A DNA stretch of 64,000 nucleotides. Source: Pseudomonas urmiensis (GTDB lineage Bacteria; Pseudomonadota; Gammaproteobacteria; Pseudomonadales; Pseudomonadaceae). Under the pieces are notes generated by a model. That model made no database searches and was not told the DNA's origin. It saw only the letters and a program-made list of their open reading frames with translations. The stretch lies in assembly GCF_014268815.2 (NCBI RefSeq), contig NZ_JABWRE020000001.1, forward strand, positions 1,617,001 through 1,681,000, read 5' to 3'. Position numbers and translations under genes: made by a program. This document shows, piece by piece, positions 1-64,000 of this stretch; position 1 is the stretch's first letter, and every line of letters begins with the position of its first letter.

Positions 1-200
1 CCTGTACCGGCCTCTTCGCGGGCAAGCCCGCTCCCACAGGGATTGGCGTTGTGGCAGCGGGCTGTGTTGGGGCAGTCATGGCCTGTTTGCGGGCAAGCCC
101 GCTGTCACAGGGGTTGGTGTTGTGGCAGCGGGCAGTGTTGGGTCAGTCATGCCTCTTCGCGGGCTTGTCGGGGCGCCGAACCGCCGCGAAGGGGCCGGTG
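1..200. repeat. REP cluster at left edge
   Basis: Two full and one partial copies of the Pseudomonas REP motif are seen: GCGGGCAAGCCCGCTCCCAC near 18-37, a second near 87-106, and a partial inverted copy near 150-172. The surrounding GTGGCAGCGGGC segments at 51-62 and 121-132 are also repeated. No coding sequence is convincing here; the stretch separates the lysR gene from whatever lies to the left. Confidence 0.8.
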
Positions 201-205
201 GGCCA

Positions 206-1075
206 TCACAAATCTTCCTGAACCATCTGCAGGAAAGTCGCCACCACCCGCCGCGTACGCTGTTCACTCAAGCACACCAGCGTTTCGGTCAGATGCCGCT
301 GACAATCTATGATCGGCAACGCGCACACCCGAGCATCCGCGCCAAACTCCGCCGCCGAAACCACGCCCACGCCAATCCCCACCACCACCGCCTCGCGCGC
401 TGCCTCGCGGCCTTCTACCTGGATCGCCGGGCGGATACGCAAGCCTGCTCGCTGCATTTCCTCTTCCAGCGTCTGGCGAGTCACCGAGCCGGGCTCGCGT
501 AGCACCAGCGGTGTGTCATCCAGGTCAGCCAGGTTGATCGCGCCACGGCTGGCCCACGGATGGTTGTGCGAAACGAACGCCACCATCGGGTCGCGGCGCA
601 TCGGCACGCAGTACAAGCGCTCGTCGTCGACATCGCGACCGAGCAGGGCGAGATCGGCCTGGTAGCTGAACAATCGGGCCAGGGATTCGTCAGTGTTACC
701 CGTCTCGATCTTTACCTGGATCCCCGGATAACGCTGGCAGAAACGAGCAATCTGCGGCAGCACGTGCACAGGTGCATCCACCGCCAGCACCAGGCTGCCG
801 GTGTGAAGGGCGCGAGAGTCCTGCAGCAACTCGACCGCCTCGGCCTCGCAGGCGAACAACCGTTGCGTCACGCCCAGCAAACGTTCGCCCAGGTCAGTCA
901 GTTGTACCGAACGCTTGTTGCGGTGAAACAGCAGCACGCCGAAGCGCTCCTCCAGTTTACGCACTTGATCGGAGACCGCCGGTTGGGTCAGGAACAGTTT
1001 TTCCGCAGCGCGGGTAAAGCTGCCGTGCTCGGCGACTGCGTGAAAGGCCTTGAGTTGAGCCTGGGAAACCGACAT
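206..1075 (-). CDS. LysR-family regulator, aminoethylphosphonate-associated type
   Basis: This 289-residue LysR protein has an N-terminal winged helix-turn-helix (about residues 4-62, with the usual SFTRAAEKLFLTQPAVSDQV recognition region) and a substrate-binding-like effector domain (about 90-289). The sequence around the linker and early effector domain resembles the LysR clade that accompanies 2-aminoethylphosphonate genes. It is transcribed away from an MFS carrier and an FAD oxidoreductase of aminophosphonate type, so it is probably their regulator. A GATAA-N11-TTATC site lies about 40 bases before its start. Family assignment is firm; the phosphonate link is an inference from sequence resemblance and neighbours. 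Confidence 0.9.
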   Translation of the reverse strand: MSVSQAQLKAFHAVAEHGSFTRAAEKLFLTQPAVSDQVRKLEERFGVLLFHRNKRSVQLTDLGERLLGVTQRLFACEAEAVELLQDSRALHTGSLVLAVDAPVHVLPQIARFCQRYPGIQVKIETGNTDESLARLFSYQADLALLGRDVDDERLYCVPMRRDPMVAFVSHNHPWASRGAINLADLDDTPLVLREPGSVTRQTLEEEMQRAGLRIRPAIQVEGREAAREAVVVGIGVGVVSAAEFGADARVCALPIIDCQRHLTETLVCLSEQRTRRVVATFLQMVQEDL

Positions 1076-1114
1076 ACCGCCTCCAGTAACAAGCTGAGCT
1101 TATGTGTGAAATAC

Positions 1115-1135
1115 GATAAATCGATTTTTGTTATC
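1115..1135. promoter_or_regulatory. Candidate LysR operator (T-N11-A type)
   Basis: GATAA and TTATC form a 5-bp inverted repeat separated by exactly 11 bases, the classical LysR-type T-N11-A geometry. An inner CGAT-AA-ATCG dyad lies at 1114-1123. It sits between the divergent lysR (start 1075) and MFS carrier (start 1336) genes, closer to lysR, as expected for an autoregulatory and activating site. Confidence 0.5.
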
Positions 1136-1335
1136 AGTCAGCACCTGTTTCCATACCCTTCAACCTCAAGGCGCTGCCATAAGCAGCCCTGAGCGGCCAT
1201 GGCAGCACGCGGTCACGCCAGACTGCTGCGCCATCTGACCCATGACGGGCCACCGTCATGCAGTGCGCAACACAACAACAAGACAGGCGTTTTTTCACAT
1301 TCTGCCGGCACACTTGAGCAAGAGGTCAGACTCAC

Positions 1336-2652
1336 ATGAATCAATCCCTAGCGGCGATCAAACGCTGGCGTGTCCAGATTTTCGCCATTACCTGGCTGGC
1401 CTACGCCGCCTTCTACTTCACCCGCAAGGCCTTCTCGGTGGCCAAGCTTGGCATTGGTGAAGACCCAAGCTTCATGCTCGACAAGGCCGCGATGGCCAAC
1501 CTCGACGCAATCTACCTGGCCGCCTACGCGGTGGGGCAGTTCACCTGGGGCATGCTCGCCGACCGCTTCGGCCCGCGCGTGGTGGTGCTCGGCGGGCTGC
1601 TGATTTCGGCGGCGGCGGCGGTGGTGATGGGCAGCTACGCGACCTTCCCGATCTTCGCCACCTGCATGCTGATCCAAGGCCTGGCGCAGTCCACCGGCTG
1701 GGCGGGGCTGTGCAAGAACATCGGTAGTTTCTTCCCGTCTTCCCAGCGCGGCCGGGTGCTCGGGCTGTGGAGCTCGTGCTACGCCTTCGGCGGCCTGGTG
1801 GCCTCGCCATTCGCCGGTTGGTGGGCGTATACCCTGGTTGGTAGCTGGCATGCGGCGTTCTTCTCCAGTGCCGCAGTGGTGGCTGCAGTGGCGCTGCTGT
1901 TCTTCATCTTCCAGCGCAACAAACCTGAGGATGTCGGCTTGCCTGCGGTGGAGCCAGAGCCGCAAAGCATGTCGCCGGGCTCGAACCTGTGCAGCGTGTG
2001 GGCGCCGCTGCGCGAGATCCTGCGCAACCGCACCGTGCTGACCCTGGGCCTGGCGTACTTTTTGTTGAAGCCTGCGCGCTACGCCATTTTGCTCTGGGGG
2101 CCGGTGATCGTCTTCGAACAGATGCCGTCGGTGGGCAAGGTCGGCGCGGCGATCATTCCCACCGCCTTTGAGCTGGCCGGGTTGCTGGGGCCGATCATGA
2201 TCGGCCTGGCCTCGGACAAACTGTTCGGCGCCCGGCGCATGCCGGCCTGCGTGATCAGCCTGTTGCTGCTGACTATCACCCTGGCGGCGTTCATGGCGGC
2301 GATGACCAGTGGCAGCGTGGTGTTGGTGGTGGCCTTGCTGTTCGTCATGGGCCTGACCCTGTATGGGCCAGACTCGATGATCAGCGGCGCCGCCGCCATC
2401 GATTTTGGCAGCGCCAAGGCCGGCGCCACCGCCGCAGGTTTCGTCAATGGCTGCGGCTCGGTCGGGGCGGTGCTCGGCGGTCTGCTGCCGGGGTATTTCG
2501 ACAGCGTCACGGTGTTCATTGTCTTCGCCGGCTGCGCATTGTTCTCCGCCCTGGTCCTGCTGCCGCACTGGAACAGCCGCCCGGCCAGCGCCGAACAGGC
2601 CAGCGACGTGGCACCCAATACCAGCATGGCGATCAAGCCACTGCGTACTTAA
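1336..2652 (+). CDS. MFS carrier of the organophosphate:phosphate antiporter (GlpT/UhpT-like) type
   Basis: A 438-residue membrane protein with about twelve hydrophobic segments. The opening (YAAFYFTRKAFSVAK) matches the GlpT/UhpT/PgtP clade, whose members exchange organic phosphates for inorganic phosphate at the inner membrane. The loop DRFGPR after TM2 is the usual MFS signature. It is followed after 14 bases by the FAD oxidoreductase gene and is divergent from the LysR gene. Together with those neighbours the cargo may be 2-aminoethylphosphonate or a related phosphonate; that is inference, since no substrate residue was checked against a structure. Confidence 0.85.
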   Translation: MNQSLAAIKRWRVQIFAITWLAYAAFYFTRKAFSVAKLGIGEDPSFMLDKAAMANLDAIYLAAYAVGQFTWGMLADRFGPRVVVLGGLLISAAAAVVMGSYATFPIFATCMLIQGLAQSTGWAGLCKNIGSFFPSSQRGRVLGLWSSCYAFGGLVASPFAGWWAYTLVGSWHAAFFSSAAVVAAVALLFFIFQRNKPEDVGLPAVEPEPQSMSPGSNLCSVWAPLREILRNRTVLTLGLAYFLLKPARYAILLWGPVIVFEQMPSVGKVGAAIIPTAFELAGLLGPIMIGLASDKLFGARRMPACVISLLLLTITLAAFMAAMTSGSVVLVVALLFVMGLTLYGPDSMISGAAAIDFGSAKAGATAAGFVNGCGSVGAVLGGLLPGYFDSVTVFIVFAGCALFSALVLLPHWNSRPASAEQASDVAPNTSMAIKPLRT

Positions 2653-2666
2653 AGGAAAGCGAGTAG

Positions 2667-4058
2667 ATGAGACCGTTCTGGCTGCAACAGGCCCTGGAGC
2701 AGGAAAGCGAGGCGCTGTGTCCGCCGCTGACAGGCGATCAGCGTTGCGATGTGTGCATTGTCGGCGGCGGTTATACCGGGCTGTGGACTGCGCTGATGAT
2801 CAAGGAGCAGGCGCCGCAACTGGATGTGCTGCTGATCGAGGCCGACATCTGCGGCGCCGGCGCCAGTGGTCGCAATGGCGGCTGCGCGCTGTCCTGGTCG
2901 GCCAAGTACTTCACCCTGGCGCGGTTGTTCGGCACGGCCGAGGCGGTGCGCCTGGTGCAGGAGTCCGAGCGCAGTATCGCCGCCATCGGCGAGTATTGCG
3001 CGGCCAATGGCATCCAGTGCGACTTCCGCATGGACGGCACCCTCTACACCGCCAGCAACCTGGCGCAGATGGGCAGCACCGATGCGGTGATCGCTGCGCT
3101 GACGCAGCAGGGCATCAACTCGTTCCAGCGCCTGGCAGTGGAGCAGGTGCAGCGCTTGGCTGGCTCGACGCGTCACCTGGAGGGCTGGTACTCGCCAGCC
3201 GCGGCCACCGTTCAGCCGGGGCGCTTGGTGCGCGGCTTGCGCCGGGTCGCGCTGCAGCGCGGTGTGCGGATATTTGAAGGTACCGCCATGACTGGCCTGG
3301 AACATGGCGCACCGGTGCAGGTGCGCACCCAGCGCGGGACGATCAAGGCCGACCGGGTAGTGCTAGGCATGAACGCCTGGATGGCCCGGGCATTTGCTCA
3401 GTTCGAGCGCAGCGTGGCGATTGTTTCCAGCGACATGGTAATCACCGAGCCGTGTCCTGAACTGTTGCGTGACATTGGCCTGGACAGCGGGATCAGCGTG
3501 CTCGATTCGCGGATTTTCGTGCACTACTACCACAACACCAGCGATGGCCGGCTGATGCTTGGCAAGGGTGGCAATACCTTCGCCTATGGCGGGCGCATGC
3601 TGCCGGTGTTCGACCAGCCGTCGCCTTACCTGCCATTGCTGCGCGAAAGCCTCAGCGAGTTCTTCCCGGCCCTGGCCGAGGTGCCACTGGCGGCCAGCTG
3701 GAACGGGCCGTCGGATCGCTCGGTGACCGGCTTGCCGTTCTTTGGCCGGTTGGATGGGCAAGGCAACGTGTTTTATGGCTTTGGCTACTCCGGCAGCGGC
3801 GTTGGCCCCTGTCACATGGGCGGGCAGATCTTGTCGTCGCTGGCGTTGGGGCTGGACAACCCGTGGACCCGCTCACCGCTGGTCAAGGGGCCGCTGGGTT
3901 TGTTCCCGCCCGAACCCATCCGCTACCTGGGCTCGCTGATGGTGCGAAACGCCATCCGCCGCAAAGAGCGCGCCGAGGACCGTGGCCTGCGCCCGCGCCA
4001 TCTGGATGTGCGCCTGGCGCGATTTGCCGCAGCGGCGGGTAAGGCTGATAAAGCCTGA
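2667..4058 (+). CDS. FAD-dependent oxidoreductase, aminophosphonate oxidoreductase type
   Basis: This 463-residue DAO-superfamily flavoprotein carries the dinucleotide motif G33-x-G35-x-x-G38 (VGGGYTG) and a C-terminal FAD-contact segment (GFGYSGSGVGP). Length and sequence resemble the family described as putative aminophosphonate oxidoreductase, which co-occurs with 2-aminoethylphosphonate import and breakdown genes and may oxidatively deaminate the amine. A good ribosome-binding site (AAGGAAAG) precedes the ATG. The gene lies 14 bases behind the MFS gene, so the two are probably co-transcribed. A glycine/sarcosine-oxidase-like role on another amine is the main alternative. No phnW or phnX is visible in the window. 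Confidence 0.85.
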   Translation: MRPFWLQQALEQESEALCPPLTGDQRCDVCIVGGGYTGLWTALMIKEQAPQLDVLLIEADICGAGASGRNGGCALSWSAKYFTLARLFGTAEAVRLVQESERSIAAIGEYCAANGIQCDFRMDGTLYTASNLAQMGSTDAVIAALTQQGINSFQRLAVEQVQRLAGSTRHLEGWYSPAAATVQPGRLVRGLRRVALQRGVRIFEGTAMTGLEHGAPVQVRTQRGTIKADRVVLGMNAWMARAFAQFERSVAIVSSDMVITEPCPELLRDIGLDSGISVLDSRIFVHYYHNTSDGRLMLGKGGNTFAYGGRMLPVFDQPSPYLPLLRESLSEFFPALAEVPLAASWNGPSDRSVTGLPFFGRLDGQGNVFYGFGYSGSGVGPCHMGGQILSSLALGLDNPWTRSPLVKGPLGLFPPEPIRYLGSLMVRNAIRRKERAEDRGLRPRHLDVRLARFAAAAGKADKA

Positions 4059-4168
4059 TGGCGCTGGCACAACAAGCTCTTGTCGCCCATCGCTGCGAGG
4101 GCGTATAAACTGCACCCACTTTGGCCGGTCGCTTCCTGAACCGGCCGCCTGAAACAAAGAGAGTCGAC

Positions 4169-4882
4169 ATGGGCGCACAGTGGAAAGCCAAACATAAAGA
4201 AGCCGCAGCCAACGCCAAAGGCAAGATCATGGGCAAGCTGGCCAAGGAAATTCAGATCGCGGCCAAGTCGGGCGCTGATCCAGACATGAACCCGCGCCTG
4301 CGCCTGGCAGTGGAGCAGGCCAAGAAAGCCTCGATGACCCGCGAGACCCTGGAACGGGCCATTCGCAAGGGTGCAGGCCTGGATGGCGATGCGGTGCAGT
4401 ACACCGCAGTCACCTACGAAGGCTTTGCCCCGCATCAGGTGCCGCTGATCGTCGAGTGCCTGACCGACAACGTCAACCGCACCGTTGCCCAGATCCGCGT
4501 GCTGTTCCGTAAAGGCCAGTTGGGTGCCAGCGGTTCGGTGGCCTGGGACTTCAACCATGTCGGCCTGATCGAGGCGACCCCGGTCAACCCTGATTCGGAT
4601 CCGGAAATGGCCGCTATCGAAGCCGGTGCCCAGGACTTCGAGGAAGGCGAAGAAGAGGGCTCGACCCTGTTCATCACCGACACCACCGACCTGGATGCCG
4701 TGCAAAAGGCCCTGCCTGAGCAAGGCTTCACCGTGACCTCGGCGAAGATCGGCTACACGCCGAAGAACCCGGTCAGCGCCGCTAGCCTGAGTGCTGAGGC
4801 GCTGGAAGAGGTCGAAGCGTTCCTGGCGGCGATCGACGAGAACGAAGACGTGCAGAACGTCTATGTCGGCCTGACTGACTGA
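4169..4882 (+). CDS. YebC/TACO1 family protein (YeeN-like paralogue)
   Basis: A 237-residue protein of the YebC/PmpR (TACO1) family. Proteins of this family were named as DNA-binding regulators, but members have since been linked to translation of difficult peptide motifs. The N-terminus is [19 protein letters not shown] instead of the AGHSKW start of classical YebC, which suggests the YeeN-like paralogue and not the ruvC-linked copy. I chose ATG 4169 because AAAGAGAG stands just before it; an in-frame upstream extension to 4121 has no family counterpart. It is a single gene bounded downstream by a REP pair. Confidence 0.88.
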
Positions 4883-4907
4883 TCTGTGCTCGGGTCCGCG
4901 TTGCGGC

Positions 4908-4965
4908 CCAATCGCGGGACAAGCCCGCTCCTACAGTAGGAGCGGGCTTATCCCGCGATTGAACT
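4908..4965. repeat. REP pair (inverted)
   Basis: Two REP units face each other: ATCGCGGGACAAGCCCGCTC at 4911-4930 and, reversed, GAGCGGGCTTATCCCGCGAT at 4940-4959. The arms could fold into a long hairpin and end the upstream transcript. Confidence 0.8.
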
Positions 4966-4992
4966 TTTGCGAACACCGCCCAGAGCTGCTTC

Positions 4993-5937
4993 ATGAACCC
5001 CACCTTCGCCTCCCTCAGCCTGGCCCACCTGCGCACCCTCGATTGCCTGCTGCAGCTGAAAAACCTCAGCCACGCCGCCGAGCGCCTGGGCTGTAGCCAA
5101 TCGGCCCTGAGCCGCCAACTCGCCCATCTGCGCGAAGCCTTCGATGACCCCCTGCTGGTACGCCAGGGGCGTGGTTACGTGCTCAGCGAATACGCCCAGG
5201 CACTGGTCGAGCCACTGCGCCAGGTGCTTGAAGAGCTCAACGCCTTGCGCCAGCCGGTCACTTTCGACCCGGCCCGCTGCGAGCGGCGCTTCTGCCTGGC
5301 CGCCTCGGACTACGTCGCCGAGCACATGCTGCCGCTGCTGGTGGCGGCGCTGGAGCGCGAGGCGCCGGGCGTGTCGCTGGAGTACCGGACCTGGCAGGCC
5401 GGGCAATACGCCTTGCTCGCCAGTGGTGAGATCGACCTGGCGACGACCTTGTTCGACGAGTCGCCGGCCAACCTGCATGGGCGCCTGTTGGGCGAAGACC
5501 GGGCGGTGTGCCTGATGCGTCACGACCATCCACTGGCGGCGCAGCAGGTGCTCGATCAAGACGCTTACCTGAGCTTCAAGCATGTGCGCATTTCCGGCGG
5601 CGGTGACAAGGACAGCTTCATCGACCGGCACCTGCGTGGCCAAGGCTTGCAGCGGCGGATCAGCCTGGAGGTGCCGTTCTTTTCCGCCACCGTGCAGGTG
5701 ATCGCCAACAGCCAGGCACTGGCCACCGTGCCCGAACATATTGCCCGGCAGCTGTGCCGGTTGCATGAACTGGCCTGGCGGCCGCTGGGTTTTGTTGACC
5801 ACACCCAGCGCTACTGGGTGGTCTGGCATCAGCGCCTGCAGGCGTCGGCCGAGCACCGCTGGCTACGTAACCGGGTGTTCGAGTTGTGGCGTCAGTCGCA
5901 GTTCGGGGTACAGGGCGGGCATGCGCCTTTGCCATAG
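4993..5937 (+). CDS. LysR-family transcriptional regulator
   Basis: A 314-residue LysR regulator of the NodD-like subgroup, judged by the opening LRTLDCLLQLKNLSHAAERL and the following QSALSRQLAHLREAFDDPLL recognition region. The effector domain fills about residues 95-300. It lies upstream of the DOPA decarboxylase-like gene in the same direction, separated by a REP region. In P. putida-type genomes a LysR gene also precedes this decarboxylase, so it is a candidate regulator of that gene or of a distant target. No specific ligand can be read from the sequence. Confidence 0.88.
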   Translation: MNPTFASLSLAHLRTLDCLLQLKNLSHAAERLGCSQSALSRQLAHLREAFDDPLLVRQGRGYVLSEYAQALVEPLRQVLEELNALRQPVTFDPARCERRFCLAASDYVAEHMLPLLVAALEREAPGVSLEYRTWQAGQYALLASGEIDLATTLFDESPANLHGRLLGEDRAVCLMRHDHPLAAQQVLDQDAYLSFKHVRISGGGDKDSFIDRHLRGQGLQRRISLEVPFFSATVQVIANSQALATVPEHIARQLCRLHELAWRPLGFVDHTQRYWVVWHQRLQASAEHRWLRNRVFELWRQSQFGVQGGHAPLP

Positions 5938-6011
5938 GAGCTATGCGCGAAGTGGGGTTCTTGCTGTGCGGCCAGGGGCCTAGACTGGGCTGAGTGTGGC
6001 GTCAGTGAAGG

Positions 6012-6086
6012 CCCTATCGCGGGGCACGCCCGCTGCTACAGGATGTGCGCAATGTCTGTAGAAGCAGGCTTGCCCGCGATAGGGCC
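6012..6086. repeat. REP pair (inverted)
   Basis: CTATCGCGGGGCACGCCCGC at 6013-6032 is mirrored by GCAGGCTTGCCCGCGATAGG at 6064-6083. The pair separates the LysR gene and the decarboxylase gene. Confidence 0.75.
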
Positions 6087-6127
6087 GGCACTGACAACGC
6101 TAATTCAGCCTGCCAAGGAGACCGCGC

Positions 6128-7540
6128 GTGACCCCGGAACAATTTCGCCAGTATGGCCACCAACTGATCGACCTGATTGCCGACTACCGCCAAACCGTTG
6201 GCGAACGCCCAGTCATGGCCCAGGTCGAGCCCGGCTACCTCAAGGCCGCTTTGCCGAGCGCGGCGCCGCAACAGGGCGAGCCGTTCGAAGCGATCCTGGA
6301 TGACGTCAACCAACTGCTCATGCCCGGCCTGTCGCATTGGCAGCACCCGGATTTCTATGGCTACTTCCCCTCCAACGGCACCCTGTCGTCAGTACTCGGC
6401 GACTTCCTCAGCACCGGTCTTGGCGTGCTGGGCCTGTCCTGGCAATCGAGCCCTGCGTTGAGCGAGCTGGAGGAGACCACCCTCGACTGGCTGCGCCAGC
6501 TGCTGGGCCTGTCGAACCAGTGGAGCGGGGTGATCCAGGACACTGCCTCGACCAGCACCCTGGTGGCGTTGATCTGCGCCCGCGAGCGCGCCAGCGATTT
6601 CGCCCTGACCCGCGGTGGCCTGCAGGCCCAGGCCAAACCACTGATCATCTACGTCAGCGCCCATGCGCACAGCTCGGTGGATAAAGCGGCGCTGCTAGCA
6701 GGCTTTGGTCGCGAGAATATCCGCCTGATCCCCACCGACGAGCGCTTCGCCATGCTGCCCGAGGCGCTCAGCGCGGCCATCGAGCAAGACGTTGCCGACG
6801 GTAACCAGCCGTGCGCCGTAGTCGCGACCACTGGCACCACGACCACCACCGCGCTCGATCCGCTGGCCGCGATTGGTGCCATTACCCAAGCCCACAGCTT
6901 GTGGCTGCACGTGGATTCGGCGATGGCCGGCTCGGCAATGATCCTGCCGGAGTGCCGCTGGATGTGGGACGGCATCGAGCTGGCCGATTCGGTGGTGGTC
7001 AACGCCCACAAGTGGCTGGGTGTAGCGTTCGACTGCTCGATCTACTACGTGCGTGATCCGCAGCACCTGATCCGGGTGATGAGCACCAACCCGAGCTACC
7101 TGCAATCGGCGGTCGACGGTGAAGTGAAGAACCTGCGCGATTGGGGTATCCCGTTGGGGCGGCGGTTCCGTGCCTTGAAACTGTGGTTCATGCTGCGCAG
7201 TGAAGGCGTCGAGGCCTTGCAGCAGCGCCTGCGCCGTGATCTGGACAATGCCCGTTGGCTGGCCGAGCAGGTGCAGCAGGCGCCCGAGTGGGAAGTGTTG
7301 GCGCCGGTGCAATTGCAGACGCTGTGCATTCGCCATCGGCCTAGTGGGTTGGAGCAGCAGGCACTGGATGCGCATACCCGGGCCTGGGCAGAGCGGCTCA
7401 ATGCTTCGGGGCAGGCTTATGTGACACCTGCGACGCTGGAAGGGCAGTGGATGGTACGGGTGTCGGTGGGAGCGTTGCCGACCGAGCGGGGGGATGTGGA
7501 GCGGTTGTGGGCCAACTTGCAGGACGTTGTTCGTGGCTAA
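6128..7540 (+). CDS. ddc: Aromatic L-amino-acid (DOPA) decarboxylase-like, PLP dependent
   Basis: A 470-residue group II PLP decarboxylase. The PLP-binding lysine is K295 in NAHKWLGVAFDCSIYY; the ring-stacking histidine lies in SAHAHSSVDK and the PLP-nitrogen aspartate in LHVDSAMAGSAM. The length and N-terminus (MTPEQFRQYGHQLIDLIADY) closely resemble the P. putida enzyme known to be highly selective for L-DOPA, so decarboxylation of DOPA to dopamine in the cytoplasm is the best guess. The start is GTG with AAGGAG about 9 bases upstream. A strong hairpin at 7547-7567 ends the gene. Its physiological role beside quinate/shikimate genes is unknown. Confidence 0.9.
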   Translation: MTPEQFRQYGHQLIDLIADYRQTVGERPVMAQVEPGYLKAALPSAAPQQGEPFEAILDDVNQLLMPGLSHWQHPDFYGYFPSNGTLSSVLGDFLSTGLGVLGLSWQSSPALSELEETTLDWLRQLLGLSNQWSGVIQDTASTSTLVALICARERASDFALTRGGLQAQAKPLIIYVSAHAHSSVDKAALLAGFGRENIRLIPTDERFAMLPEALSAAIEQDVADGNQPCAVVATTGTTTTTALDPLAAIGAITQAHSLWLHVDSAMAGSAMILPECRWMWDGIELADSVVVNAHKWLGVAFDCSIYYVRDPQHLIRVMSTNPSYLQSAVDGEVKNLRDWGIPLGRRFRALKLWFMLRSEGVEALQQRLRRDLDNARWLAEQVQQAPEWEVLAPVQLQTLCIRHRPSGLEQQALDAHTRAWAERLNASGQAYVTPATLEGQWMVRVSVGALPTERGDVERLWANLQDVVRG

Positions 7541-7546
7541 AAGTGC

Positions 7547-7567
7547 TGGGGCCGCAAAGCGGCCCCA
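7547..7567. terminator. Bidirectional terminator hairpin
   Basis: TGGGGCCGC-AAA-GCGGCCCCA, perfect 9-bp arms and a 3-base loop, lies between the convergent decarboxylase and MHS-carrier genes. The flanks are not strongly T-rich, so it may act on both strands with moderate strength. Confidence 0.75.
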
Positions 7568-7575
7568 ATACTCGG

Positions 7576-8949
7576 TTAGTGGGTTGCTACGTTCAGGCTG
7601 CTCTTGCGGCTAGCCTCATATACGGCTTTCTCCATTGGCTTGGCCTCGGGGTTGCCCAGGTCCTCCATCGCCAGTCGATGGGTCTCCGGCGCCAGGTACG
7701 CAGCAAAGGCGCAGATGCAGGTGATAAAGAACGCCAGGCTACCGACCACCAGCCAGATGTTGTCCGAACCCGGTGGCGCGATGGCGGCGAACAGCGCTGG
7801 CAGCATGGCGGTGAGCATGGTGCCGACGTTCTGCGCAATGGCCATGGCCGATACCCGGTAGCGGGTATGGAACAGCTCTGGGTAGAAGCTTGGGAACACC
7901 GCGTTGTAACCCTGGTAGACCATGCCCCACATCAGGATCGAGGCGGCGAATGCCAATGGCACGTTCTGGATGCTGATCGCATACAGATAGACGAACGCCA
8001 GCAGACCCGAGCCCAGGCACCCGGCAATCATGGTCGGGCGGCGGCCGATCTTGTCCGATAGGTTGCCAATGAACGGAATCACCAAGACCGCGACGATATT
8101 GCCCACCACCGGAATCCACAGGTACACGCTCTTGTCGAAGCCGATGCCATAGGCCGGCTGTACCGCATAGGCTGCGCCAAAGATGGTGGCAACTACCGGG
8201 ATCACGTTCATCAGGGCCATGAACATCACCAGCACCATGTGCTTCCAGCTGTGGCGGAAGGCTTCGCTGATCGGCGACTTGGCCACCTTGTCCTGCTTCT
8301 CTTCCTGGACGAATGCGGGGGTCTCGTGCACTTCCTTACGGATGATGAAACCGGCCACCAGCACCAGTGCGCTCATCAGGAACGGAATCCGCCAGCCCCA
8401 TTCGTTGAAGGCTTCGCTAGGCATGAAATAGGCCAGTGGCAGGAATACCGCCGCCGCCATCACCTGGCCGGCTTGCACGCCCTGCAGGGTGTAGCTGGCG
8501 TAGTAGCCACGTCGACCGAACGGCGCATGCTCCATGATCATCGAACTGGCCCCGGAGATTTCTCCAGCGACGGCAAAGCCCTGCACCAGGCGCAGCAGCA
8601 CCAGGATGATCGGCGCCAGGATGCCAATGTCGTGGTAAGTCGGCAGCAGGCCCACGGCCATGGTCGACAGGCCCATGAGGAACATGCACAACAGCAAGAC
8701 GTTTTTGCGCCCGCGGGTATCACCCCAGTGACCCAGCACGAAGGCGCCCACTGGGCGCGCCAGGTAGCCGACGCCGTAGGTCGCCAGCGAGGCGATGATG
8801 GCCATTTTCGGGTCGACTGAGGGGAAGAAGATCTGCGGGAAAATCAGCGCCGCAGCCTGGGCGTAGATGAAGAAGTCGTAGTACTCGAGAGCCGAGCCTA
8901 TCCACCCGCTGGCAGTCGCTTTCTTGGCTTGGGAGCTAGAGTGAGCCAT
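7576..8949 (-). CDS. MHS-family MFS transporter, shikimate/dicarboxylate type
   Basis: A 457-residue carrier of the metabolite:H+ symporter branch (KgtP, ProP, ShiA relatives): ATASGWIGSALEYYDFFIYAQAAAL is replaced here by the same pattern, GWIGSALEYYDFFIYA, at the first helix, and the loop GHWGDTRGRKNVLL is the MFS signature. I chose ATG 8949 (MAHSSSQAKK), which has a GGAGAC site 6 bases upstream; a 37-residue upstream extension looks non-coding. It is divergent from quiC across 505 bases, so quinate, shikimate, dehydroshikimate or protocatechuate import is the natural guess. The carried compound is inferred from context only. Confidence 0.88.
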   Translation of the reverse strand: MAHSSSQAKKATASGWIGSALEYYDFFIYAQAAALIFPQIFFPSVDPKMAIIASLATYGVGYLARPVGAFVLGHWGDTRGRKNVLLLCMFLMGLSTMAVGLLPTYHDIGILAPIILVLLRLVQGFAVAGEISGASSMIMEHAPFGRRGYYASYTLQGVQAGQVMAAAVFLPLAYFMPSEAFNEWGWRIPFLMSALVLVAGFIIRKEVHETPAFVQEEKQDKVAKSPISEAFRHSWKHMVLVMFMALMNVIPVVATIFGAAYAVQPAYGIGFDKSVYLWIPVVGNIVAVLVIPFIGNLSDKIGRRPTMIAGCLGSGLLAFVYLYAISIQNVPLAFAASILMWGMVYQGYNAVFPSFYPELFHTRYRVSAMAIAQNVGTMLTAMLPALFAAIAPPGSDNIWLVVGSLAFFITCICAFAAYLAPETHRLAMEDLGNPEAKPMEKAVYEASRKSSLNVATH

Positions 8950-9454
8950 CGTTGTCTCCGTTGTTCTTGTAAGTCTGCAGACGGTGCCACGCGCACGGCC
9001 GAAGGCCGCGGTGAAGCACTGTGCGATCAGTATTGGGAGTGGTTTCAGCGCAAGGCGCACGATCGCAAACGAGGTCTGCGTAGAGAGGACGAACGAGCAG
9101 GTGCGGATCGCAGGGCGAGGGAGGTGTGCATAGGTCGTTACCCGATTTATTGAACTTATTATGTTGTGACGCTGGGCTGGTCAAGACAGGATCCGCCGAA
9201 CGTTCGGCAGGGCAGGGAGCGCCGGTGGATCGCCTGTGCTGCGATTCATGGTTGCCCAGTGCTGGGCGCCGATCAATTCGCAAAATTCGCTTTTGTTCGG
9301 TAATCGAACAAAAACTAACTGTTCCGTACAAAATGAATTGCTGAGCCGACTTTACCTGCGAATAATCGATCGTGCCAGGAACCCGCCGCGGTTTTCGGCT
9401 TTGTCGTATTCGCGCAGTTGTCCTGGCTGCGCTCCAATAACAAGGAACTCCAGC
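8950..9454. other. 505-bp divergent regulatory region, MHS carrier / quiC
   Basis: No convincing gene is present, although several open frames cross it. The region holds a perfect 14-bp palindrome GCCGAACGTTCGGC at 9195-9208, the PcaR-like box at 9295-9309 inside a 9-bp inverted repeat, and a further ATAATCG element at 9362-9368. The ribosome-binding site for quiC (AAGGAA) is at 9441-9446. The length and the number of dyads suggest control by more than one protein, plausibly the TetR protein encoded downstream of quiC and an IclR-type regulator encoded elsewhere. Confidence 0.7.
9291..9313. promoter_or_regulatory. PcaR-like (IclR-type) operator upstream of quiC
   Basis: TTTTGTTCG-GTAAT-CGAACAAAA is a perfect 9-bp inverted repeat with a 5-base centre. 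Its core GTTCGGTAATCGAAC (9295-9309) differs at two of fifteen positions from the P. putida PcaR box as I remember it, GTTCGATAATCGCAC. A second copy of this box type precedes aroQ at 30541-30555. The regulator itself is not encoded in the window. Confidence 0.6.
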
Positions 9455-11362
9455 ATGCAGCGTTCGATTGCCACCGTGTCCTTGAGCGGCACCCTGCCGG
9501 AAAAGCTCGAAGCCATCGCCGCAGCCGGCTTTGACGGCGTCGAGATCTTCGAAAACGATCTGCTTTACTACGCCGGCAGCCCGCGCGAGATTCGCCAGAT
9601 GTGTGCCGACCTGGGTATCGCCATCACCCTGTTTCAGCCGTTTCGCGACTTCGAAGGCTGCCGCCGGGACCGGCTACAGAAAAACCTCGACCGCGCCGAA
9701 CGCAAGTTCGACCTGATGCAGGAGCTGGGTACCGACCTGGTGCTGGTGTGCAGCAACGTCCAGGCCGATGCCCTGGGCGATGAACAGCTGCTGGTAGATG
9801 ACTTGCGCCTGCTGGCCGAACACGCAGGCGCCCGAGGTTTGCGCATTGGCTACGAAGCCTTGGCCTGGGGCCGTCACGTCAACACCTATCAGCAGGTGTG
9901 GAACCTGGTCCGCCAGGCTGATCATCCGGCGCTTGGGGTGATCCTGGACAGTTTCCACACCTTGTCGCTCAAGGGCGACCCTCGCGCGATCGGCGACATT
10001 CCTGGCGACAAGATCTTCTTCGTGCAGATGGCCGATGCGCCGATCCTGGCCATGGACGTGCTGGAGTGGAGCCGGCATTTCCGCTGCTTCCCGGGGCAAG
10101 GTGAAATGGACCTGGCGGGGTTCCTTGCGCCAATCCTGGCGACGGGTTATCGCGGGCCGTTGTCGCTGGAGATCTTCAACGATGGCTTCCGCGCCGCGCC
10201 GACCCGGCAGAACGCCGCCGATGGCCTGCGCTCACTGCTCTATCTGGAAGAAAAGACCCGTCTGCAATTGCAACGCGAGGCGCGAGCGGTAGAGCCCGAT
10301 GTGCTGTTCGCCCCGCCGGCGGCCAGTGCCTATGATGGCGTTGAGTTCCTCGAATTTGCCGTCGACGAAGCGGTTGGTGCGCGTCTGGGCGGCTGGCTCA
10401 AGCGCCTGGGCTTTGCCGAGGCCGGGGCGCACCGCAGCAAGGGCGTGCGCTTGCTGCGCCAGGGCGATATCAACATCGTGCTCAATGCCGAGCCTTATTC
10501 GTTCGCGCATAACTTCTTCGAAGCCCACGGCCCTTCGCTGTGTGCCACTGCGTTACGGGTCAAGGATGGCCAAGCTGCGTTGCAGCGTGCCACCGCCTAC
10601 CGGGGCCAGCCGTTCCGTGGCCTGGTCGGTCCTAACGAGCGAGAGATCCCCGCTGTCAGGGCGCCGGATGGCAGCCTGATCTACCTGGTGGAGCAGGCCG
10701 GGGCGGGGCAGACCATCTATGACAGTGATTTTCGTCTTGATGCTGGCAATGAGGCCACCGGTGGTCTGCAGCGTATCGATCACATGGCCCTGGCGTTGCC
10801 AGCCGAGTCGCTGGACAGCTGGGTGCTGTTCTACAAGAGCCTGTTCGACTTCGCCGCCGATGACGAGGTGGTGCTGCCCGACCCCTATGGCCTGGTCAAG
10901 AGCCGGGCGTTGCGCAGCCAGTGCGGCAGCCTGCGTTTGCCGCTGAACATTTCCGAGAACCGCAACACCGCCATCGCCCACGCACTGTCGAATTATCGTG
11001 GCTCAGGCGTGCACCACATCGCCTTCGATTGTGCGGACATCTTCCGCGAAGTAGCGCGCGCCAAAGAAGCAGGGGTGCCGTTGCTGGAGATCCCGCTGAA
11101 CTACTACGACGACCTGGCCGCACGCTTTGATTTCGACGATGAGTTTCTCAGTGAGCTGGCGTACTACAACGTGCTGTACGACCGTGATGCCCAGGGCGGC
11201 GAGTTCTTCCACGTTTACACCGAGCCGTTCGAGGAGCGCTTCTTCTTCGAGATCATCCAGCGCAAGGGGGGATACGCAGGATACGGCGCGGCCAACGTCG
11301 CGGTACGCTTGGCGGCGATGGCCAAGGCGCGCAGCGGGGCGGCGCGTAGACTGGTGCTTTAA
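9455..11362 (+). CDS. quiC: 3-Dehydroshikimate dehydratase fused to HPPD-like domain (QuiC)
   Basis: A 635-residue fusion. Residues 1 to about 265 form a sugar-phosphate-isomerase-like TIM barrel that dehydrates 3-dehydroshikimate to protocatechuate; the four metal ligands known for P. putida QuiC1 are present as E134, D165, Q191 and E239. Residues from about 285 to 590 form a two-module VOC domain like 4-hydroxyphenylpyruvate dioxygenase, whose role in these fusions is uncertain. The start at ATG 9455 follows AAGGAAC and gives exactly the usual 635-residue length. It feeds the beta-ketoadipate pathway from quinate and shikimate. The neighbouring TetR gene and divergent MHS carrier complete a catabolic unit. 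Confidence 0.95.
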   Translation: MQRSIATVSLSGTLPEKLEAIAAAGFDGVEIFENDLLYYAGSPREIRQMCADLGIAITLFQPFRDFEGCRRDRLQKNLDRAERKFDLMQELGTDLVLVCSNVQADALGDEQLLVDDLRLLAEHAGARGLRIGYEALAWGRHVNTYQQVWNLVRQADHPALGVILDSFHTLSLKGDPRAIGDIPGDKIFFVQMADAPILAMDVLEWSRHFRCFPGQGEMDLAGFLAPILATGYRGPLSLEIFNDGFRAAPTRQNAADGLRSLLYLEEKTRLQLQREARAVEPDVLFAPPAASAYDGVEFLEFAVDEAVGARLGGWLKRLGFAEAGAHRSKGVRLLRQGDINIVLNAEPYSFAHNFFEAHGPSLCATALRVKDGQAALQRATAYRGQPFRGLVGPNEREIPAVRAPDGSLIYLVEQAGAGQTIYDSDFRLDAGNEATGGLQRIDHMALALPAESLDSWVLFYKSLFDFAADDEVVLPDPYGLVKSRALRSQCGSLRLPLNISENRNTAIAHALSNYRGSGVHHIAFDCADIFREVARAKEAGVPLLEIPLNYYDDLAARFDFDDEFLSELAYYNVLYDRDAQGGEFFHVYTEPFEERFFFEIIQRKGGYAGYGAANVAVRLAAMAKARSGAARRLVL

Positions 11363-11383
11363 GGCCCGATGCGCGTTGGCTCG

Positions 11384-11476
11384 TTCGCGGGCAAGCCCGC
11401 TCCCACAGGGACCGAGTCGGTCACACAGCTTGCGCTGTGCAGGGACATGTGTGCGGGCTTGTCCGCGAAGAGGTCG
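11384..11476. repeat. REP pair (inverted)
   Basis: TTCGCGGGCAAGCCCGCTCC near 11384-11403 and the reverse-oriented GTGCGGGCTTGTCCGCGAAG near 11452-11471 form an inverted REP pair between quiC and the tetR-type gene. Confidence 0.8.
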
Positions 11477-11532
11477 GCACTGGCACTCTAAGATCCTGAC
11501 CACTCGACCAACAGCGCGCTTCCCTGCTAGGT

Positions 11533-11583
11533 CCCACTCACGGATAATCCCTGGCTTATTCCAATAAACAGCCTGTGAGTGGG
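11533..11583. promoter_or_regulatory. Long-spaced inverted repeat upstream of the TetR gene
   Basis: CCCACTCAC (11533-11541) and GTGAGTGGG (11575-11583) are perfect 9-bp inverted arms separated by 33 bases and end right at the start codon at 11585. Between them lies an imperfect dyad, GGATAA...TTATTCC (11542-11562). Either could be the TetR autoregulatory site. Confidence 0.4.
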
Positions 11584-11584
11584 T

Positions 11585-12256
11585 ATGAGTGATTCTGTAG
11601 TCAGCCTCGGCCAGCCTGCCATCGAAGGGGGGCGCAAGGCGCGCAAGAACAACCCTGAGAAGACCCGCGAGGACATCCTCCAGGCCGCCATCAGTGAGTT
11701 CGTCCAGCAGGGCCTGGCCGGCGCCCGGGTCGACGCCATCGCCGAGCGCACCGCCACCTCCAAGCGCATGATCTACTACTACTTCGGCAGCAAGGAGCAG
11801 CTGTACGTCGAGTGCCTGGTCAAGCTCTATGGAGACATTCGCAAAACCGAGCAGAACCTCGACATGGAGGCATTGCCGGCCGAGCAAGCGATCCGCCGCC
11901 TGGTCGAATTCACCTTCGATCACCATGATCGCAACGTCGATTTCGTGCGCATCGTCTGCACCGAGAACATTCACTACGGCGAATACGTCAAGCAAACCCC
12001 GGCCATTCGCGAAATGAGCAGCCTGGTCTTGCAGGCGTTGGCCAGGACCTTGCAACGGGGTGTCGAGGAAGGGGTGTTCCGTGCGGGCATCGAGGTCATC
12101 GACCTGCACATGCTGATGAGCTCGTTCTGCTTCTATCGGGTTTCCAACCGCCATACCTTCAGCGATATCTTCCAGATCGACCTGTCCGATGAACAGGTCA
12201 AGCAGCGCCACAAGCAGATGATCTGCGAAGCGGTGATCAACTACATCCGCGCCTGA
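11585..12256 (+). CDS. TetR-family regulator linked to quiC
   Basis: A 223-residue TetR protein with an N-terminal helix-turn-helix (about residues 25-70: TREDILQAAISEFVQQGLAG, then AIAERTATSKRMIYYYFGSK) and a C-terminal ligand domain (TetR_C type, from about 85). It lies 223 bases downstream of quiC on the same strand, as in P. putida genomes, and probably responds to a quinate-pathway intermediate. A GTG two codons upstream (11579) is an alternative start. The gene ends 6 bases from the convergent GlxA-type gene. Confidence 0.9.
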   Translation: MSDSVVSLGQPAIEGGRKARKNNPEKTREDILQAAISEFVQQGLAGARVDAIAERTATSKRMIYYYFGSKEQLYVECLVKLYGDIRKTEQNLDMEALPAEQAIRRLVEFTFDHHDRNVDFVRIVCTENIHYGEYVKQTPAIREMSSLVLQALARTLQRGVEEGVFRAGIEVIDLHMLMSSFCFYRVSNRHTFSDIFQIDLSDEQVKQRHKQMICEAVINYIRA

Positions 12257-12262
12257 TCGCCG

Positions 12263-13225
12263 TCACTCGCCCAGCCGTTGCTCGCGCGACGGCGGGTAGC
12301 CGAAGTACGCCGCATAGCACTTGCTGAAGTGCGATACCGAGACAAAGCCACAGGCCACTGCCACTTCCATCACCGACAGGTCGGAGTACTGCAGCAAGCG
12401 CCGGCTCTTGGTGATGCGCAGCTCCATGTAGTAGCGCCGTGGCGAGGTGCCTAGCTGAGCCTGGAACAGGCGGTCGATCTGCCGCCGCGAGCGGCCGCTG
12501 TAGGCGGCGAGCTGGTCCAGGCTGAGGGTCTCTTCCAGGTTGTTTTCCATCAGCTCGACGATGGTCCGCAGGTGCAGGCTCATCGACTTCTTAGCCCCTG
12601 GCCCGACCTGGCGATAACGAGCGCCGGAGAACGACAGGATCTCCTCGACGCCTTCGGCCAGGGCGTCACCGTACAAGCGCCGTACCAGGCCAAGCATCAG
12701 CTCCATGGCGCCGTTGGGGCTGGCGGCGGTGAGGCGGTCGCGGTCCAAGGTGAAGCTTGCCGGGGTGATGCGTGTTTGCGGGCTGCGCTCGGCAAGGCTG
12801 GCGCGTTGTTCGGGGTGGATGCTGCAGCCATAGTCGGCCAGCACCCCAGCGCGGCCGAGGAACCAGGCGCCATTCCACAGCCCGCCCATGGCTAAGCCGT
12901 GCGCTGCGCAGTCATTGAGCAGACGGTCGAGTTCTGGATATTTGAGTGGGGTGCGCAGGCCGCCACAGATGACCAGTAGATCCAACGCTTTGAGCTCGGC
13001 AGGGTCGAGGTCGCTGGCGATCAGTTCCAGGCCCAGGTCACTGAGCACTCGCTCGCCATCCAGCGACAGCGGGGTAAAGCTGAAACTGTCGGCGCGCAGC
13101 AGGTTGGCGGTGACCAGCACGTCCATCGCCACGGTGAAACTGGCCATGGAGAAGTGTTCGAGCAAGACGAAATCGACCCGATATGGCTTGTGCGCCTCGC
13201 CTGTGGCGGACTTGAGCCGCAGCAT
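12263..13225 (-). CDS. GlxA-family (DJ-1/PfpI plus AraC) transcriptional regulator
   Basis: A 320-residue regulator with an N-terminal DJ-1/PfpI-like sensor domain (about residues 10-180, including DLLVICGGLRTP and GLWNGAWFLGRAGVL) and a C-terminal AraC double helix-turn-helix (about 225-320; RLFQAQLGTSPRRYYMELRI and MEVAVACGFVSVSHFSKCY). The fold class includes GbdR, CdhR and ArgR, which sense amino-acid or betaine compounds. The nucleophile-elbow cysteine of enzymatic DJ-1 proteins is absent, as usual. Start choice is uncertain: ATG 13225 begins just before the sensor domain, while a TTG at 13330 would add 35 low-complexity residues. No target gene is adjacent. Confidence 0.85.
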   Translation of the reverse strand: MLRLKSATGEAHKPYRVDFVLLEHFSMASFTVAMDVLVTANLLRADSFSFTPLSLDGERVLSDLGLELIASDLDPAELKALDLLVICGGLRTPLKYPELDRLLNDCAAHGLAMGGLWNGAWFLGRAGVLADYGCSIHPEQRASLAERSPQTRITPASFTLDRDRLTAASPNGAMELMLGLVRRLYGDALAEGVEEILSFSGARYRQVGPGAKKSMSLHLRTIVELMENNLEETLSLDQLAAYSGRSRRQIDRLFQAQLGTSPRRYYMELRITKSRRLLQYSDLSVMEVAVACGFVSVSHFSKCYAAYFGYPPSREQRLGE

Positions 13226-13394
13226 GTTGCTGGTGCTGGTCTTCTTGCTGAAATGGCGTGGTGTGGGCACTGCGGACTCCGCTTCCTGGCTGGCTCGGGT
13301 GAGTGTGCTTGGGGGGCGGGGGAAAGACAACTGTGCCGGTGGCAGGGTGGTATTGGAGGTCGTGTTCAGGCAAGTCCTGGGCTTGGCAGTGCCG

Positions 13395-13476
13395 GCCCCT
13401 TAGCGGGTAAACCCGCGCAATCTCAACAGCAACGCGATCCCTGTAGGAGCGGGCTTGCCTGCGAACAGGCCGGCAC
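13395..13476. repeat. REP pair, one degenerate
   Basis: CCCCTTAGCGGGTAAACCCG near 13396-13415 and the clearer inverted unit GGAGCGGGCTTGCCTGCGAA near 13445-13464 lie between the GlxA-type gene and the small periplasmic protein gene. Confidence 0.7.
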
Positions 13477-13532
13477 TGCCAATATCCATTTTGTGCTTTA
13501 TGCTGCCCCTCCCAAGCACCCGAGAACCCGCA

Positions 13533-14003
13533 ATGAAATACGCCATCGCACTGCTGTTCGCCCTGCTACCGGTCCTGGCCCAGGCCTTGGAGACCGGCGA
13601 CAAGCTCGCCCCCTGGACGCTGCCCGATCAACACGATCAGGCCTATAGCCTCGGCCCCAGCACGCGCATTTTGCTGGTAGCGCGCGATATGGACGGTGCC
13701 AAGCTGGTCAAGGCGGCCCTGGCCGAGCAGCCCCAGGGCTACCTTGAAGCCCGGGGCGCGGTGTTCGTGGCCGACATTCAACGTATGCCGGCGATCATCA
13801 GCAAGCTGTTCGCCATCCCGGCCATGCGCGACTACAGCTACCGCGTGCTGCTCGACCGCGATGGCCAGGTGGCCAGCCGCTATCCAGGCAAAGAGGGCCA
13901 GGTACTGTGGTTGCAGCTGGACAACGCCAGCCTGGTGGCGCAACAGGAGTACGCAGACGCCAACGCACTGAAGGCCGCCCTAGATCAGGCCAAGCGACCT
14001 TGA
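13533..14003 (+). CDS. Small secreted protein, possibly thioredoxin-fold
   Basis: A 156-residue protein with a signal peptide (residues 1 to about 18: MKYAIALLFALLPVLAQALE). The mature part (GDKLAPWTLPDQHDQAYSLG, then ILLVARDMDGAKLV and YRVLLDRDGQVASRYPGKEG) resembles a peroxiredoxin/TlpA-like fold, but I see no CxxC or peroxidatic cysteine at all. It may be a degenerate thioredoxin-fold protein of the periplasm. ATG 13533 was chosen because it begins the signal peptide. It stands alone between REP repeats and the convergent sirtuin gene. Confidence 0.75.
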   Translation: MKYAIALLFALLPVLAQALETGDKLAPWTLPDQHDQAYSLGPSTRILLVARDMDGAKLVKAALAEQPQGYLEARGAVFVADIQRMPAIISKLFAIPAMRDYSYRVLLDRDGQVASRYPGKEGQVLWLQLDNASLVAQQEYADANALKAALDQAKRP

Positions 14004-14008
14004 GGTCG
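13995..14008. terminator. Short hairpin between convergent genes
   Basis: CGACCT-TG-AGGTCG followed by TTT overlaps the end of the small periplasmic protein gene and lies before the sirtuin stop codon. The stem is short and the loop tight, so terminator strength is doubtful. Confidence 0.3.
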
Positions 14009-14015
14009 TTTGCAC

Positions 14016-14765
14016 TTAGCCGAATGCTTCTCTAAGCAGCTGCGGCAACAGCTCGCCCGCCTTGCCAGCGAGGGCAAACTCCCTGGCATGGCCAGCCCCT
14101 GTCACTTGCGGATTGATATGCACCACCCTGGCCCCGGCCTCAAGCGCCACGCCGGGGATCATCGCCGCCGGTTGCACCACGCCTGAGGTGCCGATCGACA
14201 GCAACAGGTCGCAATCGGCTGCCGCCAGAAATGCTTGGCTTAGCGCCTGCTCTGGCAGGTTCTCGCCAAACCACACCACCCCTGGTCGCAGCGGGCCGCC
14301 ACAGGCGCTGCACAGCGGCGGCTCGATGCGCTTGCCGTCGCCAGCGCCCTCGGGCAGCTCCAGTACCGCGCCCGCTGGTCGCGCACAGTCAAAGCAACGC
14401 GCTGCATCCAACTGCCCGTGCAGGTGCAGGACATCCGCGCTGCCAGCGCGCTCATGCAGGTCATCGACATTCTGCGTGACCAAGGTCAGCTTCGGCACTC
14501 GCTGAGCGAGTTCGGCGATCGCCAGGTGCGCGGGGTTGGGCTGGGCCTGGGCAATGCCGGCCCGGCGCATCTCGTACCAACCCCAGATCAGCGCTGGATC
14601 GCGGCGAAAACCTTCGGCACTGGCCAACTCGGCCGGATCGAAACGCTCCCACAGGCCGGTGAGCTTGTCGCGAAAAGTGGCGATGCCGCTTTCGGCAGAT
14701 ACCCCGGCGCCGGTAAACACCACGATATGCCGGGCGCTGGCGAGCAGGCGAGGGTTGAAACGCAT
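14016..14765 (-). CDS. NAD-dependent protein deacylase (sirtuin, CobB/Sirt5-like)
   Basis: A 249-residue sirtuin. It has the NAD motif GAGVSAESG (residues 19-27), TQNVD (97-101), catalytic H116 in LHG, and four zinc cysteines C124, C127, C152 and C155. Y64 and R67 form the YxxR pair that in class III sirtuins binds negatively charged acyl groups, so desuccinylation or demalonylation as well as deacetylation of lysines is likely. It is a single gene, convergent with the small periplasmic protein gene. NAD consumption and nicotinamide release follow from the family. Confidence 0.93.
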   Translation of the reverse strand: MRFNPRLLASARHIVVFTGAGVSAESGIATFRDKLTGLWERFDPAELASAEGFRRDPALIWGWYEMRRAGIAQAQPNPAHLAIAELAQRVPKLTLVTQNVDDLHERAGSADVLHLHGQLDAARCFDCARPAGAVLELPEGAGDGKRIEPPLCSACGGPLRPGVVWFGENLPEQALSQAFLAAADCDLLLSIGTSGVVQPAAMIPGVALEAGARVVHINPQVTGAGHAREFALAGKAGELLPQLLREAFG

Positions 14766-14894
14766 GCAAAGTCTCCAAGGTGCAGGGCAGAGCGGCTGTC
14801 CACTCTGCCAGCGTGCGGCGTGCTGGACAACATCCGAATGAACCCTTGACGCTGGCTGCTACCCAACCCAGTACACGCTCACAGGAGAACGCTC

Positions 14895-15107
14895 ATGGAA
14901 ATCGGAACGCTCTGGATCATCGTCGCCGCCTTTGTGATCCTGATGGAGATCTGGGCCATTTGGCACATCATCGGCAGCGAGCGACGCGCCGAACGCAAGA
15001 TGTTGTGGATTGTCTTTGTGGTTTATGCACCGATTCCCGGGTTGCTGTTCTGGGCCTGGCGCGGGCCGCGGGCGGTCAAGGGCAGGGCGGTACTGGAGGA
15101 AAAGTAG
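14895..15107 (+). CDS. Small two-helix membrane protein (PLDc_N-like)
   Basis: A 70-residue protein with two hydrophobic segments (about residues 5-25 and 37-57) and a short basic tail. The layout resembles the stand-alone phospholipase-D N-terminal (PLDc_N) domain found in many small bacterial membrane proteins: helix, charged turn (GSERRAERKMLW), helix ending in PGLLFWAWRGPRA. A good site (ACAGGAGAA) precedes the ATG. No function is known for such stand-alone proteins. Confidence 0.75.
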   Translation: MEIGTLWIIVAAFVILMEIWAIWHIIGSERRAERKMLWIVFVVYAPIPGLLFWAWRGPRAVKGRAVLEEK

Positions 15108-15176
15108 CATGGGCTTGACCTCGACTTTACTTGAGGTCTGATACTCGGTTGCTCTTTTCATCGATGGGGCGACCTT

Positions 15177-15581
15177 ATGAGCAGTGCATTGCAACTGTCC
15201 AATCCCGAAGGGCTGTACGACCCCAGCGCCAATGCCTATTCGCATGTCGCTGAAGTTCAGGCCGGTAGCCGTTTGTTGTTCATCGCCGGGCAAGGTGGGG
15301 AGGATGCCCAGGGCAATCTCTCGCCGCTGTTCGCCGAGCAGGCACGCCAGGCCCTGGCCAATTTGCGCCTGGCGTTGGCGTCCAAGGGCGCTGGGCTTGA
15401 ACAGGTGTGCAAGCTGACGTTGTTGATTGTCGAGCATGATCAGCAGCGCCTGCGCCAGTGGGTGGCCGAGGCTGATCGGGCCTGGGGTACGCAGATGAAA
15501 CCCACCTGCACGTTGATTCCGGTGCCGCGCTTGGCGCTGGATGGGATGTTGGTGGAAATCGACGCGGTGGCTGCGGTTTGA
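15177..15581 (+). CDS. RidA/YjgF family protein
   Basis: A 134-residue RidA-superfamily protein, near the usual length. The C-terminal signature is recognisable as PVPRLALDGMLVEIDAVAAV and the N-terminal part as FIAGQGGEDAQGN. Classical RidA hydrolyses reactive enamine/imine intermediates; its key arginine sits about 25 residues before the end and here the matching region reads KPTCTLIPVPRLA with arginine shifted, so the catalytic arginine may be missing and the protein may belong to a non-RidA (Rid2-7) subgroup. It is a single gene followed by REP repeats. Confidence 0.88.
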   Translation: MSSALQLSNPEGLYDPSANAYSHVAEVQAGSRLLFIAGQGGEDAQGNLSPLFAEQARQALANLRLALASKGAGLEQVCKLTLLIVEHDQQRLRQWVAEADRAWGTQMKPTCTLIPVPRLALDGMLVEIDAVAAV

Positions 15582-15602
15582 TCGCGGGGTGTCAATACTG
15601 AT

Positions 15603-15703
15603 GTCATCGCGGGGCAAGCCCGCTCCCACGTGGACCTTCAGCGTCATCGCGGGGCAAGCCCACGTTGAAATACTGCGTGGGAGCGGGCTTGTCCCGCGAT
15701 GAC
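15603..15703. repeat. Three REP units
   Basis: TCATCGCGGGGCAAGCCCGC occurs at 15604-15623 and again at 15643-15662, and a reverse-oriented unit GCGGGCTTGTCCCGCGATGA lies at 15683-15702. The third unit pairs with either of the first two. They fill the space between the RidA gene and the small open frame at 15699. Confidence 0.85.
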
Positions 15704-15893
15704 GTCAGCCCGAGCGACAGCTGACCTGGGCAGTGACGCCCACAACTGGTTGCTGCGTTGCTATCGCCAAGATCGCCTGGCTATGGCATTTTGCAGCGCG
15801 GTGCTGGCAGACCTGCCACGCCCGGTCCAGTCCATAAGCTTGGAGGACGATACCGACCTGATCAATTACTGGGTACCCACTCAAACCCACTGA
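15699..15893 (+). CDS. Possible small protein, 64 residues, unknown
   Basis: The frame starts in the last REP unit and encodes DAHNWLLRCYRQDRLAMAFC followed by an acidic stretch SLEDDTDLINYWVPTQTH. Composition is protein-like (mixed charges, several aromatic residues, no long repeats) and it ends well before the promoter of the PAS-GGDEF-EAL gene. There is no clear ribosome-binding site, and the overlap with a REP element argues against the first ATG. A later start is possible. I do not recognise a family. Confidence 0.35.
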   Translation: MTSARATADLGSDAHNWLLRCYRQDRLAMAFCSAVLADLPRPVQSISLEDDTDLINYWVPTQTH

Positions 15894-15928
15894 TACCTGC
15901 CACAGCGCCCGCCGAAAATGTGACGCAG

Positions 15929-15958
15929 TTCACAAAATGGTTGGTTGCACGGCATAAT
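15929..15958 (+). promoter_or_regulatory. Sigma-70-like promoter of the PAS-GGDEF-EAL gene
   Basis: TTCACA (15929-15934) and CATAAT (15953-15958) are separated by 18 bases, about 78 bases before the ATG at 16036. No other promoter-like pair lies closer. Confidence 0.45.
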
Positions 15959-16035
15959 GCCAGCACGTCTTATTCAAGGCCCGGCCGCTCTGGCCGGGGA
16001 TTCATTCGTGCGTGTCGCAGGTTCAGGGAAAACCC

Positions 16036-18132
16036 ATGTCGCTAGTTGCCAGTTCCGACATCATGTACCGGCTGTTGATCCAGAGCGTGGTGGACTATGC
16101 CATCTACATGCTCACCCCCGATGGCGTGGTCGCCAATTGGAATCCGGGGGCGCAGCGAGCCAAGGGCTACAGCGCCGATGAGGTCGTGGGCAAGCACTAT
16201 TCCCTGTTCTATGAAGATGAAGACCGCGCAGCCGGGCTGCCCGAACAGAACCTGGAACAAGCGCGGCGCACTGGCCGTTTCGAAGAGCAGGGCTGGCGGG
16301 TGTGCAAGGATGGCAGTGCGTTTCGTGCCCATGTGGTAATCGATGCGGTGCGTGATGAACAAGGCCAACTGCTCGGCTTTGCCAAGGTCACCCGCGACAT
16401 CTCCGAGCGCCACCGCTACGAGCTTGAGCTGCTTGAGGCCAAGGTCTTGGCTGAACAGTACAGCCAGGAAATGGCCAACTTGTCGCGCTTTCTTGATTCG
16501 GTGATTGCCAACATCCCTGCCAGCGTCATCGTCCAGGACTTGGACAGCCAGCGCATCCTGCTGGCCAACCAGCAGGCCGAGCGCCTGTTCGGCAGCCAGG
16601 GCGCGAGCATGATTGGTCGCCTGCCGGGCGAATGCCTGTTGCCCGGCGCTGCCGAGTATCTGCAACTGCAGCTGGCCAACGGTGCCCGCAGCACCAAGGG
16701 TTATGCTGCCGAAACACGGGTAGAGACGGCTCGCGGTCCGCGCACCTTGCGTAGCCGCGCCTTGCTCAGCCAAAAGCGTGAGGGCCAGGCCGACTACGTC
16801 ATGTTCGTCGCTGAAGACGCCACCGAAGAGTTGGCCGCGCATGCGCAGATCCACCACATGGCCCATCATGACGCTCTGACCGGCCTGCCCAACCGCACCC
16901 TGTTCAACGAGCGGCTCAAGCAGGCGCTGCTGCGCGGCGAAGACACCGGCAAGTTGACCGCCGCGCTGTGCCTGGACCTGGACAACTTCAAGAACATCAA
17001 CGACTCCCTCGGCCATGCCTTTGGCGACAAGCTACTGCGCGCCCTGGGCAAACGCCTGCGCCGGGAGCTGCGCGAACATGACACCTTGGCCCGACTGGGC
17101 GGCGATGAATTTGCCGTGATTCTGGCTGGCCTGGACACCGCCGAATCTGCCTGCAACACCGCCCGGCGCTTGATCGAAGCCATGTGCCCGCCGTTCCAGA
17201 TCGAAGGGCATCAGTTTTCGGTGGGGGTGAGCATCGGTATCGCCATCGCCCCGGACGATCACGACCAGGCCGAACAACTGCTCGGCTACGCCGACATGGC
17301 CCTGTACGAAGCCAAGCGCAATGGGCGCAATCGCTTCGAGTGCTTCCACCTTGAGCTGGACGTGGCTGCCCGCCAGCGCCGCTTGGTCGAAACCGACTTG
17401 CGCACGGCCTTGCACCTGGGCCAGTTGCAATTGCATTACCAGCCCGTGGTGGATCAACAAAGCCACGAGGTGACCGGCTACGAAGCGTTGCTGAGATGGG
17501 AGCACCCGGGCCGGGGCATGATCATGCCGATGGACTTCATCCCGATTGCCGAAGAGACTGGGCTGATCCATGAAATCGGCGCCCGTGCGCTCAACCTGGC
17601 GTGCCAGGAGGCGGCCACCTGGGGCACTGAACAAGTGGTCTCGGTCAACCTGTCACCGGTGCAGTTCAAAAATGCCAACCTGGTGCATATCGTCGCCCTG
17701 GCGTTGTCCGATTCCGGTTTGTCGCCGCTGCGCCTGGAGCTGGAGATCACCGAATCGGTGCTGCTGGGTAACAGTGAGGAAAACGTGCGCACCCTGCGGG
17801 CGCTGAAGGACTTGGGCGTGTCGATTTCCCTGGACGACTTTGGCACTGGCTACTCGTCGCTGGGCTATCTGCGCTCGTTCCCGTTCGATCGGATCAAGAT
17901 CGACAAGTCGTTCGTCCATGACATGTGCGACAGCCGCGAGGCGATGTCGATCATCCGCGCCATTACTGAGCTCTCCAACAGCCTGATGATCAAGACCACG
18001 GCTGAAGGTGTGGAGTCAGCTGAACAGATGGAGCGCTTGCGCGCCGAGGGTTGCTCGCACTTCCAGGGCTACCTGTATGGTCGGCCAGCGCCTGCCTGCG
18101 AGCGCTTGAAGAGCGTGGCGTTGCTGCGCTGA
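16036..18132 (+). CDS. PAS-PAS-GGDEF-EAL cyclic-di-GMP enzyme
   Basis: A 698-residue cytoplasmic protein without membrane segments. Domains are PAS (about 10-130), PAS (about 150-270), GGDEF (about 280-440) and EAL (about 450-695). The cyclase motif GGDEF is intact at 355-359 and the inhibitory RxxD site is intact (REHD, 346-349, five residues upstream). EAL is intact at E483-L485, with DDFGTGYSSLGYL and the lysine motif FDRIKIDKSFV of active phosphodiesterases. Both activities are therefore possible; the PAS sensors probably decide. ATG 16036 follows CAGGGAA; an in-frame GTG at 16012 is less likely. It is a monocistronic unit ending in a hairpin. Confidence 0.93.
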   Translation: MSLVASSDIMYRLLIQSVVDYAIYMLTPDGVVANWNPGAQRAKGYSADEVVGKHYSLFYEDEDRAAGLPEQNLEQARRTGRFEEQGWRVCKDGSAFRAHVVIDAVRDEQGQLLGFAKVTRDISERHRYELELLEAKVLAEQYSQEMANLSRFLDSVIANIPASVIVQDLDSQRILLANQQAERLFGSQGASMIGRLPGECLLPGAAEYLQLQLANGARSTKGYAAETRVETARGPRTLRSRALLSQKREGQADYVMFVAEDATEELAAHAQIHHMAHHDALTGLPNRTLFNERLKQALLRGEDTGKLTAALCLDLDNFKNINDSLGHAFGDKLLRALGKRLRRELREHDTLARLGGDEFAVILAGLDTAESACNTARRLIEAMCPPFQIEGHQFSVGVSIGIAIAPDDHDQAEQLLGYADMALYEAKRNGRNRFECFHLELDVAARQRRLVETDLRTALHLGQLQLHYQPVVDQQSHEVTGYEALLRWEHPGRGMIMPMDFIPIAEETGLIHEIGARALNLACQEAATWGTEQVVSVNLSPVQFKNANLVHIVALALSDSGLSPLRLELEITESVLLGNSEENVRTLRALKDLGVSISLDDFGTGYSSLGYLRSFPFDRIKIDKSFVHDMCDSREAMSIIRAITELSNSLMIKTTAEGVESAEQMERLRAEGCSHFQGYLYGRPAPACERLKSVALLR

Positions 18133-18143
18133 AGTGCGCTAGG

Positions 18144-18169
18144 GCCGCTGCGCAACCCATCGCAGCGGC
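18144..18169. terminator. Bidirectional terminator hairpin
   Basis: GCCGCTGCG (18144-18152) and CGCAGCGGC (18161-18169) are perfect 9-bp arms with an 8-base loop between the convergent GGDEF-EAL and aldo/keto reductase genes. Confidence 0.6.
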
Positions 18170-18177
18170 TCCTGGGC

Positions 18178-19002
18178 TCAACTGTTCCAGTCTGGAGCAA
18201 ACTCAGGGTTGACCACCCGTTGATCCTTCGGCAAGGCGGCGATCAGCGCCCGGTCCTGATCATCCAACTGCACCTGCAACGCCGCCAGGTTGGACAATTG
18301 ATTGTGCTCACTGCTGGCCTTGGGAATCACCGCCACGCCGTCCTGGTCAAGCAGCCATTTCAACGCAACCTGGCTGGGCAGTGCGCCGTGTTTGGCGGCG
18401 ATGTCGCGGATGACCTGCTGTTCGGCGACCCGGCCACGGGCGAGCGGGGTATAGGCCGTCAGCGCCATGCCGTGCTGGCGGGCGTAGTCGAGCAATGGCT
18501 GCTGGTCGAGCAGGGCGTGGTACTCCACCTGAATCGCCGACAGCGGTGCGCCCAGCTCTTCGGCCACTTGGCGTAGTAGGCCCAGCGGGAAGTTGGCCAC
18601 GCCGATGCAACGTGCCTTGCCTTCGTCTCGCAGCGCCACCAGGGTGTCGATACTGCGCGCCAGGTCCCAGTCCTTACCGGGCCAGTGGATATGAAACAGG
18701 TCCACCTGCTCGGTGCCTAGGGCGCGCAGGCTGTCCTCCAGCGATTGGCGCATCGCCGTCGGTGTCAGGCGATCCCACCAGACTTTGGTGGTGAGGTGGA
18801 TCTGCTCACGCGCGACAGGGCTATCACGCAGCGCCTGGCCTACCGCAGCTTCGTTGTCGTACGCCGTCGCGGTATCGATGTGCCGATAACCAAGCTCCAG
18901 CGCCTGGTGCACGGCGCGGGTGCACTCGGCGCCAGTCATCGGCCAAGTGCCCAGGCCAATGGCGGGCATGTCCAGGCCATGCTGGGAGGTGAGCCTATGC
19001 AT
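18178..19002 (-). CDS. Aldo/keto reductase (DkgA/DkgB-like)
   Basis: A 274-residue NADPH-dependent aldo/keto reductase. The catalytic tetrad is complete: D43, Y48, K73 and H106. The family signature LGYRHIDTATAYDNE and the cofactor segment VIPKASSEHNQLSNL (arginine replaced by histidine/glutamine in the 2'-phosphate region) are visible. Likely substrates are 2,5-diketo-gluconate, methylglyoxal or other small aldehydes. ATG 19002 has AAGGAGTTTTC directly upstream; an upstream extension to 19104 lacks family similarity. Single gene. Confidence 0.92.
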   Translation of the reverse strand: MHRLTSQHGLDMPAIGLGTWPMTGAECTRAVHQALELGYRHIDTATAYDNEAAVGQALRDSPVAREQIHLTTKVWWDRLTPTAMRQSLEDSLRALGTEQVDLFHIHWPGKDWDLARSIDTLVALRDEGKARCIGVANFPLGLLRQVAEELGAPLSAIQVEYHALLDQQPLLDYARQHGMALTAYTPLARGRVAEQQVIRDIAAKHGALPSQVALKWLLDQDGVAVIPKASSEHNQLSNLAALQVQLDDQDRALIAALPKDQRVVNPEFAPDWNS

Positions 19003-19247
19003 GAAAACTCCTTGTTCAAGTGGTAGAGGCCAGGCCCATGGTGGTGCATCGGTACCGGGCAGACCATGCAGGGTTGAGCAAAAGTGGTCGATCAGCGAAC
19101 GCAAATTGTCCGCAAGGGTGCTGTGACGGCATCGCGGCTATCGCAAGCTGACTCATCTCTTCTAGAATCCGTCATTACATCCGTGCTGCCCAAAGGCGGC
19201 GCAGGTCCCCGGGCGCGGCAACCGCCGACGCCACCTTCGAGAACGCC

Positions 19248-20132
19248 ATGAGTTCGAGTACACCGCTGTCTGGAGTCAATCAGCCTCTGCGAGGGATCGC
19301 GCTGGTCGTCGTCGCCACGCTTCTATTTGCCAGCCACGACGCCCTGTCCAAGTTCCTCGGCGGTCTTTATCCGATCATCATGGTGGTCTGGGCACGCTAC
19401 CTGGTGCACACCCTGTTGATGGCCGGGATCTTCCTGCCCAGGGCCGGCATGGCGGTACTGCGTACCCATCGCCCGGTGCTACAGACTCTGCGCGCCTTGA
19501 GCCTGCTGAGCACCAGCCTGCTGTTCACTGCCGGCCTGCAATACCTACCGTTGGCTGAGGCAACGGCAGTCAACTTCCTCGCTCCGGTGCTGGTGACTGC
19601 CTTGTCGGTGCCGCTGCTCAAGGAACGGGTCACGCTCGGCCAGTGGTTGGCGGTGGTGATGGGTTTCGTGGGTGTGCTGGTGGTGGTGCATCCGGGCGGG
19701 GCGATGTTCACCCCGGCGATCCTGTTCCCGTTCGGTTCGGCGTTGGGCTTCTGCTTCTATCAGGTGCTGACGCGTAAACTGGCGGTGTACGACAGCCCGA
19801 CCACCAGCAACTTCTACGCAGGCCTGTGCAATACCCTGGTGATGACGGCGCTGGTGCCGTTTTTCTGGCAGACGCCGCAATGGCATCACGCTCTGTTGAT
19901 GCTGGCCCTGGGCGGCTTTGGTATGACTGCGCACCTGCTGCTGACCCAGGCGTTTCGCTTTGCCGCGCCGGCGTTGCTGGCACCGTTCAGTTACTGCCAG
20001 ATCGTCTTCGCCGGCCTGTTGGGCCTGCTGATCTTCGGCCAGGCGCCAGACACCACCAGCCTGGTGGGCATCGCCATCATCTGCCTGAGCGGGCTGGGCG
20101 CGGCGTGGATGCAGCGCGGTAAAAAGGCCTGA
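19248..20132 (+). CDS. EamA/DMT-family membrane transporter
   Basis: A 294-residue protein with about ten hydrophobic helices in two EamA repeats (about 15-145 and 155-290), the second beginning near FTPAILFPFGSALGFCFYQV. Members export metabolites or amino acids through the inner membrane. It is convergent with the MexT-like LysR gene, separated by only 18 bases. The substrate cannot be read from sequence. Confidence 0.9.
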   Translation: MSSSTPLSGVNQPLRGIALVVVATLLFASHDALSKFLGGLYPIIMVVWARYLVHTLLMAGIFLPRAGMAVLRTHRPVLQTLRALSLLSTSLLFTAGLQYLPLAEATAVNFLAPVLVTALSVPLLKERVTLGQWLAVVMGFVGVLVVVHPGGAMFTPAILFPFGSALGFCFYQVLTRKLAVYDSPTTSNFYAGLCNTLVMTALVPFFWQTPQWHHALLMLALGGFGMTAHLLLTQAFRFAAPALLAPFSYCQIVFAGLLGLLIFGQAPDTTSLVGIAIICLSGLGAAWMQRGKKA

Positions 20133-20150
20133 TCTCAAGGGGCTTGCAGT

Positions 20151-21059
20151 TCAGTTGCCCGAGGCCATGAACTGCAGGATCTGCTCGCGCAACCAGCGTT
20201 CGGCAGGGTCGTTGTCATGGGCGCTGCTCCAGGCCATCGACAGCTCGGCTTCGCTGATGGCAAAAGGCGCCGGGTCGGCGCGCAGGCTACCGTCGTCCGC
20301 CAGGGCGCGGGCAGCATAGTCCGGCACTGTGGCAATTAATTCAGTATTGCGCAGCAGGGCGCGCAGGCTCCCGAACTGTGGCACGGCCAGCACCACTTTG
20401 CGGCAGCGGCCAATGCGTGCCAGGTCCATGTCGATATTGCCGCTCATGTCACCTGAGAACGACACCATCACGTGCGGTCTGGCGCAGTATTCGTCGAGGC
20501 TCAACGGCCCTGGGCGGGTATCTGCGCGCAATACTCTCACACCGATGTCACGGAGCTTGCGGCGCTTGGCGTTGGCCGGCAGGTCGGTGGTGTAGCTGAC
20601 GCCAACCGAGATTTCCCCTGAGGCCAGCAGCCCAGGCATCAACAGGAAGTTGGCCCGGCGCACCACCACGCTAATCTGTGGCGCTTCTTCGCGCAGGGCC
20701 TGGAGCAGATCAGGGAACAGGCCGAACTCGGCATCGTCCGACAAACCGAGGCGAAACACATTGCAGCTGGTGGCAGGCTCGAACGCCTTGGCGCGGCTGA
20801 TGGCAGCTGAAATCACATCCATTGCCGGCGCCAGTTCGGCGAAGATCTGCAGCGCCCGTGCCGTGGGCTCCATTGCACGAGCATTGCGGATTAGCAATGG
20901 ATCGTCGAACAGATCGCGCAGGCGGGCCAGAGCGGCGCTCACGGTAGGCTGGGAGATGAACAGCTTTTCTGCGACGCGGGTCAGGTTGCGTTCGAGCATC
21001 AAGGCTTCGAACACGACCAGCAAGTTCATGTCGACGCGACGCAGGTCATTGCGGTTCAT
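20151..21059 (-). CDS. LysR-family regulator resembling MexT
   Basis: A 302-residue LysR protein whose sequence follows P. aeruginosa MexT closely from the first residues (MNRNDLRRVDMNLLVVFEAL) through FRLGLSDDAEFGLFPDLLQA, SVVVRRANFLLMPGLLASGE and ISVGVSYTTDLPANAKRRKL. MexT is a redox-responsive activator of the MexEF-OprN efflux pump. No mexEF-oprN or mexS gene lies in the window, so this may be a paralogue with another target, possibly katG (354 bases away, divergent) or the neighbouring EamA exporter. ATG 21059 matches the MexT start; an ATG 14 codons upstream (21101) is less likely. Confidence 0.9.
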   Translation of the reverse strand: MNRNDLRRVDMNLLVVFEALMLERNLTRVAEKLFISQPTVSAALARLRDLFDDPLLIRNARAMEPTARALQIFAELAPAMDVISAAISRAKAFEPATSCNVFRLGLSDDAEFGLFPDLLQALREEAPQISVVVRRANFLLMPGLLASGEISVGVSYTTDLPANAKRRKLRDIGVRVLRADTRPGPLSLDEYCARPHVMVSFSGDMSGNIDMDLARIGRCRKVVLAVPQFGSLRALLRNTELIATVPDYAARALADDGSLRADPAPFAISEAELSMAWSSAHDNDPAERWLREQILQFMASGN

Positions 21060-23675
<2,616 letters not shown>

Positions 23676-24036
23676 CCTGGTCCAGGGCCAATCCGCTGCC
23701 AAGGTGTGGTGCCTGAACCGGCCTCTTCGGGCAAGCCCGTTCCCACAGTGTTTGAGCCGTCACAAAATGTGTGCGCGGCACGGCACCTGTAGGAGCGGGC
23801 TTGCCCGCGAAGAGGCCGGCTCAGGCACCACACGCTTCAATGTAGAGACGCTTGCCGCCGTTCAATAGCTGTACGATCTTCCTGTAAAAGCCAAGGCATT
23901 GTCGGTTCGCAGGGCAGGGAGAAACTCGAGCCTGCTGGCATTGTTGCTATGATGGGGCGTGGCCGGGCCTGTCAGTACACCCAGCACCTGTGCACGGGTG
24001 AGCCGTGCCCATCACTCCCGACTTGAGGTGAACCGC
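23676..24036. other. 361-bp region katG to pssA with REP pair
   Basis: The first half is filled by an inverted REP pair. The second half is unique sequence holding a TATGAT hexamer at 23948-23953 that could be the -10 of the pssA promoter, although no good -35 is present. An in-frame extension of pssA starts at 23959 but lacks family similarity. Confidence 0.55.
23719..23822. repeat. REP pair (inverted)
   Basis: GGCCTCTTCGGGCAAGCCCG near 23720-23739 (with a small deletion in the usual CGCGGG) pairs with GCGGGCTTGCCCGCGAAGAG near 23796-23815. Confidence 0.8.
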
Positions 24037-25365
24037 TTGATCCGCAGATCCGTGGCAGTACCGCACAAAGGCTTTGCCCTGGCACCGCAAGCCATCGAGG
24101 TGGTGCCTGATGCCGCCACCTACCGCTCCTGCTTGCTCGAACGTATTGCCAACGCGACTCGGCGTATCGTCATCGTCGCCCTGTACTTGCAGGAAGATGA
24201 GGCCGGTCAGGAGATTCTGGATGCGCTGTACCAGGCCAAGGCGGCGCGGCCGTCACTGCACATTGTCATCGTCGTCGATTGGTTCCGGGCCCGTCGTGGC
24301 CTGCTAGGGGCGGGCCGCCAGCCGGGTAATGCTGCCTGGTATCAAGCGCAGCGCGAGCACCATGGCTTGGATGTGATCATTCATGGCGTGCCAGTGCAAA
24401 CCCGCGAGCTGTTCGGTGTGCTGCACCTCAAGGGCAGCATCATCGATGATTGCGTGATCTACACCGGCGCCAGCCTTAATAACGTCTACCTGCACCGTTT
24501 CGAGCGTTATCGCCTCGACCGCTATCACCTGTTCGACTGTCCGGCGCTGGCCGATGCCATGGTCGAACTGGTGCGCGATGTGCTGGCCAGTACCGCCACA
24601 CCCCGCCTGGACCTGCCAGCGGCGCCATCGACCCGTAGTCTGCGCGGGGACATCCGCCGATTGCGCACACGCTTGCGGCGCATGGCCTACCCATTGCCAG
24701 ACAGCCCTGCGATCGATGGCCTGCGGGTCATTCCACTGTTGGGCATCGGCCGCGGCAACCCGCTCAACCACGCCATCTGCTCGCTGCTGGCGGCGGCGCG
24801 CGCGCAGATCATCATCAGTACCCCGTACTTCAATCCACCCCGCGTGGTGATGAGCGAAATTGACCGGGCCTTGGCCCGCGGCATTGGCGTCGAGATCATC
24901 GTCGGTCATCGTACCGCCAATGATTTCTACGTCGAGCCGGGTAAGCCGTTCAGTGCTAGTGGGGTGTTGCCCTACCTGTACGAAGACAACCTGCGGGCCT
25001 TCGCCCGACGTCGTCAGGCGGCCATCGACAGCGGCCAGTTGGTGTTGCGCATCTGGAATGATCCGGGGCATACCTTTCACGCCAAAGGCTTGTGGATCGA
25101 CCAACGTTATAGCCTGCTCACGGGTAATAACCTCAACCCACGCGGATTTAACCTGGACCTCGAAAATGGTTTGTTGATCGACGACCCACATGGGCAGTGG
25201 CTGATACCTCGCGAGGCTGAGCTGCAGGGGATCAGGCAGCATGCGCCTGTACTGCGTTCGGCCAGCGAGTTGGGCGAGCCCGGCGAGCATCCGCAGCAGG
25301 TGCGCAAGTTCCTCAAGAGGCTGCGCTTGAGCCGTCTGGAGCCGTTGATCAAACGCGTGCTGTAG
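24037..25365 (+). CDS. pssA: CDP-diacylglycerol-serine O-phosphatidyltransferase, PLD type
   Basis: A 442-residue phosphatidylserine synthase of the Gram-negative phospholipase-D type. Two HxK(x)4D motifs are seen: H130/K132/D137 in HLKGSIID and H348/K350/D355 in HAKGLWID. The N-terminal part (RIVIVALYLQEDEAGQEILD, then the GVPVQTRELFGVLHLKG segment) follows E. coli PssA. The start is a TTG at 24037 preceded by GAGGTGA, which gives the family length; this start decides the N-terminus. The enzyme makes phosphatidylserine, precursor of phosphatidylethanolamine, at the inner membrane surface. Confidence 0.92.
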   Translation: MIRRSVAVPHKGFALAPQAIEVVPDAATYRSCLLERIANATRRIVIVALYLQEDEAGQEILDALYQAKAARPSLHIVIVVDWFRARRGLLGAGRQPGNAAWYQAQREHHGLDVIIHGVPVQTRELFGVLHLKGSIIDDCVIYTGASLNNVYLHRFERYRLDRYHLFDCPALADAMVELVRDVLASTATPRLDLPAAPSTRSLRGDIRRLRTRLRRMAYPLPDSPAIDGLRVIPLLGIGRGNPLNHAICSLLAAARAQIIISTPYFNPPRVVMSEIDRALARGIGVEIIVGHRTANDFYVEPGKPFSASGVLPYLYEDNLRAFARRRQAAIDSGQLVLRIWNDPGHTFHAKGLWIDQRYSLLTGNNLNPRGFNLDLENGLLIDDPHGQWLIPREAELQGIRQHAPVLRSASELGEPGEHPQQVRKFLKRLRLSRLEPLIKRVL

Positions 25366-25374
25366 AAACGCCGA

Positions 25375-25394
25375 CGGCCCCGTAGCAGGGGCCG
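25375..25394. terminator. Bidirectional terminator hairpin
   Basis: CGGCCCC (25375-25381), a 6-base loop, and GGGGCCG (25388-25394) lie between convergent pssA and the doxX-type gene. Confidence 0.65.
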
Positions 25395-25400
25395 CGATGT

Positions 25401-25907
25401 TTACCGAGCGTTGCGCGGGCAGTAACCGAGCTTATGCCACAGCCAATGGTCCAGGCTCAGCCAGCCCGCGCCCTTGAGCGCCAGCGGCAGCAAGGCGACC
25501 AGATAGATAAGCGGAAGCTTGAAGTTGCCATAACCCTGGTCAGTGATCGCATAGCCCCGGGCCAGTTCCGCCAGCCCCGACCATTCTGCCGGCCAATGCA
25601 CTGCGGCCGTGGCTACCACTGTCACGCCGATCAACACCAGCGAAGCGAAACGGGTGCCTAGCCCGAGCAGCAGCAACAGTGGGCAGATCAGCTCCGCCCA
25701 CATCGACAACTGCCAATTCAGACTGGCGGGTAGCAGGTTGAAAGGCAGGGGAAAGTTGGATTGGATATCGGCAAACCAATTGCTGCCATTGAATTTTTCC
25801 AGGCCTGATTCAAAAAACTCCCAGGCCAGGAAAAGTCGCAGAGGCAGATCTGCGCTCCAGTCGCCGAAGCGGTTGAGCGCGGGCAGGGCACGGGTCAGGC
25901 TGGTCAT
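25401..25907 (-). CDS. DoxX-family membrane protein
   Basis: A 168-residue protein with four hydrophobic helices, a DoxX/DoxD-like quinone-related membrane family of unclear function. The first helix carries the family pattern [25 protein letters not shown] site precedes the ATG. A tandem direct repeat 84 bases upstream matches one in front of the neighbouring response regulator gene, so control by that two-component system is likely. Confidence 0.88.
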
Positions 25908-25990
25908 TGGGGGTGGCTCCGGTCAGCGAAAAGACTGACTCGGAGTTTGCGCGGGTGGGGTATCTGCAATGTGTCGAGGCGCTGCAGTTA

Positions 25991-26010
25991 TGTATCGCAG
26001 TGTAGGTATG
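25991..26010. promoter_or_regulatory. Candidate response-regulator site upstream of doxX-type gene
   Basis: TGTATCGCAG-TGTAGGTATG is a 10-base-period direct repeat typical of OmpR-family binding. Thirteen of the first fourteen bases are identical to the site at 28121-28134. It lies 84 bases before the DoxX start, on the same relative orientation as the other site has to the response regulator gene. Confidence 0.55.
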
Positions 26011-26027
26011 CGCTTGTAAGCCAGCGG

Positions 26028-27314
26028 TCAACGCAATTCGATCTGGGCGCAGAGCCCGCCATTTTCGCGGTTACTCAACGTCAATGTACCGCCCATGGCC
26101 TGCACCAGTTGCTGTGCAATGGCCAAGCCCAAACCCGTGCCGCCGGTGCCACGATTGCGCGAGCCTTCTACCCGGTAGAACGGTTTGAGTACTTCGTTGA
26201 GCTCCTCGGCAGGAATGCCTGGGCCTTCATCGAGTACCCGAATCACCGTGGCATTGGCGTGTTGAGTGACCTCCAACTGAGCGGCGCCGGCAAATTTCAA
26301 GGCGTTGTCCAGCAGATTGACCAGGACTCGGCGCAGGGCGTGCGGGCGGGTTTGCAAGGTCGTCTCGGTGCTGCCCAGGCGCTCAACCTTGGCCCCGCTG
26401 TCCTGATAGTCGAACACCACGCTGTCGAGAAAGGCATCGAGGTCGATCCGGCACGGCGCTTCGGTGCCCACGTCCATGCTGCGGGCGTAGGCGACGCCTT
26501 CGCGTACCAGGTGCTCCATGGCGCTCAGGTCGCTCCACAGCTTGTCCTTCTCGACCCCGTCGTCCATCACTTCAACCCGCAGCTTCATCCGCGTGATGGG
26601 CGTCTGCAAATCATGGGAGATTGCCGCCAGCAGCTGCATGCGCTCCTTGAGGTAGGCAGCGATGCGCGCTTGCAGGGCATTGAAGGCTGCGGCGGCGTAC
26701 CTGACTTCGCGCGGCCCGCTTTCATCCAATTGCGGCCCGGGCGTGTTCGGATCGAGATTGTCCACGGCCTGGGACAACCGGGTCAGCGGGCCAATCGCCA
26801 GACGCACGGCCAGCCAGGTGCACAGCAGCAACACTGCCAGCTGGATCAGCAACACTACTGGCAACCAGCTGGCCACCGGAACGGTGGCAGGGGTGACGTC
26901 GATGGTCAGCGGCGCGCCGTCAGCCAGGCGCAGATGTGCCTGGAAGTGCGTCAGCGGGCCGGGGATTTCCAGAAACGTCAGGCGGTAGTCCTTGCCGATG
27001 GCCTTGACGATCGACTCGGCCGCCATCGGCGGGTCTTCGCTGGGCATGGCCGATCCGGTTTGGCCAGAGTCGAGCCTATAGCGGTAGGTGCGCCGCTCCA
27101 GTCGCGGTAGCCAGGCCGGGCGCTCGGCAGCCGGGAGGCGATCGAGGATGGCGACTGAGGTGGCGACGTCCAGCTCAAGGTTGCTGAGCATCATCGAACG
27201 GCTGCTGATGTAGCGCTCGTACGCCTGCAAACCGAATGACAGTCCGTAGGCCAATACCAGCCCGGTGAAAAATATCAGTGCAAGGCGCGAGGCGAGGGTA
27301 CGCGGCCACTTCAT
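26028..27314 (-). CDS. Sensor histidine kinase, OmpR-type partner
   Basis: A 428-residue kinase: transmembrane helix (about 9-28), periplasmic domain of about 125 residues, second helix (about 150-172), HAMP (about 172-225), HisKA with phospho-acceptor H234 in ISHDLQTPITRMKLR, and HATPase with N box LLDNALKFAG and G boxes DEGPGIP and GTGLGLAI. The start ATG overlaps the response regulator stop by four bases, so translation is coupled. The periplasmic sensor lacks obvious metal or heme motifs, and the signal is unknown. Confidence 0.92.
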   Translation of the reverse strand: MKWPRTLASRLALIFFTGLVLAYGLSFGLQAYERYISSRSMMLSNLELDVATSVAILDRLPAAERPAWLPRLERRTYRYRLDSGQTGSAMPSEDPPMAAESIVKAIGKDYRLTFLEIPGPLTHFQAHLRLADGAPLTIDVTPATVPVASWLPVVLLIQLAVLLLCTWLAVRLAIGPLTRLSQAVDNLDPNTPGPQLDESGPREVRYAAAAFNALQARIAAYLKERMQLLAAISHDLQTPITRMKLRVEVMDDGVEKDKLWSDLSAMEHLVREGVAYARSMDVGTEAPCRIDLDAFLDSVVFDYQDSGAKVERLGSTETTLQTRPHALRRVLVNLLDNALKFAGAAQLEVTQHANATVIRVLDEGPGIPAEELNEVLKPFYRVEGSRNRGTGGTGLGLAIAQQLVQAMGGTLTLSNRENGGLCAQIELR

Positions 27315-28051
27315 GAGGGCGACTCAAGCAATTGCACCGCTAGCGAGAACACGTAGCCTTCGCTGCGCACGGTCTTGATGCAGGTCGGCTCTCGCGCATC
27401 GTCACCCAGCCGCTGGCGCAGGCGGCTGACCAACAGGTCGATGGAGCGGTCGAAGATGTCCGCCTCGCGGCCTTGGGTCAGGTTGAGCAACTGTTCGCGG
27501 CTGAGCACTCGCTGCGGATGGTCGAGAAATACCCGCAACAGGCGGTATTCGGCGCCACTGAGGGCCACCAGGGTGCCTTGGTCATCAAGCAGGTGACGCG
27601 CCGTGGTGTCCAGGCGCCACGGGCCGAAACGCAACATGCGGCTGCTTTCGCTGATGGTCAGGTTCGGCGGCAGCATGCGCGTGCGACGCAGCACGGCATT
27701 GATCCGCGCCAGTAGCTCGCGGGCGGAAAACGGTTTGGTCAGGTAGTCGTCGGCGCCCATTTCCAGGCCGATGATGCGGTCGGTCTCGTCGTCGCGGGCG
27801 GTGAGCATCAATACCGGCACGTTGCGATGCTTGCCCGCGCGCAACTCGCGGCACAGCAACAGGCCGTCATCGCCGGGCATCATGATGTCGAGCACGATCA
27901 GGTCCACTGCATCGGCCTCAAGGAAGGCGCGCATCTGCCGGCCGTCGGCGGCGATGCTGGTGCGCAGACCATTTTTCTTCAGGTAATTGCCGACCAACTC
28001 ACGGATTTCGCGGTCGTCGTCGACGATCAGGATGTGATCGACGTGTTCCAT
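27311..28051 (-). CDS. OmpR-family response regulator
   Basis: A 246-residue regulator with a receiver domain (1-125; phospho-acceptor D55 in LIVLDIMMPGDDGL, acidic DDD at 11-13, lysine in YLTKPFSARE) and a winged-helix output domain (about 140-238; VLSREQLLNL, DRSIDLLVSRLRQRL). First gene of a coupled pair with the kinase. A tandem repeat 70 bases upstream suggests autoregulation, and a matching site precedes the DoxX gene. Confidence 0.94.
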   Translation of the reverse strand: MEHVDHILIVDDDREIRELVGNYLKKNGLRTSIAADGRQMRAFLEADAVDLIVLDIMMPGDDGLLLCRELRAGKHRNVPVLMLTARDDETDRIIGLEMGADDYLTKPFSARELLARINAVLRRTRMLPPNLTISESSRMLRFGPWRLDTTARHLLDDQGTLVALSGAEYRLLRVFLDHPQRVLSREQLLNLTQGREADIFDRSIDLLVSRLRQRLGDDAREPTCIKTVRSEGYVFSLAVQLLESPS

Positions 28052-28120
28052 CGTGCGGGCCCTGCCTTAGTTTGAGTAAGCCAAGTGTACTGGGCGTTGG
28101 CGCGCTTGCCTGCCGAGGAT

Positions 28121-28140
28121 TGTATTGCAGTGTATCTGGC
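28121..28140. promoter_or_regulatory. Candidate response-regulator site, divergent promoter region
   Basis: TGTATTGCAG-TGTATCTGGC is a direct repeat of TGTAT-N5 with a 10-base period, in the region between the response regulator (minus) and the DUF2790 gene (plus). A GATACA at 28150-28155 also makes an inverted pair with TGTATC (28131-28136). Confidence 0.55.
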
Positions 28141-28272
28141 TTGCTGCTGGATACAGGTGCATGCACGTCTCGCGCTTGACCGACACATCCGCGATACCTT
28201 GCAGGCGTGAAATGGTTCTCGACTGAAGGGGAAGCACCTCCCCATCAGCAAACCGCATGTAGGAGAGATGCC

Positions 28273-28548
28273 ATGAACTTCAAGACTCTGATTAATGCCA
28301 GCTTGGTCGCACTGCTCGGTTTTACGGCCATCAGCGCTCAAGCAAACACCCAGCAGATGGACGATAGCAGCGTGATGCAGTATCGCTATGGTGACCGGCT
28401 CGATGTGAAGAAAGTCCTGTCGGTCATGGATGACCAGAGCAATGCCTGCGGGGTAGTCAACACACGTATGGTCTACCTCGACTCTCACGGTCAGCAGCAA
28501 ACCCTGCAGTACCGCACCTATGCCAGCGGCGGCTGCCATGAAAGTTAA
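28273..28548 (+). CDS. DUF2790 small periplasmic protein
   Basis: A 91-residue protein with a signal peptide (to about residue 24, ending SAQAN) and a DUF2790 domain (YRYGDRLDVKKVLSVMDDQS, then CGVVNTRMVYLDSHGQQQTL and a final cysteine). Two cysteines, at the start and end of the domain, could form a disulphide. Pseudomonas genomes often carry such proteins near two-component systems. The ATG follows TAGGAGAGATGCC. It overlaps the thioredoxin-like gene by 11 bases. Confidence 0.88.
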   Translation: MNFKTLINASLVALLGFTAISAQANTQQMDDSSVMQYRYGDRLDVKKVLSVMDDQSNACGVVNTRMVYLDSHGQQQTLQYRTYASGGCHES

Positions 28549-29074
28549 TCCAGGCGTGCTGCTCAAAGCCGGTGCGGTGGTGCTGGCCTTGACCGGCCTG
28601 GGGCTGGCGGGTCATCTGCTGGCCAAGGACAGCAACGGGGCGATGCCATCGTTGAGTGGCGCCAGCCAATGGCTCAATTCGCCGCCGCTGGATGCACCAG
28701 CGCTCAAGGGCAAGGTGGTGCTGGTCGACTTCTGGACCTGGGACTGTATCAACTGCCAGCGCAGCCTGCCCTATGTCAACGACTGGGCCAGGCGCTACGC
28801 CGCCCAGGGCTTGGTGGTGATCGGTGTGCACACGCCTGAGTACGACTACGAGCATGATGTCGGCACGTTGCGCGAGAAGCTCGCCAAATTAGGCATCGGC
28901 TACCCGGTCGCGGTGGACAACAGCTATCAGGTGTGGAATGCCTGGGGCAACCAGTTCTGGCCGGCGCATTACTTTGTCGACCGGCAAGGTCAGGTACGCC
29001 ATGCGCATTTCGGCGAAGGCGACTATGCGGGGCAGGAGAAGGTGATACAGGCGTTGCTCGATGAGAAGGACTGA
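28538..29074 (+). CDS. Membrane-anchored DipZ-like thioredoxin
   Basis: A 178-residue protein with one N-terminal membrane helix (about 6-28) and a periplasmic thioredoxin fold. The active site is WTWDCINCQRSLPYV, the C-x-x-C form typical of the DipZ C-terminal domain family. Later segments (VVIGVHTPEYDYEHD, VAVDNSYQVWNAWGNQFWPA with the cis-proline PA) agree. It overlaps the DUF2790 gene, so the two proteins are probably produced together; the thioredoxin may act on the DUF2790 disulphide, which is inference. Confidence 0.9.
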   Translation: MKVNPGVLLKAGAVVLALTGLGLAGHLLAKDSNGAMPSLSGASQWLNSPPLDAPALKGKVVLVDFWTWDCINCQRSLPYVNDWARRYAAQGLVVIGVHTPEYDYEHDVGTLREKLAKLGIGYPVAVDNSYQVWNAWGNQFWPAHYFVDRQGQVRHAHFGEGDYAGQEKVIQALLDEKD

Positions 29075-29087
29075 CGCTTCAGTTATC

Positions 29088-29156
29088 GGCCATTCGCGGG
29101 ACGGTTGCACGCTCGGCAAGCCGTGGGCGTGGACCTATCCCGCGACATGGCGCGTC
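29088..29156. repeat. Degenerate REP unit
   Basis: ATTCGCGGGACGGTTGCACG near 29091-29110 with a reversed CCTATCCCGCGACATGGCGC near 29136-29155 is a weak REP-like pair between the thioredoxin and dehydrogenase genes, which converge. Confidence 0.4.
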
Positions 29157-30003
29157 AGGCAAAGCTGGCGAAATGCGCCTGCATCCGGTCGGCATTGGCC
29201 ACTTGGCCGCTGAACAGCTCAAAGGCTTTCACTGCCTGGAAGACCGCCATGTTGCCGCCGTCCAGGGTACGGCAACCCAGCGCTCGCGCGTGGCGCAGCA
29301 GGGCGGTTTCCAGTGGGAAGTAGATGATCTCCGCTACCCACAGCCGCGCATGCAGCAGTTCCACCGGCAGCGGCGTTCCGGGTAGTTTGGCCATGCCCAC
29401 CGGTGTGGTATTGACCAGCCCATCGGCCATCGCCAGCGCAGTGGGCAGATCTGTACCAAGGCGGGCCCGGCCTGCGCCGAAATGCTGATTGAGGTTATCT
29501 ACCAGCGCCTGGCCGCGCGCCGCATCAACCTCGAACAGCACCAGATGCTCGACCCCTTCACCCAATAAGGCATGCGCCACAGCAGCCCCAGCGCCGCCAG
29601 CACCCATCTGCACCACGTGGGCGCGTGGCACGTCGGGCAAACCGCGCCGCAAGCCTTCAGCGAAGCCCAGGCAATCGGTGTTATGGCCGATTCGCTTGCC
29701 ATCTTTGAGCACCACCGTGTTGACCGCGCCGATACCGCGCGCTTCATCGGACAGCTCATCGAGCAGTGGCAAAATCGCCTGCTTGAATGGGTAGGTGATG
29801 TTCAGCCCGGTGAAGCCGGTACGCTGCGCGGCATCGAGCAGACCGGGCAGGGCGCTGTCGTCCAGGCCAAGCTGGTCTGCATCGATCAACCGGTACAGGT
29901 AACGTAATGACTGCGCATCACCTTCGCGCTCGTGCAGCGCTGGCGTGCGTGAGGCCTGGATACCACGGCCGATCAAACCGGCAAGAACACTCTGCTGGCT
30001 CAT
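29155..30003 (-). CDS. Quinate/shikimate dehydrogenase (QsuD type)
   Basis: A 282-residue AroE-superfamily enzyme that looks catabolic. The carboxylate-binding pair is S18 and T20 (SRTPALHE), as in Corynebacterium quinate/shikimate dehydrogenase, where biosynthetic AroE has S-x-S. Catalytic K74 and D110 and N95 are in place. The dinucleotide loop GAGGAG (134-139) is followed by E158 (LFEVD), an acidic residue at the end of strand 2 that favours NAD, and the NRT-x-x-R motif of NADP-dependent AroE is missing. It oxidises quinate to dehydroquinate and/or shikimate to dehydroshikimate. It overlaps aroQ by four bases. Confidence 0.9.
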
Positions 30004-30449
30004 GCCGCGCGCTCCCCGAGCAGCTCTGCGAAGTGTGCCAGGGCCAGGCGATAGCCCTGGCTGCCAAGGCCGCAGATCACCCCGACCGCAATCGAGGAGA
30101 CGAACGAGATATGGCGGAACGGTTCGCGCTTGTGCACGTTGGACAAATGCACTTCGATCACGGGCAGTTCACAGGCCACCAAGGCATCACGAATGGCCAC
30201 CGAGGTATGGGTCCAGGCACCGGGGTTGATCAGGATGCCATTGCAGCGACCGCGGGCGGCATGGATCCAGTCGATCAGTTCGCCTTCATGATTGGTCTGG
30301 CGAAATTCGATTTCCATATCCAGCTGGCGAGCGGTGTCGGCGCAGCCGTTGGCAAGGTCGGCAAGGGTCTCGCGGCCATACTGCTCGGGTTCTCGGGTGC
30401 CGAGTAGATTGAGGTTAGGGCCGTTGAGCACGAGGATTCGGGGCGTCAT
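30000..30449 (-). CDS. aroQ: Type II 3-dehydroquinate dehydratase
   Basis: A 149-residue type II dehydroquinase. Catalytic R19, Y24 and H101, and substrate contacts N75 (INPGA), H81 and R112 are all present. It converts 3-dehydroquinate to 3-dehydroshikimate, the step between the downstream QsuD-like enzyme and QuiC. ATG 30449 ([10 protein letters not shown]) is the family start. Its stop overlaps the next start as ATGA, so the two genes are translationally coupled. Given its partner, this copy is probably catabolic and additional to a biosynthetic one elsewhere. Confidence 0.95.
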
Positions 30450-30747
30450 GGCGGGCATCGCTTTGTTGTTGTTGGATGTCTCGATATTTGTACTATCTAG
30501 TTAATTCGTCAATCTTGAAAATGCATCTGCTGTTTAAAATGGGCGATTATCGAACCCCCGAAAGGGTTTGAATCATCGGCACATCCTGATGACCTGCGCT
30601 CTCGATACTCGCGCGCAAAAGTCCCGGCACCGCGGCATTTGCGGCCTTTCGTCTGCGCACGCAAAGATAAATAGGATTACCCGGATCGACGCCGAGTCTC
30701 AGCTGTACACACAGGTTTATCTGTGTTCCTGAACGAGGTACACCATC
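30450..30747. other. Divergent region aroQ / KGG protein gene
   Basis: The aroQ-proximal half is AT-rich, unlike its surroundings, and contains a minus-strand TTGACG (30508-30513) as possible -35, an ACTA-TC-TAGT dyad at 30492-30501 and the PcaR-like box at 30541-30555. A small stem AACCCCC-GAAA-GGGTTT follows at 30553-30570. No gene is seen. Confidence 0.6.
30541..30555 (-). promoter_or_regulatory. PcaR-like (IclR-type) operator upstream of aroQ
   Basis: Read on the minus strand this is GTTCGATAATCGCCC, fourteen of fifteen positions identical to the PcaR box as I remember it (GTTCGATAATCGCAC). It lies 92 bases before the aroQ start and upstream of the probable -35, an activator-like position. 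The same box type stands before quiC. Confidence 0.6.
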
Positions 30748-31107
30748 ATGGCTGGTAATCAAGGCAACAAAGGTGGCGACATGGGCAAAGGCGCCCAGGG
30801 CAATCAAGGTGACTGGGCCAAGGATCAGGACAAGGCCTCTCAAGCGGGCCGTCAAGGTGGCCAGATGTCCGAAGGGGGTGCGGGTAACGATCCTCAACGT
30901 CAGTCGGACATGGGCAAGCAGGGCGGTAAACAGAGCGGTGGCGACTGGTCGAAGGACGCTGACCGTCCAGCTGACGCAGGGCGTCAGGGGGGCCAAGGTT
31001 CGGGTGGCGGTATGGCCGATGATCCAAACCAAGGTACTCAACGTGAGCGCGATGCTGGCCAGCAAGGCAATGCTGACCGCAACATGGATAAAGATCAGGA
31101 ACGTTGA
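30748..31107 (+). CDS. KGG-repeat stress protein (YciG-like)
   Basis: A 119-residue, extremely hydrophilic protein rich in Gly, Gln, Asp and Lys. It is built of diffuse repeats of GNxGDW/DMGKxG, for example GGDMGKGAQGNQGDWAKDQD and later SDMGKQGGKQSGGDWSKDAD, plus R-Q-G-G-Q blocks. Such KGG-motif proteins are disordered and usually induced by general stress or desiccation. The ATG follows GAGGTACACC. Two copies of the repeat block are seen, at about residues 8-40 and 54-80. Confidence 0.8.
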   Translation: MAGNQGNKGGDMGKGAQGNQGDWAKDQDKASQAGRQGGQMSEGGAGNDPQRQSDMGKQGGKQSGGDWSKDADRPADAGRQGGQGSGGGMADDPNQGTQRERDAGQQGNADRNMDKDQER

Positions 31108-31115
31108 TCTTCAGT

Positions 31116-31151
31116 TCTGCGACCGGGGCCGTTTTGCGTCTCGGTCGCAGA
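31116..31151. terminator. Hairpin after the KGG gene
   Basis: TCTGCGACCG (31116-31125) and CGGTCGCAGA (31142-31151) are perfect 10-bp arms around a 16-base loop. No T-run follows, so it may be a weak terminator or an RNA end-protecting stem. Confidence 0.45.
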
Positions 31152-31275
31152 GTGACGTGTTAGCCGCAGGCCCTTTGCCGGGCTAGCTCGTTCCTGCGGG
31201 GTAAATATCGGATGCAGTCCATGTATCCGGTAAGGGCCACGCAGGTGCGGGCTATCCCGCCAAGGGGCTTTCACG

Positions 31276-32007
31276 TCAAGGCGGGTCGGTTATTGCACGC
31301 TGCGGCAGATAGGGCAGTAGGCGCTCGGTTTCTTTCCTCACCACCTCGTAGCACTCGCAGCTCAGCGCTTCGAGCCGGGCACGGTCCACTACTTTGATAT
31401 GGCCGCGGCTGTACTCGATGATGCCCAGACGCTGCAGTTTTCCCGCAGCATCGGTTACTCCTTCACGGCGCACCCCCAGCATGTTGGCAATCAATTCCTG
31501 GGTCATGCGTACCTGATCACTCTGCAGGCGATCCAGCGACAGCAGCAACCAGCGGCACAGTTGCTGGTCGATGGAGTGATGACGATTGCACACCGCGGTC
31601 TGCGCCATCTGGGTAATCAGTGCCTGGGTATAACGCAACATCAACAGCAGCAGTTCGCCGTGACGGTTGAATTCGTCCTTCAGGCGCTGCCCGGGCAAGC
31701 GGTAGGCGTGGCCGGCGCTTTGAACGATCGCGCGGCTGGGCGTGCTTTCTCCACCCATGAACACCGCGATGCCCACCAGGCCTTCGTTACCCACCACAGA
31801 AATTTCCGCTGAGGCGCCATTTTCCATCACGTACAACAATGAAACGATCGAGTCTGTGGGAAAGTAGACATGGCGCAGGGCATCGCCCGACTCGTACAGC
31901 GACTTGCCCAACGGCAACGTCACGAGCTCAAGATCGCCCTCCAGGCGTTCGAAAGTCGGCGTGGACAGGGCAGCCAGCAGGTGGTTGTGCTGCGGCATGG
32001 GGAGCAT
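31276..32007 (-). CDS. Crp/Fnr-family transcriptional regulator
   Basis: A 243-residue protein with a cyclic-nucleotide-binding-like domain (about 10-125; YFPTDSIVSLLYVMENGASA) and a Crp-type helix-turn-helix (about 150-220; MTQELIANMLGVRREGVTDA). The Fnr cysteines are absent and the phosphate-binding cassette is not clear, so neither oxygen nor cAMP sensing is indicated. Similar proteins are common in proteobacteria as unlinked regulators. ATG 32007 was preferred; 31998 is an alternative. It lies just downstream of the glucan synthase gene on the same strand. Confidence 0.87.
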   Translation of the reverse strand: MLPMPQHNHLLAALSTPTFERLEGDLELVTLPLGKSLYESGDALRHVYFPTDSIVSLLYVMENGASAEISVVGNEGLVGIAVFMGGESTPSRAIVQSAGHAYRLPGQRLKDEFNRHGELLLLMLRYTQALITQMAQTAVCNRHHSIDQQLCRWLLLSLDRLQSDQVRMTQELIANMLGVRREGVTDAAGKLQRLGIIEYSRGHIKVVDRARLEALSCECYEVVRKETERLLPYLPQRAITDPP

Positions 32008-32073
32008 GATCGGCCACCGTTCAAGGTGCGAAGGTTGGTTGAGCAAGATTAGCCCAACGCAGGTCAGCAGGCA

Positions 32074-35000
32074 TTACAGATCAAGAGGCTGGGTCGATGG
32101 CTGGCACTGGACAATCACTTGATGCAGCCCTGCATCATCCACCAAGTGCAGCGTGTTGACGGCCAGCGGCTGGTCATCAAGGCTCAAGCTCAGTTCAGCG
32201 CCGCTAACGTTGTTGCGCACCTCGATGCGATAGTCGGTGGCGCCGAAGCGGTAATGCACTGTGTAGCCCGGCCAGTCGGCAGGCAGCAGGGGACGGATGT
32301 GCAAGGTATCGCCCGTGCGCTGCAGGCCGAGCAGGCTTTCCACAAGCAAACGGTACATCCAGCCGGCAGAGCCGGTGTACCAACTCCAGCCGCCGCGGCC
32401 GGCATGTGGCGCTACCGCGTAGACATCGGCCGCCATGACATACGGCTCGACCTTGTAGGTATCGATCTGTGCAATGCTACCTTGACCCACTGGGTTGATC
32501 AGGCGCAGCAGCTCCCAGGCCTTGGCTCTGTCGCCCAACTGGGCAAACGCCATGCTGGCCCAGATGGCGGCGTGGGTATATTGCCCGCCGTTCTCGCGTA
32601 CCCCAGGCACATAGCCCTTGATATAGCCGGGGTCCAGGCTGCCTTGGTCGAACGGCGGGTCGAGCAACTGCACTAAACCCAGGTCGCGGCGCACCAGCAG
32701 TTGATCAACGGCGCGCATGGCAGTGCGCGCACGTTCAGCCGAGGCCACGCCGCTGAGTACTGCCCAGCTTTGTGGCAGCGAATCGATGCGGCACTCCTGA
32801 TTGGTCGCCGAGCCCAACAGTTGGCCATCATCGAACCAGGCACGGCGATACCAACCGCCATCCCAGGCGTGTGCTTCAAGGTTGCTGCTCAGGGCAGCGG
32901 CCTGCTTGGCACAGTGCTCGGCGAAATGCCGGTCACCCTGGCGCTGGGCAATCCGGGCGAAGGCTTGCAGCACATGATGGCCGAAGAAGCCCAACCAGAC
33001 ACTTTCTCCCAGGCCTTGCTCGCCAACCCGGTTCATGCCGTCGTTCCAGTCGCCGCTGCCCATTAGCGGCAAGCCGTGGGCGCCACACTGCAGGGCTTGG
33101 CCGAGGGCGCGCTGGCAGTGTTGGTAGAGGCTTTCGACCAAGGCGGATCGAGCCGGCAAGTCGTAATAGGACTCTTCACCGGGGTTGAGCGGGCGGCCCT
33201 CGATGTAGCCCACCGCTTCGTCCAGCACGCTGCGGTCGCCCGTCACCTCGACGTAGCGGCTGGTGGCCAGGGGCAGCCACAGCAGGTCATCGGAGCAGCG
33301 TGTGCGCACCCCACGTTGCAGCGGTGGGTGCCACCAGTGTTGGACATCGCCTTCGACGTACTGATGGGCCGCGCAGGTCAGCAGGTGCTGGCGCGCAGCG
33401 GCGGGGGCGGCCTGCAGCATGGCCATGCTGTCCTGCAATTGGTCGCGAAAGCCGATAGCGCCGCCCGACTGATAAAAGCCGCTGCGCGCCCAGAAGCGGC
33501 AGGCGATCACCTGGTACATCAGCCAGCCGTTGACCAGTACATCGAGCGCAGGCTCTGGTGTCTTCACCTGTAACGTGCCCAAGGTCTGGCGCCAATAGGC
33601 TTGCACCTTGTCCAGCTCAGCCATGGCGGTGCGCAGGCCGCGGTACTGCAATACCCGCTGGGTGGCAGCGGTTGCGTCCGCCTCTGCGCCGAGGCGAAAC
33701 ACCAGTTCGCGGCTTTCGCCGGCTTGCAGTTCCACGCTGACCTGTAGTGCCGCACAAGGGTCCAGCGCGCCGCCGATGCGCCCTGACAAGCGCGCTTGAC
33801 GCAGCCCGGCAGGTGCTCGCAGATGGCCGTTGCGGCCGAGAAATTCGCTGCGATCACAGGTGATGCTGAGGTAGGGCAGGTCGCAATCCAGATACGCCAC
33901 ATGCCGGCAAAACTCGATCGAAAACGCATTGCGGGCAAACAGCGCGCCACTGACCGGATCGGTTTCGCTGACCACGTGCATGGCTGACTTGCTGGGCAGA
34001 TCGCCCAGCACCCATTCGACAAAACAGGTGACGGTAAGCCGCCGCGGCCGGTCGGCGTCGTTATGCAGTTTGAGGTGGGAGAATTTGACCGCGGCATCCA
34101 GGGCAACATATACCCACAATTCGCTGCGCAGGTCTTGCTCGACGTACTCGAACACACTGTAGCCAAAGCCATGGCGGGTGCGGTAACTGCCGGGGCCGGG
34201 GCTGGGCTGGGGGGTGGCTGACCAGACTTTGCCGCTGTCTTCGTCACGCACGTACAAAGCCTCGCCGCTTGGGTCGCTGACCGGATCGTTGTGCCAAGGC
34301 GTAAGCCGGTATTCATGGGCGTTCTCGCGCCAGGTGTAGGCGCTGCCGGATTCCGAGATCACGCTACCCAATTGTGGGTTCGCCAGGATGTTGACCCACG
34401 GCGCCGGGGTAGGCCGATCGGGCAATATGGGGATGATGTATTCGCGACCATCGCTGCTGAAACCACCATAGCTATTCGCTAGCAGCAGCGGCGCAGGGTT
34501 TGCGCGGCTTGGGCGGCTATCGGGCTGTTGCCTAGGCGCCGAAGTGGCCACCAGATCTGCGGGGGCAGTTGGCGCCCGCCGACGGTGCATCTGTTCTGCC
34601 AAGCTGCCATGACTGTCACTGAGTACCAGTCGCGCCACCGACAGCAGCAAGGTGCGGTCTTCATCGCTGAGCTGCTGCGCCGGGCGCACGAAGATCCCCC
34701 CCGAGCGTTCGAGCAGGGCCGCCTCGCTGCCGGAGGCGACCACGCCCATGATCAAGTCCTGCAGTTGTTGGCGGTAGCCTGCCTGGTCTTCATTCCAGAT
34801 CACCAAGTCCAACGCCAGGCCCTTCTGCCGCCAATAGGCGTGGGCGTGGACCATCTGCTTGACCAGCTGGATGTTGGCAGGATCGGCAATCTGTACCAGC
34901 ACGATCGGCAGGTCCCCGGAGATACCCTGGCCCCACAGCCCAGACTGATTGCGCCGGTTGCTGGCGACTAACGCGCTGTTGGCGCGCAGCGTGGCGTGGG

Positions 35001-38000
35001 CGTAGATCACCGAGGCGGCCATTTGTTCGAACAGGCGGGCATCGGCCAGCGAGCCGTTGAGCTGGCGCAGCAGCACTTGGCTGTGCGGCCAGGCCAGGTC
35101 GAAGACCCGGTCGGCCAAGTGCCGGTCGCGGTACTTGGTGATCAATTGCAGGCAGGCTTCGCGGCTATTGGCGAGCCCTGTGGCGAGGTCGAGGGTGGCG
35201 CTTTGGCCGGGCCCCAGGGAAATCCGGCAGCGAATCGCGACGATTGGATCAAGCACCGCGCCGGCGCTGCCAGACAGCTGCTCGACATCCGCCTGCAAGG
35301 CGGCCGGGGCGATCAGCGAGCGGCCACGGCCAATGAAACGGGCGCGGTCGGTTTCATATGAGATCGCTGTAATATCAGCGCCGTGCACCGCCAACACGTG
35401 GCACATCCAGGGGACGGCCTCCTGTTGCGAGCGTGGTCGACGGCTACAGACGATGGCCTGCAGCGGGCGGATCAGCTCGGTCTGGACGAACAACTTGTTG
35501 AAGGCTGGGTGCAGTGCATCGCTGATCGCCGGCGCCAGCACCACTTCTGCATAGCTGGTCAGCTCCAGGATGCGCCGTACTGACGCATGATTGGTCAGGT
35601 GCAGGCGACGCAATTCGAGGTCGTCTTCAGGCGAAACGGCCATTTCGGTATGGCAGTCGAAATCCATTTCGCGCAGGCGAAACTCGGCCCGACCATCGCT
35701 GAAGATCGCTTCCTGACTGTGTGGCTTGTGCAGGGTGGGCTGAAACGTCGTGGACCAGAAGCTCTGGGTGTCGACATCTCGCAGGTAGCAGAAGCTGCCC
35801 AGGCTATCGTGGCTGATATCTTCGCGCCAACGGGTGACGGCCAGCTCATTGCAGCGGCTGTAGCCACTGCCGGCGGTGTTGACCATGACATGGTAGCGAC
35901 CGTTGGACAGCAGTTGCACGGCGGGGTAGCGCCGGTTCGGGTCGCTGAATACGCGCAGGCGCGACTCGCTGGCACTACCGGTGTCATCCAGGGCGGGTGC
36001 TTGTGAAGTGTGCAGGTACTGCGCAGCGGTTTTCGGCACGCGCTCCTGTAACAGCAGCATGCTGGCCAAAAACTGCGGATCGCTGGCAAAGCGCCGCTGC
36101 ATGGGCTGGTCCAACAGCAGCGAGGTCAGAGCAAGCAAACTCATGCCCTGGTGGTGGGCCATGAACGAGCGAATCACCACCGCCTCCTGCCCCGGTGGCA
36201 GTCGCGCCGGGGTAAAGTCGACCGCCTCGAACAGTCCGAAGCGGCCGGCCAGGCCGGTTTGCGACAGGTGCATCAAGTTGCGGCAAGCGGCCGCCGGCGC
36301 CACCATCAGGGCCAGGGCACTGGCGTATGGGGCAACTACCCGCTCTTCGCCCAGCCCACGTTTGAGGCCCAAGCCAGGAACGCCGAAAGCGCGATATTGA
36401 TAGTTCAGATGGCTATCCAGTGCATTGTAGGCCGACTCCGATACTCCCCAGGGGAGGCCCAACTGCTTGCCGTGATCGATCTGCCGGGTGACCGCCGCCT
36501 GGCAGCTCTGGTCGAGCAGGGTGCCTGGGTAGTTGGGCATCACCAGCATGGGCATCAGGTACTCGAACATCGAGCCTGACCAGGACAGCAGCACTGGCAC
36601 CCCGGCATTGCTGGTCAACAGGCGGCCTAAGGCCAACCAGCTATCTTGGGGGACTTGGCCCTGGGCGATGGCGACGAAATTGGTTAGGCGCATTTCTGAG
36701 GCCAGCAGGTCATAGAACCCCGCGTCCGGGCGGTGCTCAGTGGCGTTGTAGCCAATCGTGAACAGGTCGCGTTGGTGGTCGTAGAGAAAGCGCAAATCCA
36801 TGTTTGCCAAGGCATCGATGCGCCTGGCTAGCTGCCCAGCCTGGGTCATGCGTGCGCGGGCCAGGGCTTGCACGCTGGCCACGCCAGGCTGTTCGGCAAC
36901 TGGCCAATGGGCGACGGGCAAGTCTGCCAGCTGGCGCCAGCTGCCTGGCCGCGACAACGGCGGGTCATGGCTTTGCGGCAAGGCAACGCATTGCAGCTCG
37001 CTCATCACATCAAGGCATTGCGCCTGCAGCGTCGCCAACCAGAAGCTGCAGTCGCTGGCGTCGCCGGTTTCAAGCCTGGCGGCGGCGAATTGGCTGACGC
37101 GTTGCAGCAGCTGAGCCTGTTGCGCCGGCGTCGATTGCAGGTGCAACTGCAAGGCTTGCTCGCGCAGCACGTTGACTTCATCCGTCGCGCGGCCAGCGCT
37201 GGCCAAGGTGCTGCTGAGCACGTCGAGGGTATCCACCAGGCCTTGGCTCAGACGCCGCTCCAGCAACGGCGCGTCAGCCAAGGCCAACAGTCCTGCACGC
37301 AAGGTCAGCAGGAGCCCTGCGAGGTTGCCGCTGTCCACCGTGGAGATATACAGCGGCGCCAGTGGGCGTAAGGTCTGGGTGTCGTACCAGTTGTAGAAGT
37401 GACCCTTGTAGCGCTCCAGGCGCTCCATGCTGTCAAGCATCAGTGACAGCCGCTCAAGCAGGCGCCCCGCGCTGAGGTAGCCAAAATCGTGAGCTGCCAT
37501 GTGCGCAAGCAATGCCATGCCCAGATTGGTCGGTGAAGTGCGGTGAGCGATGCTGGCGTAGGGCGCTTGCTGGATGTTGTCAGGCACCAGCCAGTTGTCT
37601 TCGCTGCCGACATGCTGGTCGAAGAACGCCCACGTGCTGCGGGCCAGGCGATGCAGAAATCGTAGCTCATCGGCCGATGGGCTGAACGCACTACGAGTAG
37701 GGCTGCGGCTGAGCCACCAGGCCAGCGCCGGGCCAAGCAGCCACAAGCTGAGGATCGGTGTGGCGACCAGCAGCGCCTGTAGGTTCGCCAGCAGGGCGAC
37801 GGCCAGCAGCACAGCGATGGCCGGAGAGATCCACTGGTCCTGGTAGAGTGCGCGCAGGCTGTTGACGCTGCCCCGTGCATCCTCCCGGGAGGGGTTCCAT
37901 TGCAGCAAGCGGCGCTTGCTGACCAGCAGGCGCCACAGGGTGCGCACGATCGCATCCAGGCTGTAATAGGCTTCGAAGGGCAGCCATGCCAGGCCCAGCG

Positions 38001-40683
38001 CGCAACGTATGAAATGCGCTCGCGAGGCACGCAATGCGGCTTGCAGGTGCTGCCCTAGCGGCACATCGGTAGTTTTGCCCAGCACTTCCAGCAGGGTGTC
38101 GAGCAGCGGCCGGGTCAGCAGCAACGCCAGCACCGCCAGGGTCCACAGGGCTGGCGCCGAAGAGGCCAGCCAACCCCACAGCAACACACTTACAAAGGCC
38201 GCAGGCTCCAAGCTGCGGCGCAGGTTGTCGGCGATTTTCCAGCGCGACAGTGCACTCAGCGCAGCGCGCCTGGGCCACGGCAGCAGCCACGGCAACAACT
38301 GCCAGTCGCCGCGGATCCAGCGATGGCGGCGTTTGACGTCAGTGCTGTAATGCGGCGGATACTCTTCGTACAGTTGCACATCGCTGAGCAGGCCCGAATG
38401 GGCATAGCAGCCTTCGATCAGGTCGTGGCTGAGCACCCGGTTGTCGGCAAAGCAGCCCTCCAGTGCTTGTTCGAAGGCGTCCACGGCATAGATTCCTTTG
38501 CCGATGAACGAGCCACTGAGAAACAGGTCCTGATAGACATCGGAAACCGCCTGGGTGTAAGGATCGACACCAGCGTCGCTGCCGAACAATCGGGCATAGG
38601 CCGAACGCGACGCGCTGGGCAGGCTGATACCGACCCGGGGCTGCAAGATGGCGTAGCCTGAGCGGATACGCCGGCTGTGGCGCTCGAAACGGGGATGGTT
38701 GAGGGGGTGTTGCAGGGTGGCGATGAACTGCCTGGCGGCATTGCGCGGCAGTTGGGTGTCGGTGTCCAGGGTAATCACATAGCGCACGTCGCACAGTTTG
38801 GCGATATCGCCGACGATCAGGACAAAGTGTTCGCGCCCCTGGCCGCGCAACAAGGCATTGAGCGCCATCAGCTTGCCACGCTTGCGCTCGTAACCCATCC
38901 ACAGTCGCTCGCTGGCATTCCACACCCGCGGGCGATGCAGGAGCAGGAAGCGCTTGCTGCCAGTACTGGGATACTTGCGGTTCAAGGCGTCGATGGCTGC
39001 ACTGGCTGACGCCAGCAGGCCGGCGTCTTCGGGCAAGTTCTGCTGCTGGCCATCGAGAAAGTCCGTCAGCAGCGCAAAGTGCAGGTGCTCGTCGCGATTG
39101 GCCAGAAATCGAACTTCCAGGCCCTCGAGCAACTCTTGCACATCGTCTTCATTGGCCAGCAGGCTAGGGATCACCACTAGCGTTCGAGCCTGCGCCGGTA
39201 TCCCGTCTTTGTAATCCAGTCGCGGCAGGAAGGACGGCTTGACGGTCAGCGTGACCAGCCAGTTGACTAGTCCGATGGCCAGGCGACTGGTCATCAGCAG
39301 GATGGGCATGGCCAGCAAGGCCAGCACCCAAGTGGGCCAGCCGTCCTGATCAATGGCCTGCAGGAATACCCAGGCCAACAGCCCTGAGAGCAGCGCCGAG
39401 GGCACCAGGTAAAACGCCAGCGGCGCCCGGTGCAGCAGCCGTTGCCAGCGCTCGGCAAGTGCTACCCGGGCAGCGAGGCGCTGCTCCAACACCGCACGCC
39501 CAGGACCGAGTAGATAGAAACCGACATGATCGGTTGGATCGTCGGCGCTGGCGTCTGGCACATGCGACAGGTCGATGGCCGTCTGCGCCACAGCTGCTTC
39601 GCTGGAGGAGCTATGGCGGGCGAGCTGCTCGATGACATGCCGGTAATGGTCCCGGCTGGCAAAGTCCATGGCGCTGTACACTGCGGCGCGATCCTGGCTG
39701 AGAATGCGTTCAACCAGGCTCAGTTGCTCGACGAACGCCCGCCAGTCAGTGGTCGACAGCAAGCGCAGGCTGCCGATACTGTTGCTGATCGAGACCTGAT
39801 CCATGGCTTGCTGTTGGGCATCGAGTTGCACCTGGCGCTCGATGCTCAATGCCGACTCGCTGAGCATCTGTTCAATCCAGGCCAGCGGCTGGGTCAGGGT
39901 GGCGCTCTGCCCGTGCAGACGCCTGGCTAACTCGGCGACAAACGCTGCGCTCAACACCGGCCCGGATCGAACCATGTCGGCTACCACCAGCACCACACTC
40001 TTGGTGTCGCGCTCAGCCATCTCGCTGAGGCGATCAGCCCAGCTGTTGGCCAGGTCACGGTCGGCCCAATTGGCCATGACCCTGGCTGCGACCCTGCGCA
40101 GATTCTCGATCAGTGCCAGGCGCAGCATGATCGGGATTGCCCACAGCTCACCCAGGGTCAAGGGCGTGATGGTCTGATAAGCCTCGACAAAGCCGCTCAG
40201 GCTTTCCTTGTCGAACCGGCCATCACCGTGGGAGATGGTTTGCAGGGCAATGTCATAGACCCGCGGTAGACCGCTGGATGCACCGTTATCCAGACGCGGT
40301 AGCTGGCGGCTGTAGCCGGGTGGCAGGTGGCTTTTGGCTATGCGGATGTGCGCTTCGACCAGGTAGAAATTGTCCAGCAGCCACTGCGCGGCCGGCATGT
40401 CCCGCCGTGACGCCGGCAATGTGCTGGCCAGCGCGGCGCAGCTGCTGGAGAGAGTTCGCTCGTTGTCACTCAGGCGCACAAGCAAGGCATCATCGGCCGG
40501 CAATTGGCTCACACGGTGTTGCTTGGCCAGGACGCAGCCGTAGTCGGCCATCTGCTCGGCGCTAAACAGCTCCGAGCGCAGCAGACTTTCAGAGCTGAAC
40601 ACGCGCGGCATCGCCCGCCAACGCTGCAAGGCGAGCGGTATGCGTTGGAGCAGACGGGTTGCGCGAAGCCAGGGATTAGCCAT
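32074..40683 (-). CDS. Full-length cyclic beta-1,2-glucan synthase (NdvB/ChvB/Cgs type)
   Basis: A 2869-residue giant membrane enzyme, almost the same length as Brucella Cgs and rhizobial NdvB (about 2830-2870). It has N-terminal membrane helices (about 425-480), a GT84 glycosyltransferase domain (DTDTQLP near residue 640 and RHRWIRGDW near 786), further helices (about 830-860 and 950-990), a glucoamylase-like middle domain (about 1030-1450), and a C-terminal GH94 phosphorylase domain with the catalytic GSGDWNDGMN near residue 2544. The family polymerises UDP-glucose into beta-1,2-glucan, trims and cyclises it. The ATG has AAGGACTCC upstream. The gene is uninterrupted. No exporter (NdvA/ChvA) is in the window. 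Confidence 0.93.
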   Translation of the reverse strand: MANPWLRATRLLQRIPLALQRWRAMPRVFSSESLLRSELFSAEQMADYGCVLAKQHRVSQLPADDALLVRLSDNERTLSSSCAALASTLPASRRDMPAAQWLLDNFYLVEAHIRIAKSHLPPGYSRQLPRLDNGASSGLPRVYDIALQTISHGDGRFDKESLSGFVEAYQTITPLTLGELWAIPIMLRLALIENLRRVAARVMANWADRDLANSWADRLSEMAERDTKSVVLVVADMVRSGPVLSAAFVAELARRLHGQSATLTQPLAWIEQMLSESALSIERQVQLDAQQQAMDQVSISNSIGSLRLLSTTDWRAFVEQLSLVERILSQDRAAVYSAMDFASRDHYRHVIEQLARHSSSSEAAVAQTAIDLSHVPDASADDPTDHVGFYLLGPGRAVLEQRLAARVALAERWQRLLHRAPLAFYLVPSALLSGLLAWVFLQAIDQDGWPTWVLALLAMPILLMTSRLAIGLVNWLVTLTVKPSFLPRLDYKDGIPAQARTLVVIPSLLANEDDVQELLEGLEVRFLANRDEHLHFALLTDFLDGQQQNLPEDAGLLASASAAIDALNRKYPSTGSKRFLLLHRPRVWNASERLWMGYERKRGKLMALNALLRGQGREHFVLIVGDIAKLCDVRYVITLDTDTQLPRNAARQFIATLQHPLNHPRFERHSRRIRSGYAILQPRVGISLPSASRSAYARLFGSDAGVDPYTQAVSDVYQDLFLSGSFIGKGIYAVDAFEQALEGCFADNRVLSHDLIEGCYAHSGLLSDVQLYEEYPPHYSTDVKRRHRWIRGDWQLLPWLLPWPRRAALSALSRWKIADNLRRSLEPAAFVSVLLWGWLASSAPALWTLAVLALLLTRPLLDTLLEVLGKTTDVPLGQHLQAALRASRAHFIRCALGLAWLPFEAYYSLDAIVRTLWRLLVSKRRLLQWNPSREDARGSVNSLRALYQDQWISPAIAVLLAVALLANLQALLVATPILSLWLLGPALAWWLSRSPTRSAFSPSADELRFLHRLARSTWAFFDQHVGSEDNWLVPDNIQQAPYASIAHRTSPTNLGMALLAHMAAHDFGYLSAGRLLERLSLMLDSMERLERYKGHFYNWYDTQTLRPLAPLYISTVDSGNLAGLLLTLRAGLLALADAPLLERRLSQGLVDTLDVLSSTLASAGRATDEVNVLREQALQLHLQSTPAQQAQLLQRVSQFAAARLETGDASDCSFWLATLQAQCLDVMSELQCVALPQSHDPPLSRPGSWRQLADLPVAHWPVAEQPGVASVQALARARMTQAGQLARRIDALANMDLRFLYDHQRDLFTIGYNATEHRPDAGFYDLLASEMRLTNFVAIAQGQVPQDSWLALGRLLTSNAGVPVLLSWSGSMFEYLMPMLVMPNYPGTLLDQSCQAAVTRQIDHGKQLGLPWGVSESAYNALDSHLNYQYRAFGVPGLGLKRGLGEERVVAPYASALALMVAPAAACRNLMHLSQTGLAGRFGLFEAVDFTPARLPPGQEAVVIRSFMAHHQGMSLLALTSLLLDQPMQRRFASDPQFLASMLLLQERVPKTAAQYLHTSQAPALDDTGSASESRLRVFSDPNRRYPAVQLLSNGRYHVMVNTAGSGYSRCNELAVTRWREDISHDSLGSFCYLRDVDTQSFWSTTFQPTLHKPHSQEAIFSDGRAEFRLREMDFDCHTEMAVSPEDDLELRRLHLTNHASVRRILELTSYAEVVLAPAISDALHPAFNKLFVQTELIRPLQAIVCSRRPRSQQEAVPWMCHVLAVHGADITAISYETDRARFIGRGRSLIAPAALQADVEQLSGSAGAVLDPIVAIRCRISLGPGQSATLDLATGLANSREACLQLITKYRDRHLADRVFDLAWPHSQVLLRQLNGSLADARLFEQMAASVIYAHATLRANSALVASNRRNQSGLWGQGISGDLPIVLVQIADPANIQLVKQMVHAHAYWRQKGLALDLVIWNEDQAGYRQQLQDLIMGVVASGSEAALLERSGGIFVRPAQQLSDEDRTLLLSVARLVLSDSHGSLAEQMHRRRAPTAPADLVATSAPRQQPDSRPSRANPAPLLLANSYGGFSSDGREYIIPILPDRPTPAPWVNILANPQLGSVISESGSAYTWRENAHEYRLTPWHNDPVSDPSGEALYVRDEDSGKVWSATPQPSPGPGSYRTRHGFGYSVFEYVEQDLRSELWVYVALDAAVKFSHLKLHNDADRPRRLTVTCFVEWVLGDLPSKSAMHVVSETDPVSGALFARNAFSIEFCRHVAYLDCDLPYLSITCDRSEFLGRNGHLRAPAGLRQARLSGRIGGALDPCAALQVSVELQAGESRELVFRLGAEADATAATQRVLQYRGLRTAMAELDKVQAYWRQTLGTLQVKTPEPALDVLVNGWLMYQVIACRFWARSGFYQSGGAIGFRDQLQDSMAMLQAAPAAARQHLLTCAAHQYVEGDVQHWWHPPLQRGVRTRCSDDLLWLPLATSRYVEVTGDRSVLDEAVGYIEGRPLNPGEESYYDLPARSALVESLYQHCQRALGQALQCGAHGLPLMGSGDWNDGMNRVGEQGLGESVWLGFFGHHVLQAFARIAQRQGDRHFAEHCAKQAAALSSNLEAHAWDGGWYRRAWFDDGQLLGSATNQECRIDSLPQSWAVLSGVASAERARTAMRAVDQLLVRRDLGLVQLLDPPFDQGSLDPGYIKGYVPGVRENGGQYTHAAIWASMAFAQLGDRAKAWELLRLINPVGQGSIAQIDTYKVEPYVMAADVYAVAPHAGRGGWSWYTGSAGWMYRLLVESLLGLQRTGDTLHIRPLLPADWPGYTVHYRFGATDYRIEVRNNVSGAELSLSLDDQPLAVNTLHLVDDAGLHQVIVQCQPSTQPLDL

Positions 40684-40742
40684 GGAGTCCTTGCTGACAC
40701 AGGTTCAATCGCTCGCGGCCATTGTGCTGCTGAGCTCCTGCG

Positions 40743-40768
40743 GGGTCTGTTCGGTAGCGAACAGACCC
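40743..40768. promoter_or_regulatory. Perfect 11-bp hairpin in the glucan synthase / kinase divergent region
   Basis: GGGTCTGTTCG (40743-40753), GTAG, CGAACAGACCC (40758-40768). The arms are perfect and the loop is four bases. It lies 60 bases before the glucan synthase start and 65 before the kinase start, so it is not an end-of-gene terminator. It could be an operator, an attenuator stem in the glucan synthase leader, or a terminator shielding the divergent unit. Confidence 0.6.
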
Positions 40769-40832
40769 GCATGCTTATAGCGCTCAACCTAGAGCTGTAC
40801 TCACTGGCCACCGTTGGCCCCCGGAGCTGCTC

Positions 40833-41597
40833 ATGGTCGTTTCACGCCAAGTGCCCTGCGTTATCGATGCCGGGTTGCTATCCAGCGAGCGCGCCGTGCA
40901 GGACAAGCACGCCGACGCTGCTCAGCGCGCCTTGCTGGCCGAACAGATGTTGGGCATCGTCGCTCATGATCTACGTAATCCACTGCTGGCGATCAAGATG
41001 GCCACCGAGATTCTGGCGCGTCAGCCGCAGGACGCGCGCACGTGCCAATTACTCGAGCACATCACTCACTCGGCCGAGCGCGCCGAGCGGCTTGTGGCCG
41101 ATTTGCTGGATTATCGGCAGGTTCGAGTTGGCCGAGGCATTGTGATCCAGCCCGTAGTAGCGGACTTGCAACTGGCTGTGGCGCACTGTGTGGATGAATT
41201 GAGGTTGGCGTATCCCCACGCCAATCTGCTGCACCTGTGCTTGGGCCAGGGGCAGGTGGCATTCGATCCTGATCGGTTCTGTCAGTTGATCGGCAATCTG
41301 GTTTCCAATGCCTTTGCTTATGGCAACTCGCAAGCACCGGTGACAGTCACTTCGCAGGTCGGTGTCGACAGGGCCAGTATCGTCGTGCACAACCAGGGCA
41401 CGCCCATTGTCCAAGAACACCTCAATGACCTGTTCGAACCCATGATCCGTGGGCACGGCTGCAACTTGGCACAGCGCAGTGTCGGGCTTGGCCTGTTCAT
41501 CGTTCGGCAGATAGCCAGGGCTCATCAGGGCGAGGTGACGGTGCAGTCTTCCTGGCGTGACGGGACTGCCTTCACTTTCAACTTTCCACGTTGCTGA
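40833..41597 (+). CDS. Orphan cytoplasmic histidine kinase
   Basis: A 254-residue kinase without membrane or recognisable sensor domain. The HisKA phospho-acceptor is H45 in GIVAHDLRNPLLAIKMATE, followed by HATPase with N box NLVSNAFAYG, and a G2-like SVGLGLFIVRQIARAHQGEV. The G1 box is degenerate: VVHNQGTPI in place of DxGxG, so ATP binding needs checking. No response regulator is adjacent. It is divergent from the glucan synthase gene, so it may take part in controlling glucan formation or work with a distant regulator. Confidence 0.82.
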   Translation: MVVSRQVPCVIDAGLLSSERAVQDKHADAAQRALLAEQMLGIVAHDLRNPLLAIKMATEILARQPQDARTCQLLEHITHSAERAERLVADLLDYRQVRVGRGIVIQPVVADLQLAVAHCVDELRLAYPHANLLHLCLGQGQVAFDPDRFCQLIGNLVSNAFAYGNSQAPVTVTSQVGVDRASIVVHNQGTPIVQEHLNDLFEPMIRGHGCNLAQRSVGLGLFIVRQIARAHQGEVTVQSSWRDGTAFTFNFPRC

Positions 41598-41848
41598 CGC
41601 CGCTCAATGGATGAATCGGACTTTCCTGATTGCCCTTGGCGCGGTGAGGCAACATCCTCCATCGCCTGTCAGCCGATACCGCGGGTCTTCAAGCCTGCGG
41701 CATCCCAGGCAGCACTCTACAGTTATCTAAACACCTGGTTGTTTCAATGGTAGCTGCGTGCGGGTGGCCCTCCGGCCAGCCGGGTAACTGACCTCATAGC
41801 CCGGTCTAGCAGGCTCGTACGTAGCCGCCGCCTATCCTCAGCGCTGCA

Positions 41849-42145
41849 TCATTTGCACTTGGCCATCACCACCTGGCAAGTGCGTGGCTCGCCGCCTGAG
41901 CGACCGGCATAGCGGATGCAGCTGTCCATGGATTTTTTCCGCGCCATGCTCAAGGTATCACCGAAGGCAAGGCCACCTTCACCGCTGGTGGGCACTGCCT
42001 TGGCGAAGCAACTAGAGCCGACGTTGGCAGTGGCATACCGGGTGGCTGTGTGCTTGCTCGAGCAGCCAGTACTGAGCGCCAGGCTGCCCAGTAGCACGGG
42101 CGCGAGCCACCATGACAAGCGAGACAATGTTGCAGAGCGGGTCAT
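41849..42145 (-). CDS. Small lipoprotein, unknown function
   Basis: A 98-residue protein with a lipoprotein signal: hydrophobic stretch WLAPVLLGSLALSTGC with lipobox cysteine C28. The mature part has three further cysteines (SSCFAKAVP, MDSCIRYAG, RTCQVVMAKCK) and ends CK, suggesting disulphides. ATG 42145 follows AGGAACCC. It sits 66 bases after the MORN-type lipoprotein gene on the same strand and may be in the same operon. Confidence 0.75.
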   Translation of the reverse strand: MTRSATLSRLSWWLAPVLLGSLALSTGCSSKHTATRYATANVGSSCFAKAVPTSGEGGLAFGDTLSMARKKSMDSCIRYAGRSGGEPRTCQVVMAKCK

Positions 42146-42211
42146 GGTGGGTTCCTGTCTGAGCGCCAAGAGGCGCAGCGGGTGATGGTTTCTTCAGTCT
42201 AGCCCCATTGC

Positions 42212-43693
42212 CTACAGGCAGTCCTGCTCGAACTCCTCGAGCATGTCGGCGCGAATCAAGGCATCCGGGTCTTCAGCGTGTACAGCATCTACCTTGCGTT
42301 GTACGCAGCTGTCCTGATCATTGCTGGTGGCAGCGACAGGCGCGGCAGCGGCTTGGGCGCTGGCGGGTACGTTGCTGGCCTGCATCGGCTGGCCAGGGGC
42401 GGGGATATCCACCAACTGCTCGTAGCGGGTGGCGAAACCTGCGTTGTAGCGACTCGGCTTACTGAAATCAGGATCGGCTTGTACCGGGCTCCCCCAAAAC
42501 TCGTTGCCGTCGAACAGACCCATCTTGCCAGGGTATTGATTGCGCTGATCGGGCGGCAGGCTCACCAGGATCTGATTGACTGAGCCTGCGTTCCAGAAGA
42601 TCACTGCCTGCAGTTCGCCGTTATCACTGAACAGGCGCTCCTGGCCATGTTTGAGTACGTCCTGTTGCGTTGGCTCGTAACTGTCGCGACCAATGCCCTG
42701 GAACTGGCTTTCCTGGCGCCCGCCCACCCACACCGTGGCAGTTGCGCTAAGCAGCTGGCCATTGCGCCATTGCAGTTGGCGAATCAGATTGCCTTGGTCA
42801 TCCCAGTATTGCTCCTCGCCATCATTGCTCAGATCGCTGGCGATGAAGCGGTTGACGTCTTCCTTGAGCGCCACCCGGCTGACGTGATGGACATGCTGGC
42901 CGCTGTAGTTGTACTCATCGACGGTGCGAGTACGCAGCTTGTCATGCTCGAATACGCTCAACTCCGTGACGTTGCCGCGTGCGTCGATGCGCTTCTGCAC
43001 GCCGTGCATTACACCATTGTCGTAGTTTTCTTCACGGGCCACGTAGAAGCGACTGCCGTCGATGCTGTATTCCTTCTGCGGCCCGTGCTGCTTGCCGTCA
43101 AGGTAGGTACGGTGCTGGGTGCCACGGTTGTCGAAACCGCTTTGCAGGCCGTTGTCCCATTCCAGCTGGGCGATCAGTTGGTCCCCCTGGTTGTCCCAGG
43201 CGCGCTCGCGGCCCTGTTTCTTGCCTGCGCTGTAGTGCACCTCGAGCACGCGCTCGCCGTTCTGCGGGTTGAACTGCTCTTGTACGCCGTCCTGCAGGCC
43301 GTTTTTCCAGTGGCCGACGGCAGTTTTCTTGCCGGTCTTGGCATCGAACTTCTCTTCTTTGCCGTCGCGCTTTCCTGCTTTGAACTCGCCGCTGGCGATC
43401 AAGGTGCCGGCGTTGTCCGAGCAGCGCATTTCGCCGTCAGGCAAACCCTTCTTGAAATCGGCTGCACAGGTGCCGACATTGAACAACCCCAGTACCGAGA
43501 TCGGGTAGTTGAGTACCCGTCCAGTAAACGGATCTTCGGCGTGGATCTTGTACAGCAGACCCTGTATTTCATGGGTCTGACGGGCATCGATCTCTTCGCT
43601 GAAGCATCCGGCGAGGTTGAGGCAGGCCAGGGTGATCGCACTCAGTGCGAGGCAGCGGCGGGCGTTGGAAGACACCAGAATCTCCTTATTCAC
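42212..43693 (-). CDS. MORN/YwqK-repeat lipoprotein
   Basis: A 493-residue lipoprotein with lipobox LNLAGC (C30). From about residue 60 to 370 it has irregular repeats of the YwqK/MORN type: GEFKAGKRDGKEEKFDAKTG, then GHWKNGLQDGVQEQFNPQNG, HYSAGKKQGRERAW and YLDGKQHGPQKEYS. Such repeats form beta hairpin ladders in surface or antitoxin-like proteins. The C-terminus (about 420-493) is unusual: alanine-rich linker, then CVQRKVDAVHAEDPDALIR, echoing the N-terminal IHAEDPFTGRVL. A role at the cell envelope is likely; no function is known. Confidence 0.8.
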   Translation of the reverse strand: MNKEILVSSNARRCLALSAITLACLNLAGCFSEEIDARQTHEIQGLLYKIHAEDPFTGRVLNYPISVLGLFNVGTCAADFKKGLPDGEMRCSDNAGTLIASGEFKAGKRDGKEEKFDAKTGKKTAVGHWKNGLQDGVQEQFNPQNGERVLEVHYSAGKKQGRERAWDNQGDQLIAQLEWDNGLQSGFDNRGTQHRTYLDGKQHGPQKEYSIDGSRFYVAREENYDNGVMHGVQKRIDARGNVTELSVFEHDKLRTRTVDEYNYSGQHVHHVSRVALKEDVNRFIASDLSNDGEEQYWDDQGNLIRQLQWRNGQLLSATATVWVGGRQESQFQGIGRDSYEPTQQDVLKHGQERLFSDNGELQAVIFWNAGSVNQILVSLPPDQRNQYPGKMGLFDGNEFWGSPVQADPDFSKPSRYNAGFATRYEQLVDIPAPGQPMQASNVPASAQAAAAPVAATSNDQDSCVQRKVDAVHAEDPDALIRADMLEEFEQDCL

Positions 43694-43998
43694 GGGCCGG
43701 CACCTGCCGGTCTAGAAAGCGTGAAGAACGCGCAGTGTAGGCAAATGAGCGCAGTGATTCCAATTTGATATTGCCAGCTGCCGAGGCCCCTATTGCAGCG
43801 CGGGGCTGCGGCCCACCTTGGGCGTGCAAAGGTTGGCAGGGCTGCTATGCCTATTGGTTGAAGCATTCGTGGTGAGCGTGCTCAGCCGGACTGAACCCCG
43901 TGCGCAGCGGGCATCCACGTGCGGCCCCCGCCACCCCGCAAATGGGGTGCTGGCCCGGTGCCGATCCTCCTCCTGCCTTGCCAAAGGAATTGCCCTAG
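43694..43998. other. 305-bp divergent region, MORN lipoprotein / ABC operon
   Basis: No gene is supported. An AT-richer patch (43763-43777, GATTCCAATTTGATA) may hold the lipoprotein promoter. The ABC gene has AAAGGAA at 43982-43988, ten bases before its ATG. Small GC-rich dyads occur (for example AGCGCGGGGCT region near 43796-43810), without an obvious consensus. Confidence 0.5.
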
Positions 43999-44664
43999 AT
44001 GCTGGTCGTCGCGCAGCTCCGCAAGTCGTTCAGCACTGCCCAAGGCGAGTTGGCGGTGCTCCAGGGTGTCGATTTGCGCCTGGCACATGGCAGCAGCCTG
44101 GCCCTGATGGGCGAGTCGGGCAGCGGCAAAAGCACCTTGCTGCATCTGGTCGCCGGCCTTGATCGCGCTGACAGCGGCCAGATCCTGATTGACGGTGAAC
44201 CGCTCGCGGGGCGCTCCGAGGCGGCCATGGCCCGTTGGCGGCGTGAGGGGATCGGGCTGGTGTTTCAACAGTACAACCTGATCAGCAGCCTGGATGTGGC
44301 CGCCAATCTTGCCTTCCAGGCGCGCCTGGCCGGGCGCCATGATGGCGCTTGGGCGGGGTATCTGGCCGAGCGCCTGGGGCTGCTTGAAGTGTTGCAACGC
44401 TATCCGGAACAGCTGTCGGGTGGCCAGCAGCAGCGGGTTGCGATCGGTCGGGCACTGGCGGCACGCCCGGCGCTGGTGTTAGCCGACGAACCCACCGGCA
44501 GCCTGGATGAGGCCAGCAGTGACCAAGTGCTGCGGTTGATGCTGCAACTGGTCAGCGAGGCGGGCAGCAGTTTGCTGATGGTGACCCATAGCCAGCGCCT
44601 GGCCGAACAGCTGCAACAGCGCTGTGTGCTTCACGCCGGCCGGGTCCAGGTCGGCCAAGGATAA
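43999..44664 (+). CDS. ABC transporter ATPase (LolD/MacB-like)
   Basis: A 221-residue ATPase: Walker A GESGSGKST, Q-loop VFQQYNLI, signature LSGGQQQRVAIGRAL, Walker B VLADEPTGSLD and H-loop VTHSQRL. The profile is that of LolD/MacB-like ATPases which work with FtsX-type permeases. Its stop TAA overlaps the permease start (TAATG). First gene of a three-gene operon with an FtsX permease and an AttH-like lipoprotein, an arrangement seen in many Gram-negatives. Confidence 0.93.
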   Translation: MLVVAQLRKSFSTAQGELAVLQGVDLRLAHGSSLALMGESGSGKSTLLHLVAGLDRADSGQILIDGEPLAGRSEAAMARWRREGIGLVFQQYNLISSLDVAANLAFQARLAGRHDGAWAGYLAERLGLLEVLQRYPEQLSGGQQQRVAIGRALAARPALVLADEPTGSLDEASSDQVLRLMLQLVSEAGSSLLMVTHSQRLAEQLQQRCVLHAGRVQVGQG

Positions 44665-47117
44665 TGGGCAGCTTGGCGATTGCCCTGCAGGCACTGCTCA
44701 GCCACTGGCGACGGCATTGGTTGCAGTGTTTCAGCATCTTCACCGGGCTATGGCTGGCCACGGCGCTGTGGACCGGCGTGCAGGCGCTCAATAGCCAGGC
44801 ACGCGCCGATTATGCCCGTGCCAGCGCCGTATTGGCCGGGCCTGCGCAGGCACAGCTGGTGCCGCGTAGGGGCGAGCGTCTTGAACAGTCCCTCTACGTG
44901 CAACTGAGGCAGTTAGGTTGGCAGGTTACGCCAGTGCTGGAAGGGCGCTTGCGCCTGGCGGCTGACAGGCCCCTGAGCGTTCGCCTGATCGGGATCGAAC
45001 CGTTGAGCTTGCCTGCTGCGACGGTGGTTGCCGGCGTCCTGGCCGAGGCATTCGACCTCGCGGCGTTCATCGATCAACCAGGGCAAGCCTGGGTGAGCCC
45101 CGATACCCTGCGTCAACTGGGTATGCAGGCTGGGCAGCAAGCGCAGACCCGCGATGGCCGGCGGTTACCGCCATTCGTCCTTAAGCCGGAGCTGGCCCCG
45201 GGCGTGGTGATCGTCGACATTGGCCACGCTCAAACGCTGCTGCAAGCGCCAGGACAGCTGTCACGCTTGCTGTTAAGCACTGCCCCGGCGCCTTTACCCC
45301 CAGCAATCGCTGATCAGGTGACGCTGCAAGCGGCCAGCGACGATGGCGACCTGCAGCGTCTTACCGACAGCTTCCACCTCAACCTCACCGCCCTTGGCCT
45401 GCTGGCTTTCGTGGTCGGACTGTTCATCGCCCATGCTGCTATCGGCTTGGCCCTGGAGCAGCGCCGGAGTTTGATCCGTACCCTGCGGGCGTGTGGCATC
45501 AGCCTGCGCACCGTGCTGACCGGGTTGGCTTTGGAGCTGGGCGGGTTTGCAGTGCTTGGCGGGCTGGCCGGGGTGGTCAGTGGCTACCTGTTGGCCGGGC
45601 TGCTGCTGCCCGACTTTGCTGCCAGCGTGCGCGGCTTGTATGGCGCGCAAGTGGCCGGACAGCTGAACCTGTCGCCGCAGTGGTGGTTGGCAGGTGTTGC
45701 AGTAAGCGTGCTGGGGGCGCTACTGGCGGGGGTTGGCAGTGTGCTGCGCGCCGCTCGCTTGCCGCTGTTGGCCTTGGCACAACCCCAGGCCTGGCGTCTG
45801 GCACAACGAGCAGGGTTGCGGCGACAGGCCATTGTTGCGGGGTTTTTGGGTGTGCTTGCGTTGGGCTGCTGGCAATGGGGCAACAGCCTGCCCAGCGCCT
45901 TTGCGCTGCTGGCCGCATTACTGCTGGCCGCCGCGCTGTTGTTACCGGCCCTGCTGGAAGCGGCGCTCGGCGCCTTGGCGCGGGTCTGCCGACGACCGTT
46001 GCCGCAGTGGTTCATCGCTGACAGCCGCCAGCAACTGCCGGCATTGAGCTTGGCCCTGATGGCGTTGTTGCTGGCCCTGGCTGCCAGCGTGGGTGTCGGC
46101 AGCATGACTGAAGGCTTTCGCCGAACCTTTACCGGCTGGCTGGATCAGCGGCTGTCGGCGGACCTCTACCTGACCCCCCGCGACACCGCGCAAGCGCTGC
46201 AGATCAGCGCCTGGCTGGCGCAGCAGCCAGCGGTCAGCGCGGTGTTACCCAGCTGGCGCCTGGAGTGGCGGCTGGGGCAGTGGCCGGCCCAGGTTCAAGG
46301 GATCATCGATCATGGCTACTACCGCACGCACTGGCCATTGTTGGCGCAAAGCCCACAAGCCTGGGAGCAGCTGGCGCAGGGCGCGGCGGTGATGCTGAGC
46401 GAGCAACTGGCGCGGCGCCTGGGGCTGGGGCTGGGCGATCGCTTGCCATTGCCCGGCCAGACCCTGACGGTAGTCGGCATCTACGCTGACTATGGCAATC
46501 CCAAGGGGCATGTGTTGATCAACGCCGATGCGTTACGCAAGCACTGGCCGCAGGCGACGCTTGGCAGCCTTGGCGTGAGTGTGACGCCTGAGCAGCTCAC
46601 GCCGCTCAAGCACGCCTTGCAACAGCGTTTCGCCCTGGACGATAGCCGGGTGGTCGAGCAGGCCAGCTTGAAAGCGTGGTCGACTGAAATCTTCACCCGC
46701 ACCTTTGCCGCCACCGCTGCGCTCAATAGCCTGACGCTGGGGGTGGCAGGCGTGGCGTTGTTCATCAGCCTGCTGACGTTGGGTCAGACCCGCCTCAGCC
46801 AGTTGGCACCGCTGTGGGCATTGGGCGTGTCGCGCGGGCGGCTGGTCTGGCTGTCGCTGGGGCAGACCTTGCTGCTCAGCAGCGTGACCGTGCTGCTGGC
46901 AATGCCCCTGGGGCTGCTGCTTGCCTGGTGCCTGGTGGCGGTGGTCAACGTGCAGGCATTTGGCTGGCGGCTGCCGTTGCATGTGTTCCCAGGGCAGTTG
47001 CTGCAGCTGGCCATGCTAGGTGTGCTGACCAGTTTCCTGGCCAGTGCCTGGCCGCTCTGGCAGCTCGCCCGTCGCCAGCCGAGTGACCTGTTGAGGCAGT
47101 TTGCCAATGAAGGCTAG
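44664..47117 (+). CDS. FtsX-type ABC permease, two-domain
   Basis: An 817-residue permease with a first helix near 12-35, a large periplasmic domain (about 40-230), three helices of the first FtsX domain (about 235-380), a helix cluster (about 395-440), a second periplasmic domain (about 480-660) and a final FtsX domain (about 680-810). Duplicated FtsX architecture suggests the two halves replace the AttF/AttG-like permease pair. It overlaps the downstream gene by 11 bases. Type VII ABC systems of this kind move lipoproteins or perform mechanotransmission instead of importing solutes. Confidence 0.9.
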   Translation: MGSLAIALQALLSHWRRHWLQCFSIFTGLWLATALWTGVQALNSQARADYARASAVLAGPAQAQLVPRRGERLEQSLYVQLRQLGWQVTPVLEGRLRLAADRPLSVRLIGIEPLSLPAATVVAGVLAEAFDLAAFIDQPGQAWVSPDTLRQLGMQAGQQAQTRDGRRLPPFVLKPELAPGVVIVDIGHAQTLLQAPGQLSRLLLSTAPAPLPPAIADQVTLQAASDDGDLQRLTDSFHLNLTALGLLAFVVGLFIAHAAIGLALEQRRSLIRTLRACGISLRTVLTGLALELGGFAVLGGLAGVVSGYLLAGLLLPDFAASVRGLYGAQVAGQLNLSPQWWLAGVAVSVLGALLAGVGSVLRAARLPLLALAQPQAWRLAQRAGLRRQAIVAGFLGVLALGCWQWGNSLPSAFALLAALLLAAALLLPALLEAALGALARVCRRPLPQWFIADSRQQLPALSLALMALLLALAASVGVGSMTEGFRRTFTGWLDQRLSADLYLTPRDTAQALQISAWLAQQPAVSAVLPSWRLEWRLGQWPAQVQGIIDHGYYRTHWPLLAQSPQAWEQLAQGAAVMLSEQLARRLGLGLGDRLPLPGQTLTVVGIYADYGNPKGHVLINADALRKHWPQATLGSLGVSVTPEQLTPLKHALQQRFALDDSRVVEQASLKAWSTEIFTRTFAATAALNSLTLGVAGVALFISLLTLGQTRLSQLAPLWALGVSRGRLVWLSLGQTLLLSSVTVLLAMPLGLLLAWCLVAVVNVQAFGWRLPLHVFPGQLLQLAMLGVLTSFLASAWPLWQLARRQPSDLLRQFANEG

Positions 47118-48234
47118 GACGTGGACGAGAAGTCGCCGACTGGCGATCAAGCAACGGGAAAACAGCCGAGCAAGCACAGGCGCCTGGTTGTTGCTCGGCA
47201 GCTTGCTGCTCGGCGGCTGCGAGCCGCCTGCGCCTGAGCCCAAGAGCTTTGCTGGCCTGGGCCAACAGGCGGGCGCCTATCGACCAGTGACGCCCAACCC
47301 AGAGCTGGTGTTCCCGCGCGACCATGGCGCACACGACGGCTTTCGCATCGAGTGGTGGTACATCACGGCCAACCTGCAAGATGCCCAGGGCCGCGATTGG
47401 GGGGCGCAGTGGACGCTGTTTCGCTCGGCACTGCGCCCTGGCCCGGAAACCGCCAACTGGGTCAGCCCCAACCTGTGGATGGGCCACGCCGCGTTGACCG
47501 GCCCCGGCAGCCATCAGGTCAGCGAGACCTTGGCGCGTGGCGGCGTTGGGCAGGCCGGCGTCCAGGCGCAGCCGTTTCGCGCCTGGATCGATGATTGGTC
47601 GTTGCAGGGCACCGACGGCATCGGCCAGCTCGATATGCGCGCCAGCGGCAAGGGCTTTCGCTATCAACTGAAACTGGTCAGTGGCGGGCCGTTGGTGCTG
47701 CATGGGGTAAAAGGCTACAGCGAGAAATCGGGCAAGGGCCAGGCGTCCTATTACTACAGCCAGCCCTTTTACCGGGTCAGTGGTGAGGTTGAGCGTGAGG
47801 GACATCGGGTTGTCGTCACCGGTCAGGCGTGGTTGGACCGGGAGTGGAGCAGCCAGCCGCTGGCGCCCGGGCAGTCGGGCTGGGACTGGTTCTCGCTGCA
47901 CCTGGCCAGCGGCGCCAAGCTGATGCTGTTCCAGGTCCGCGAAGCGCAGGGCCAGCCCTATCGAGCCGGGACCTGGATCAGCGCCCAAGGCGAGGCGCAG
48001 CCCTTGCTTGGCGAGCAGATCGAGCTCCAACCATTGGCATTCACCCTGCAGGACAATGGCAAGCGCCTGCCGACCCGTTGGCGCATACGCTTACCTGCTC
48101 AGGGGTTGGATGTGCAGGTGGAGGCGTTGCACAGCAAGGCTTGGATGACCACCCGCTTCCCGTACTGGGAAGGGCCAGTACGGGTGAGTGGGGGTGTGCA
48201 GGGCAAGGGATATCTGGAGATGACCGGATATTGA
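47107..48234 (+). CDS. AttH/CrtC-like lipocalin-fold lipoprotein
   Basis: A 375-residue protein with an N-terminal helix and lipobox LLLGGC (C38), followed by a CrtC/AttH-like domain: FPRDHGAHDGFRIEWWYITA, HAALTGPG, and YYYSQPFYRVSG, with WLDREWSSQPL. COG5621-type proteins were labelled predicted secreted hydrolases; the actual reaction is not established. Start ATG 47107 overlaps the permease stop. As third gene of the ABC operon it is likely the substrate or partner at the outer membrane. Confidence 0.88.
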   Translation: MKARTWTRSRRLAIKQRENSRASTGAWLLLGSLLLGGCEPPAPEPKSFAGLGQQAGAYRPVTPNPELVFPRDHGAHDGFRIEWWYITANLQDAQGRDWGAQWTLFRSALRPGPETANWVSPNLWMGHAALTGPGSHQVSETLARGGVGQAGVQAQPFRAWIDDWSLQGTDGIGQLDMRASGKGFRYQLKLVSGGPLVLHGVKGYSEKSGKGQASYYYSQPFYRVSGEVEREGHRVVVTGQAWLDREWSSQPLAPGQSGWDWFSLHLASGAKLMLFQVREAQGQPYRAGTWISAQGEAQPLLGEQIELQPLAFTLQDNGKRLPTRWRIRLPAQGLDVQVEALHSKAWMTTRFPYWEGPVRVSGGVQGKGYLEMTGY

Positions 48235-48281
48235 TCAGGTTCGGGTCGAAGACCTGCGCACTATCATTCGCCCCAGCCGTT

Positions 48282-49904
48282 TCAGACCTTGAACTGTGCC
48301 ACCATCCCGTTCAGATCCACTGCCAGGCGCGACAAATCCTGTGCTGCGGCGCTGGTCTGGTTGGCCCCGGCAGAGGTCTGCATGGCCAGGTCGCGGATGT
48401 TCACCAGATTGCGATCGACCTCCCGGGCCACCTGCGCCTGCTCTTCCGAGGCACTGGCAATCACCAGATTGCGCTGGTTGATCGAGGCGATCGCCTCGGC
48501 AATCACTTCCAACGCCTGGCCAGCCGACTGCGCCACCTCAAGCGTGCCGTTGGCCCGGCCGCGGCTGTTGTGCATGGCGTGGACCGCCCGCTCGGTGCCG
48601 TTCTGGATGCCGGCGATCATCTGCTCGATCTCGGCGGTGGACTGTTGAGTGCGATGGGCCAGCGCGCGCACCTCGTCGGCGACCACGGCAAAACCACGAC
48701 CGGCCTCACCGGCACGCGCCGCTTCGATCGCCGCGTTGAGCGCCAGCAGGTTGGTCTGCCCGGCAATCGAGCCGATTACATCCAGCACCCGGCTGATCTC
48801 GTTGGCGTTGTTGGCCAGCAGTTCGATCTCCTCGGAGGTGCCGCTGACATCGTCGACCAGCAGCTGAATCGAACTGAGCGCCTGATTGACCTGGTCGCGA
48901 CCGTCACGGGTGGTCTGGTCAGCGCCTTTGGAGGCGTCGGCGGTGCTCACCGCGTTGTTGGCCACTTCCTCGACCGCCGCCGTCATCTGGTTGACGGCGG
49001 TGGCCGCCTGGTCGATCTCCGCGCTCTGCTGATGCAGGCCGCGGCTGGTGTCTTCGGTGACGGTGTGCAGCTCTTCGGAGGCCGAGGCCAGTTGGTCGGA
49101 GGAGGCGGAGATCTTGCGCAGCGTGTCGCGCAGGCTGTCTTGCATCCGGCTCAGAGCGCCGAGCAACAGCGCCGGCTCATCGCGTCCGCGCAGTTGAATG
49201 TCCTGGGTCAGGTCACCGGTGGCCACCCGTTCGGCGACTGCCACGGCAGCGGCCAACGGCACGACGATGCTGCGGGTGAGCAGGGTGGCAATGGCTGCCA
49301 GGGCGATGACGATGATCAGCAGCGAGACGATGATGACCGTGAAGGCTTCATCGGCCACATCACTGCTGCGCTGCGATGCAATCTCGGCGCCTTTGCCGTT
49401 GTAAGCGATCAGCGCGTTCATGGCCTTCATCATCGCATCGGCGTGTTGCGTCAGCGGGCCACTGATCTGCGCCTTGGCTTGGCTGAGGTCACCGGCAGAC
49501 AGCGCTTGCAGTACCTGCATTTGCTGATCGATGTAGTGCTGGTGGGCGCTATTGAAGGTGTCGAACAGGGCGCGGTCATCGGCAGCGATAATGGTGTCTT
49601 CGTACTCCTTCAGGCTGCCTTGCAGTTGCTCGTTGATCCCGTCGAGCAGGGCCAGGCTGCGCTGGCGTTCGTTGGCGTCATCATCCAGTGCGGCGCGCAG
49701 GGTGACCGCGCGGGCGCGGCCAAGGTTGGTGCTGATATCGCTCAGGGCGATGACGGCAGGCATCCAGGTGACGCGGATCTCGTCGGTAGCCTTGTCCATC
49801 TGGCGGGTTTCGTACAGCGAGAGAAGGCCCATGATCAGGACCAGGGCCGCCAACAGCGTGAATACGCTGGCTGCCCGATTGCCGATCTTCATATTCCGTA
49901 ACAT
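48282..49904 (-). CDS. Methyl-accepting chemotaxis protein (4HB sensor)
   Basis: A 540-residue chemoreceptor: membrane helix (about 10-30), four-helix-bundle periplasmic sensor (about 31-190, with conserved R-x-x-x-L-R-A pattern RARAVTLRAAL), second helix (about 190-212), HAMP (about 212-265) and signalling domain with hallmark GQTNLLALNAAIEAARAGEA. 4HB receptors in P. putida include those for organic acids and for aromatic/cyclic acids such as quinate and shikimate; the ligand here is not determined. ATG 49904 has AAGGAGCATTCC upstream. It is convergent with the AttH-like gene. Confidence 0.93.
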   Translation of the reverse strand: MLRNMKIGNRAASVFTLLAALVLIMGLLSLYETRQMDKATDEIRVTWMPAVIALSDISTNLGRARAVTLRAALDDDANERQRSLALLDGINEQLQGSLKEYEDTIIAADDRALFDTFNSAHQHYIDQQMQVLQALSAGDLSQAKAQISGPLTQHADAMMKAMNALIAYNGKGAEIASQRSSDVADEAFTVIIVSLLIIVIALAAIATLLTRSIVVPLAAAVAVAERVATGDLTQDIQLRGRDEPALLLGALSRMQDSLRDTLRKISASSDQLASASEELHTVTEDTSRGLHQQSAEIDQAATAVNQMTAAVEEVANNAVSTADASKGADQTTRDGRDQVNQALSSIQLLVDDVSGTSEEIELLANNANEISRVLDVIGSIAGQTNLLALNAAIEAARAGEAGRGFAVVADEVRALAHRTQQSTAEIEQMIAGIQNGTERAVHAMHNSRGRANGTLEVAQSAGQALEVIAEAIASINQRNLVIASASEEQAQVAREVDRNLVNIRDLAMQTSAGANQTSAAAQDLSRLAVDLNGMVAQFKV

Positions 49905-50096
49905 GGAATGCTCCTTGACGTTGGCGTGCAGGCGTCAAGAGCATGGGGCAGAGCCGGCTCACCGGTAGGGTGCCAGGCTCTCGATGCGCTGCGAGATGTG
50001 TGGTTGATCCTCACCTTTCATGAATCGTTTTTTCTTTAAATGATGCCATAGTGCCATCATTGTTGACCAGTCATTCAATGTAACGACACGTATAAG

Positions 50097-50123
50097 CAAG
50101 CCCGTCATGATCTGACGGGCTTG
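50097..50123. terminator. Terminator after the NDH-2-like gene
   Basis: CAAGCCCGTCA (50097-50107), TGATC, TGACGGGCTTG (50113-50123): 11-bp perfect arms beyond the stop of the minus-strand flavoprotein gene at 50139. Confidence 0.7.
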
Positions 50124-50138
50124 TTGTGTTGAGTACGC

Positions 50139-51341
50139 TTAGACGATGGCGATCGCCGGGTCTGCAGCCGCCAGGGCGGTAGCGCGATCAGCCGCTGGTG
50201 GGTAGATCCATACCGAGTTGATCTGGCGCTTGAGGTCTTTGCCTTCCTGCCCTTGCAGCTTCAGTTCACGTTCCCAGCCTTCGCTGAAGGCCGCGCCCCA
50301 GCCGCCCAGGTCCAGGCAGGTCACGTACTTGGGCTGGCGGTAGATCACAGGCGCTACTGCCAACAGATCGGCCGCGGCGTTGTTGCCGCAGTGGCGGCCC
50401 ATCGGGATGGCATGCTGGCAGGTCATCAGGGCATGGTTGCCCAGCTCATCCACCGCAGCCCAGGCCACGTCACCGGTCGCGTAGATGTGCTGCTGGCCGA
50501 TCACCTTGAGGTGGTCGTCGACGCGCAGGCGGCCAAGGCTGTCGCGCTCGCCGCTCACTTGGGCAGTCAACGGGCTGGCCTTGACACCCACGGTCCAGAT
50601 CACCGTCTTGCTGGCGATGTACTCGCCGTTGTCCAGGGTCACGCCACCGGCGTCGACCGCTACCACCGAGCTGCCAGGCAACCATTGGACACCGGCTTGC
50701 TCGCATGCGGCGACGATCGCTGGGGTGATACCTGCGCCCAACGCCGCACCGACCTTGGCACCACGATCGACCACGATCACCTGCAGCATGGCATCGCTGC
50801 CGAGGATGGCACGCAGCCGCGCCGGCATTTCGGTTGCGGTCTCGATGCCGGTGAAGCCACCCCCACAGACCACCACGGTATTGCGCGCTGGCGAGGCGGG
50901 CAGGGCAGCCAGGCCGGTCAGGTGCTGCTCAAGGCGCACCGCCGACTCCATCTGGTCGACATCGAAGGTGTGTTCGGCCAGGCCCGCCACCGCAGGGCGC
51001 GCCACTTGGCTGCCGGCCGCGAGGATCAGGCGGTCGTAGCGGATTTCGCGCTGTTCGCCGTGGCCATCACGATAGCCGACCAGGCGTTCGCTGGCGTCAA
51101 TGCGCTCGGCGTTGCCCTGGATGAAGTTGACCCCCACTACGTCGAACAGGGCCGCCAGCGGCGCTTTCATCGCCTGCACGTCGGGCTCGTAGAAACGCGG
51201 GCGGATGCGCAGTTCGGCCTGAGGCGCGAGCACGCTGATGCTCAAGTCGCCACGCTTGGCCTGGTCGAACAGACGGGCGGCACTCAAGGCGCTCCAGACT
51301 CCGGCAAAGCCGGCACCGATGATCAGGATGTTGGATTTCAT
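50139..51341 (-). CDS. NDH-2-like NAD(P)/FAD-dependent oxidoreductase
   Basis: A 400-residue flavoprotein. FAD motif IIGAGFAGVWSALSA begins at residue 6; the NAD motif VVCGGGFTGIETATEM is near 165; a second FAD segment with D in the IYATGDVAW region lies near 292. The fold is type II NADH dehydrogenase, which passes electrons from NADH to quinones. A C-terminal membrane-anchoring segment is not obvious, so a soluble or peripheral role is possible. A perfect palindrome precedes it and a divergent Rrf2 gene probably controls it. GGAGC site before the ATG. Confidence 0.9.
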   Translation of the reverse strand: MKSNILIIGAGFAGVWSALSAARLFDQAKRGDLSISVLAPQAELRIRPRFYEPDVQAMKAPLAALFDVVGVNFIQGNAERIDASERLVGYRDGHGEQREIRYDRLILAAGSQVARPAVAGLAEHTFDVDQMESAVRLEQHLTGLAALPASPARNTVVVCGGGFTGIETATEMPARLRAILGSDAMLQVIVVDRGAKVGAALGAGITPAIVAACEQAGVQWLPGSSVVAVDAGGVTLDNGEYIASKTVIWTVGVKASPLTAQVSGERDSLGRLRVDDHLKVIGQQHIYATGDVAWAAVDELGNHALMTCQHAIPMGRHCGNNAAADLLAVAPVIYRQPKYVTCLDLGGWGAAFSEGWERELKLQGQEGKDLKRQINSVWIYPPAADRATALAAADPAIAIV

Positions 51342-51398
51342 ACAGATGCTCCGCGAGGTTCAGGTGTAGGGGAAAGGGGCTTCGACTGCGTCTGTGTG

Positions 51399-51445
51399 CT
51401 TGTCGAATAACTACGACTGTATTGGTCGTAGTTAAATTCGACAAG
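51399..51445. promoter_or_regulatory. Long palindrome in the flavoprotein/Rrf2 divergent region
   Basis: Left arm CTTGTCGAATAACTACGAC (51399-51417), spacer TGTATTG, right arm GTCGTAGTT-AA-ATTCGACAAG (51425-51445). The arms pair over all 19 positions of the left arm with two extra A bases on the right. On the minus strand it covers a promoter-like TTGTCG-N17-TACAGT, so binding would block the flavoprotein gene. Confidence 0.8.
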
Positions 51446-51563
51446 TGTTTTTTTACAGCGGGGCCTGATGCGGCGGCGGGGAAATCCTTTCGAGGCTCCA
51501 TGAATGTTGGGTTTCAGCTGAATATTGATTGGGCAGGCAGGCGACCAGTGGCGCAGGCAAGCT

Positions 51564-51592
51564 TTGCGTGCTGCTGAGGAACGGCGTACTAT
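51564..51592 (+). promoter_or_regulatory. Promoter of the Rrf2 gene
   Basis: TTGCGT (51564-51569), 17-base spacer, TACTAT (51587-51592). The predicted start point falls about 51599, inside the CGAC-N7-GTCG site. Confidence 0.6.
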
Positions 51593-51595
51593 TTG

Positions 51596-51610
51596 CGACA
51601 AAGTTGGTCG
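51596..51610. promoter_or_regulatory. Second operator: CGAC-N7-GTCG over the Rrf2 start site
   Basis: CGAC (51596-51599) and GTCG (51607-51610) with a 7-base spacer copy the core of the big palindrome (CGAC-TGTATTG-GTCG). It sits on the predicted transcription start and before the ATG at 51620, a classical autorepression position. Confidence 0.6.
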
Positions 51611-51619
51611 GAGATTGCT

Positions 51620-52162
51620 ATGTCGCTTTACAGTGCCGGCGTTGAATACGGCATCCATTGCCTGCTGTTCCTGGTGGACGAGCGCGGTGACAGCCGTGAA
51701 TCCAGCGTTCGCGACCTGGCTGAGTTGCAGGGTGTGCCCCAGGAGTACCTGGCCAAGGTCTTTACCAAGCTGGCACGCGCCGGCCTGGTGGCGGCCACCG
51801 AAGGTGTGCGCGGTGGCTTTCGTCTGGCGCGGCCGTCAGATGAGATCACTGTGCTGGATATCGTCAACGCCATCGACGGGCCTAAGAAGATCTTCGACTG
51901 TCGGGAGATTCGCGAGCGCTGCGCGGTGTTCGAGGGTTCGGCGCCAGGCTGGGCGACCGAGGGCACCTGTGCGATTCATGCGGTGATGCTTGGTGCGCAA
52001 AAGCGCATGGAGGAGGCACTGGCCCAGCAGACCATTCTTGACCTGGCGCGGCGCTTTGGGCGTAAGGCTCCGGCGGAGTTTGGGCAGAAGGTCAATGACT
52101 GGATGGGCGAGCGACGCGAAGGCAAGGCTAGTGCCTCGGATATCCCGCTGACTCCGGTCTGA
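51620..52162 (+). CDS. Rrf2-family regulator with three cysteines
   Basis: A 180-residue Rrf2 protein: winged helix-turn-helix (about 8-75; QEYLAKVFTKLARAGLVAAT, wing GVRGGFRLARP) and a dimer helix. Cysteines C94, C101 and C117 lie where IscR and NsrR carry their Fe-S ligands, but spacing differs (6 and 15 residues between them). This is compatible with an Fe-S cluster or a thiol switch. ATG 51620 is right after the operator site; the in-frame start at 51593 would include the operator. The divergent NDH-2-like gene is the likely target. Confidence 0.9.
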   Translation: MSLYSAGVEYGIHCLLFLVDERGDSRESSVRDLAELQGVPQEYLAKVFTKLARAGLVAATEGVRGGFRLARPSDEITVLDIVNAIDGPKKIFDCREIRERCAVFEGSAPGWATEGTCAIHAVMLGAQKRMEEALAQQTILDLARRFGRKAPAEFGQKVNDWMGERREGKASASDIPLTPV

Positions 52163-52180
52163 GTAGGTTGTCAGTGCCGG

Positions 52181-52256
52181 CCTCATCGCGGGGCAAGCCC
52201 GCTCGCACGCAGTGCTACCCATAAATGCGTGGCAACGGGTTTACCCGCGAAGAGGG
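52181..52256. repeat. REP pair (second unit degenerate)
   Basis: CCTCATCGCGGGGCAAGCCC near 52181-52200 and the reversed ACGGGTTTACCCGCGAAGAG near 52236-52255 separate the Rrf2 gene and the GNAT gene. Confidence 0.7.
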
Positions 52257-52260
52257 CACA

Positions 52261-52947
52261 TCAATGCACGGTCTTGCGCTGCCTGACACACGCTTGCGCC
52301 TGCTCTGCCAACTGATCCAGCCGCTCATCGCGCGACTGCTCGGCCTCGATCATCGCGTCTTCGCCTTGCTGCTTGAGCAAGTACGCATGAATCTGGCGCA
52401 CCTCCAGTGTCTGGTAGATCGGCGCAATATCCAGCCTGCCGACCAACGCTCCACTGGCCTGGCCGGTACTGCTCATCAATACCTGCGGTCCGCTGGCCGC
52501 CACTACCTGCATGCCCATCTGCTCGAACCACGGCACACAGCCTGCGAACGCATTGAGCTCGACGCACGCGTAACGTGATTGCAGGTCAGCCAGCAAACCG
52601 CGGGCAATGCCCTGGCGGCGATGGCTGGGCAGTACCGCGAGAAACGCCAGCACGCAGGCTTGCGGGTTGTCCTGGGCGGGCAGGGCGAGGGCGAAGCCGA
52701 GCAGTTGGTCTGGCGCCTCGGCATCCAGGGCGAGCAGTAGCTGCACCGCCAGGCCGCGGGTGCCGTCCATCGCTTGCAGGTACTGGTGCACTTCCAGGCC
52801 GACGCCGTATTGATACAGCGGGTACAGCGGATTGTCCGTGCTGATGGCGACACTGCTCAGCTCACCGACGTGGTCGATCACCAGTTGGCGGATCTGGTTC
52901 TGGAAGGATTCGGGCGGCACGCTGTCGAGGCGGCGGAGGATGAACAT
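52261..52947 (-). CDS. GNAT-family N-acetyltransferase
   Basis: A 228-residue protein. The acetyl-CoA pyrophosphate motif is VLPSHRRQGIARGLLADL (R/Q-x-x-G-x-G/A, about residues 105-125). The C-terminal third (about 160-228) is extra, with QQGEDAMIEAEQSRDERLDQ, a helical acidic tail. Start at ATG 52947 fits the family; an extension to 53007 overlaps the 3' end of argC. It lies 61 bases after argC on the same strand and may be co-transcribed. The acceptor is unknown. Confidence 0.8.
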   Translation of the reverse strand: MFILRRLDSVPPESFQNQIRQLVIDHVGELSSVAISTDNPLYPLYQYGVGLEVHQYLQAMDGTRGLAVQLLLALDAEAPDQLLGFALALPAQDNPQACVLAFLAVLPSHRRQGIARGLLADLQSRYACVELNAFAGCVPWFEQMGMQVVAASGPQVLMSSTGQASGALVGRLDIAPIYQTLEVRQIHAYLLKQQGEDAMIEAEQSRDERLDQLAEQAQACVRQRKTVH

Positions 52948-53008
52948 CGCGGGTAAGGCTCCGGCTGGCAGAAACACCCCGCGCCAGGTGTGGCACGGGG
53001 TGAACATT

Positions 53009-53968
53009 CTACCCGGTTTTGCCGAAACGGCCTCGTTCCTCGAGCGCGGCGAGCATCAGGTCAAGGTTCTGCACCGCAGCGCCCGAGGCGCCCTTGCCGA
53101 GGTTGTCGAACACCGCAGTGAGCACGACCTGGCCGTGTTCAGGGTTGGCGAACAAGGCCAGGCGCAGATCGTTGGTATCGTTCAGCGCTTCGGGGTCGAG
53201 CGCAGCGGCAGGGCCGTGCTGGTGCAGGGGCATCACCTGCACGTGACGGGCGCCCTGGTAGTGCTGCTCCAGGCAGGCTTGCAGGTGCTCGGCGCTGACC
53301 TTGCCGGGAAGCAGGCGCAGCTGCACGGCAATGCTCAGCACGATGCCCTGGCGATAGTCGCCATAACCCGGCAGGAACACCGGGCGCGCGCTGAGCCCTG
53401 CGTGCTGCTCGATCTCCGGGACGTGCTTGTGGGCCAGCTCCAGGCCGTACAGCTGCAGGGTCGGTAGCTTGCCCTCGCGGTGCTGCTCGTGACGCTCTAC
53501 TGCCGCGCGACCACCGCCTGAATAGCCTGAGATGGCCTGGACCGTGAATGGATAATCTGCAGGCAGCAGCCCGGCCTGGATCAACGGCCGCAGCAGGGCG
53601 ATCGCGCCGGTTGGGTAGCAACCGGGGTTGCTCACGCGCTTGGCCTGGGCGATGCGTTCAGGTTGCTGCGCATCCAGTTCGGGCAGGCCGTAGACCCAGC
53701 CCGGCGTGGTGCGGTGCGCCGAGCTTGCATCGATAACCCGTACCTGCGGATTGTCGATTGCGCCAACAGCTTCGATGGCGGCGGCGTCGGGCAGGCACAG
53801 CAGGGCGATGTCGGCGCTGTTGATCGCTTGGCTGCGCCGTTGCCGGTCTTTGCGCTCGGCCTCGGGCAAGGTCAGCAGGCGCAGGTCGTTGCGCCCTTGC
53901 AGGCGGGCATGGATTTGCAGGCCGGTGGTGCCTTGGTCACCGTCGATGAAAACCAGGGGTTGGGTCAT
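53009..53968 (-). CDS. argC: N-acetyl-gamma-glutamyl-phosphate reductase, type 2
   Basis: A 319-residue type 2 ArgC with catalytic C117 in SNPGCYPTG and the dinucleotide start [10 protein letters not shown]. It reduces N-acetylglutamyl phosphate to the semialdehyde in arginine synthesis. In pseudomonads type 2 copies often exist beside a main argC, so this may be a second copy. A divergent LysR gene with a perfect operator-like repeat between them suggests regulated expression, unlike a housekeeping copy. Confidence 0.93.
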
Positions 53969-54031
53969 GTTCAGAATCCGTGGGAAAGGGCGATGGGCGT
54001 ATCCTCGCTTGTGGCTGGACGAAAGAAAATT

Positions 54032-54055
54032 TGAATATCATGATGCTGATATTCA
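54032..54055. promoter_or_regulatory. Operator-like inverted repeat, argC / LysR
   Basis: TGAATATCA (54032-54040), TGATGC, TGATATTCA (54047-54055): perfect 9-bp arms with 6-base spacer. It lies 64 bases before argC and just upstream of the LysR start, the standard place for shared control of a divergent pair. Confidence 0.7.
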
Positions 54056-54074
54056 TTAATTCTGAATGTTAGCC

Positions 54075-54956
54075 ATGCGTGAAATCAGCCTCGACCGTCT
54101 ACGCACCCTGGTGGTAATTGCCGACCTCGGCTCGTTCGCCCAAGCCGCCCGCCGGCTCAACCTGGCGCCACCGACCATCAGCCTGCACGTCGCTGAACTT
54201 GAGGCGCGCGTCGGTGCGCCGTTGCTCACGCGCACCCGTGGTCAGGTGCGGCCGACTGCAGTCGGTGAGACCTTGCTGGAGCGCGCCCGACGCCTGCTGG
54301 CCGATGCCGACCTGGCGCTGGATGAGGTGCGTCGGCAGGTCGAGGGCCTGACCGGGCGGGTGCGCCTGGGCGCCTCGACCGGGGCCATCGCCCATTTGCT
54401 GCCGCAGGCACTGCAGGTGTTGCGGGTCGAGCATCCTGGAATCGATGTACAGGTACAGGTGCTGACCTCTGGGGCGTCCTTGGCACGGTTGCGCGAGGGC
54501 AGCCTGGATATCGGCCTGGTCGCCTTGCCTCAGCTCGCCGGCCGTGGCGTGCGGATCACGCCGTGGCGACGCGACCCGATCATGGCCTACGTACCCAGCG
54601 ACTGGCACCCGCCTGCACGGGTTACACCGGCGTGGCTGGCGCAGCGGGCGTTGATTCTCAATGACAGCGGTACCCAGCTGTCGCGGGTCACCTCGGAGTG
54701 GTTTGCCGCGGCGGGCTTGTACCCAGAGGCGCGGATCGAGCTGAATTTCAACGATGCGATCAAGAGCCTGGTGGCGGCGGGGTATGGCGCGACCCTGTTG
54801 CCGCAGGAAGGGGAGGCCGCCGAGTTGTATCGGCGGGTAACGCGCAGGCCAGTGCGGCCGGGGTTGTGGCGCCAGCTTGGGATAGCCTGCCGCGAGGGTG
54901 AGGTGGAGCGCGCCACGGGGTATGTGTTGCAGGCTTTGCAGCGGCTGCGCCAGTAA
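54075..54956 (+). CDS. LysR-family regulator divergent from argC
   Basis: A 293-residue LysR protein with helix-turn-helix (about 5-62; GSFAQAARRLNLAPPTISLH) and effector domain (about 88-290). ATG 54075 is preferred; ATG 54066 would add three residues, and neither has a clear ribosome-binding site. The perfect 9-bp inverted repeat upstream and the divergent type 2 argC make argC its likely target. It is convergent with the tautomerase gene. Confidence 0.88.
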   Translation: MREISLDRLRTLVVIADLGSFAQAARRLNLAPPTISLHVAELEARVGAPLLTRTRGQVRPTAVGETLLERARRLLADADLALDEVRRQVEGLTGRVRLGASTGAIAHLLPQALQVLRVEHPGIDVQVQVLTSGASLARLREGSLDIGLVALPQLAGRGVRITPWRRDPIMAYVPSDWHPPARVTPAWLAQRALILNDSGTQLSRVTSEWFAAAGLYPEARIELNFNDAIKSLVAAGYGATLLPQEGEAAELYRRVTRRPVRPGLWRQLGIACREGEVERATGYVLQALQRLRQ

Positions 54957-54961
54957 GATTG

Positions 54962-54982
54962 TGGCGCAGCCGCGCGGCGCCA
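54962..54982. terminator. GC-rich hairpin between convergent genes
   Basis: TGGCGC (54962-54967) and GCGCCA (54977-54982) with internal GC complementarity between LysR and tautomerase genes. Short stem, moderate support. Confidence 0.4.
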
Positions 54983-54985
54983 AAC

Positions 54986-55192
54986 TCAACCTCGCTCGCG
55001 CTGGCGCAGCGCCGTGACCGTCTCCCCGGCAACCCCCCAATTATCGGTAGGTACCTCCTCAATAACCACAAAAGTGCTCGCAGGCGGCTTGTTCAAAACC
55101 TGTTGCAACAGCAGCGTCGTACCTTCGATCAATTGGCGCTTGTGTTCGGCGGTCACGCCTTCATCGGTGATGCGGATATGCACATAAGGCAT
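54986..55192 (-). CDS. 4-Oxalocrotonate tautomerase-like protein
   Basis: A 68-residue tautomerase-superfamily protein. After removal of Met the catalytic Pro-1 is present (MPYVHIRITDEGVTAEHKRQ). The short C-terminus (VVIEEVPTDNWGVAGETVTA) fits 4-OT-like small tautomerases. ATG 55192 rather than 55207 places proline directly after Met as the family requires. It lies 23 bases after the SDR gene on the same strand and is probably co-transcribed; such pairs suggest turnover of an enol/keto compound. Confidence 0.9.
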   Translation of the reverse strand: MPYVHIRITDEGVTAEHKRQLIEGTTLLLQQVLNKPPASTFVVIEEVPTDNWGVAGETVTALRQRERG

Positions 55193-55215
55193 GGTGATTC
55201 TCCTCAACCTTGTGT

Positions 55216-55950
55216 TCAGTGCCAGGTGCCGGCAGTACTGCCGCCATCGACCGGCAGAATGACGCCGCTGACAAAGCGTGCATCGCTCAGGTACAGCACT
55301 GCATCCACCACATCCTGCGCGGTACCGGTCCGGCCGCTGGGCGACAGGCCGCCAAGCTCCTCAATGGTGTCGCCATGCATCGGCGTGGCGATGATCCCCG
55401 GTGCGACCGCATTGACCTGCACGCCGCTGCCCGCCAACTCCAGGGCCAGGCCTTTGACCGCCTGGTTCAGGCCGCCCTTGATCAACACCGGCAGCAGGGC
55501 CGGAACCCGGGTGTCGGGCTGTAGGGCAATCGAGGCGGTGATGGCGATGATCTGCCCGTGGCCTTGCTCGGCCATGATCCGGGCTGCTGCCTGCGCTGGG
55601 TAGAAGAAGCCCTTGAGGTTGGTGCCGATCAGCGCGTCGAGGTCGCTCTCGGTGTACTCGGCAATTGGCTTGGCAATGAAGATCCCGGCGTTGTTGATCA
55701 GGATGTCGATCTGGCCGAAGGCTTGTCGTGCGCTGTCGAACAGGCGCTGGGCGGTGGCTGGCAGGGCGATGTCACCGGCGACTGTGACAAAGCGCGCTGG
55801 ATGGCCAAGGCGCGCGGCGGCCTCGTCCAGTCGCGCTTGGGTGCGGGCATTGCCGACCACGTTATCGCCGCGTTCGAGGAAGGCCTGGGCGAGGGCGAAG
55901 CCCAGGCCGCTGGATGCGCCGGTGATGATGACGGTGGCTGGGGTGTTCAT
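55216..55950 (-). CDS. SDR-family protein lacking the catalytic tyrosine
   Basis: A 244-residue short-chain dehydrogenase/reductase fold. The dinucleotide motif TGASSGLG (10-17) and NNAG (86-89) are intact, and S140 and K158 are in place, but the position four residues before K158 is proline (P154) instead of the catalytic tyrosine (PVLIK for Y-x-x-x-K). The family may use another acid or be non-redox. It is followed by a tautomerase and is divergent from a LysR gene, so it probably takes part in the same small unit. Confidence 0.88.
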   Translation of the reverse strand: MNTPATVIITGASSGLGFALAQAFLERGDNVVGNARTQARLDEAAARLGHPARFVTVAGDIALPATAQRLFDSARQAFGQIDILINNAGIFIAKPIAEYTESDLDALIGTNLKGFFYPAQAAARIMAEQGHGQIIAITASIALQPDTRVPALLPVLIKGGLNQAVKGLALELAGSGVQVNAVAPGIIATPMHGDTIEELGGLSPSGRTGTAQDVVDAVLYLSDARFVSGVILPVDGGSTAGTWH

Positions 55951-56017
55951 GTGGGCAATCTCCAAGTCAATGAGCCGGGGCTCGGTGTGGAGATGACTTT
56001 AAACAGCAATGCCGGCT

Positions 56018-56045
56018 TGAAAAATGAGCCGTATGGCATTTCAAT
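56018..56045. promoter_or_regulatory. Imperfect dyad in the SDR / LysR region
   Basis: TTGAAAAATG (56018-56027) and CATTTCAA (56038-56045) form an inverted pair with a two-base bulge around a 10-base centre. It lies between divergent SDR and LysR genes. Confidence 0.35.
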
Positions 56046-56074
56046 CTATACATCATGTAATTAATTGAGCTGTG

Positions 56075-56986
56075 ATGACCCGTCATTTCGATGATCTGCA
56101 ACTGGGTAGCCTGGAGTTGTTCTGTCTAGCCGCCGACAGCGGCAGCTTCACGGCCGCCGCCACTGAAGCGGGGGTGACGCCGGCAGCGGTGAGCCGCAGT
56201 GTGGCCCGCTTGGAGGAGCGACTGGGCGTGCGCCTGTTCGTGCGTACCACCCGCCAGATGCGTTTGTCCGAGGCCGGGCAGGCCTATTACCAGCAGTGTC
56301 GCCAAGCGCTTGGGCAACTGCTGGAGGCCGAGCGCCAGGTGGCGGGTGGTCAGCTTGAGCCCAGTGGCCGCCTGCGCGTCAGTGCGCCGACGCCTTACGC
56401 CCATCACCGCCTGCTGCCGCTGCTGCCGGGGTTTGCTCAGCGCTACCCCCAGGTGCAGGTGGACATTCACGTCAGCAACCGCAACGTCGACTTGGTCGAG
56501 GAGGGTTTTGACCTGGCCATACGCGGGCGCGAGCCTGCCGATTCCAGGCTGGTCGCGCGGCGCCTTGAGCAGGCCGAGTTGGTGGTTGTCGGCACGCCAG
56601 GCTATCTGGCCAGGGCAGGCGTGCCGCAAGTGCCGGAAGATCTGCGCGAGCACGACTGCATTCAGTTCGAGATCCCCAGCTCCGGTCGCCGGGCGAGCTG
56701 GAGCTTTCGCCGCGATGGGCAGGCGTTCGAACTGGAAACCTCAGGCCAGTGCACCTGCCTGGGGGATTTTCTCGCCACCACCACCCTGGTGCGCCACGGC
56801 GCCGGGCTGATGCAGGCGTATCGCTTCACCGTGCAGGAGGCGCTCGACAGCGGCGAGTTGCAGGAGGTGCTAGCTGAGTTCGGCGGCACCTGGCGACCGT
56901 TCATGCTGATCTACCCGCATGCCCGCCATATGCCCTCGCGGCTGCGCGTGTTCATCGATTATCTGCTTGCCCAGAGCCGCGACTAA
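56075..56986 (+). CDS. LysR-family regulator divergent from the SDR gene
   Basis: A 303-residue LysR protein of the group typified by GSFTAAATEAGVTPAAVSRS in the helix-turn-helix and RLRVSAPTPYAHHRLLPLLP at the start of the effector domain. Such regulators usually control a divergent oxidoreductase gene, here the SDR/tautomerase pair. ATG 56075 is preferred over the GTG at 56072. Single gene. Confidence 0.88.
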   Translation: MTRHFDDLQLGSLELFCLAADSGSFTAAATEAGVTPAAVSRSVARLEERLGVRLFVRTTRQMRLSEAGQAYYQQCRQALGQLLEAERQVAGGQLEPSGRLRVSAPTPYAHHRLLPLLPGFAQRYPQVQVDIHVSNRNVDLVEEGFDLAIRGREPADSRLVARRLEQAELVVVGTPGYLARAGVPQVPEDLREHDCIQFEIPSSGRRASWSFRRDGQAFELETSGQCTCLGDFLATTTLVRHGAGLMQAYRFTVQEALDSGELQEVLAEFGGTWRPFMLIYPHARHMPSRLRVFIDYLLAQSRD

Positions 56987-57127
56987 CTACGCACTGCCGT
57001 CTGGCCGAAGGCCATTGCTGGCAAGCGCTGCACGACTATGCTTTTCGCTGTGCCTGAGGGGCCGCAGCGCGCCCCAGGTAGTCAGCAGTACGCCAGTAGT
57101 CCCGGTTTTTTCCCAGGAGACCTCTCC

Positions 57128-57394
57128 ATGAAATCCATGACACTGTTTGTGATTGCATCTGTTCTGAGTGTTGCCGCGGTTGCCCAGGATGGCCCGGCGG
57201 AAAACTGCGAGGCCAAGATCAAGGATCTGGAATCCATCCACTCCGCCGACGGCGCGGCGCTGCATGGCGGCAAGGTCGATGAGTTTCGCGCCCTGCTCAA
57301 ACAGGCCAAGGAAGCCCAGATGGCTGGCGACATGCAGAAGTGCCAGGCCTCGGCCGACCGCGCCAAGACCATCTACAACACCGCGCGCGGCAAG
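57128..57394 (+). CDS. Small periplasmic protein, unknown
   Basis: An 88-residue protein with a signal peptide (about 1-19, MKSMTLFVIASVLSVAAVAQ). The mature part is helical and charged, with two cysteines (ENCEAKIKDLES and MQKCQASADRA) that may pair, giving a two-helix hairpin. The ATG follows CAGGAGACC. The frame closes with a TAG stop at 57395-57397. I do not recognise a named family. Confidence 0.72.
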
Positions 57395-57408
57395 TAGCGC
57401 TAATGCCG

Positions 57409-57443
57409 CTGCAGCGTCGCTGGGCATTTCGGCGGCGCTGCAG
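57409..57443. terminator. Hairpin after the small periplasmic gene
   Basis: CTGCAGCG (57409-57416) and CGCTGCAG (57436-57443) flank a 19-base loop. Position fits a terminator, but there is no T-run. Confidence 0.35.
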
Positions 57444-57486
57444 TCTCCTGTAAGCTCGCCCTTTGCCGACTTCCACGAGACTGCGC

Positions 57487-58185
57487 ATGAACCCGGCCAA
57501 GCCCATCCTCGACAGCCTGCTCACCGGCGTTGCCGTGCCGTTTACCCGCCCCGGCTCACGCAGCGGTATCGACAAACAGCAGCGCCAGGGCCGGTTGAAA
57601 GTGACCTCGCTCGGCATCGAAGGCGATGAGCAAGGCGACTTACGGGTGCATGGCGGGGTCGAAAAAGCCATTCATCATTACCCACGCGATCACTATCCAG
57701 ACTGGCTGGCCGAACTGGGTGAACATGCACTGTTGAAACAGCCGGGGGCGTTTGGCGAAAACTTCAGCAGCGTCGGTTGGCGCGAGGCGGATGTCTGCCT
57801 GGGGGATCGCATTCGCGTAGGCACGGCCTTGTTGGAAATCTCCCAAGGGCGCATGCCGTGCTGGAAACTCAATGATCGATTCGACGTCGCGCAGATCGCC
57901 TTGCGGGTGCAGCAGAGTGGGCGGACCGGCTGGTACTACCGGGTGTTGGAGGAGGGTGAGGTCGAGGCGGGAGATGAACTGCACTTGGTCGAGCGACCCT
58001 ATGCCGACTGGTCGGTCGCGCGGCTATCGGCGGTGTTGTTCGACAAGCGCCTGGAGACCGAGCTGCTCAGCCAATGCCTGGCATTGCCGCTGGTGCCGTC
58101 CTGGCGCAAGACCTTGCAGCGGCGCCTGGAACAGCGTCAGGTCGAAGACTGGGGCTCGCGCCTGGAGGGCCAGCCGCGTGTCTGA
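57487..58185 (+). CDS. MOSC-domain protein (YiiM-like)
   Basis: A 232-residue MOSC protein with the motif IEGDEQGDLRVHGGVEKAIH, the conserved GAFGENF and cysteine C125 in GRMPCWKLN, which in related enzymes coordinates the molybdenum cofactor. A short C-terminal 3-alpha segment (about 165-225) matches YiiM. YiiM-like proteins reduce N-hydroxylated bases such as 6-hydroxylaminopurine. ATG 57487 begins MNPAKPILDS; it is followed 35 bases later by a 5'-nucleotidase gene, which suits nucleotide-related functions. Confidence 0.9.
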   Translation: MNPAKPILDSLLTGVAVPFTRPGSRSGIDKQQRQGRLKVTSLGIEGDEQGDLRVHGGVEKAIHHYPRDHYPDWLAELGEHALLKQPGAFGENFSSVGWREADVCLGDRIRVGTALLEISQGRMPCWKLNDRFDVAQIALRVQQSGRTGWYYRVLEEGEVEAGDELHLVERPYADWSVARLSAVLFDKRLETELLSQCLALPLVPSWRKTLQRRLEQRQVEDWGSRLEGQPRV

Positions 58186-58220
58186 ACGGCTGTGCACGCT
58201 CATCGCAAAAGGAATGCCCC

Positions 58221-59222
58221 ATGGCTTATGAAATTGACGACCGCCTGGTGATTGGCGTGGCCTCGAGCGCGGTGTTCGACCTCAGTGCCTGCGATGCGGT
58301 GTTTCGCCACGAAGGCGAGGCGCAGTATCGCCTGTACCAGCAGCAGAACATGCACGTGCCGCTGGCGCGCGGCATTGCCTATCCGTTCATCAAGCGTCTG
58401 TTGGCGCTCAATGACCTGTGCGCCGACCCGCAAGACCCGCTGGTAGAGGTGGTGCTTTTGTCGCAGAACGACCCCGATACCGGGCTGCGGGTCATGAAGA
58501 CCATCGAGCATTACGGCTTGAACATGACCCGCGCCATCTTCATGCAGGGGCGTTCGCCTTACGAGTACATTCCGGCGTTGAACATTGCCTTGTTCCTGTC
58601 CGCCGACAAACAGCATGTGGACGCCGCGATCCAGGCCGGCTATCCGGCCGGGCAGGTGCTCGATTCGCAGTTCGATGACGATGAAAGCGATGACGGCCTG
58701 CGCATCGCTTTCGACTTCGATGGCGTGCTGGCTGGCGATGAATCAGAAGCGGTGATGCAGCGCGATGGCCTGCTGGGCTTTCATGCCCATGAAGTGACCA
58801 ACGTCACCCAGCCGCATAACCCAGGGCCGCTCAAGGAGTTTTTCGTGCGTATTGCGCGGATCCAGGCGGCCGAGGAGCAGTACAAGCTGGAGCACCCCGG
58901 TTACGCCAATCGTCTGCGCGTGTCGATCGTCACCGCGCGCAACGCACCGTCGCACGAGCGTGCGCTCAATACCCTCAAGAGCTGGGGCGTGATGGCCAAC
59001 GATGCGTTCTTCCTCGGCGGCATCGAGAAGCGCCGGGTGTTGCAGGTGCTCAAGCCGCATATCTTTTTCGACGACCAGTCGGGTCATCTGAGCGGCACAC
59101 GCACTGTAGTGCCTTCGGTCCATGTGCCGTTCGGGGTGACTAACCAGCCGCTCGCGGCCTCAGAACCAGCGGTCGTTGCGCTTGCGGCCGCGGGTCAGGG
59201 CCGGCAGGATCAGGCCCAGTAG
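58221..59222 (+). CDS. 5'-Nucleotidase (cytosolic NT5C1-like family)
   Basis: A 333-residue protein of the 5'-nucleotidase family (Pfam 5-nucleotidase). The HAD-like catalytic motif is FDFDGVLAGDESE (about residues 170-182, with D171 and D173), and the later RVSIVTARNAPSHERALNTL and FFDDQSGHL complete the fold. It dephosphorylates nucleoside monophosphates in the cytoplasm. The ATG follows AAAAGGAATG. The 3' end overlaps the convergent SH3b gene by 63 bases, making the last ~20 residues also antisense to that gene. Confidence 0.9.
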   Translation: MAYEIDDRLVIGVASSAVFDLSACDAVFRHEGEAQYRLYQQQNMHVPLARGIAYPFIKRLLALNDLCADPQDPLVEVVLLSQNDPDTGLRVMKTIEHYGLNMTRAIFMQGRSPYEYIPALNIALFLSADKQHVDAAIQAGYPAGQVLDSQFDDDESDDGLRIAFDFDGVLAGDESEAVMQRDGLLGFHAHEVTNVTQPHNPGPLKEFFVRIARIQAAEEQYKLEHPGYANRLRVSIVTARNAPSHERALNTLKSWGVMANDAFFLGGIEKRRVLQVLKPHIFFDDQSGHLSGTRTVVPSVHVPFGVTNQPLAASEPAVVALAAAGQGRQDQAQ

Positions 59223-59810
59223 CAGGCCGGCGCCGGCAATGCTGCCGCCGTAGACCATGTAGCGCATCATCACTTGCTTGTTCTCGTCACCCAGGCGCGC
59301 CTGGGTGTCGCGCAGGCTCGACTGGGCCTGGTCGAGCTGCTCGTTGAGGCCTTTGTTGCGCTTTTCCAGCTCATCGATCAGCGCCTTGCGCGAATCCAAC
59401 GTTTCCTGCATGCCTTGAACGCGGGCTTTCCAGCTGTCATCGATGGTCTTGAGCTGTTCGGACAGCTGCGCCACTTCGCTATCGAGCTGTGGCAAGCGCT
59501 CAGCTTGGCCAGGAACGGCTTGCAGGTCGCTGTTTAGAATCCACACCAGATCGCCGCTCTGGCCGCGCACCTGGCTGTACTCGCCCTGGCTGCCGATCAA
59601 GGTGACCTTTTGCCCCGCCTTGAGGGTGCCGACGATGCGATGGCCGTTGGTCGGGCCACTGCGCACGTAGGTGCTCAGGCTGTCGCTGACCCAGCGCGCA
59701 TCACTGCTCGGTTGTTCGGCATGCACAGGAGCGGCGAGGGCGATAAGGGCGGCAATCAGGCTGCCACGCAGGGCAGGGAGGGCAGGCGGGGTTGGGCGGG
59801 ATTCAGGCAT
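59160..59810 (-). CDS. SH3b-domain membrane protein with coiled coil (TIGR04211-like)
   Basis: A 216-residue envelope protein: signal sequence (to about 31, ending PVHAEQ), SH3b domain (about 40-95; WVSDSLSTYVRSGPTNGHRI), coiled coil (about 105-175) and C-terminal membrane helix (about 182-205) with a basic tail RGRKRNDRWF. The layout matches YgiM-like proteins. The start at 59810 is not strongly supported by a ribosome site. It is convergent and overlapping with the 5'-nucleotidase gene. Confidence 0.88.
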   Translation of the reverse strand: MPESRPTPPALPALRGSLIAALIALAAPVHAEQPSSDARWVSDSLSTYVRSGPTNGHRIVGTLKAGQKVTLIGSQGEYSQVRGQSGDLVWILNSDLQAVPGQAERLPQLDSEVAQLSEQLKTIDDSWKARVQGMQETLDSRKALIDELEKRNKGLNEQLDQAQSSLRDTQARLGDENKQVMMRYMVYGGSIAGAGLLLGLILPALTRGRKRNDRWF

Positions 59811-59976
59811 GTTGGTCTTCGCTGAAACTGGACAGAAGCAGGCCCGGTGAATGGACCCATGAACCGGTCGGTGAATTGACCGTCAGCGAAAGACCGTTTT
59901 TTTCAAGGCAGGTTCACTGCTCAGCGTAGGAAATGTCAGCAGAGTGTTGCGGAATCGTACAAGCACGGCGGGCTGG

Positions 59977-60009
59977 CCTCATCGCGGGACACGTCGCAGC
60001 GATGAGGCC
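59977..60009. repeat. REP-like dyad
   Basis: GCCTCATCGCGGGACACGTC near 59976-59995 ends in GCAGCGATGAGGCC, so CCTCATCGC and GCGATGAGG form a 9-bp inverted repeat. It is a degenerate REP unit between the SH3b and ppnN genes. Confidence 0.5.
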
Positions 60010-60025
60010 AGTGAAGGCGCTACAA

Positions 60026-60047
60026 CTATCAGGTCACGACCTGATAG
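60026..60047. terminator. Hairpin straddling the ppnN stop codon
   Basis: CTATCAGGT (60026-60034), CACG, ACCTGATAG (60039-60047). The ppnN stop TGA (minus strand, 60029-60031) lies inside the stem, and on the minus strand the stem is followed by TTGTAG. A terminator built over the stop codon is the likely role. Confidence 0.5.
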
Positions 60048-61402
60048 CAAGGCACATAAGCCGCCCCACCCGGCAACTTCATCCGGTGCTGATCAACGAA
60101 CGCCTGCAGCAGCCGTCCGAGCGGATCGAGCACCGCACTGTCACCGCGAATCTGATAGGGCCCATGCTCCTCGATCAGGCGGATGCCGTTGTCCTTGACG
60201 TTACCGGCAACGATCCCGGAGAACGCCCGGCGCAAGTTGGCCGCCAGCTCATGCGCCGGCAGCTCACGGCGCAGGGCCAGGTTGGCCATGTTCTCGTGGG
60301 TTGGATCGAACGGACGCTGGAAGCCTTCTTCGATCTTCAACAGCCAGTTGAAGTGGAATGCATCGTTACGCTCACGGCGGAACTGCTTGACTGCCTTGAG
60401 CCCCTCGACCATTTGCCGGGCGACTTCGGCCGGGTCATCGATGATGATCTGGTAGTGCTGCTGGGCCGCTTCGCCCAGGGTCGCGCCGACGAAGGCGTGC
60501 AACTGCTGCAGATAGGCCTCCGCACTGCGTGGGCCGGTCAGCACGACCGGGAATGGCAAGTCGTGGTTGTCCGGGTGCATGAGAATGCCCAGCAGGTAGA
60601 GGAACTCTTCTGCCGTACCGGCGCCGCCGGGGAAGATGATGATGCCGTGGCCGACCCGCACGAAGGCTTCCAGACGCTTCTCGATATCGGGCAGGATCAC
60701 CAGCTCGTTGACGATCGGGTTGGGCGCTTCGGCGGCAATGATGCCCGGCTCGGTCAGGCCCAGGTAGCGGCTGCCATGCATGCGCTGCTTGGCGTGGGCA
60801 ATGGTGGCGCCCTTCATCGGCCCCTTCATCACGCCTGGACCGCAGCCGGTGCAGACGTCCAGCTTGCGCAGGCCCAGCTCGTGGCCGACCTTCTTGGTGT
60901 ACTGGTATTCCTCGGTGCTGATCGAGTGACCGCCCCAGCACACGACCATCTTCGGCTCCACGCCCGGGCGCAGGGTGCGGGCGTTGCGCAGCAGGTGGAA
61001 GACGTAGTCGGTGATGCCCTGGGAGCTTTCCAGGTCGATGCGCTGGCTGGCCAGCTCGCTTTCGGTGTAGACGATATCGCGCAGGGCGCTGAACAGCATT
61101 TCACGGGTGCTGGCGATCATCTCGCCATCGACGAAGGCATCGGCTGGGGCGTTGAGCAGCTCCAGGCGTACTCCGCGATCTTGCTGATGGATACGGACTT
61201 CGAAGTCTTTGTAGGCTTCAAGGATGGTCTTGGCGTTGTCGACATGCGCGCCGGTGTTGAGGATTGCCAGGGCGCATTGACGGAACAGGGTGTAGAGACT
61301 GCCGGTACCGACTTCACTCAGTTGCTGGACTTCACGTTGCGACAGCGTTTCGAGGCTGCCTTTGGGGCTGACGGATGCATTGATTACATTGCGTTGGGGC
61401 AT
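60029..61402 (-). CDS. ppnN: Pyrimidine/purine nucleotide 5'-monophosphate nucleosidase PpnN
   Basis: A 457-residue PpnN (YgdH) enzyme. The central LOG-like Rossmann domain (about 145-335) carries the nucleotide motif PGGAGTAEE (about 254-262) and an N-terminal ppGpp-binding region; the C-terminal domain (about 340-457) is the PpnN extension. It cleaves nucleoside monophosphates to base and ribose 5-phosphate and is stimulated by (p)ppGpp in E. coli. ATG 61402 follows AGGAAAG. It lies about 800 bases from the 5'-nucleotidase gene. Confidence 0.93.
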   Translation of the reverse strand: MPQRNVINASVSPKGSLETLSQREVQQLSEVGTGSLYTLFRQCALAILNTGAHVDNAKTILEAYKDFEVRIHQQDRGVRLELLNAPADAFVDGEMIASTREMLFSALRDIVYTESELASQRIDLESSQGITDYVFHLLRNARTLRPGVEPKMVVCWGGHSISTEEYQYTKKVGHELGLRKLDVCTGCGPGVMKGPMKGATIAHAKQRMHGSRYLGLTEPGIIAAEAPNPIVNELVILPDIEKRLEAFVRVGHGIIIFPGGAGTAEEFLYLLGILMHPDNHDLPFPVVLTGPRSAEAYLQQLHAFVGATLGEAAQQHYQIIIDDPAEVARQMVEGLKAVKQFRRERNDAFHFNWLLKIEEGFQRPFDPTHENMANLALRRELPAHELAANLRRAFSGIVAGNVKDNGIRLIEEHGPYQIRGDSAVLDPLGRLLQAFVDQHRMKLPGGAAYVPCYQVVT

Positions 61403-61474
61403 CTAAGTCTTTCCTGTGCATGTAAAACTCCTACTTAGCCAACACCATACCGACAATTTTGCGCCGCAACGAGA

Positions 61475-61496
61475 GGGGCAGGGAAAAACCTGCCCC
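61475..61496. terminator. Terminator after the YeiH gene
   Basis: GGGGCAGG (61475-61482), GAAAAA loop, CCTGCCCC (61489-61496): perfect 8-bp arms 7 bases after the stop of the minus-strand YeiH gene at 61503. Confidence 0.6.
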
Positions 61497-61502
61497 CGTT
61501 GA

Positions 61503-62564
61503 TCATCCCAACAGCCGTTGGACACCGAGGGTGATCGCCAGGCCGCCGAACACCAGCCACAGGTTGAGGATCGCCCCCGTTGCCAACGCGCGCGGGCCGG
61601 CCTGGCGGATCTGGCTGAGGCGGGTCTCCATCCCCAGGGCGGTCATGGCCATGGTCAGGGCGAAGGTGTCGAGCTGGTTGATCGCGCTGACCGCGCCGCT
61701 TGGCAAATTCTGCAGCGAGTTGACCAGCACCAGGGCGAGGAAGCCAAAGGCAAACCATGGGACAGGGATCTTGCCATTGCCTTCGGCCTGGCCTGGGTGT
61801 TTCGCCCGGCTGATCCACACGCCCACCACCAGCAACACCGGCACCAGCAGCATTACCCGAGTCATCTTGACGATGGTCGCGACGTGGGTCACTTCAGGGC
61901 TGACATTGCTGGCAGCGCCCACCACCTGTGCCACCTCATGCAGGGTGCCACCGAAAAACAGCCCCGCGCCGAGCGTATCGAGTCGCACCCAGCCGCTATT
62001 GATCAGCAGCGGGTAAAGCAGCATCGACAGGGTGCCGAACAGCACCACGCTGCCGACCGCCATGGCGCTCTTGTGCGGCTTGGAACGCAGCGCCGATTCG
62101 AACGCGAGCACGGCCGCAGCGCCACAGATGGCACTGCCGGCGGCGGTGAGCAAGGCCGTATCGCGATCGAGCTTGAACAGTTTCATCCCCACCCCCAGGC
62201 CAATCAGCAGGGTGCTGGAAACGATCAGCAGCGACACCGTCAGCCCCGACCAGCCGACCTGGGCAATCTCCTGCAAACTCACGCGCAGACCGAACCACGC
62301 CACGGCGATGCGCAGCAGGCCGCGTGCGGAAAAATTGATGCCGGCCGCCCAACTGGGCGGCACTCCCTGGCGCAACGCGTTGCCGTACAGGGCGCCAGCG
62401 ATGATGCCGACGATCAGCGGGCTGATGCCCAGGTTGGCAAAAAAAGGCAAGGCGGCCAGTTGGGTAACTGCCAGAGCGAACAAGGCGACAAACAAAATGC
62501 CATTGAGCCGCCCACGGGTATCGTGGGTAGGCGCAAGGCTGGGGGTGGCTGGGACCGTGGCCAT
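61503..62564 (-). CDS. YeiH-family putative sulfate/sulfonate exporter
   Basis: A 353-residue membrane protein with about ten helices. The signature NSGWVRLDTLGAGLFFGGTL and RIAVAWFGLRVSLQEIAQVG match the YeiH (UPF0324) family, sometimes called putative sulfate exporters. GGAGGA stands before the ATG at 62564. It is divergent from a LysR gene with a palindrome between them, as in the E. coli yeiE-yeiH pair. Substrate unproven. Confidence 0.9.
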   Translation of the reverse strand: MATVPATPSLAPTHDTRGRLNGILFVALFALAVTQLAALPFFANLGISPLIVGIIAGALYGNALRQGVPPSWAAGINFSARGLLRIAVAWFGLRVSLQEIAQVGWSGLTVSLLIVSSTLLIGLGVGMKLFKLDRDTALLTAAGSAICGAAAVLAFESALRSKPHKSAMAVGSVVLFGTLSMLLYPLLINSGWVRLDTLGAGLFFGGTLHEVAQVVGAASNVSPEVTHVATIVKMTRVMLLVPVLLVVGVWISRAKHPGQAEGNGKIPVPWFAFGFLALVLVNSLQNLPSGAVSAINQLDTFALTMAMTALGMETRLSQIRQAGPRALATGAILNLWLVFGGLAITLGVQRLLG

Positions 62565-62614
62565 GGTGTGTCCTCCGATCGAGGTGTTGCTGAGATGGCC
62601 TTAGGGTAATTCGG

Positions 62615-62628
62615 TTATAAGCTTATAA
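62615..62628. promoter_or_regulatory. 14-bp palindrome, YeiH / LysR
   Basis: TTATAAGCTTATAA is a perfect palindrome in the AT-rich divergent region (51 bases before the YeiH start, 52 before the LysR start). It suits a LysR binding site controlling both genes. Confidence 0.6.
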
Positions 62629-62679
62629 AAAATCGTCATTTGGGATGGCAAGTATCCGCTAAGCTGATATTTTCAATGG

Positions 62680-63558
62680 ATGACCCCAGAACAGCTGATA
62701 ACCTTCGCCACCGTTGCCGAGCACGGCAATATCAGTCATGCAGCACTCGCCCTGCATTTGTCGCAGCCTGCCGTGTCCGGCCAGCTCAAGCTGTTGCAGG
62801 AGGAGTTTGGCGAGCCGCTGTACCAGCGCGCCGGGCGTGGTGTACGCCTGACTGCTGCGGGCGAGCAACTGCTCGGCCACGCCCAGCGACTGCGCGAAAC
62901 CTTCCGCCAGGCCCAGGCGCTGCGAGATGCACTGCGCGGCCTGGAGCGCGGTACCCTGCGCATTGGCGCCAGCACCACCCCGGCCAGCTACCTGCTGCCT
63001 TATCTGATCGCCGATTTCCGTCAGCGCTATCCAGACATCGTGGTTAGCACGGAAAACGGCAACACCGCTGAGATCGTTGCAGCGCTGGGCTCACTGGACA
63101 TCGCCTTGATCGAGGGGCCACCGGGGCAGGAGCTGCCATTGGGCACGCGTGTCACTGCCTGGCGCGAGGATGAGATCGTCGCCATCGTGCCCAGTGATCA
63201 TCCGCTCGCCGCAGCGGGCCAAGCGCAGACCTTGCAGGCGCTCGGTGACTACCCGCTGGTGCTGCGCGAAAGCGGCTCCGGCGTACGCCAACTGGTCGAG
63301 CGGGCTTTTGCTCGCTGCGGTGTGGCGATGCGCGTGGGGCTGGAGATTGCTGGGGTGGAAGGGGTCAAGGAGGCGGTGCGCGCGGGGATGGGGGTAGGCT
63401 TTGTCTCGGCGATGTCGATCCGTCATGAAGATGGCGCGCTGCGTCAGTTGCGCATTGCTCCTGAGCCCCTGACGCGACGGTTCTCGATATTGATGCCGCA
63501 CGCCGCAACGCCGTCGCGGGTGGCAGCACGCTTCTTCCAATTGTGCGCTGAGCAGTGA
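62680..63558 (+). CDS. LysR-family regulator, YeiE-like
   Basis: A 292-residue LysR protein: helix-turn-helix (about 3-60; GNISHAALALHLSQPAVSGQ), effector domain (about 88-290; RIGASTTPASYLLPYLIADF). It is divergent from the YeiH-type exporter gene and probably regulates it, as its counterpart YeiE does for yeiH. ATG 62680 has no strong ribosome-binding site. It is followed by the partial gene at the right edge. Confidence 0.9.
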   Translation: MTPEQLITFATVAEHGNISHAALALHLSQPAVSGQLKLLQEEFGEPLYQRAGRGVRLTAAGEQLLGHAQRLRETFRQAQALRDALRGLERGTLRIGASTTPASYLLPYLIADFRQRYPDIVVSTENGNTAEIVAALGSLDIALIEGPPGQELPLGTRVTAWREDEIVAIVPSDHPLAAAGQAQTLQALGDYPLVLRESGSGVRQLVERAFARCGVAMRVGLEIAGVEGVKEAVRAGMGVGFVSAMSIRHEDGALRQLRIAPEPLTRRFSILMPHAATPSRVAARFFQLCAEQ

Positions 63559-63607
63559 CTGGGCTAGCCTGCGCTGATAACTCGTGCAGGACGGCTATGC
63601 TTTTCCC

Positions 63608-64000
63608 ATGACCAGCCCCTCCCTACGCCAACCCTGCCCGCCAGGCGCCTGCATCTGTGGTCGCGAACGCCTGGAGCAATGCCCTGCCAACGCGCAGCGT
63701 ATTCTGCTGCTCACCCGCCAGGAAGAAAAACGCCTGCTCGAACGCTTGGAGAACCTCAAGGACTTGGACGACCTGCATCGCCTGCAACTGCGCTTGTACG
63801 ATCAGTTGGGCATTCGCCTGAGCATTGCCCCTGGCCACAACGAAGTGCGCACCATGCGCGGTATCGTCATCGAACTGGCCGAGCAACCTGGCCTGTGCCG
63901 CAAGACCCGCCAGGCCATCCCCGCGGCAATTCGGCGGGGCCTTGAGCGTAATCCTGAAGTCGCTTACCGGCTGCTCGACGTTCACGACCTGCTGCGTGAT
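63608..64000 (+). CDS. Partial gene at right edge, Cys-rich N-terminus, unknown
   Basis: An open frame of 131 codons runs off the window without a stop, from ATG 63608. The protein opens with a cysteine cluster CPPGACICGRERLEQC (Cys at residues 10, 15, 17 and 25), then a helical, charged stretch LLLTRQEEKRLLERLENLKD and a later C (GLCRKTRQA). The spacing C-x4-C-x-C-x7-C may bind zinc. Codon use is like the neighbours. I do not recognise the family; the 3' part lies outside the window. Confidence 0.8.
   Translation, partial: MTSPSLRQPCPPGACICGRERLEQCPANAQRILLLTRQEEKRLLERLENLKDLDDLHRLQLRLYDQLGIRLSIAPGHNEVRTMRGIVIELAEQPGLCRKTRQAIPAAIRRGLERNPEVAYRLLDVHDLLRD

Follow-up and report, generated by a model that had tools for sequence, protein, structure and literature searches.

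Two conserved cis-elements point to a quinate and shikimate regulon in Pseudomonas, with PcaR and a TetR-family protein as candidate regulators

The plant acids quinate and shikimate feed into the protocatechuate pathway, which is used in engineering for lignin-type feedstocks; the quiC product draws on the shikimate pathway to form protocatechuate. In a window from the genome of Pseudomonas urmiensis (the whole stretch of 64,000 nucleotides analysed here), quiC and an aroQ-led gene pair each stand behind a 15-bp box resembling the motif of PcaR, the regulator of the pca genes, and a first-pass annotation of this DNA had proposed a two-locus regulon under PcaR. Does PcaR by itself account for the joint control of these genes, or do their promoters hold more?

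Both boxes are present where that annotation had placed them (Table 1), starting 160 bp before the quiC ATG (9455) and 97 bp before the aroQ ATG (30458), and the consensus it had used is correct, the P. putida PcaR motif being listed as WWWRKTCGATWATCGSAYRRW (PMC8222616 Table 1). The annotation had also described the genes as consecutive steps of the pathway. QuiC and the type II dehydroquinase exceed the cut-offs of their models, whereas the quinate/shikimate dehydrogenase is recognised only at family level, with 289.6 bits against the NAD+ quinate/shikimate dehydrogenase equivalog cut-off of 515. Because of this score, the substrate of the qsuD-like protein is not settled; its gene is presumably co-transcribed with aroQ. 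A transporter gene divergent to quiC, whose product scores 265 bits with a shikimate transporter model (cut-off 538), may belong to the same regulon, judging by its position only.

Table 1. Features of the two loci in the window
Feature	Position	Strand	Remarks
MFS metabolite:H+ symporter gene	7576..8949	-	Divergent, common intergenic region with quiC; start 8949 by eye, ORF listed to 9060
PcaR-type box of quiC	9295..9309	+	GTTCGGTAATCGAAC; 13/15 consensus positions; near-perfect inverted repeat
Second element of quiC, predicted TetR operator	9312..9333	+	AAACTAACTGTTCCGTACAAAA; 15.7 bits; centre 20.5 bp from box centre
Predicted quiC core promoter	9338..9366	+	TTGCTG (9338-9343), 17 bp, AATAAT (9361-9366); by eye, from conserved upstream regions
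quiC, 3-dehydroshikimate dehydratase	9455..11362	+	NF042435, 1326 bits (cut-off 1200)
TetR-family regulator gene, predicted reader of second element	11579..12256	+	TetR_N and TetR_C_29
Shikimate/quinate dehydrogenase-family gene (qsuD-like)	29155..30003	-	NF009201, 456.7 bits; overlaps aroQ stop
aroQ, type II 3-dehydroquinate dehydratase	30000..30458	-	Above cut-off
Second element of aroQ-qsuD	30486..30507	-	21.7 bits; centre 51.5 bp from box centre
PcaR-type box of aroQ-qsuD	30541..30555	-	GTTCGATAATCGCCC; 14/15 consensus positions

The boxes of the window carry little weight when counted there. At up to three mismatches, there are three matches (two being one place on both strands) against 0.88 expected, and 7 of 100 shuffles of the window reach the same number. 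Across the genome, 21 matches with at most two mismatches compare with 6 for the reversed pattern. Five have no or one mismatch. Three of them belong to the pca cluster, where they precede pcaR, pcaK and the gene run holding pcaF and pcaB; the others are the aroQ box and a site at 2117734 that precedes an AraC-type gene. The comparison with the pca promoters, which the first-pass annotation had advised, finds the same box as around pcaR, the aroQ box being looser than those of quiC and the pca genes.

Conservation was scored in a genus draw of 119 Pseudomonas genomes, which yielded 95 quiC and 82 aroQ promoters. The box is found in 93/95 quiC promoters at up to two mismatches (0.05% in shuffles) and, at the aroQ promoters, in 75/82 at up to four and 72/82 at up to three (about 1% in shuffles at up to three); loss of the boxes from orthologous promoters, named by the first-pass annotation as grounds for abandoning its proposal, is therefore not what we see. 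A further set of named promoters overlaps the genus draw in part; once promoters identical to those already counted were left out, it shows the box in 56/59 cases for quiC and in 26/27 for aroQ (at up to four mismatches). Among unrelated promoters taken from the same draw as controls, 0/100 have it at up to two mismatches. Given this genus-wide conservation, a chance match is very unlikely at quiC, and the promoter comparisons speak strongly for co-regulation of quiC and aroQ-qsuD.

Which protein would read the box? A PcaR match is present in 113/119 genomes, including all 95 with quiC (fragmented in G034), and the remaining six also lack a full-length quiC and the second aroQ; the box lies upstream of pcaR and again within 400 bp downstream of it in 30/30 cases each (the 30 top-ranked of the 113 PcaR genomes). 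A different IclR protein might read it instead, namely the product of a quiC-linked IclR gene (IclR-Q), a PcaR-like paralogue near aroQ, or the IclR protein encoded at G000:C1:1726679 in the window's genome. IclR-Q occurs at 65% identity or more in 52/119 genomes, 50 of them among the 95 with quiC, and 21 of 30 tested IclR-Q promoters carry the box at up to three mismatches; a gene near aroQ is about 35% identical to PcaR in G012, G051 and G086 (in G051 of the PcaR subfamily); and the gene at G000:C1:1726679 is preceded by a two-mismatch box. Yet the quiC box is kept in 43 of the 45 quiC genomes without IclR-Q, as against 50/50 with it, which rejects IclR-Q as the sole reader; the window's genome itself has no IclR-Q (best match 48%), among the listed matches, the paralogue near aroQ appears in just those three genomes, and PcaR is the close relative common to all. 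We hence regard a different IclR reader as distinctly unlikely and PcaR, acting with beta-ketoadipate, as the best candidate and likeliest reader. The looser aroQ box makes aroQ the weaker half of the predicted PcaR control. The IclR gene at G000:C1:1726679 neighbours an FAD-oxidoreductase gene.

The two promoters share a second element, which the first-pass annotation had overlooked, a 22-bp palindrome close to AAATNNACNANNTNGTNNATTT. Its core, TAACN6GTACA, is exact in 81 of the 95 quiC promoters, with one mismatch in 13 and two in one, and exact in 76/82 aroQ promoters. In the 5.8-Mb genome of the window, the exact core occurs four times: at quiC, at aroQ-qsuD, at a gene for a PQQ-dependent dehydrogenase of the quinate/shikimate family and at pqqA. 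As this count does not rise above the control (three for the reversed pattern), the case is carried only by the identity of the places and by their conservation. A profile trained solely on the quiC and aroQ sites, with a threshold of 10 bits, finds the element in 95/95 quiC and 76/82 aroQ promoters (the training sites themselves) and, out of sample, in 68/70 promoters of related PQQ-dependent dehydrogenases and 17/30 pqqA promoters, against 0/30 pcaR promoters, likewise out of sample, and 0/30 unrelated promoters taken as controls from the genus draw. Nine named loci without an aroQ match carry the operator downstream of the TetR-family gene discussed below, and a shikimate-dehydrogenase-family gene lies behind it in the three of these that were checked. 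In G064, a further site stands between the quiC-linked IclR gene and a run of tctBAC and OprD-porin genes.

Might both motifs be chance matches, aided by the general conservation of promoters among related genomes? Taken alone, two box places within the window are indeed weak evidence, but the shuffles, the unrelated control promoters, the recurrence of the box in further named promoters and the out-of-sample operator sites elsewhere in the pathway all speak against this reading, which we reject as scarcely credible.

The spacing of the two elements is regular as well. Their centres are 20.5–21.5 bp (two helical turns) apart in 93/93 quiC promoters having both, and 40.5–43.5, 51.5–54.5 or 63.5–64.5 bp (four, five or six turns) in 75/83 aroQ or dehydrogenase-only promoters; the distance falls outside the phased range in 8 of the 74 aroQ promoters with both. 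Such helix-phased spacing suggests that both proteins would bind the same face of the DNA, interacting with each other or sharing one polymerase. A -35-like hexamer, TTGACG (30512-30507), adjoins the aroQ-qsuD palindrome. Scans with a promoter consensus gave no hit at this palindrome or at the predicted quiC core promoter, whose conserved hexamers, downstream of the box, make it less likely that the quiC box is itself part of a -35 element.

The PQQ-dependent dehydrogenase and pqqA loci carry the palindrome and no PcaR box (at up to two mismatches 0/70 and 0/30, respectively; at three, 1/30 for pqqA). With at least two such loci, the regulon would be wider than the two-locus PcaR regulon of the first-pass annotation, of which the co-regulation of quiC and aroQ-qsuD stands, and PcaR would probably see only a part of it. 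In the genome of the window and those of its nearer relatives, the operator lies at the PQQ-synthesis genes; 13 of the 30 genomes tested score below 10 bits at pqqA, and several of these (G018, G020, G043, G052 and G031) have both the TetR-family gene and the dehydrogenase. Where the same operator precedes the dehydrogenase and the PQQ-synthesis genes, enzyme and cofactor would be induced together.

These loci also bear on a reading in which PcaR with beta-ketoadipate co-regulates quiC and aroQ-qsuD and no other factor is needed. It draws on the conservation of the box, its identity to the pca boxes and the presence of PcaR in every quiC genome, but leaves unexplained a palindrome as strongly conserved as the box, at a fixed phased distance from it and at two more loci where the box is absent; moreover, induction by a late product only would not account for the first exposure to quinate. 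We consider this reading quite improbable.

The likeliest binder of the palindrome, which would then be its operator, is the TetR-family protein whose gene immediately follows quiC. This protein has a TetR N-terminal DNA-binding domain (PF00440, 7e-14) and a PF17938 domain (3.9e-45), and its nearest solved chains are of the TetR family; an in-frame ATG at 11585 is, by eye, the likelier start. Its orthologue occurs in 95/95 quiC genomes, directly downstream of quiC in 88, and the palindrome lies at the gene's own locus (the quiC promoter) and at the pathway genes. A site with 2-fold symmetry suits a TetR dimer. Genome G003 provides the clear exception among the 70 dehydrogenase promoters: the dehydrogenase gene is there, at 88% identity, but there is neither a TetR match nor an operator at that gene (-9.3 bits) or at pqqA (-5.1 bits). 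In G091, where pqqB is 93% identical, both a TetR orthologue (a match of only 33%) and the operator (-5.8 bits) are lacking. Gene linkage and these two cases, the only ones in which gene and operator are both missing, lead us to infer control by the TetR-family protein.

Another conserved regulator might bind the palindrome instead, with the TetR-family protein a bystander or in control of something else, since the pairing of palindrome and protein is a prediction. The TetR-family gene is kept in six genomes without full-length quiC, two of which, G108 (also without PcaR) and G096, have no operator in 14 and 12 kb around it, whereas G058 retains one near it; where the gene lies far from quiC (five genomes with scanned surroundings), four have no operator of at least 10 bits and the fifth a weak one (11.1 bits). 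In G074, which has the gene, the dehydrogenase has a weak operator (4.9 bits). In the window's genome, a LysR-type gene diverges from that of the dehydrogenase, and in 4/30 IclR-Q loci the operator is also found upstream of IclR-Q. Against this stand the occurrence of the TetR-family gene in every quiC genome, mostly beside quiC, the joint absence of gene and operator in G003 and G091, and the symmetry of the site, so that we judge a different reader of the palindrome unlikely.

We therefore favour, with some reserve, a quinate/shikimate regulon that extends across the genus and uses two cis-elements, in which the TetR-family protein would control all members through the palindrome and PcaR would add feedback through the box. 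The TetR-family protein would repress the regulon until released by a pathway compound, which may be quinate, shikimate, dehydroquinate or dehydroshikimate, and the PQQ-dependent dehydrogenase and the PQQ-synthesis genes would be induced jointly through its operator. PcaR with beta-ketoadipate would act at the quiC and aroQ promoters, whose products feed protocatechuate to the pca pathway; bound to one face of the DNA, the two proteins might contact each other or act on one polymerase. The chances are about even that the TetR-family protein is the master switch of quinate and shikimate use in Pseudomonas, from uptake to dehydroshikimate dehydratase, and works jointly with PcaR through the helix-phased sites. 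If so, it would coordinate uptake (in some species by a tripartite transporter and an OprD porin), the PQQ-dependent dehydrogenase, PQQ synthesis, dehydroquinase and dehydroshikimate dehydratase, and the pair of steps by which carbon is committed to protocatechuate would integrate substrate and end-product signals. By naming a single protein, its operator and four or more target promoters, the prediction becomes directly testable.

Known dedicated regulators that respond to quinate or shikimate, QsuR of Corynebacterium glutamicum and QuiR of Listeria, are of the LysR type and are encoded beside catabolic genes; the candidate proposed here likewise adjoins catabolic genes but is of the TetR type. 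The PcaR regulon of P. putida (IclR family) shares the 15-bp core, as listed in Table 1 of PMC8222616 and as found in the pca boxes of the window's genome, whereas the targets here belong to the peripheral quinate branch and the sites are paired with a second operator. In Acinetobacter baylyi ADP1, quinate and pca genes stand under one PcaR-type regulator, PcaU, in a pca-qui operon, four of five pqq genes are upregulated on quinate, and the pqq cluster has a putative IclR site nearby, according to PMC4213383. Such an operon is not found here, where the genes are scattered (quiC and aroQ 18.6 kb apart, their boxes 21 kb apart, the pca genes 2.2 Mb away) and the link to pqq would run through the palindrome instead of the IclR box. 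Suvorova and Gelfand (2021) list a gene set for quinate/shikimate and 4-hydroxyphenylpyruvate among the IclR regulogs (PMC8222616), and the PcaR/IclR half of our proposal may thus already be predicted; a TetR partner, such a palindrome or a link to PQQ is not mentioned in the main-text parts of that survey considered here. Apart from it, titles and abstract openings of the open-licence papers searched named no PcaR control of quiC or aroQ, and they named no TetR or other described regulator of quinate use in Pseudomonas. The proposal offers a concrete hypothesis for a response of PQQ synthesis to a plant acid, as well as a clean case of two regulators of different families on one promoter at whole helical turns.

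Two further genes, each seen in one genome only and not counted as regulon members, are accompanied by a box and an operator-like site. One encodes a PcaY-like chemoreceptor (L031:6905-8551; two-mismatch box, operator-like site of 14.6 bits), for which a search of a plasmid collection gave nothing useful and whose best solved relative, 6s18, matches over residues 161-547, a stretch that covers the ligand-binding part incompletely. The other encodes an OprD porin (L027:1640-3016) and has a two-mismatch box and an operator-like site of 15.2 bits.

The two 15-bp PcaR-type boxes that the first-pass annotation placed before quiC and aroQ are both present in the sequence, and the PcaR consensus given there agrees with the motif listed in Table 1 of PMC8222616. 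The product of quiC is a QuiC equivalog; aroQ encodes a type II dehydroquinase and is followed by a shikimate-dehydrogenase-family gene. Judged from the window alone, the case for a box beyond chance is weak (three matches at two places, against 0.88 expected). The 5.79-Mb genome containing the window (G000) holds 21 matches with at most two mismatches, compared with six for the reversed pattern. When these are set beside the pca promoters, as initially proposed, three of the five matches with zero or one mismatch belong to the pca cluster (one each upstream of pcaR, of pcaK, and of a gene run with pcaF and pcaB), and another is box 2.

Coordinates of motifs and genes (G-numbers denote genomes and L-numbers loci)
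Feature	Coordinates	Remarks
Box 1 (PcaR-type)	window 9295-9309 (+)	starts 160 bp before quiC ATG
Predicted operator, quiC	window 9312-9333	
TetR-family protein gene	window 11579-12256	
Predicted operator, aroQ	window 30486-30507	
Box 2 (PcaR-type)	window 30541-30555 (-)	starts 97 bp before aroQ ATG
Aminophosphonate cluster	window 206-4058	LysR regulator, MFS transporter, aminophosphonate oxidoreductase
Open reading frame	window 32074-40683 (-)	2869 codons
IclR-Q (example)	G064:C1:1017480-1018253	
IclR-family gene	G000:C1:1726637-1727491	about 48% identical to IclR-Q
PcaR-type box before that gene	G000:C1:1726467-1726481	2 mismatches
Box and operator-like site, chemotaxis gene	G000:C1:2154827-2154904 (L031:6828-6905)	box 2 mismatches; site 14.6 bits
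Operator-like site adjoining box, OprD gene	G000:C1:3830568-3830605 (L027:1568-1605)	site 15.2 bits; box 2 mismatches
Palindromic PcaR-type box	L014 / L032:6059-6073	2 mismatches; about 137 bp before MFS transporter gene

The earlier claim was also to be judged by box conservation at orthologous promoters of related pseudomonads, and the boxes are kept at most of these. Among 119 congeneric genomes, near full-length quiC occurs in 95 and a second aroQ (at least 195 bits) in 82; the best match within 450 bp upstream of each gene was taken, and two second-copy aroQ rows were dropped from the box count for lack of sequence. The best quiC box has zero, one, or two mismatches in 32, 47, and 14 of the 95 genes (93/95), and at this threshold none was found in G068 and G020, whose QuiC identities are 71 and 68%. 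The best aroQ box has one, two, three, or four mismatches in 22, 21, 29, and 3 of the 82 genes (75/82), and five to seven in the remaining seven. Shuffled upstream regions reached two mismatches in 0.05% of trials for quiC and three in about 1% for aroQ. Box orientation differs between lineages, with the box itself retained. In the named set, the box is found at 69/72 testable quiC and 34/35 aroQ promoters (56/59 and 26/27 after removal of promoters identical to the genus draw). The two genes lie less than 20 kb apart, always convergently, in 65 of the 80 genomes that have both, with a gap below 2 kb in 54 and a median of 1757 bp among the 65, of which the window's genome has the widest gap (18.6 kb); what are two loci in the window thus form a single tight cluster in most relatives.

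A side-by-side comparison of the upstream regions reveals a second element beside the box in both promoters, with the core TAACN6GTACA, which is exact in 81/95 quiC and 76/82 aroQ promoters (the six aroQ exceptions all precede copies of 64–67% identity). A profile built from 89 distinct quiC/aroQ sites (symmetric consensus AAATgaACcAgcTgGTaaATTT) matches the window at 10 bits or more only at these two promoters. The genome matches the pattern TAACN6GTACANW exactly at four places, against a control count of three, so the count alone resembles the control; the targets, however, are not random. Two are the quiC and aroQ promoters, the third lies about 53 bp before a PQQ-dependent glucose/quinate/shikimate-family dehydrogenase gene (TIGR03074, 1113 bits, cut-off 832.65), and the fourth about 106 bp upstream of pqqA (identified by eye, ahead of pqqB). 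The proposed two-locus regulon therefore stands insofar as quiC and aroQ share elements, but not in its restriction to two loci.

At the same threshold (at least 10 bits), and outside the set that trained the profile, this second element, a predicted TetR operator, is found at 56/58 promoters of the PQQ-dependent dehydrogenase of 77–100% identity and 12/12 of the 58–60% class (together covering 70 of the 71 genomes that reach 55% identity), at 17/30 pqqA promoters (best 30 of 108 pqqB genomes), and at 0/30 pcaR promoters. The counts at quiC (95/95) and aroQ (76/82) are partly circular because the same sites trained the profile; in the named set they are 72/72 testable quiC and 35/35 aroQ promoters (59/59 and 27/27 once promoters that duplicate those of the genus draw are set aside). 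Nine named loci without any aroQ match have an extra operator site downstream of the TetR gene, preceding a shikimate-dehydrogenase-family gene in the three checked, and all nine have a box one to three mismatches from consensus near it. In G064, a further site lies between the gene for IclR-Q, a distinct IclR-family protein, and a run of tripartite-transporter genes with an OprD porin gene behind it; similar sites occur in G078, G012, G063, and G008, the gene run having been identified in G064.

The predicted reader of this operator is the TetR-family protein, whose 80 best named relatives are all from Pseudomonas. Orthologues occur in 101/119 genomes, including all 95 with quiC (partial in G034), and the gene is directly downstream of quiC on the same strand in 88/95 (median gap 145.5 bp). 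G003 retains the dehydrogenase (88%), but neither a TetR match nor a site before the dehydrogenase or pqqA was found; in G091, which retains pqqB (93%), both the TetR orthologue and the site at pqqA are missing. Against TetR we count its retention in six genomes without full quiC (no site near TetR in two of the three inspected), the weak operator site of G074, and the 13/30 pqqA promoters lacking an operator of at least 10 bits.

PcaR itself is matched in 113/119 genomes, and in the remaining six, full-length quiC and the second aroQ are missing too, a co-absence that is expected metabolically and is only consistent with PcaR as reader of the box. In the best 30 of the 113, a box stands before pcaR (zero or one mismatch) and another within 400 bp after it (one or two mismatches) in 30/30. 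An alternative candidate reader, IclR-Q (about 25% identical to PcaR), is present in 52/119 genomes, in many of them near quiC, and is absent from the window's genome. The quiC box (at most two mismatches) is kept in 50/50 genomes with IclR-Q and 43/45 without it, which makes PcaR the most economical predicted reader. IclR-Q promoters carry a PcaR-type box in 21/30 (at most three mismatches), so cross-reading by IclR-Q is possible. Additionally, L265, L266, and L267 (G012, G051, and G086) carry, near aroQ, another gene with about 35% identity to PcaR; that of G051 scores 298.8 bits against TIGR02431 and is accompanied by two FAD-binding oxidoreductases. The IclR-family gene of the window's genome (see table) is followed by an FAD oxidoreductase gene, and a sugar-isomerase-like gene lies divergent to it.

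Of 93 quiC promoters, 86 have the centres of box and operator 21.5 bp apart and 7 have them 20.5 bp apart. On the aroQ side (74 aroQ promoters with both elements and the 9 dehydrogenase-type promoters of the loci without an aroQ match), 75/83 distances fall at 40.5–43.5, 51.5–54.5, or 63.5–64.5 bp (four, five, or six helical turns), none between these classes and eight outside the range; as the genomes are related, the 75 represent a few independent events, and the nominal P value calculated for this phasing is not to be read literally. The PcaR box is missing from dehydrogenase promoters (0/70 at three mismatches or fewer) and nearly so from pqqA promoters (1/30, at three mismatches).

Most of this fits a model, in which we infer binding, ligand, and sign of control, of TetR as a local, substrate-sensing regulator that would act over the whole quinate route, and PcaR as a global, product-sensing input that would act at the two steps leading to protocatechuate. 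As described in PMC4213383, Acinetobacter achieves the same co-regulation through one operon under PcaU, and its pqq genes, too, go up on quinate.

Several further loci were noted. Both motif types directly precede a methyl-accepting chemotaxis protein gene (L031), whose closest relative of solved structure is the aromatic acid chemoreceptor 6s18; since the chemoreceptor PcaY of P. putida is reported to bind quinate and shikimate tightly (PMC5449446), this PcaY-like gene is a lead. The L027 pair, seen in one genome only, precedes a gene for an OprD porin, close to the pca cluster, that is possibly the uptake porin of the regulon. The gene adjoining the long open reading frame of the window has weak CRP/FNR-type matches.
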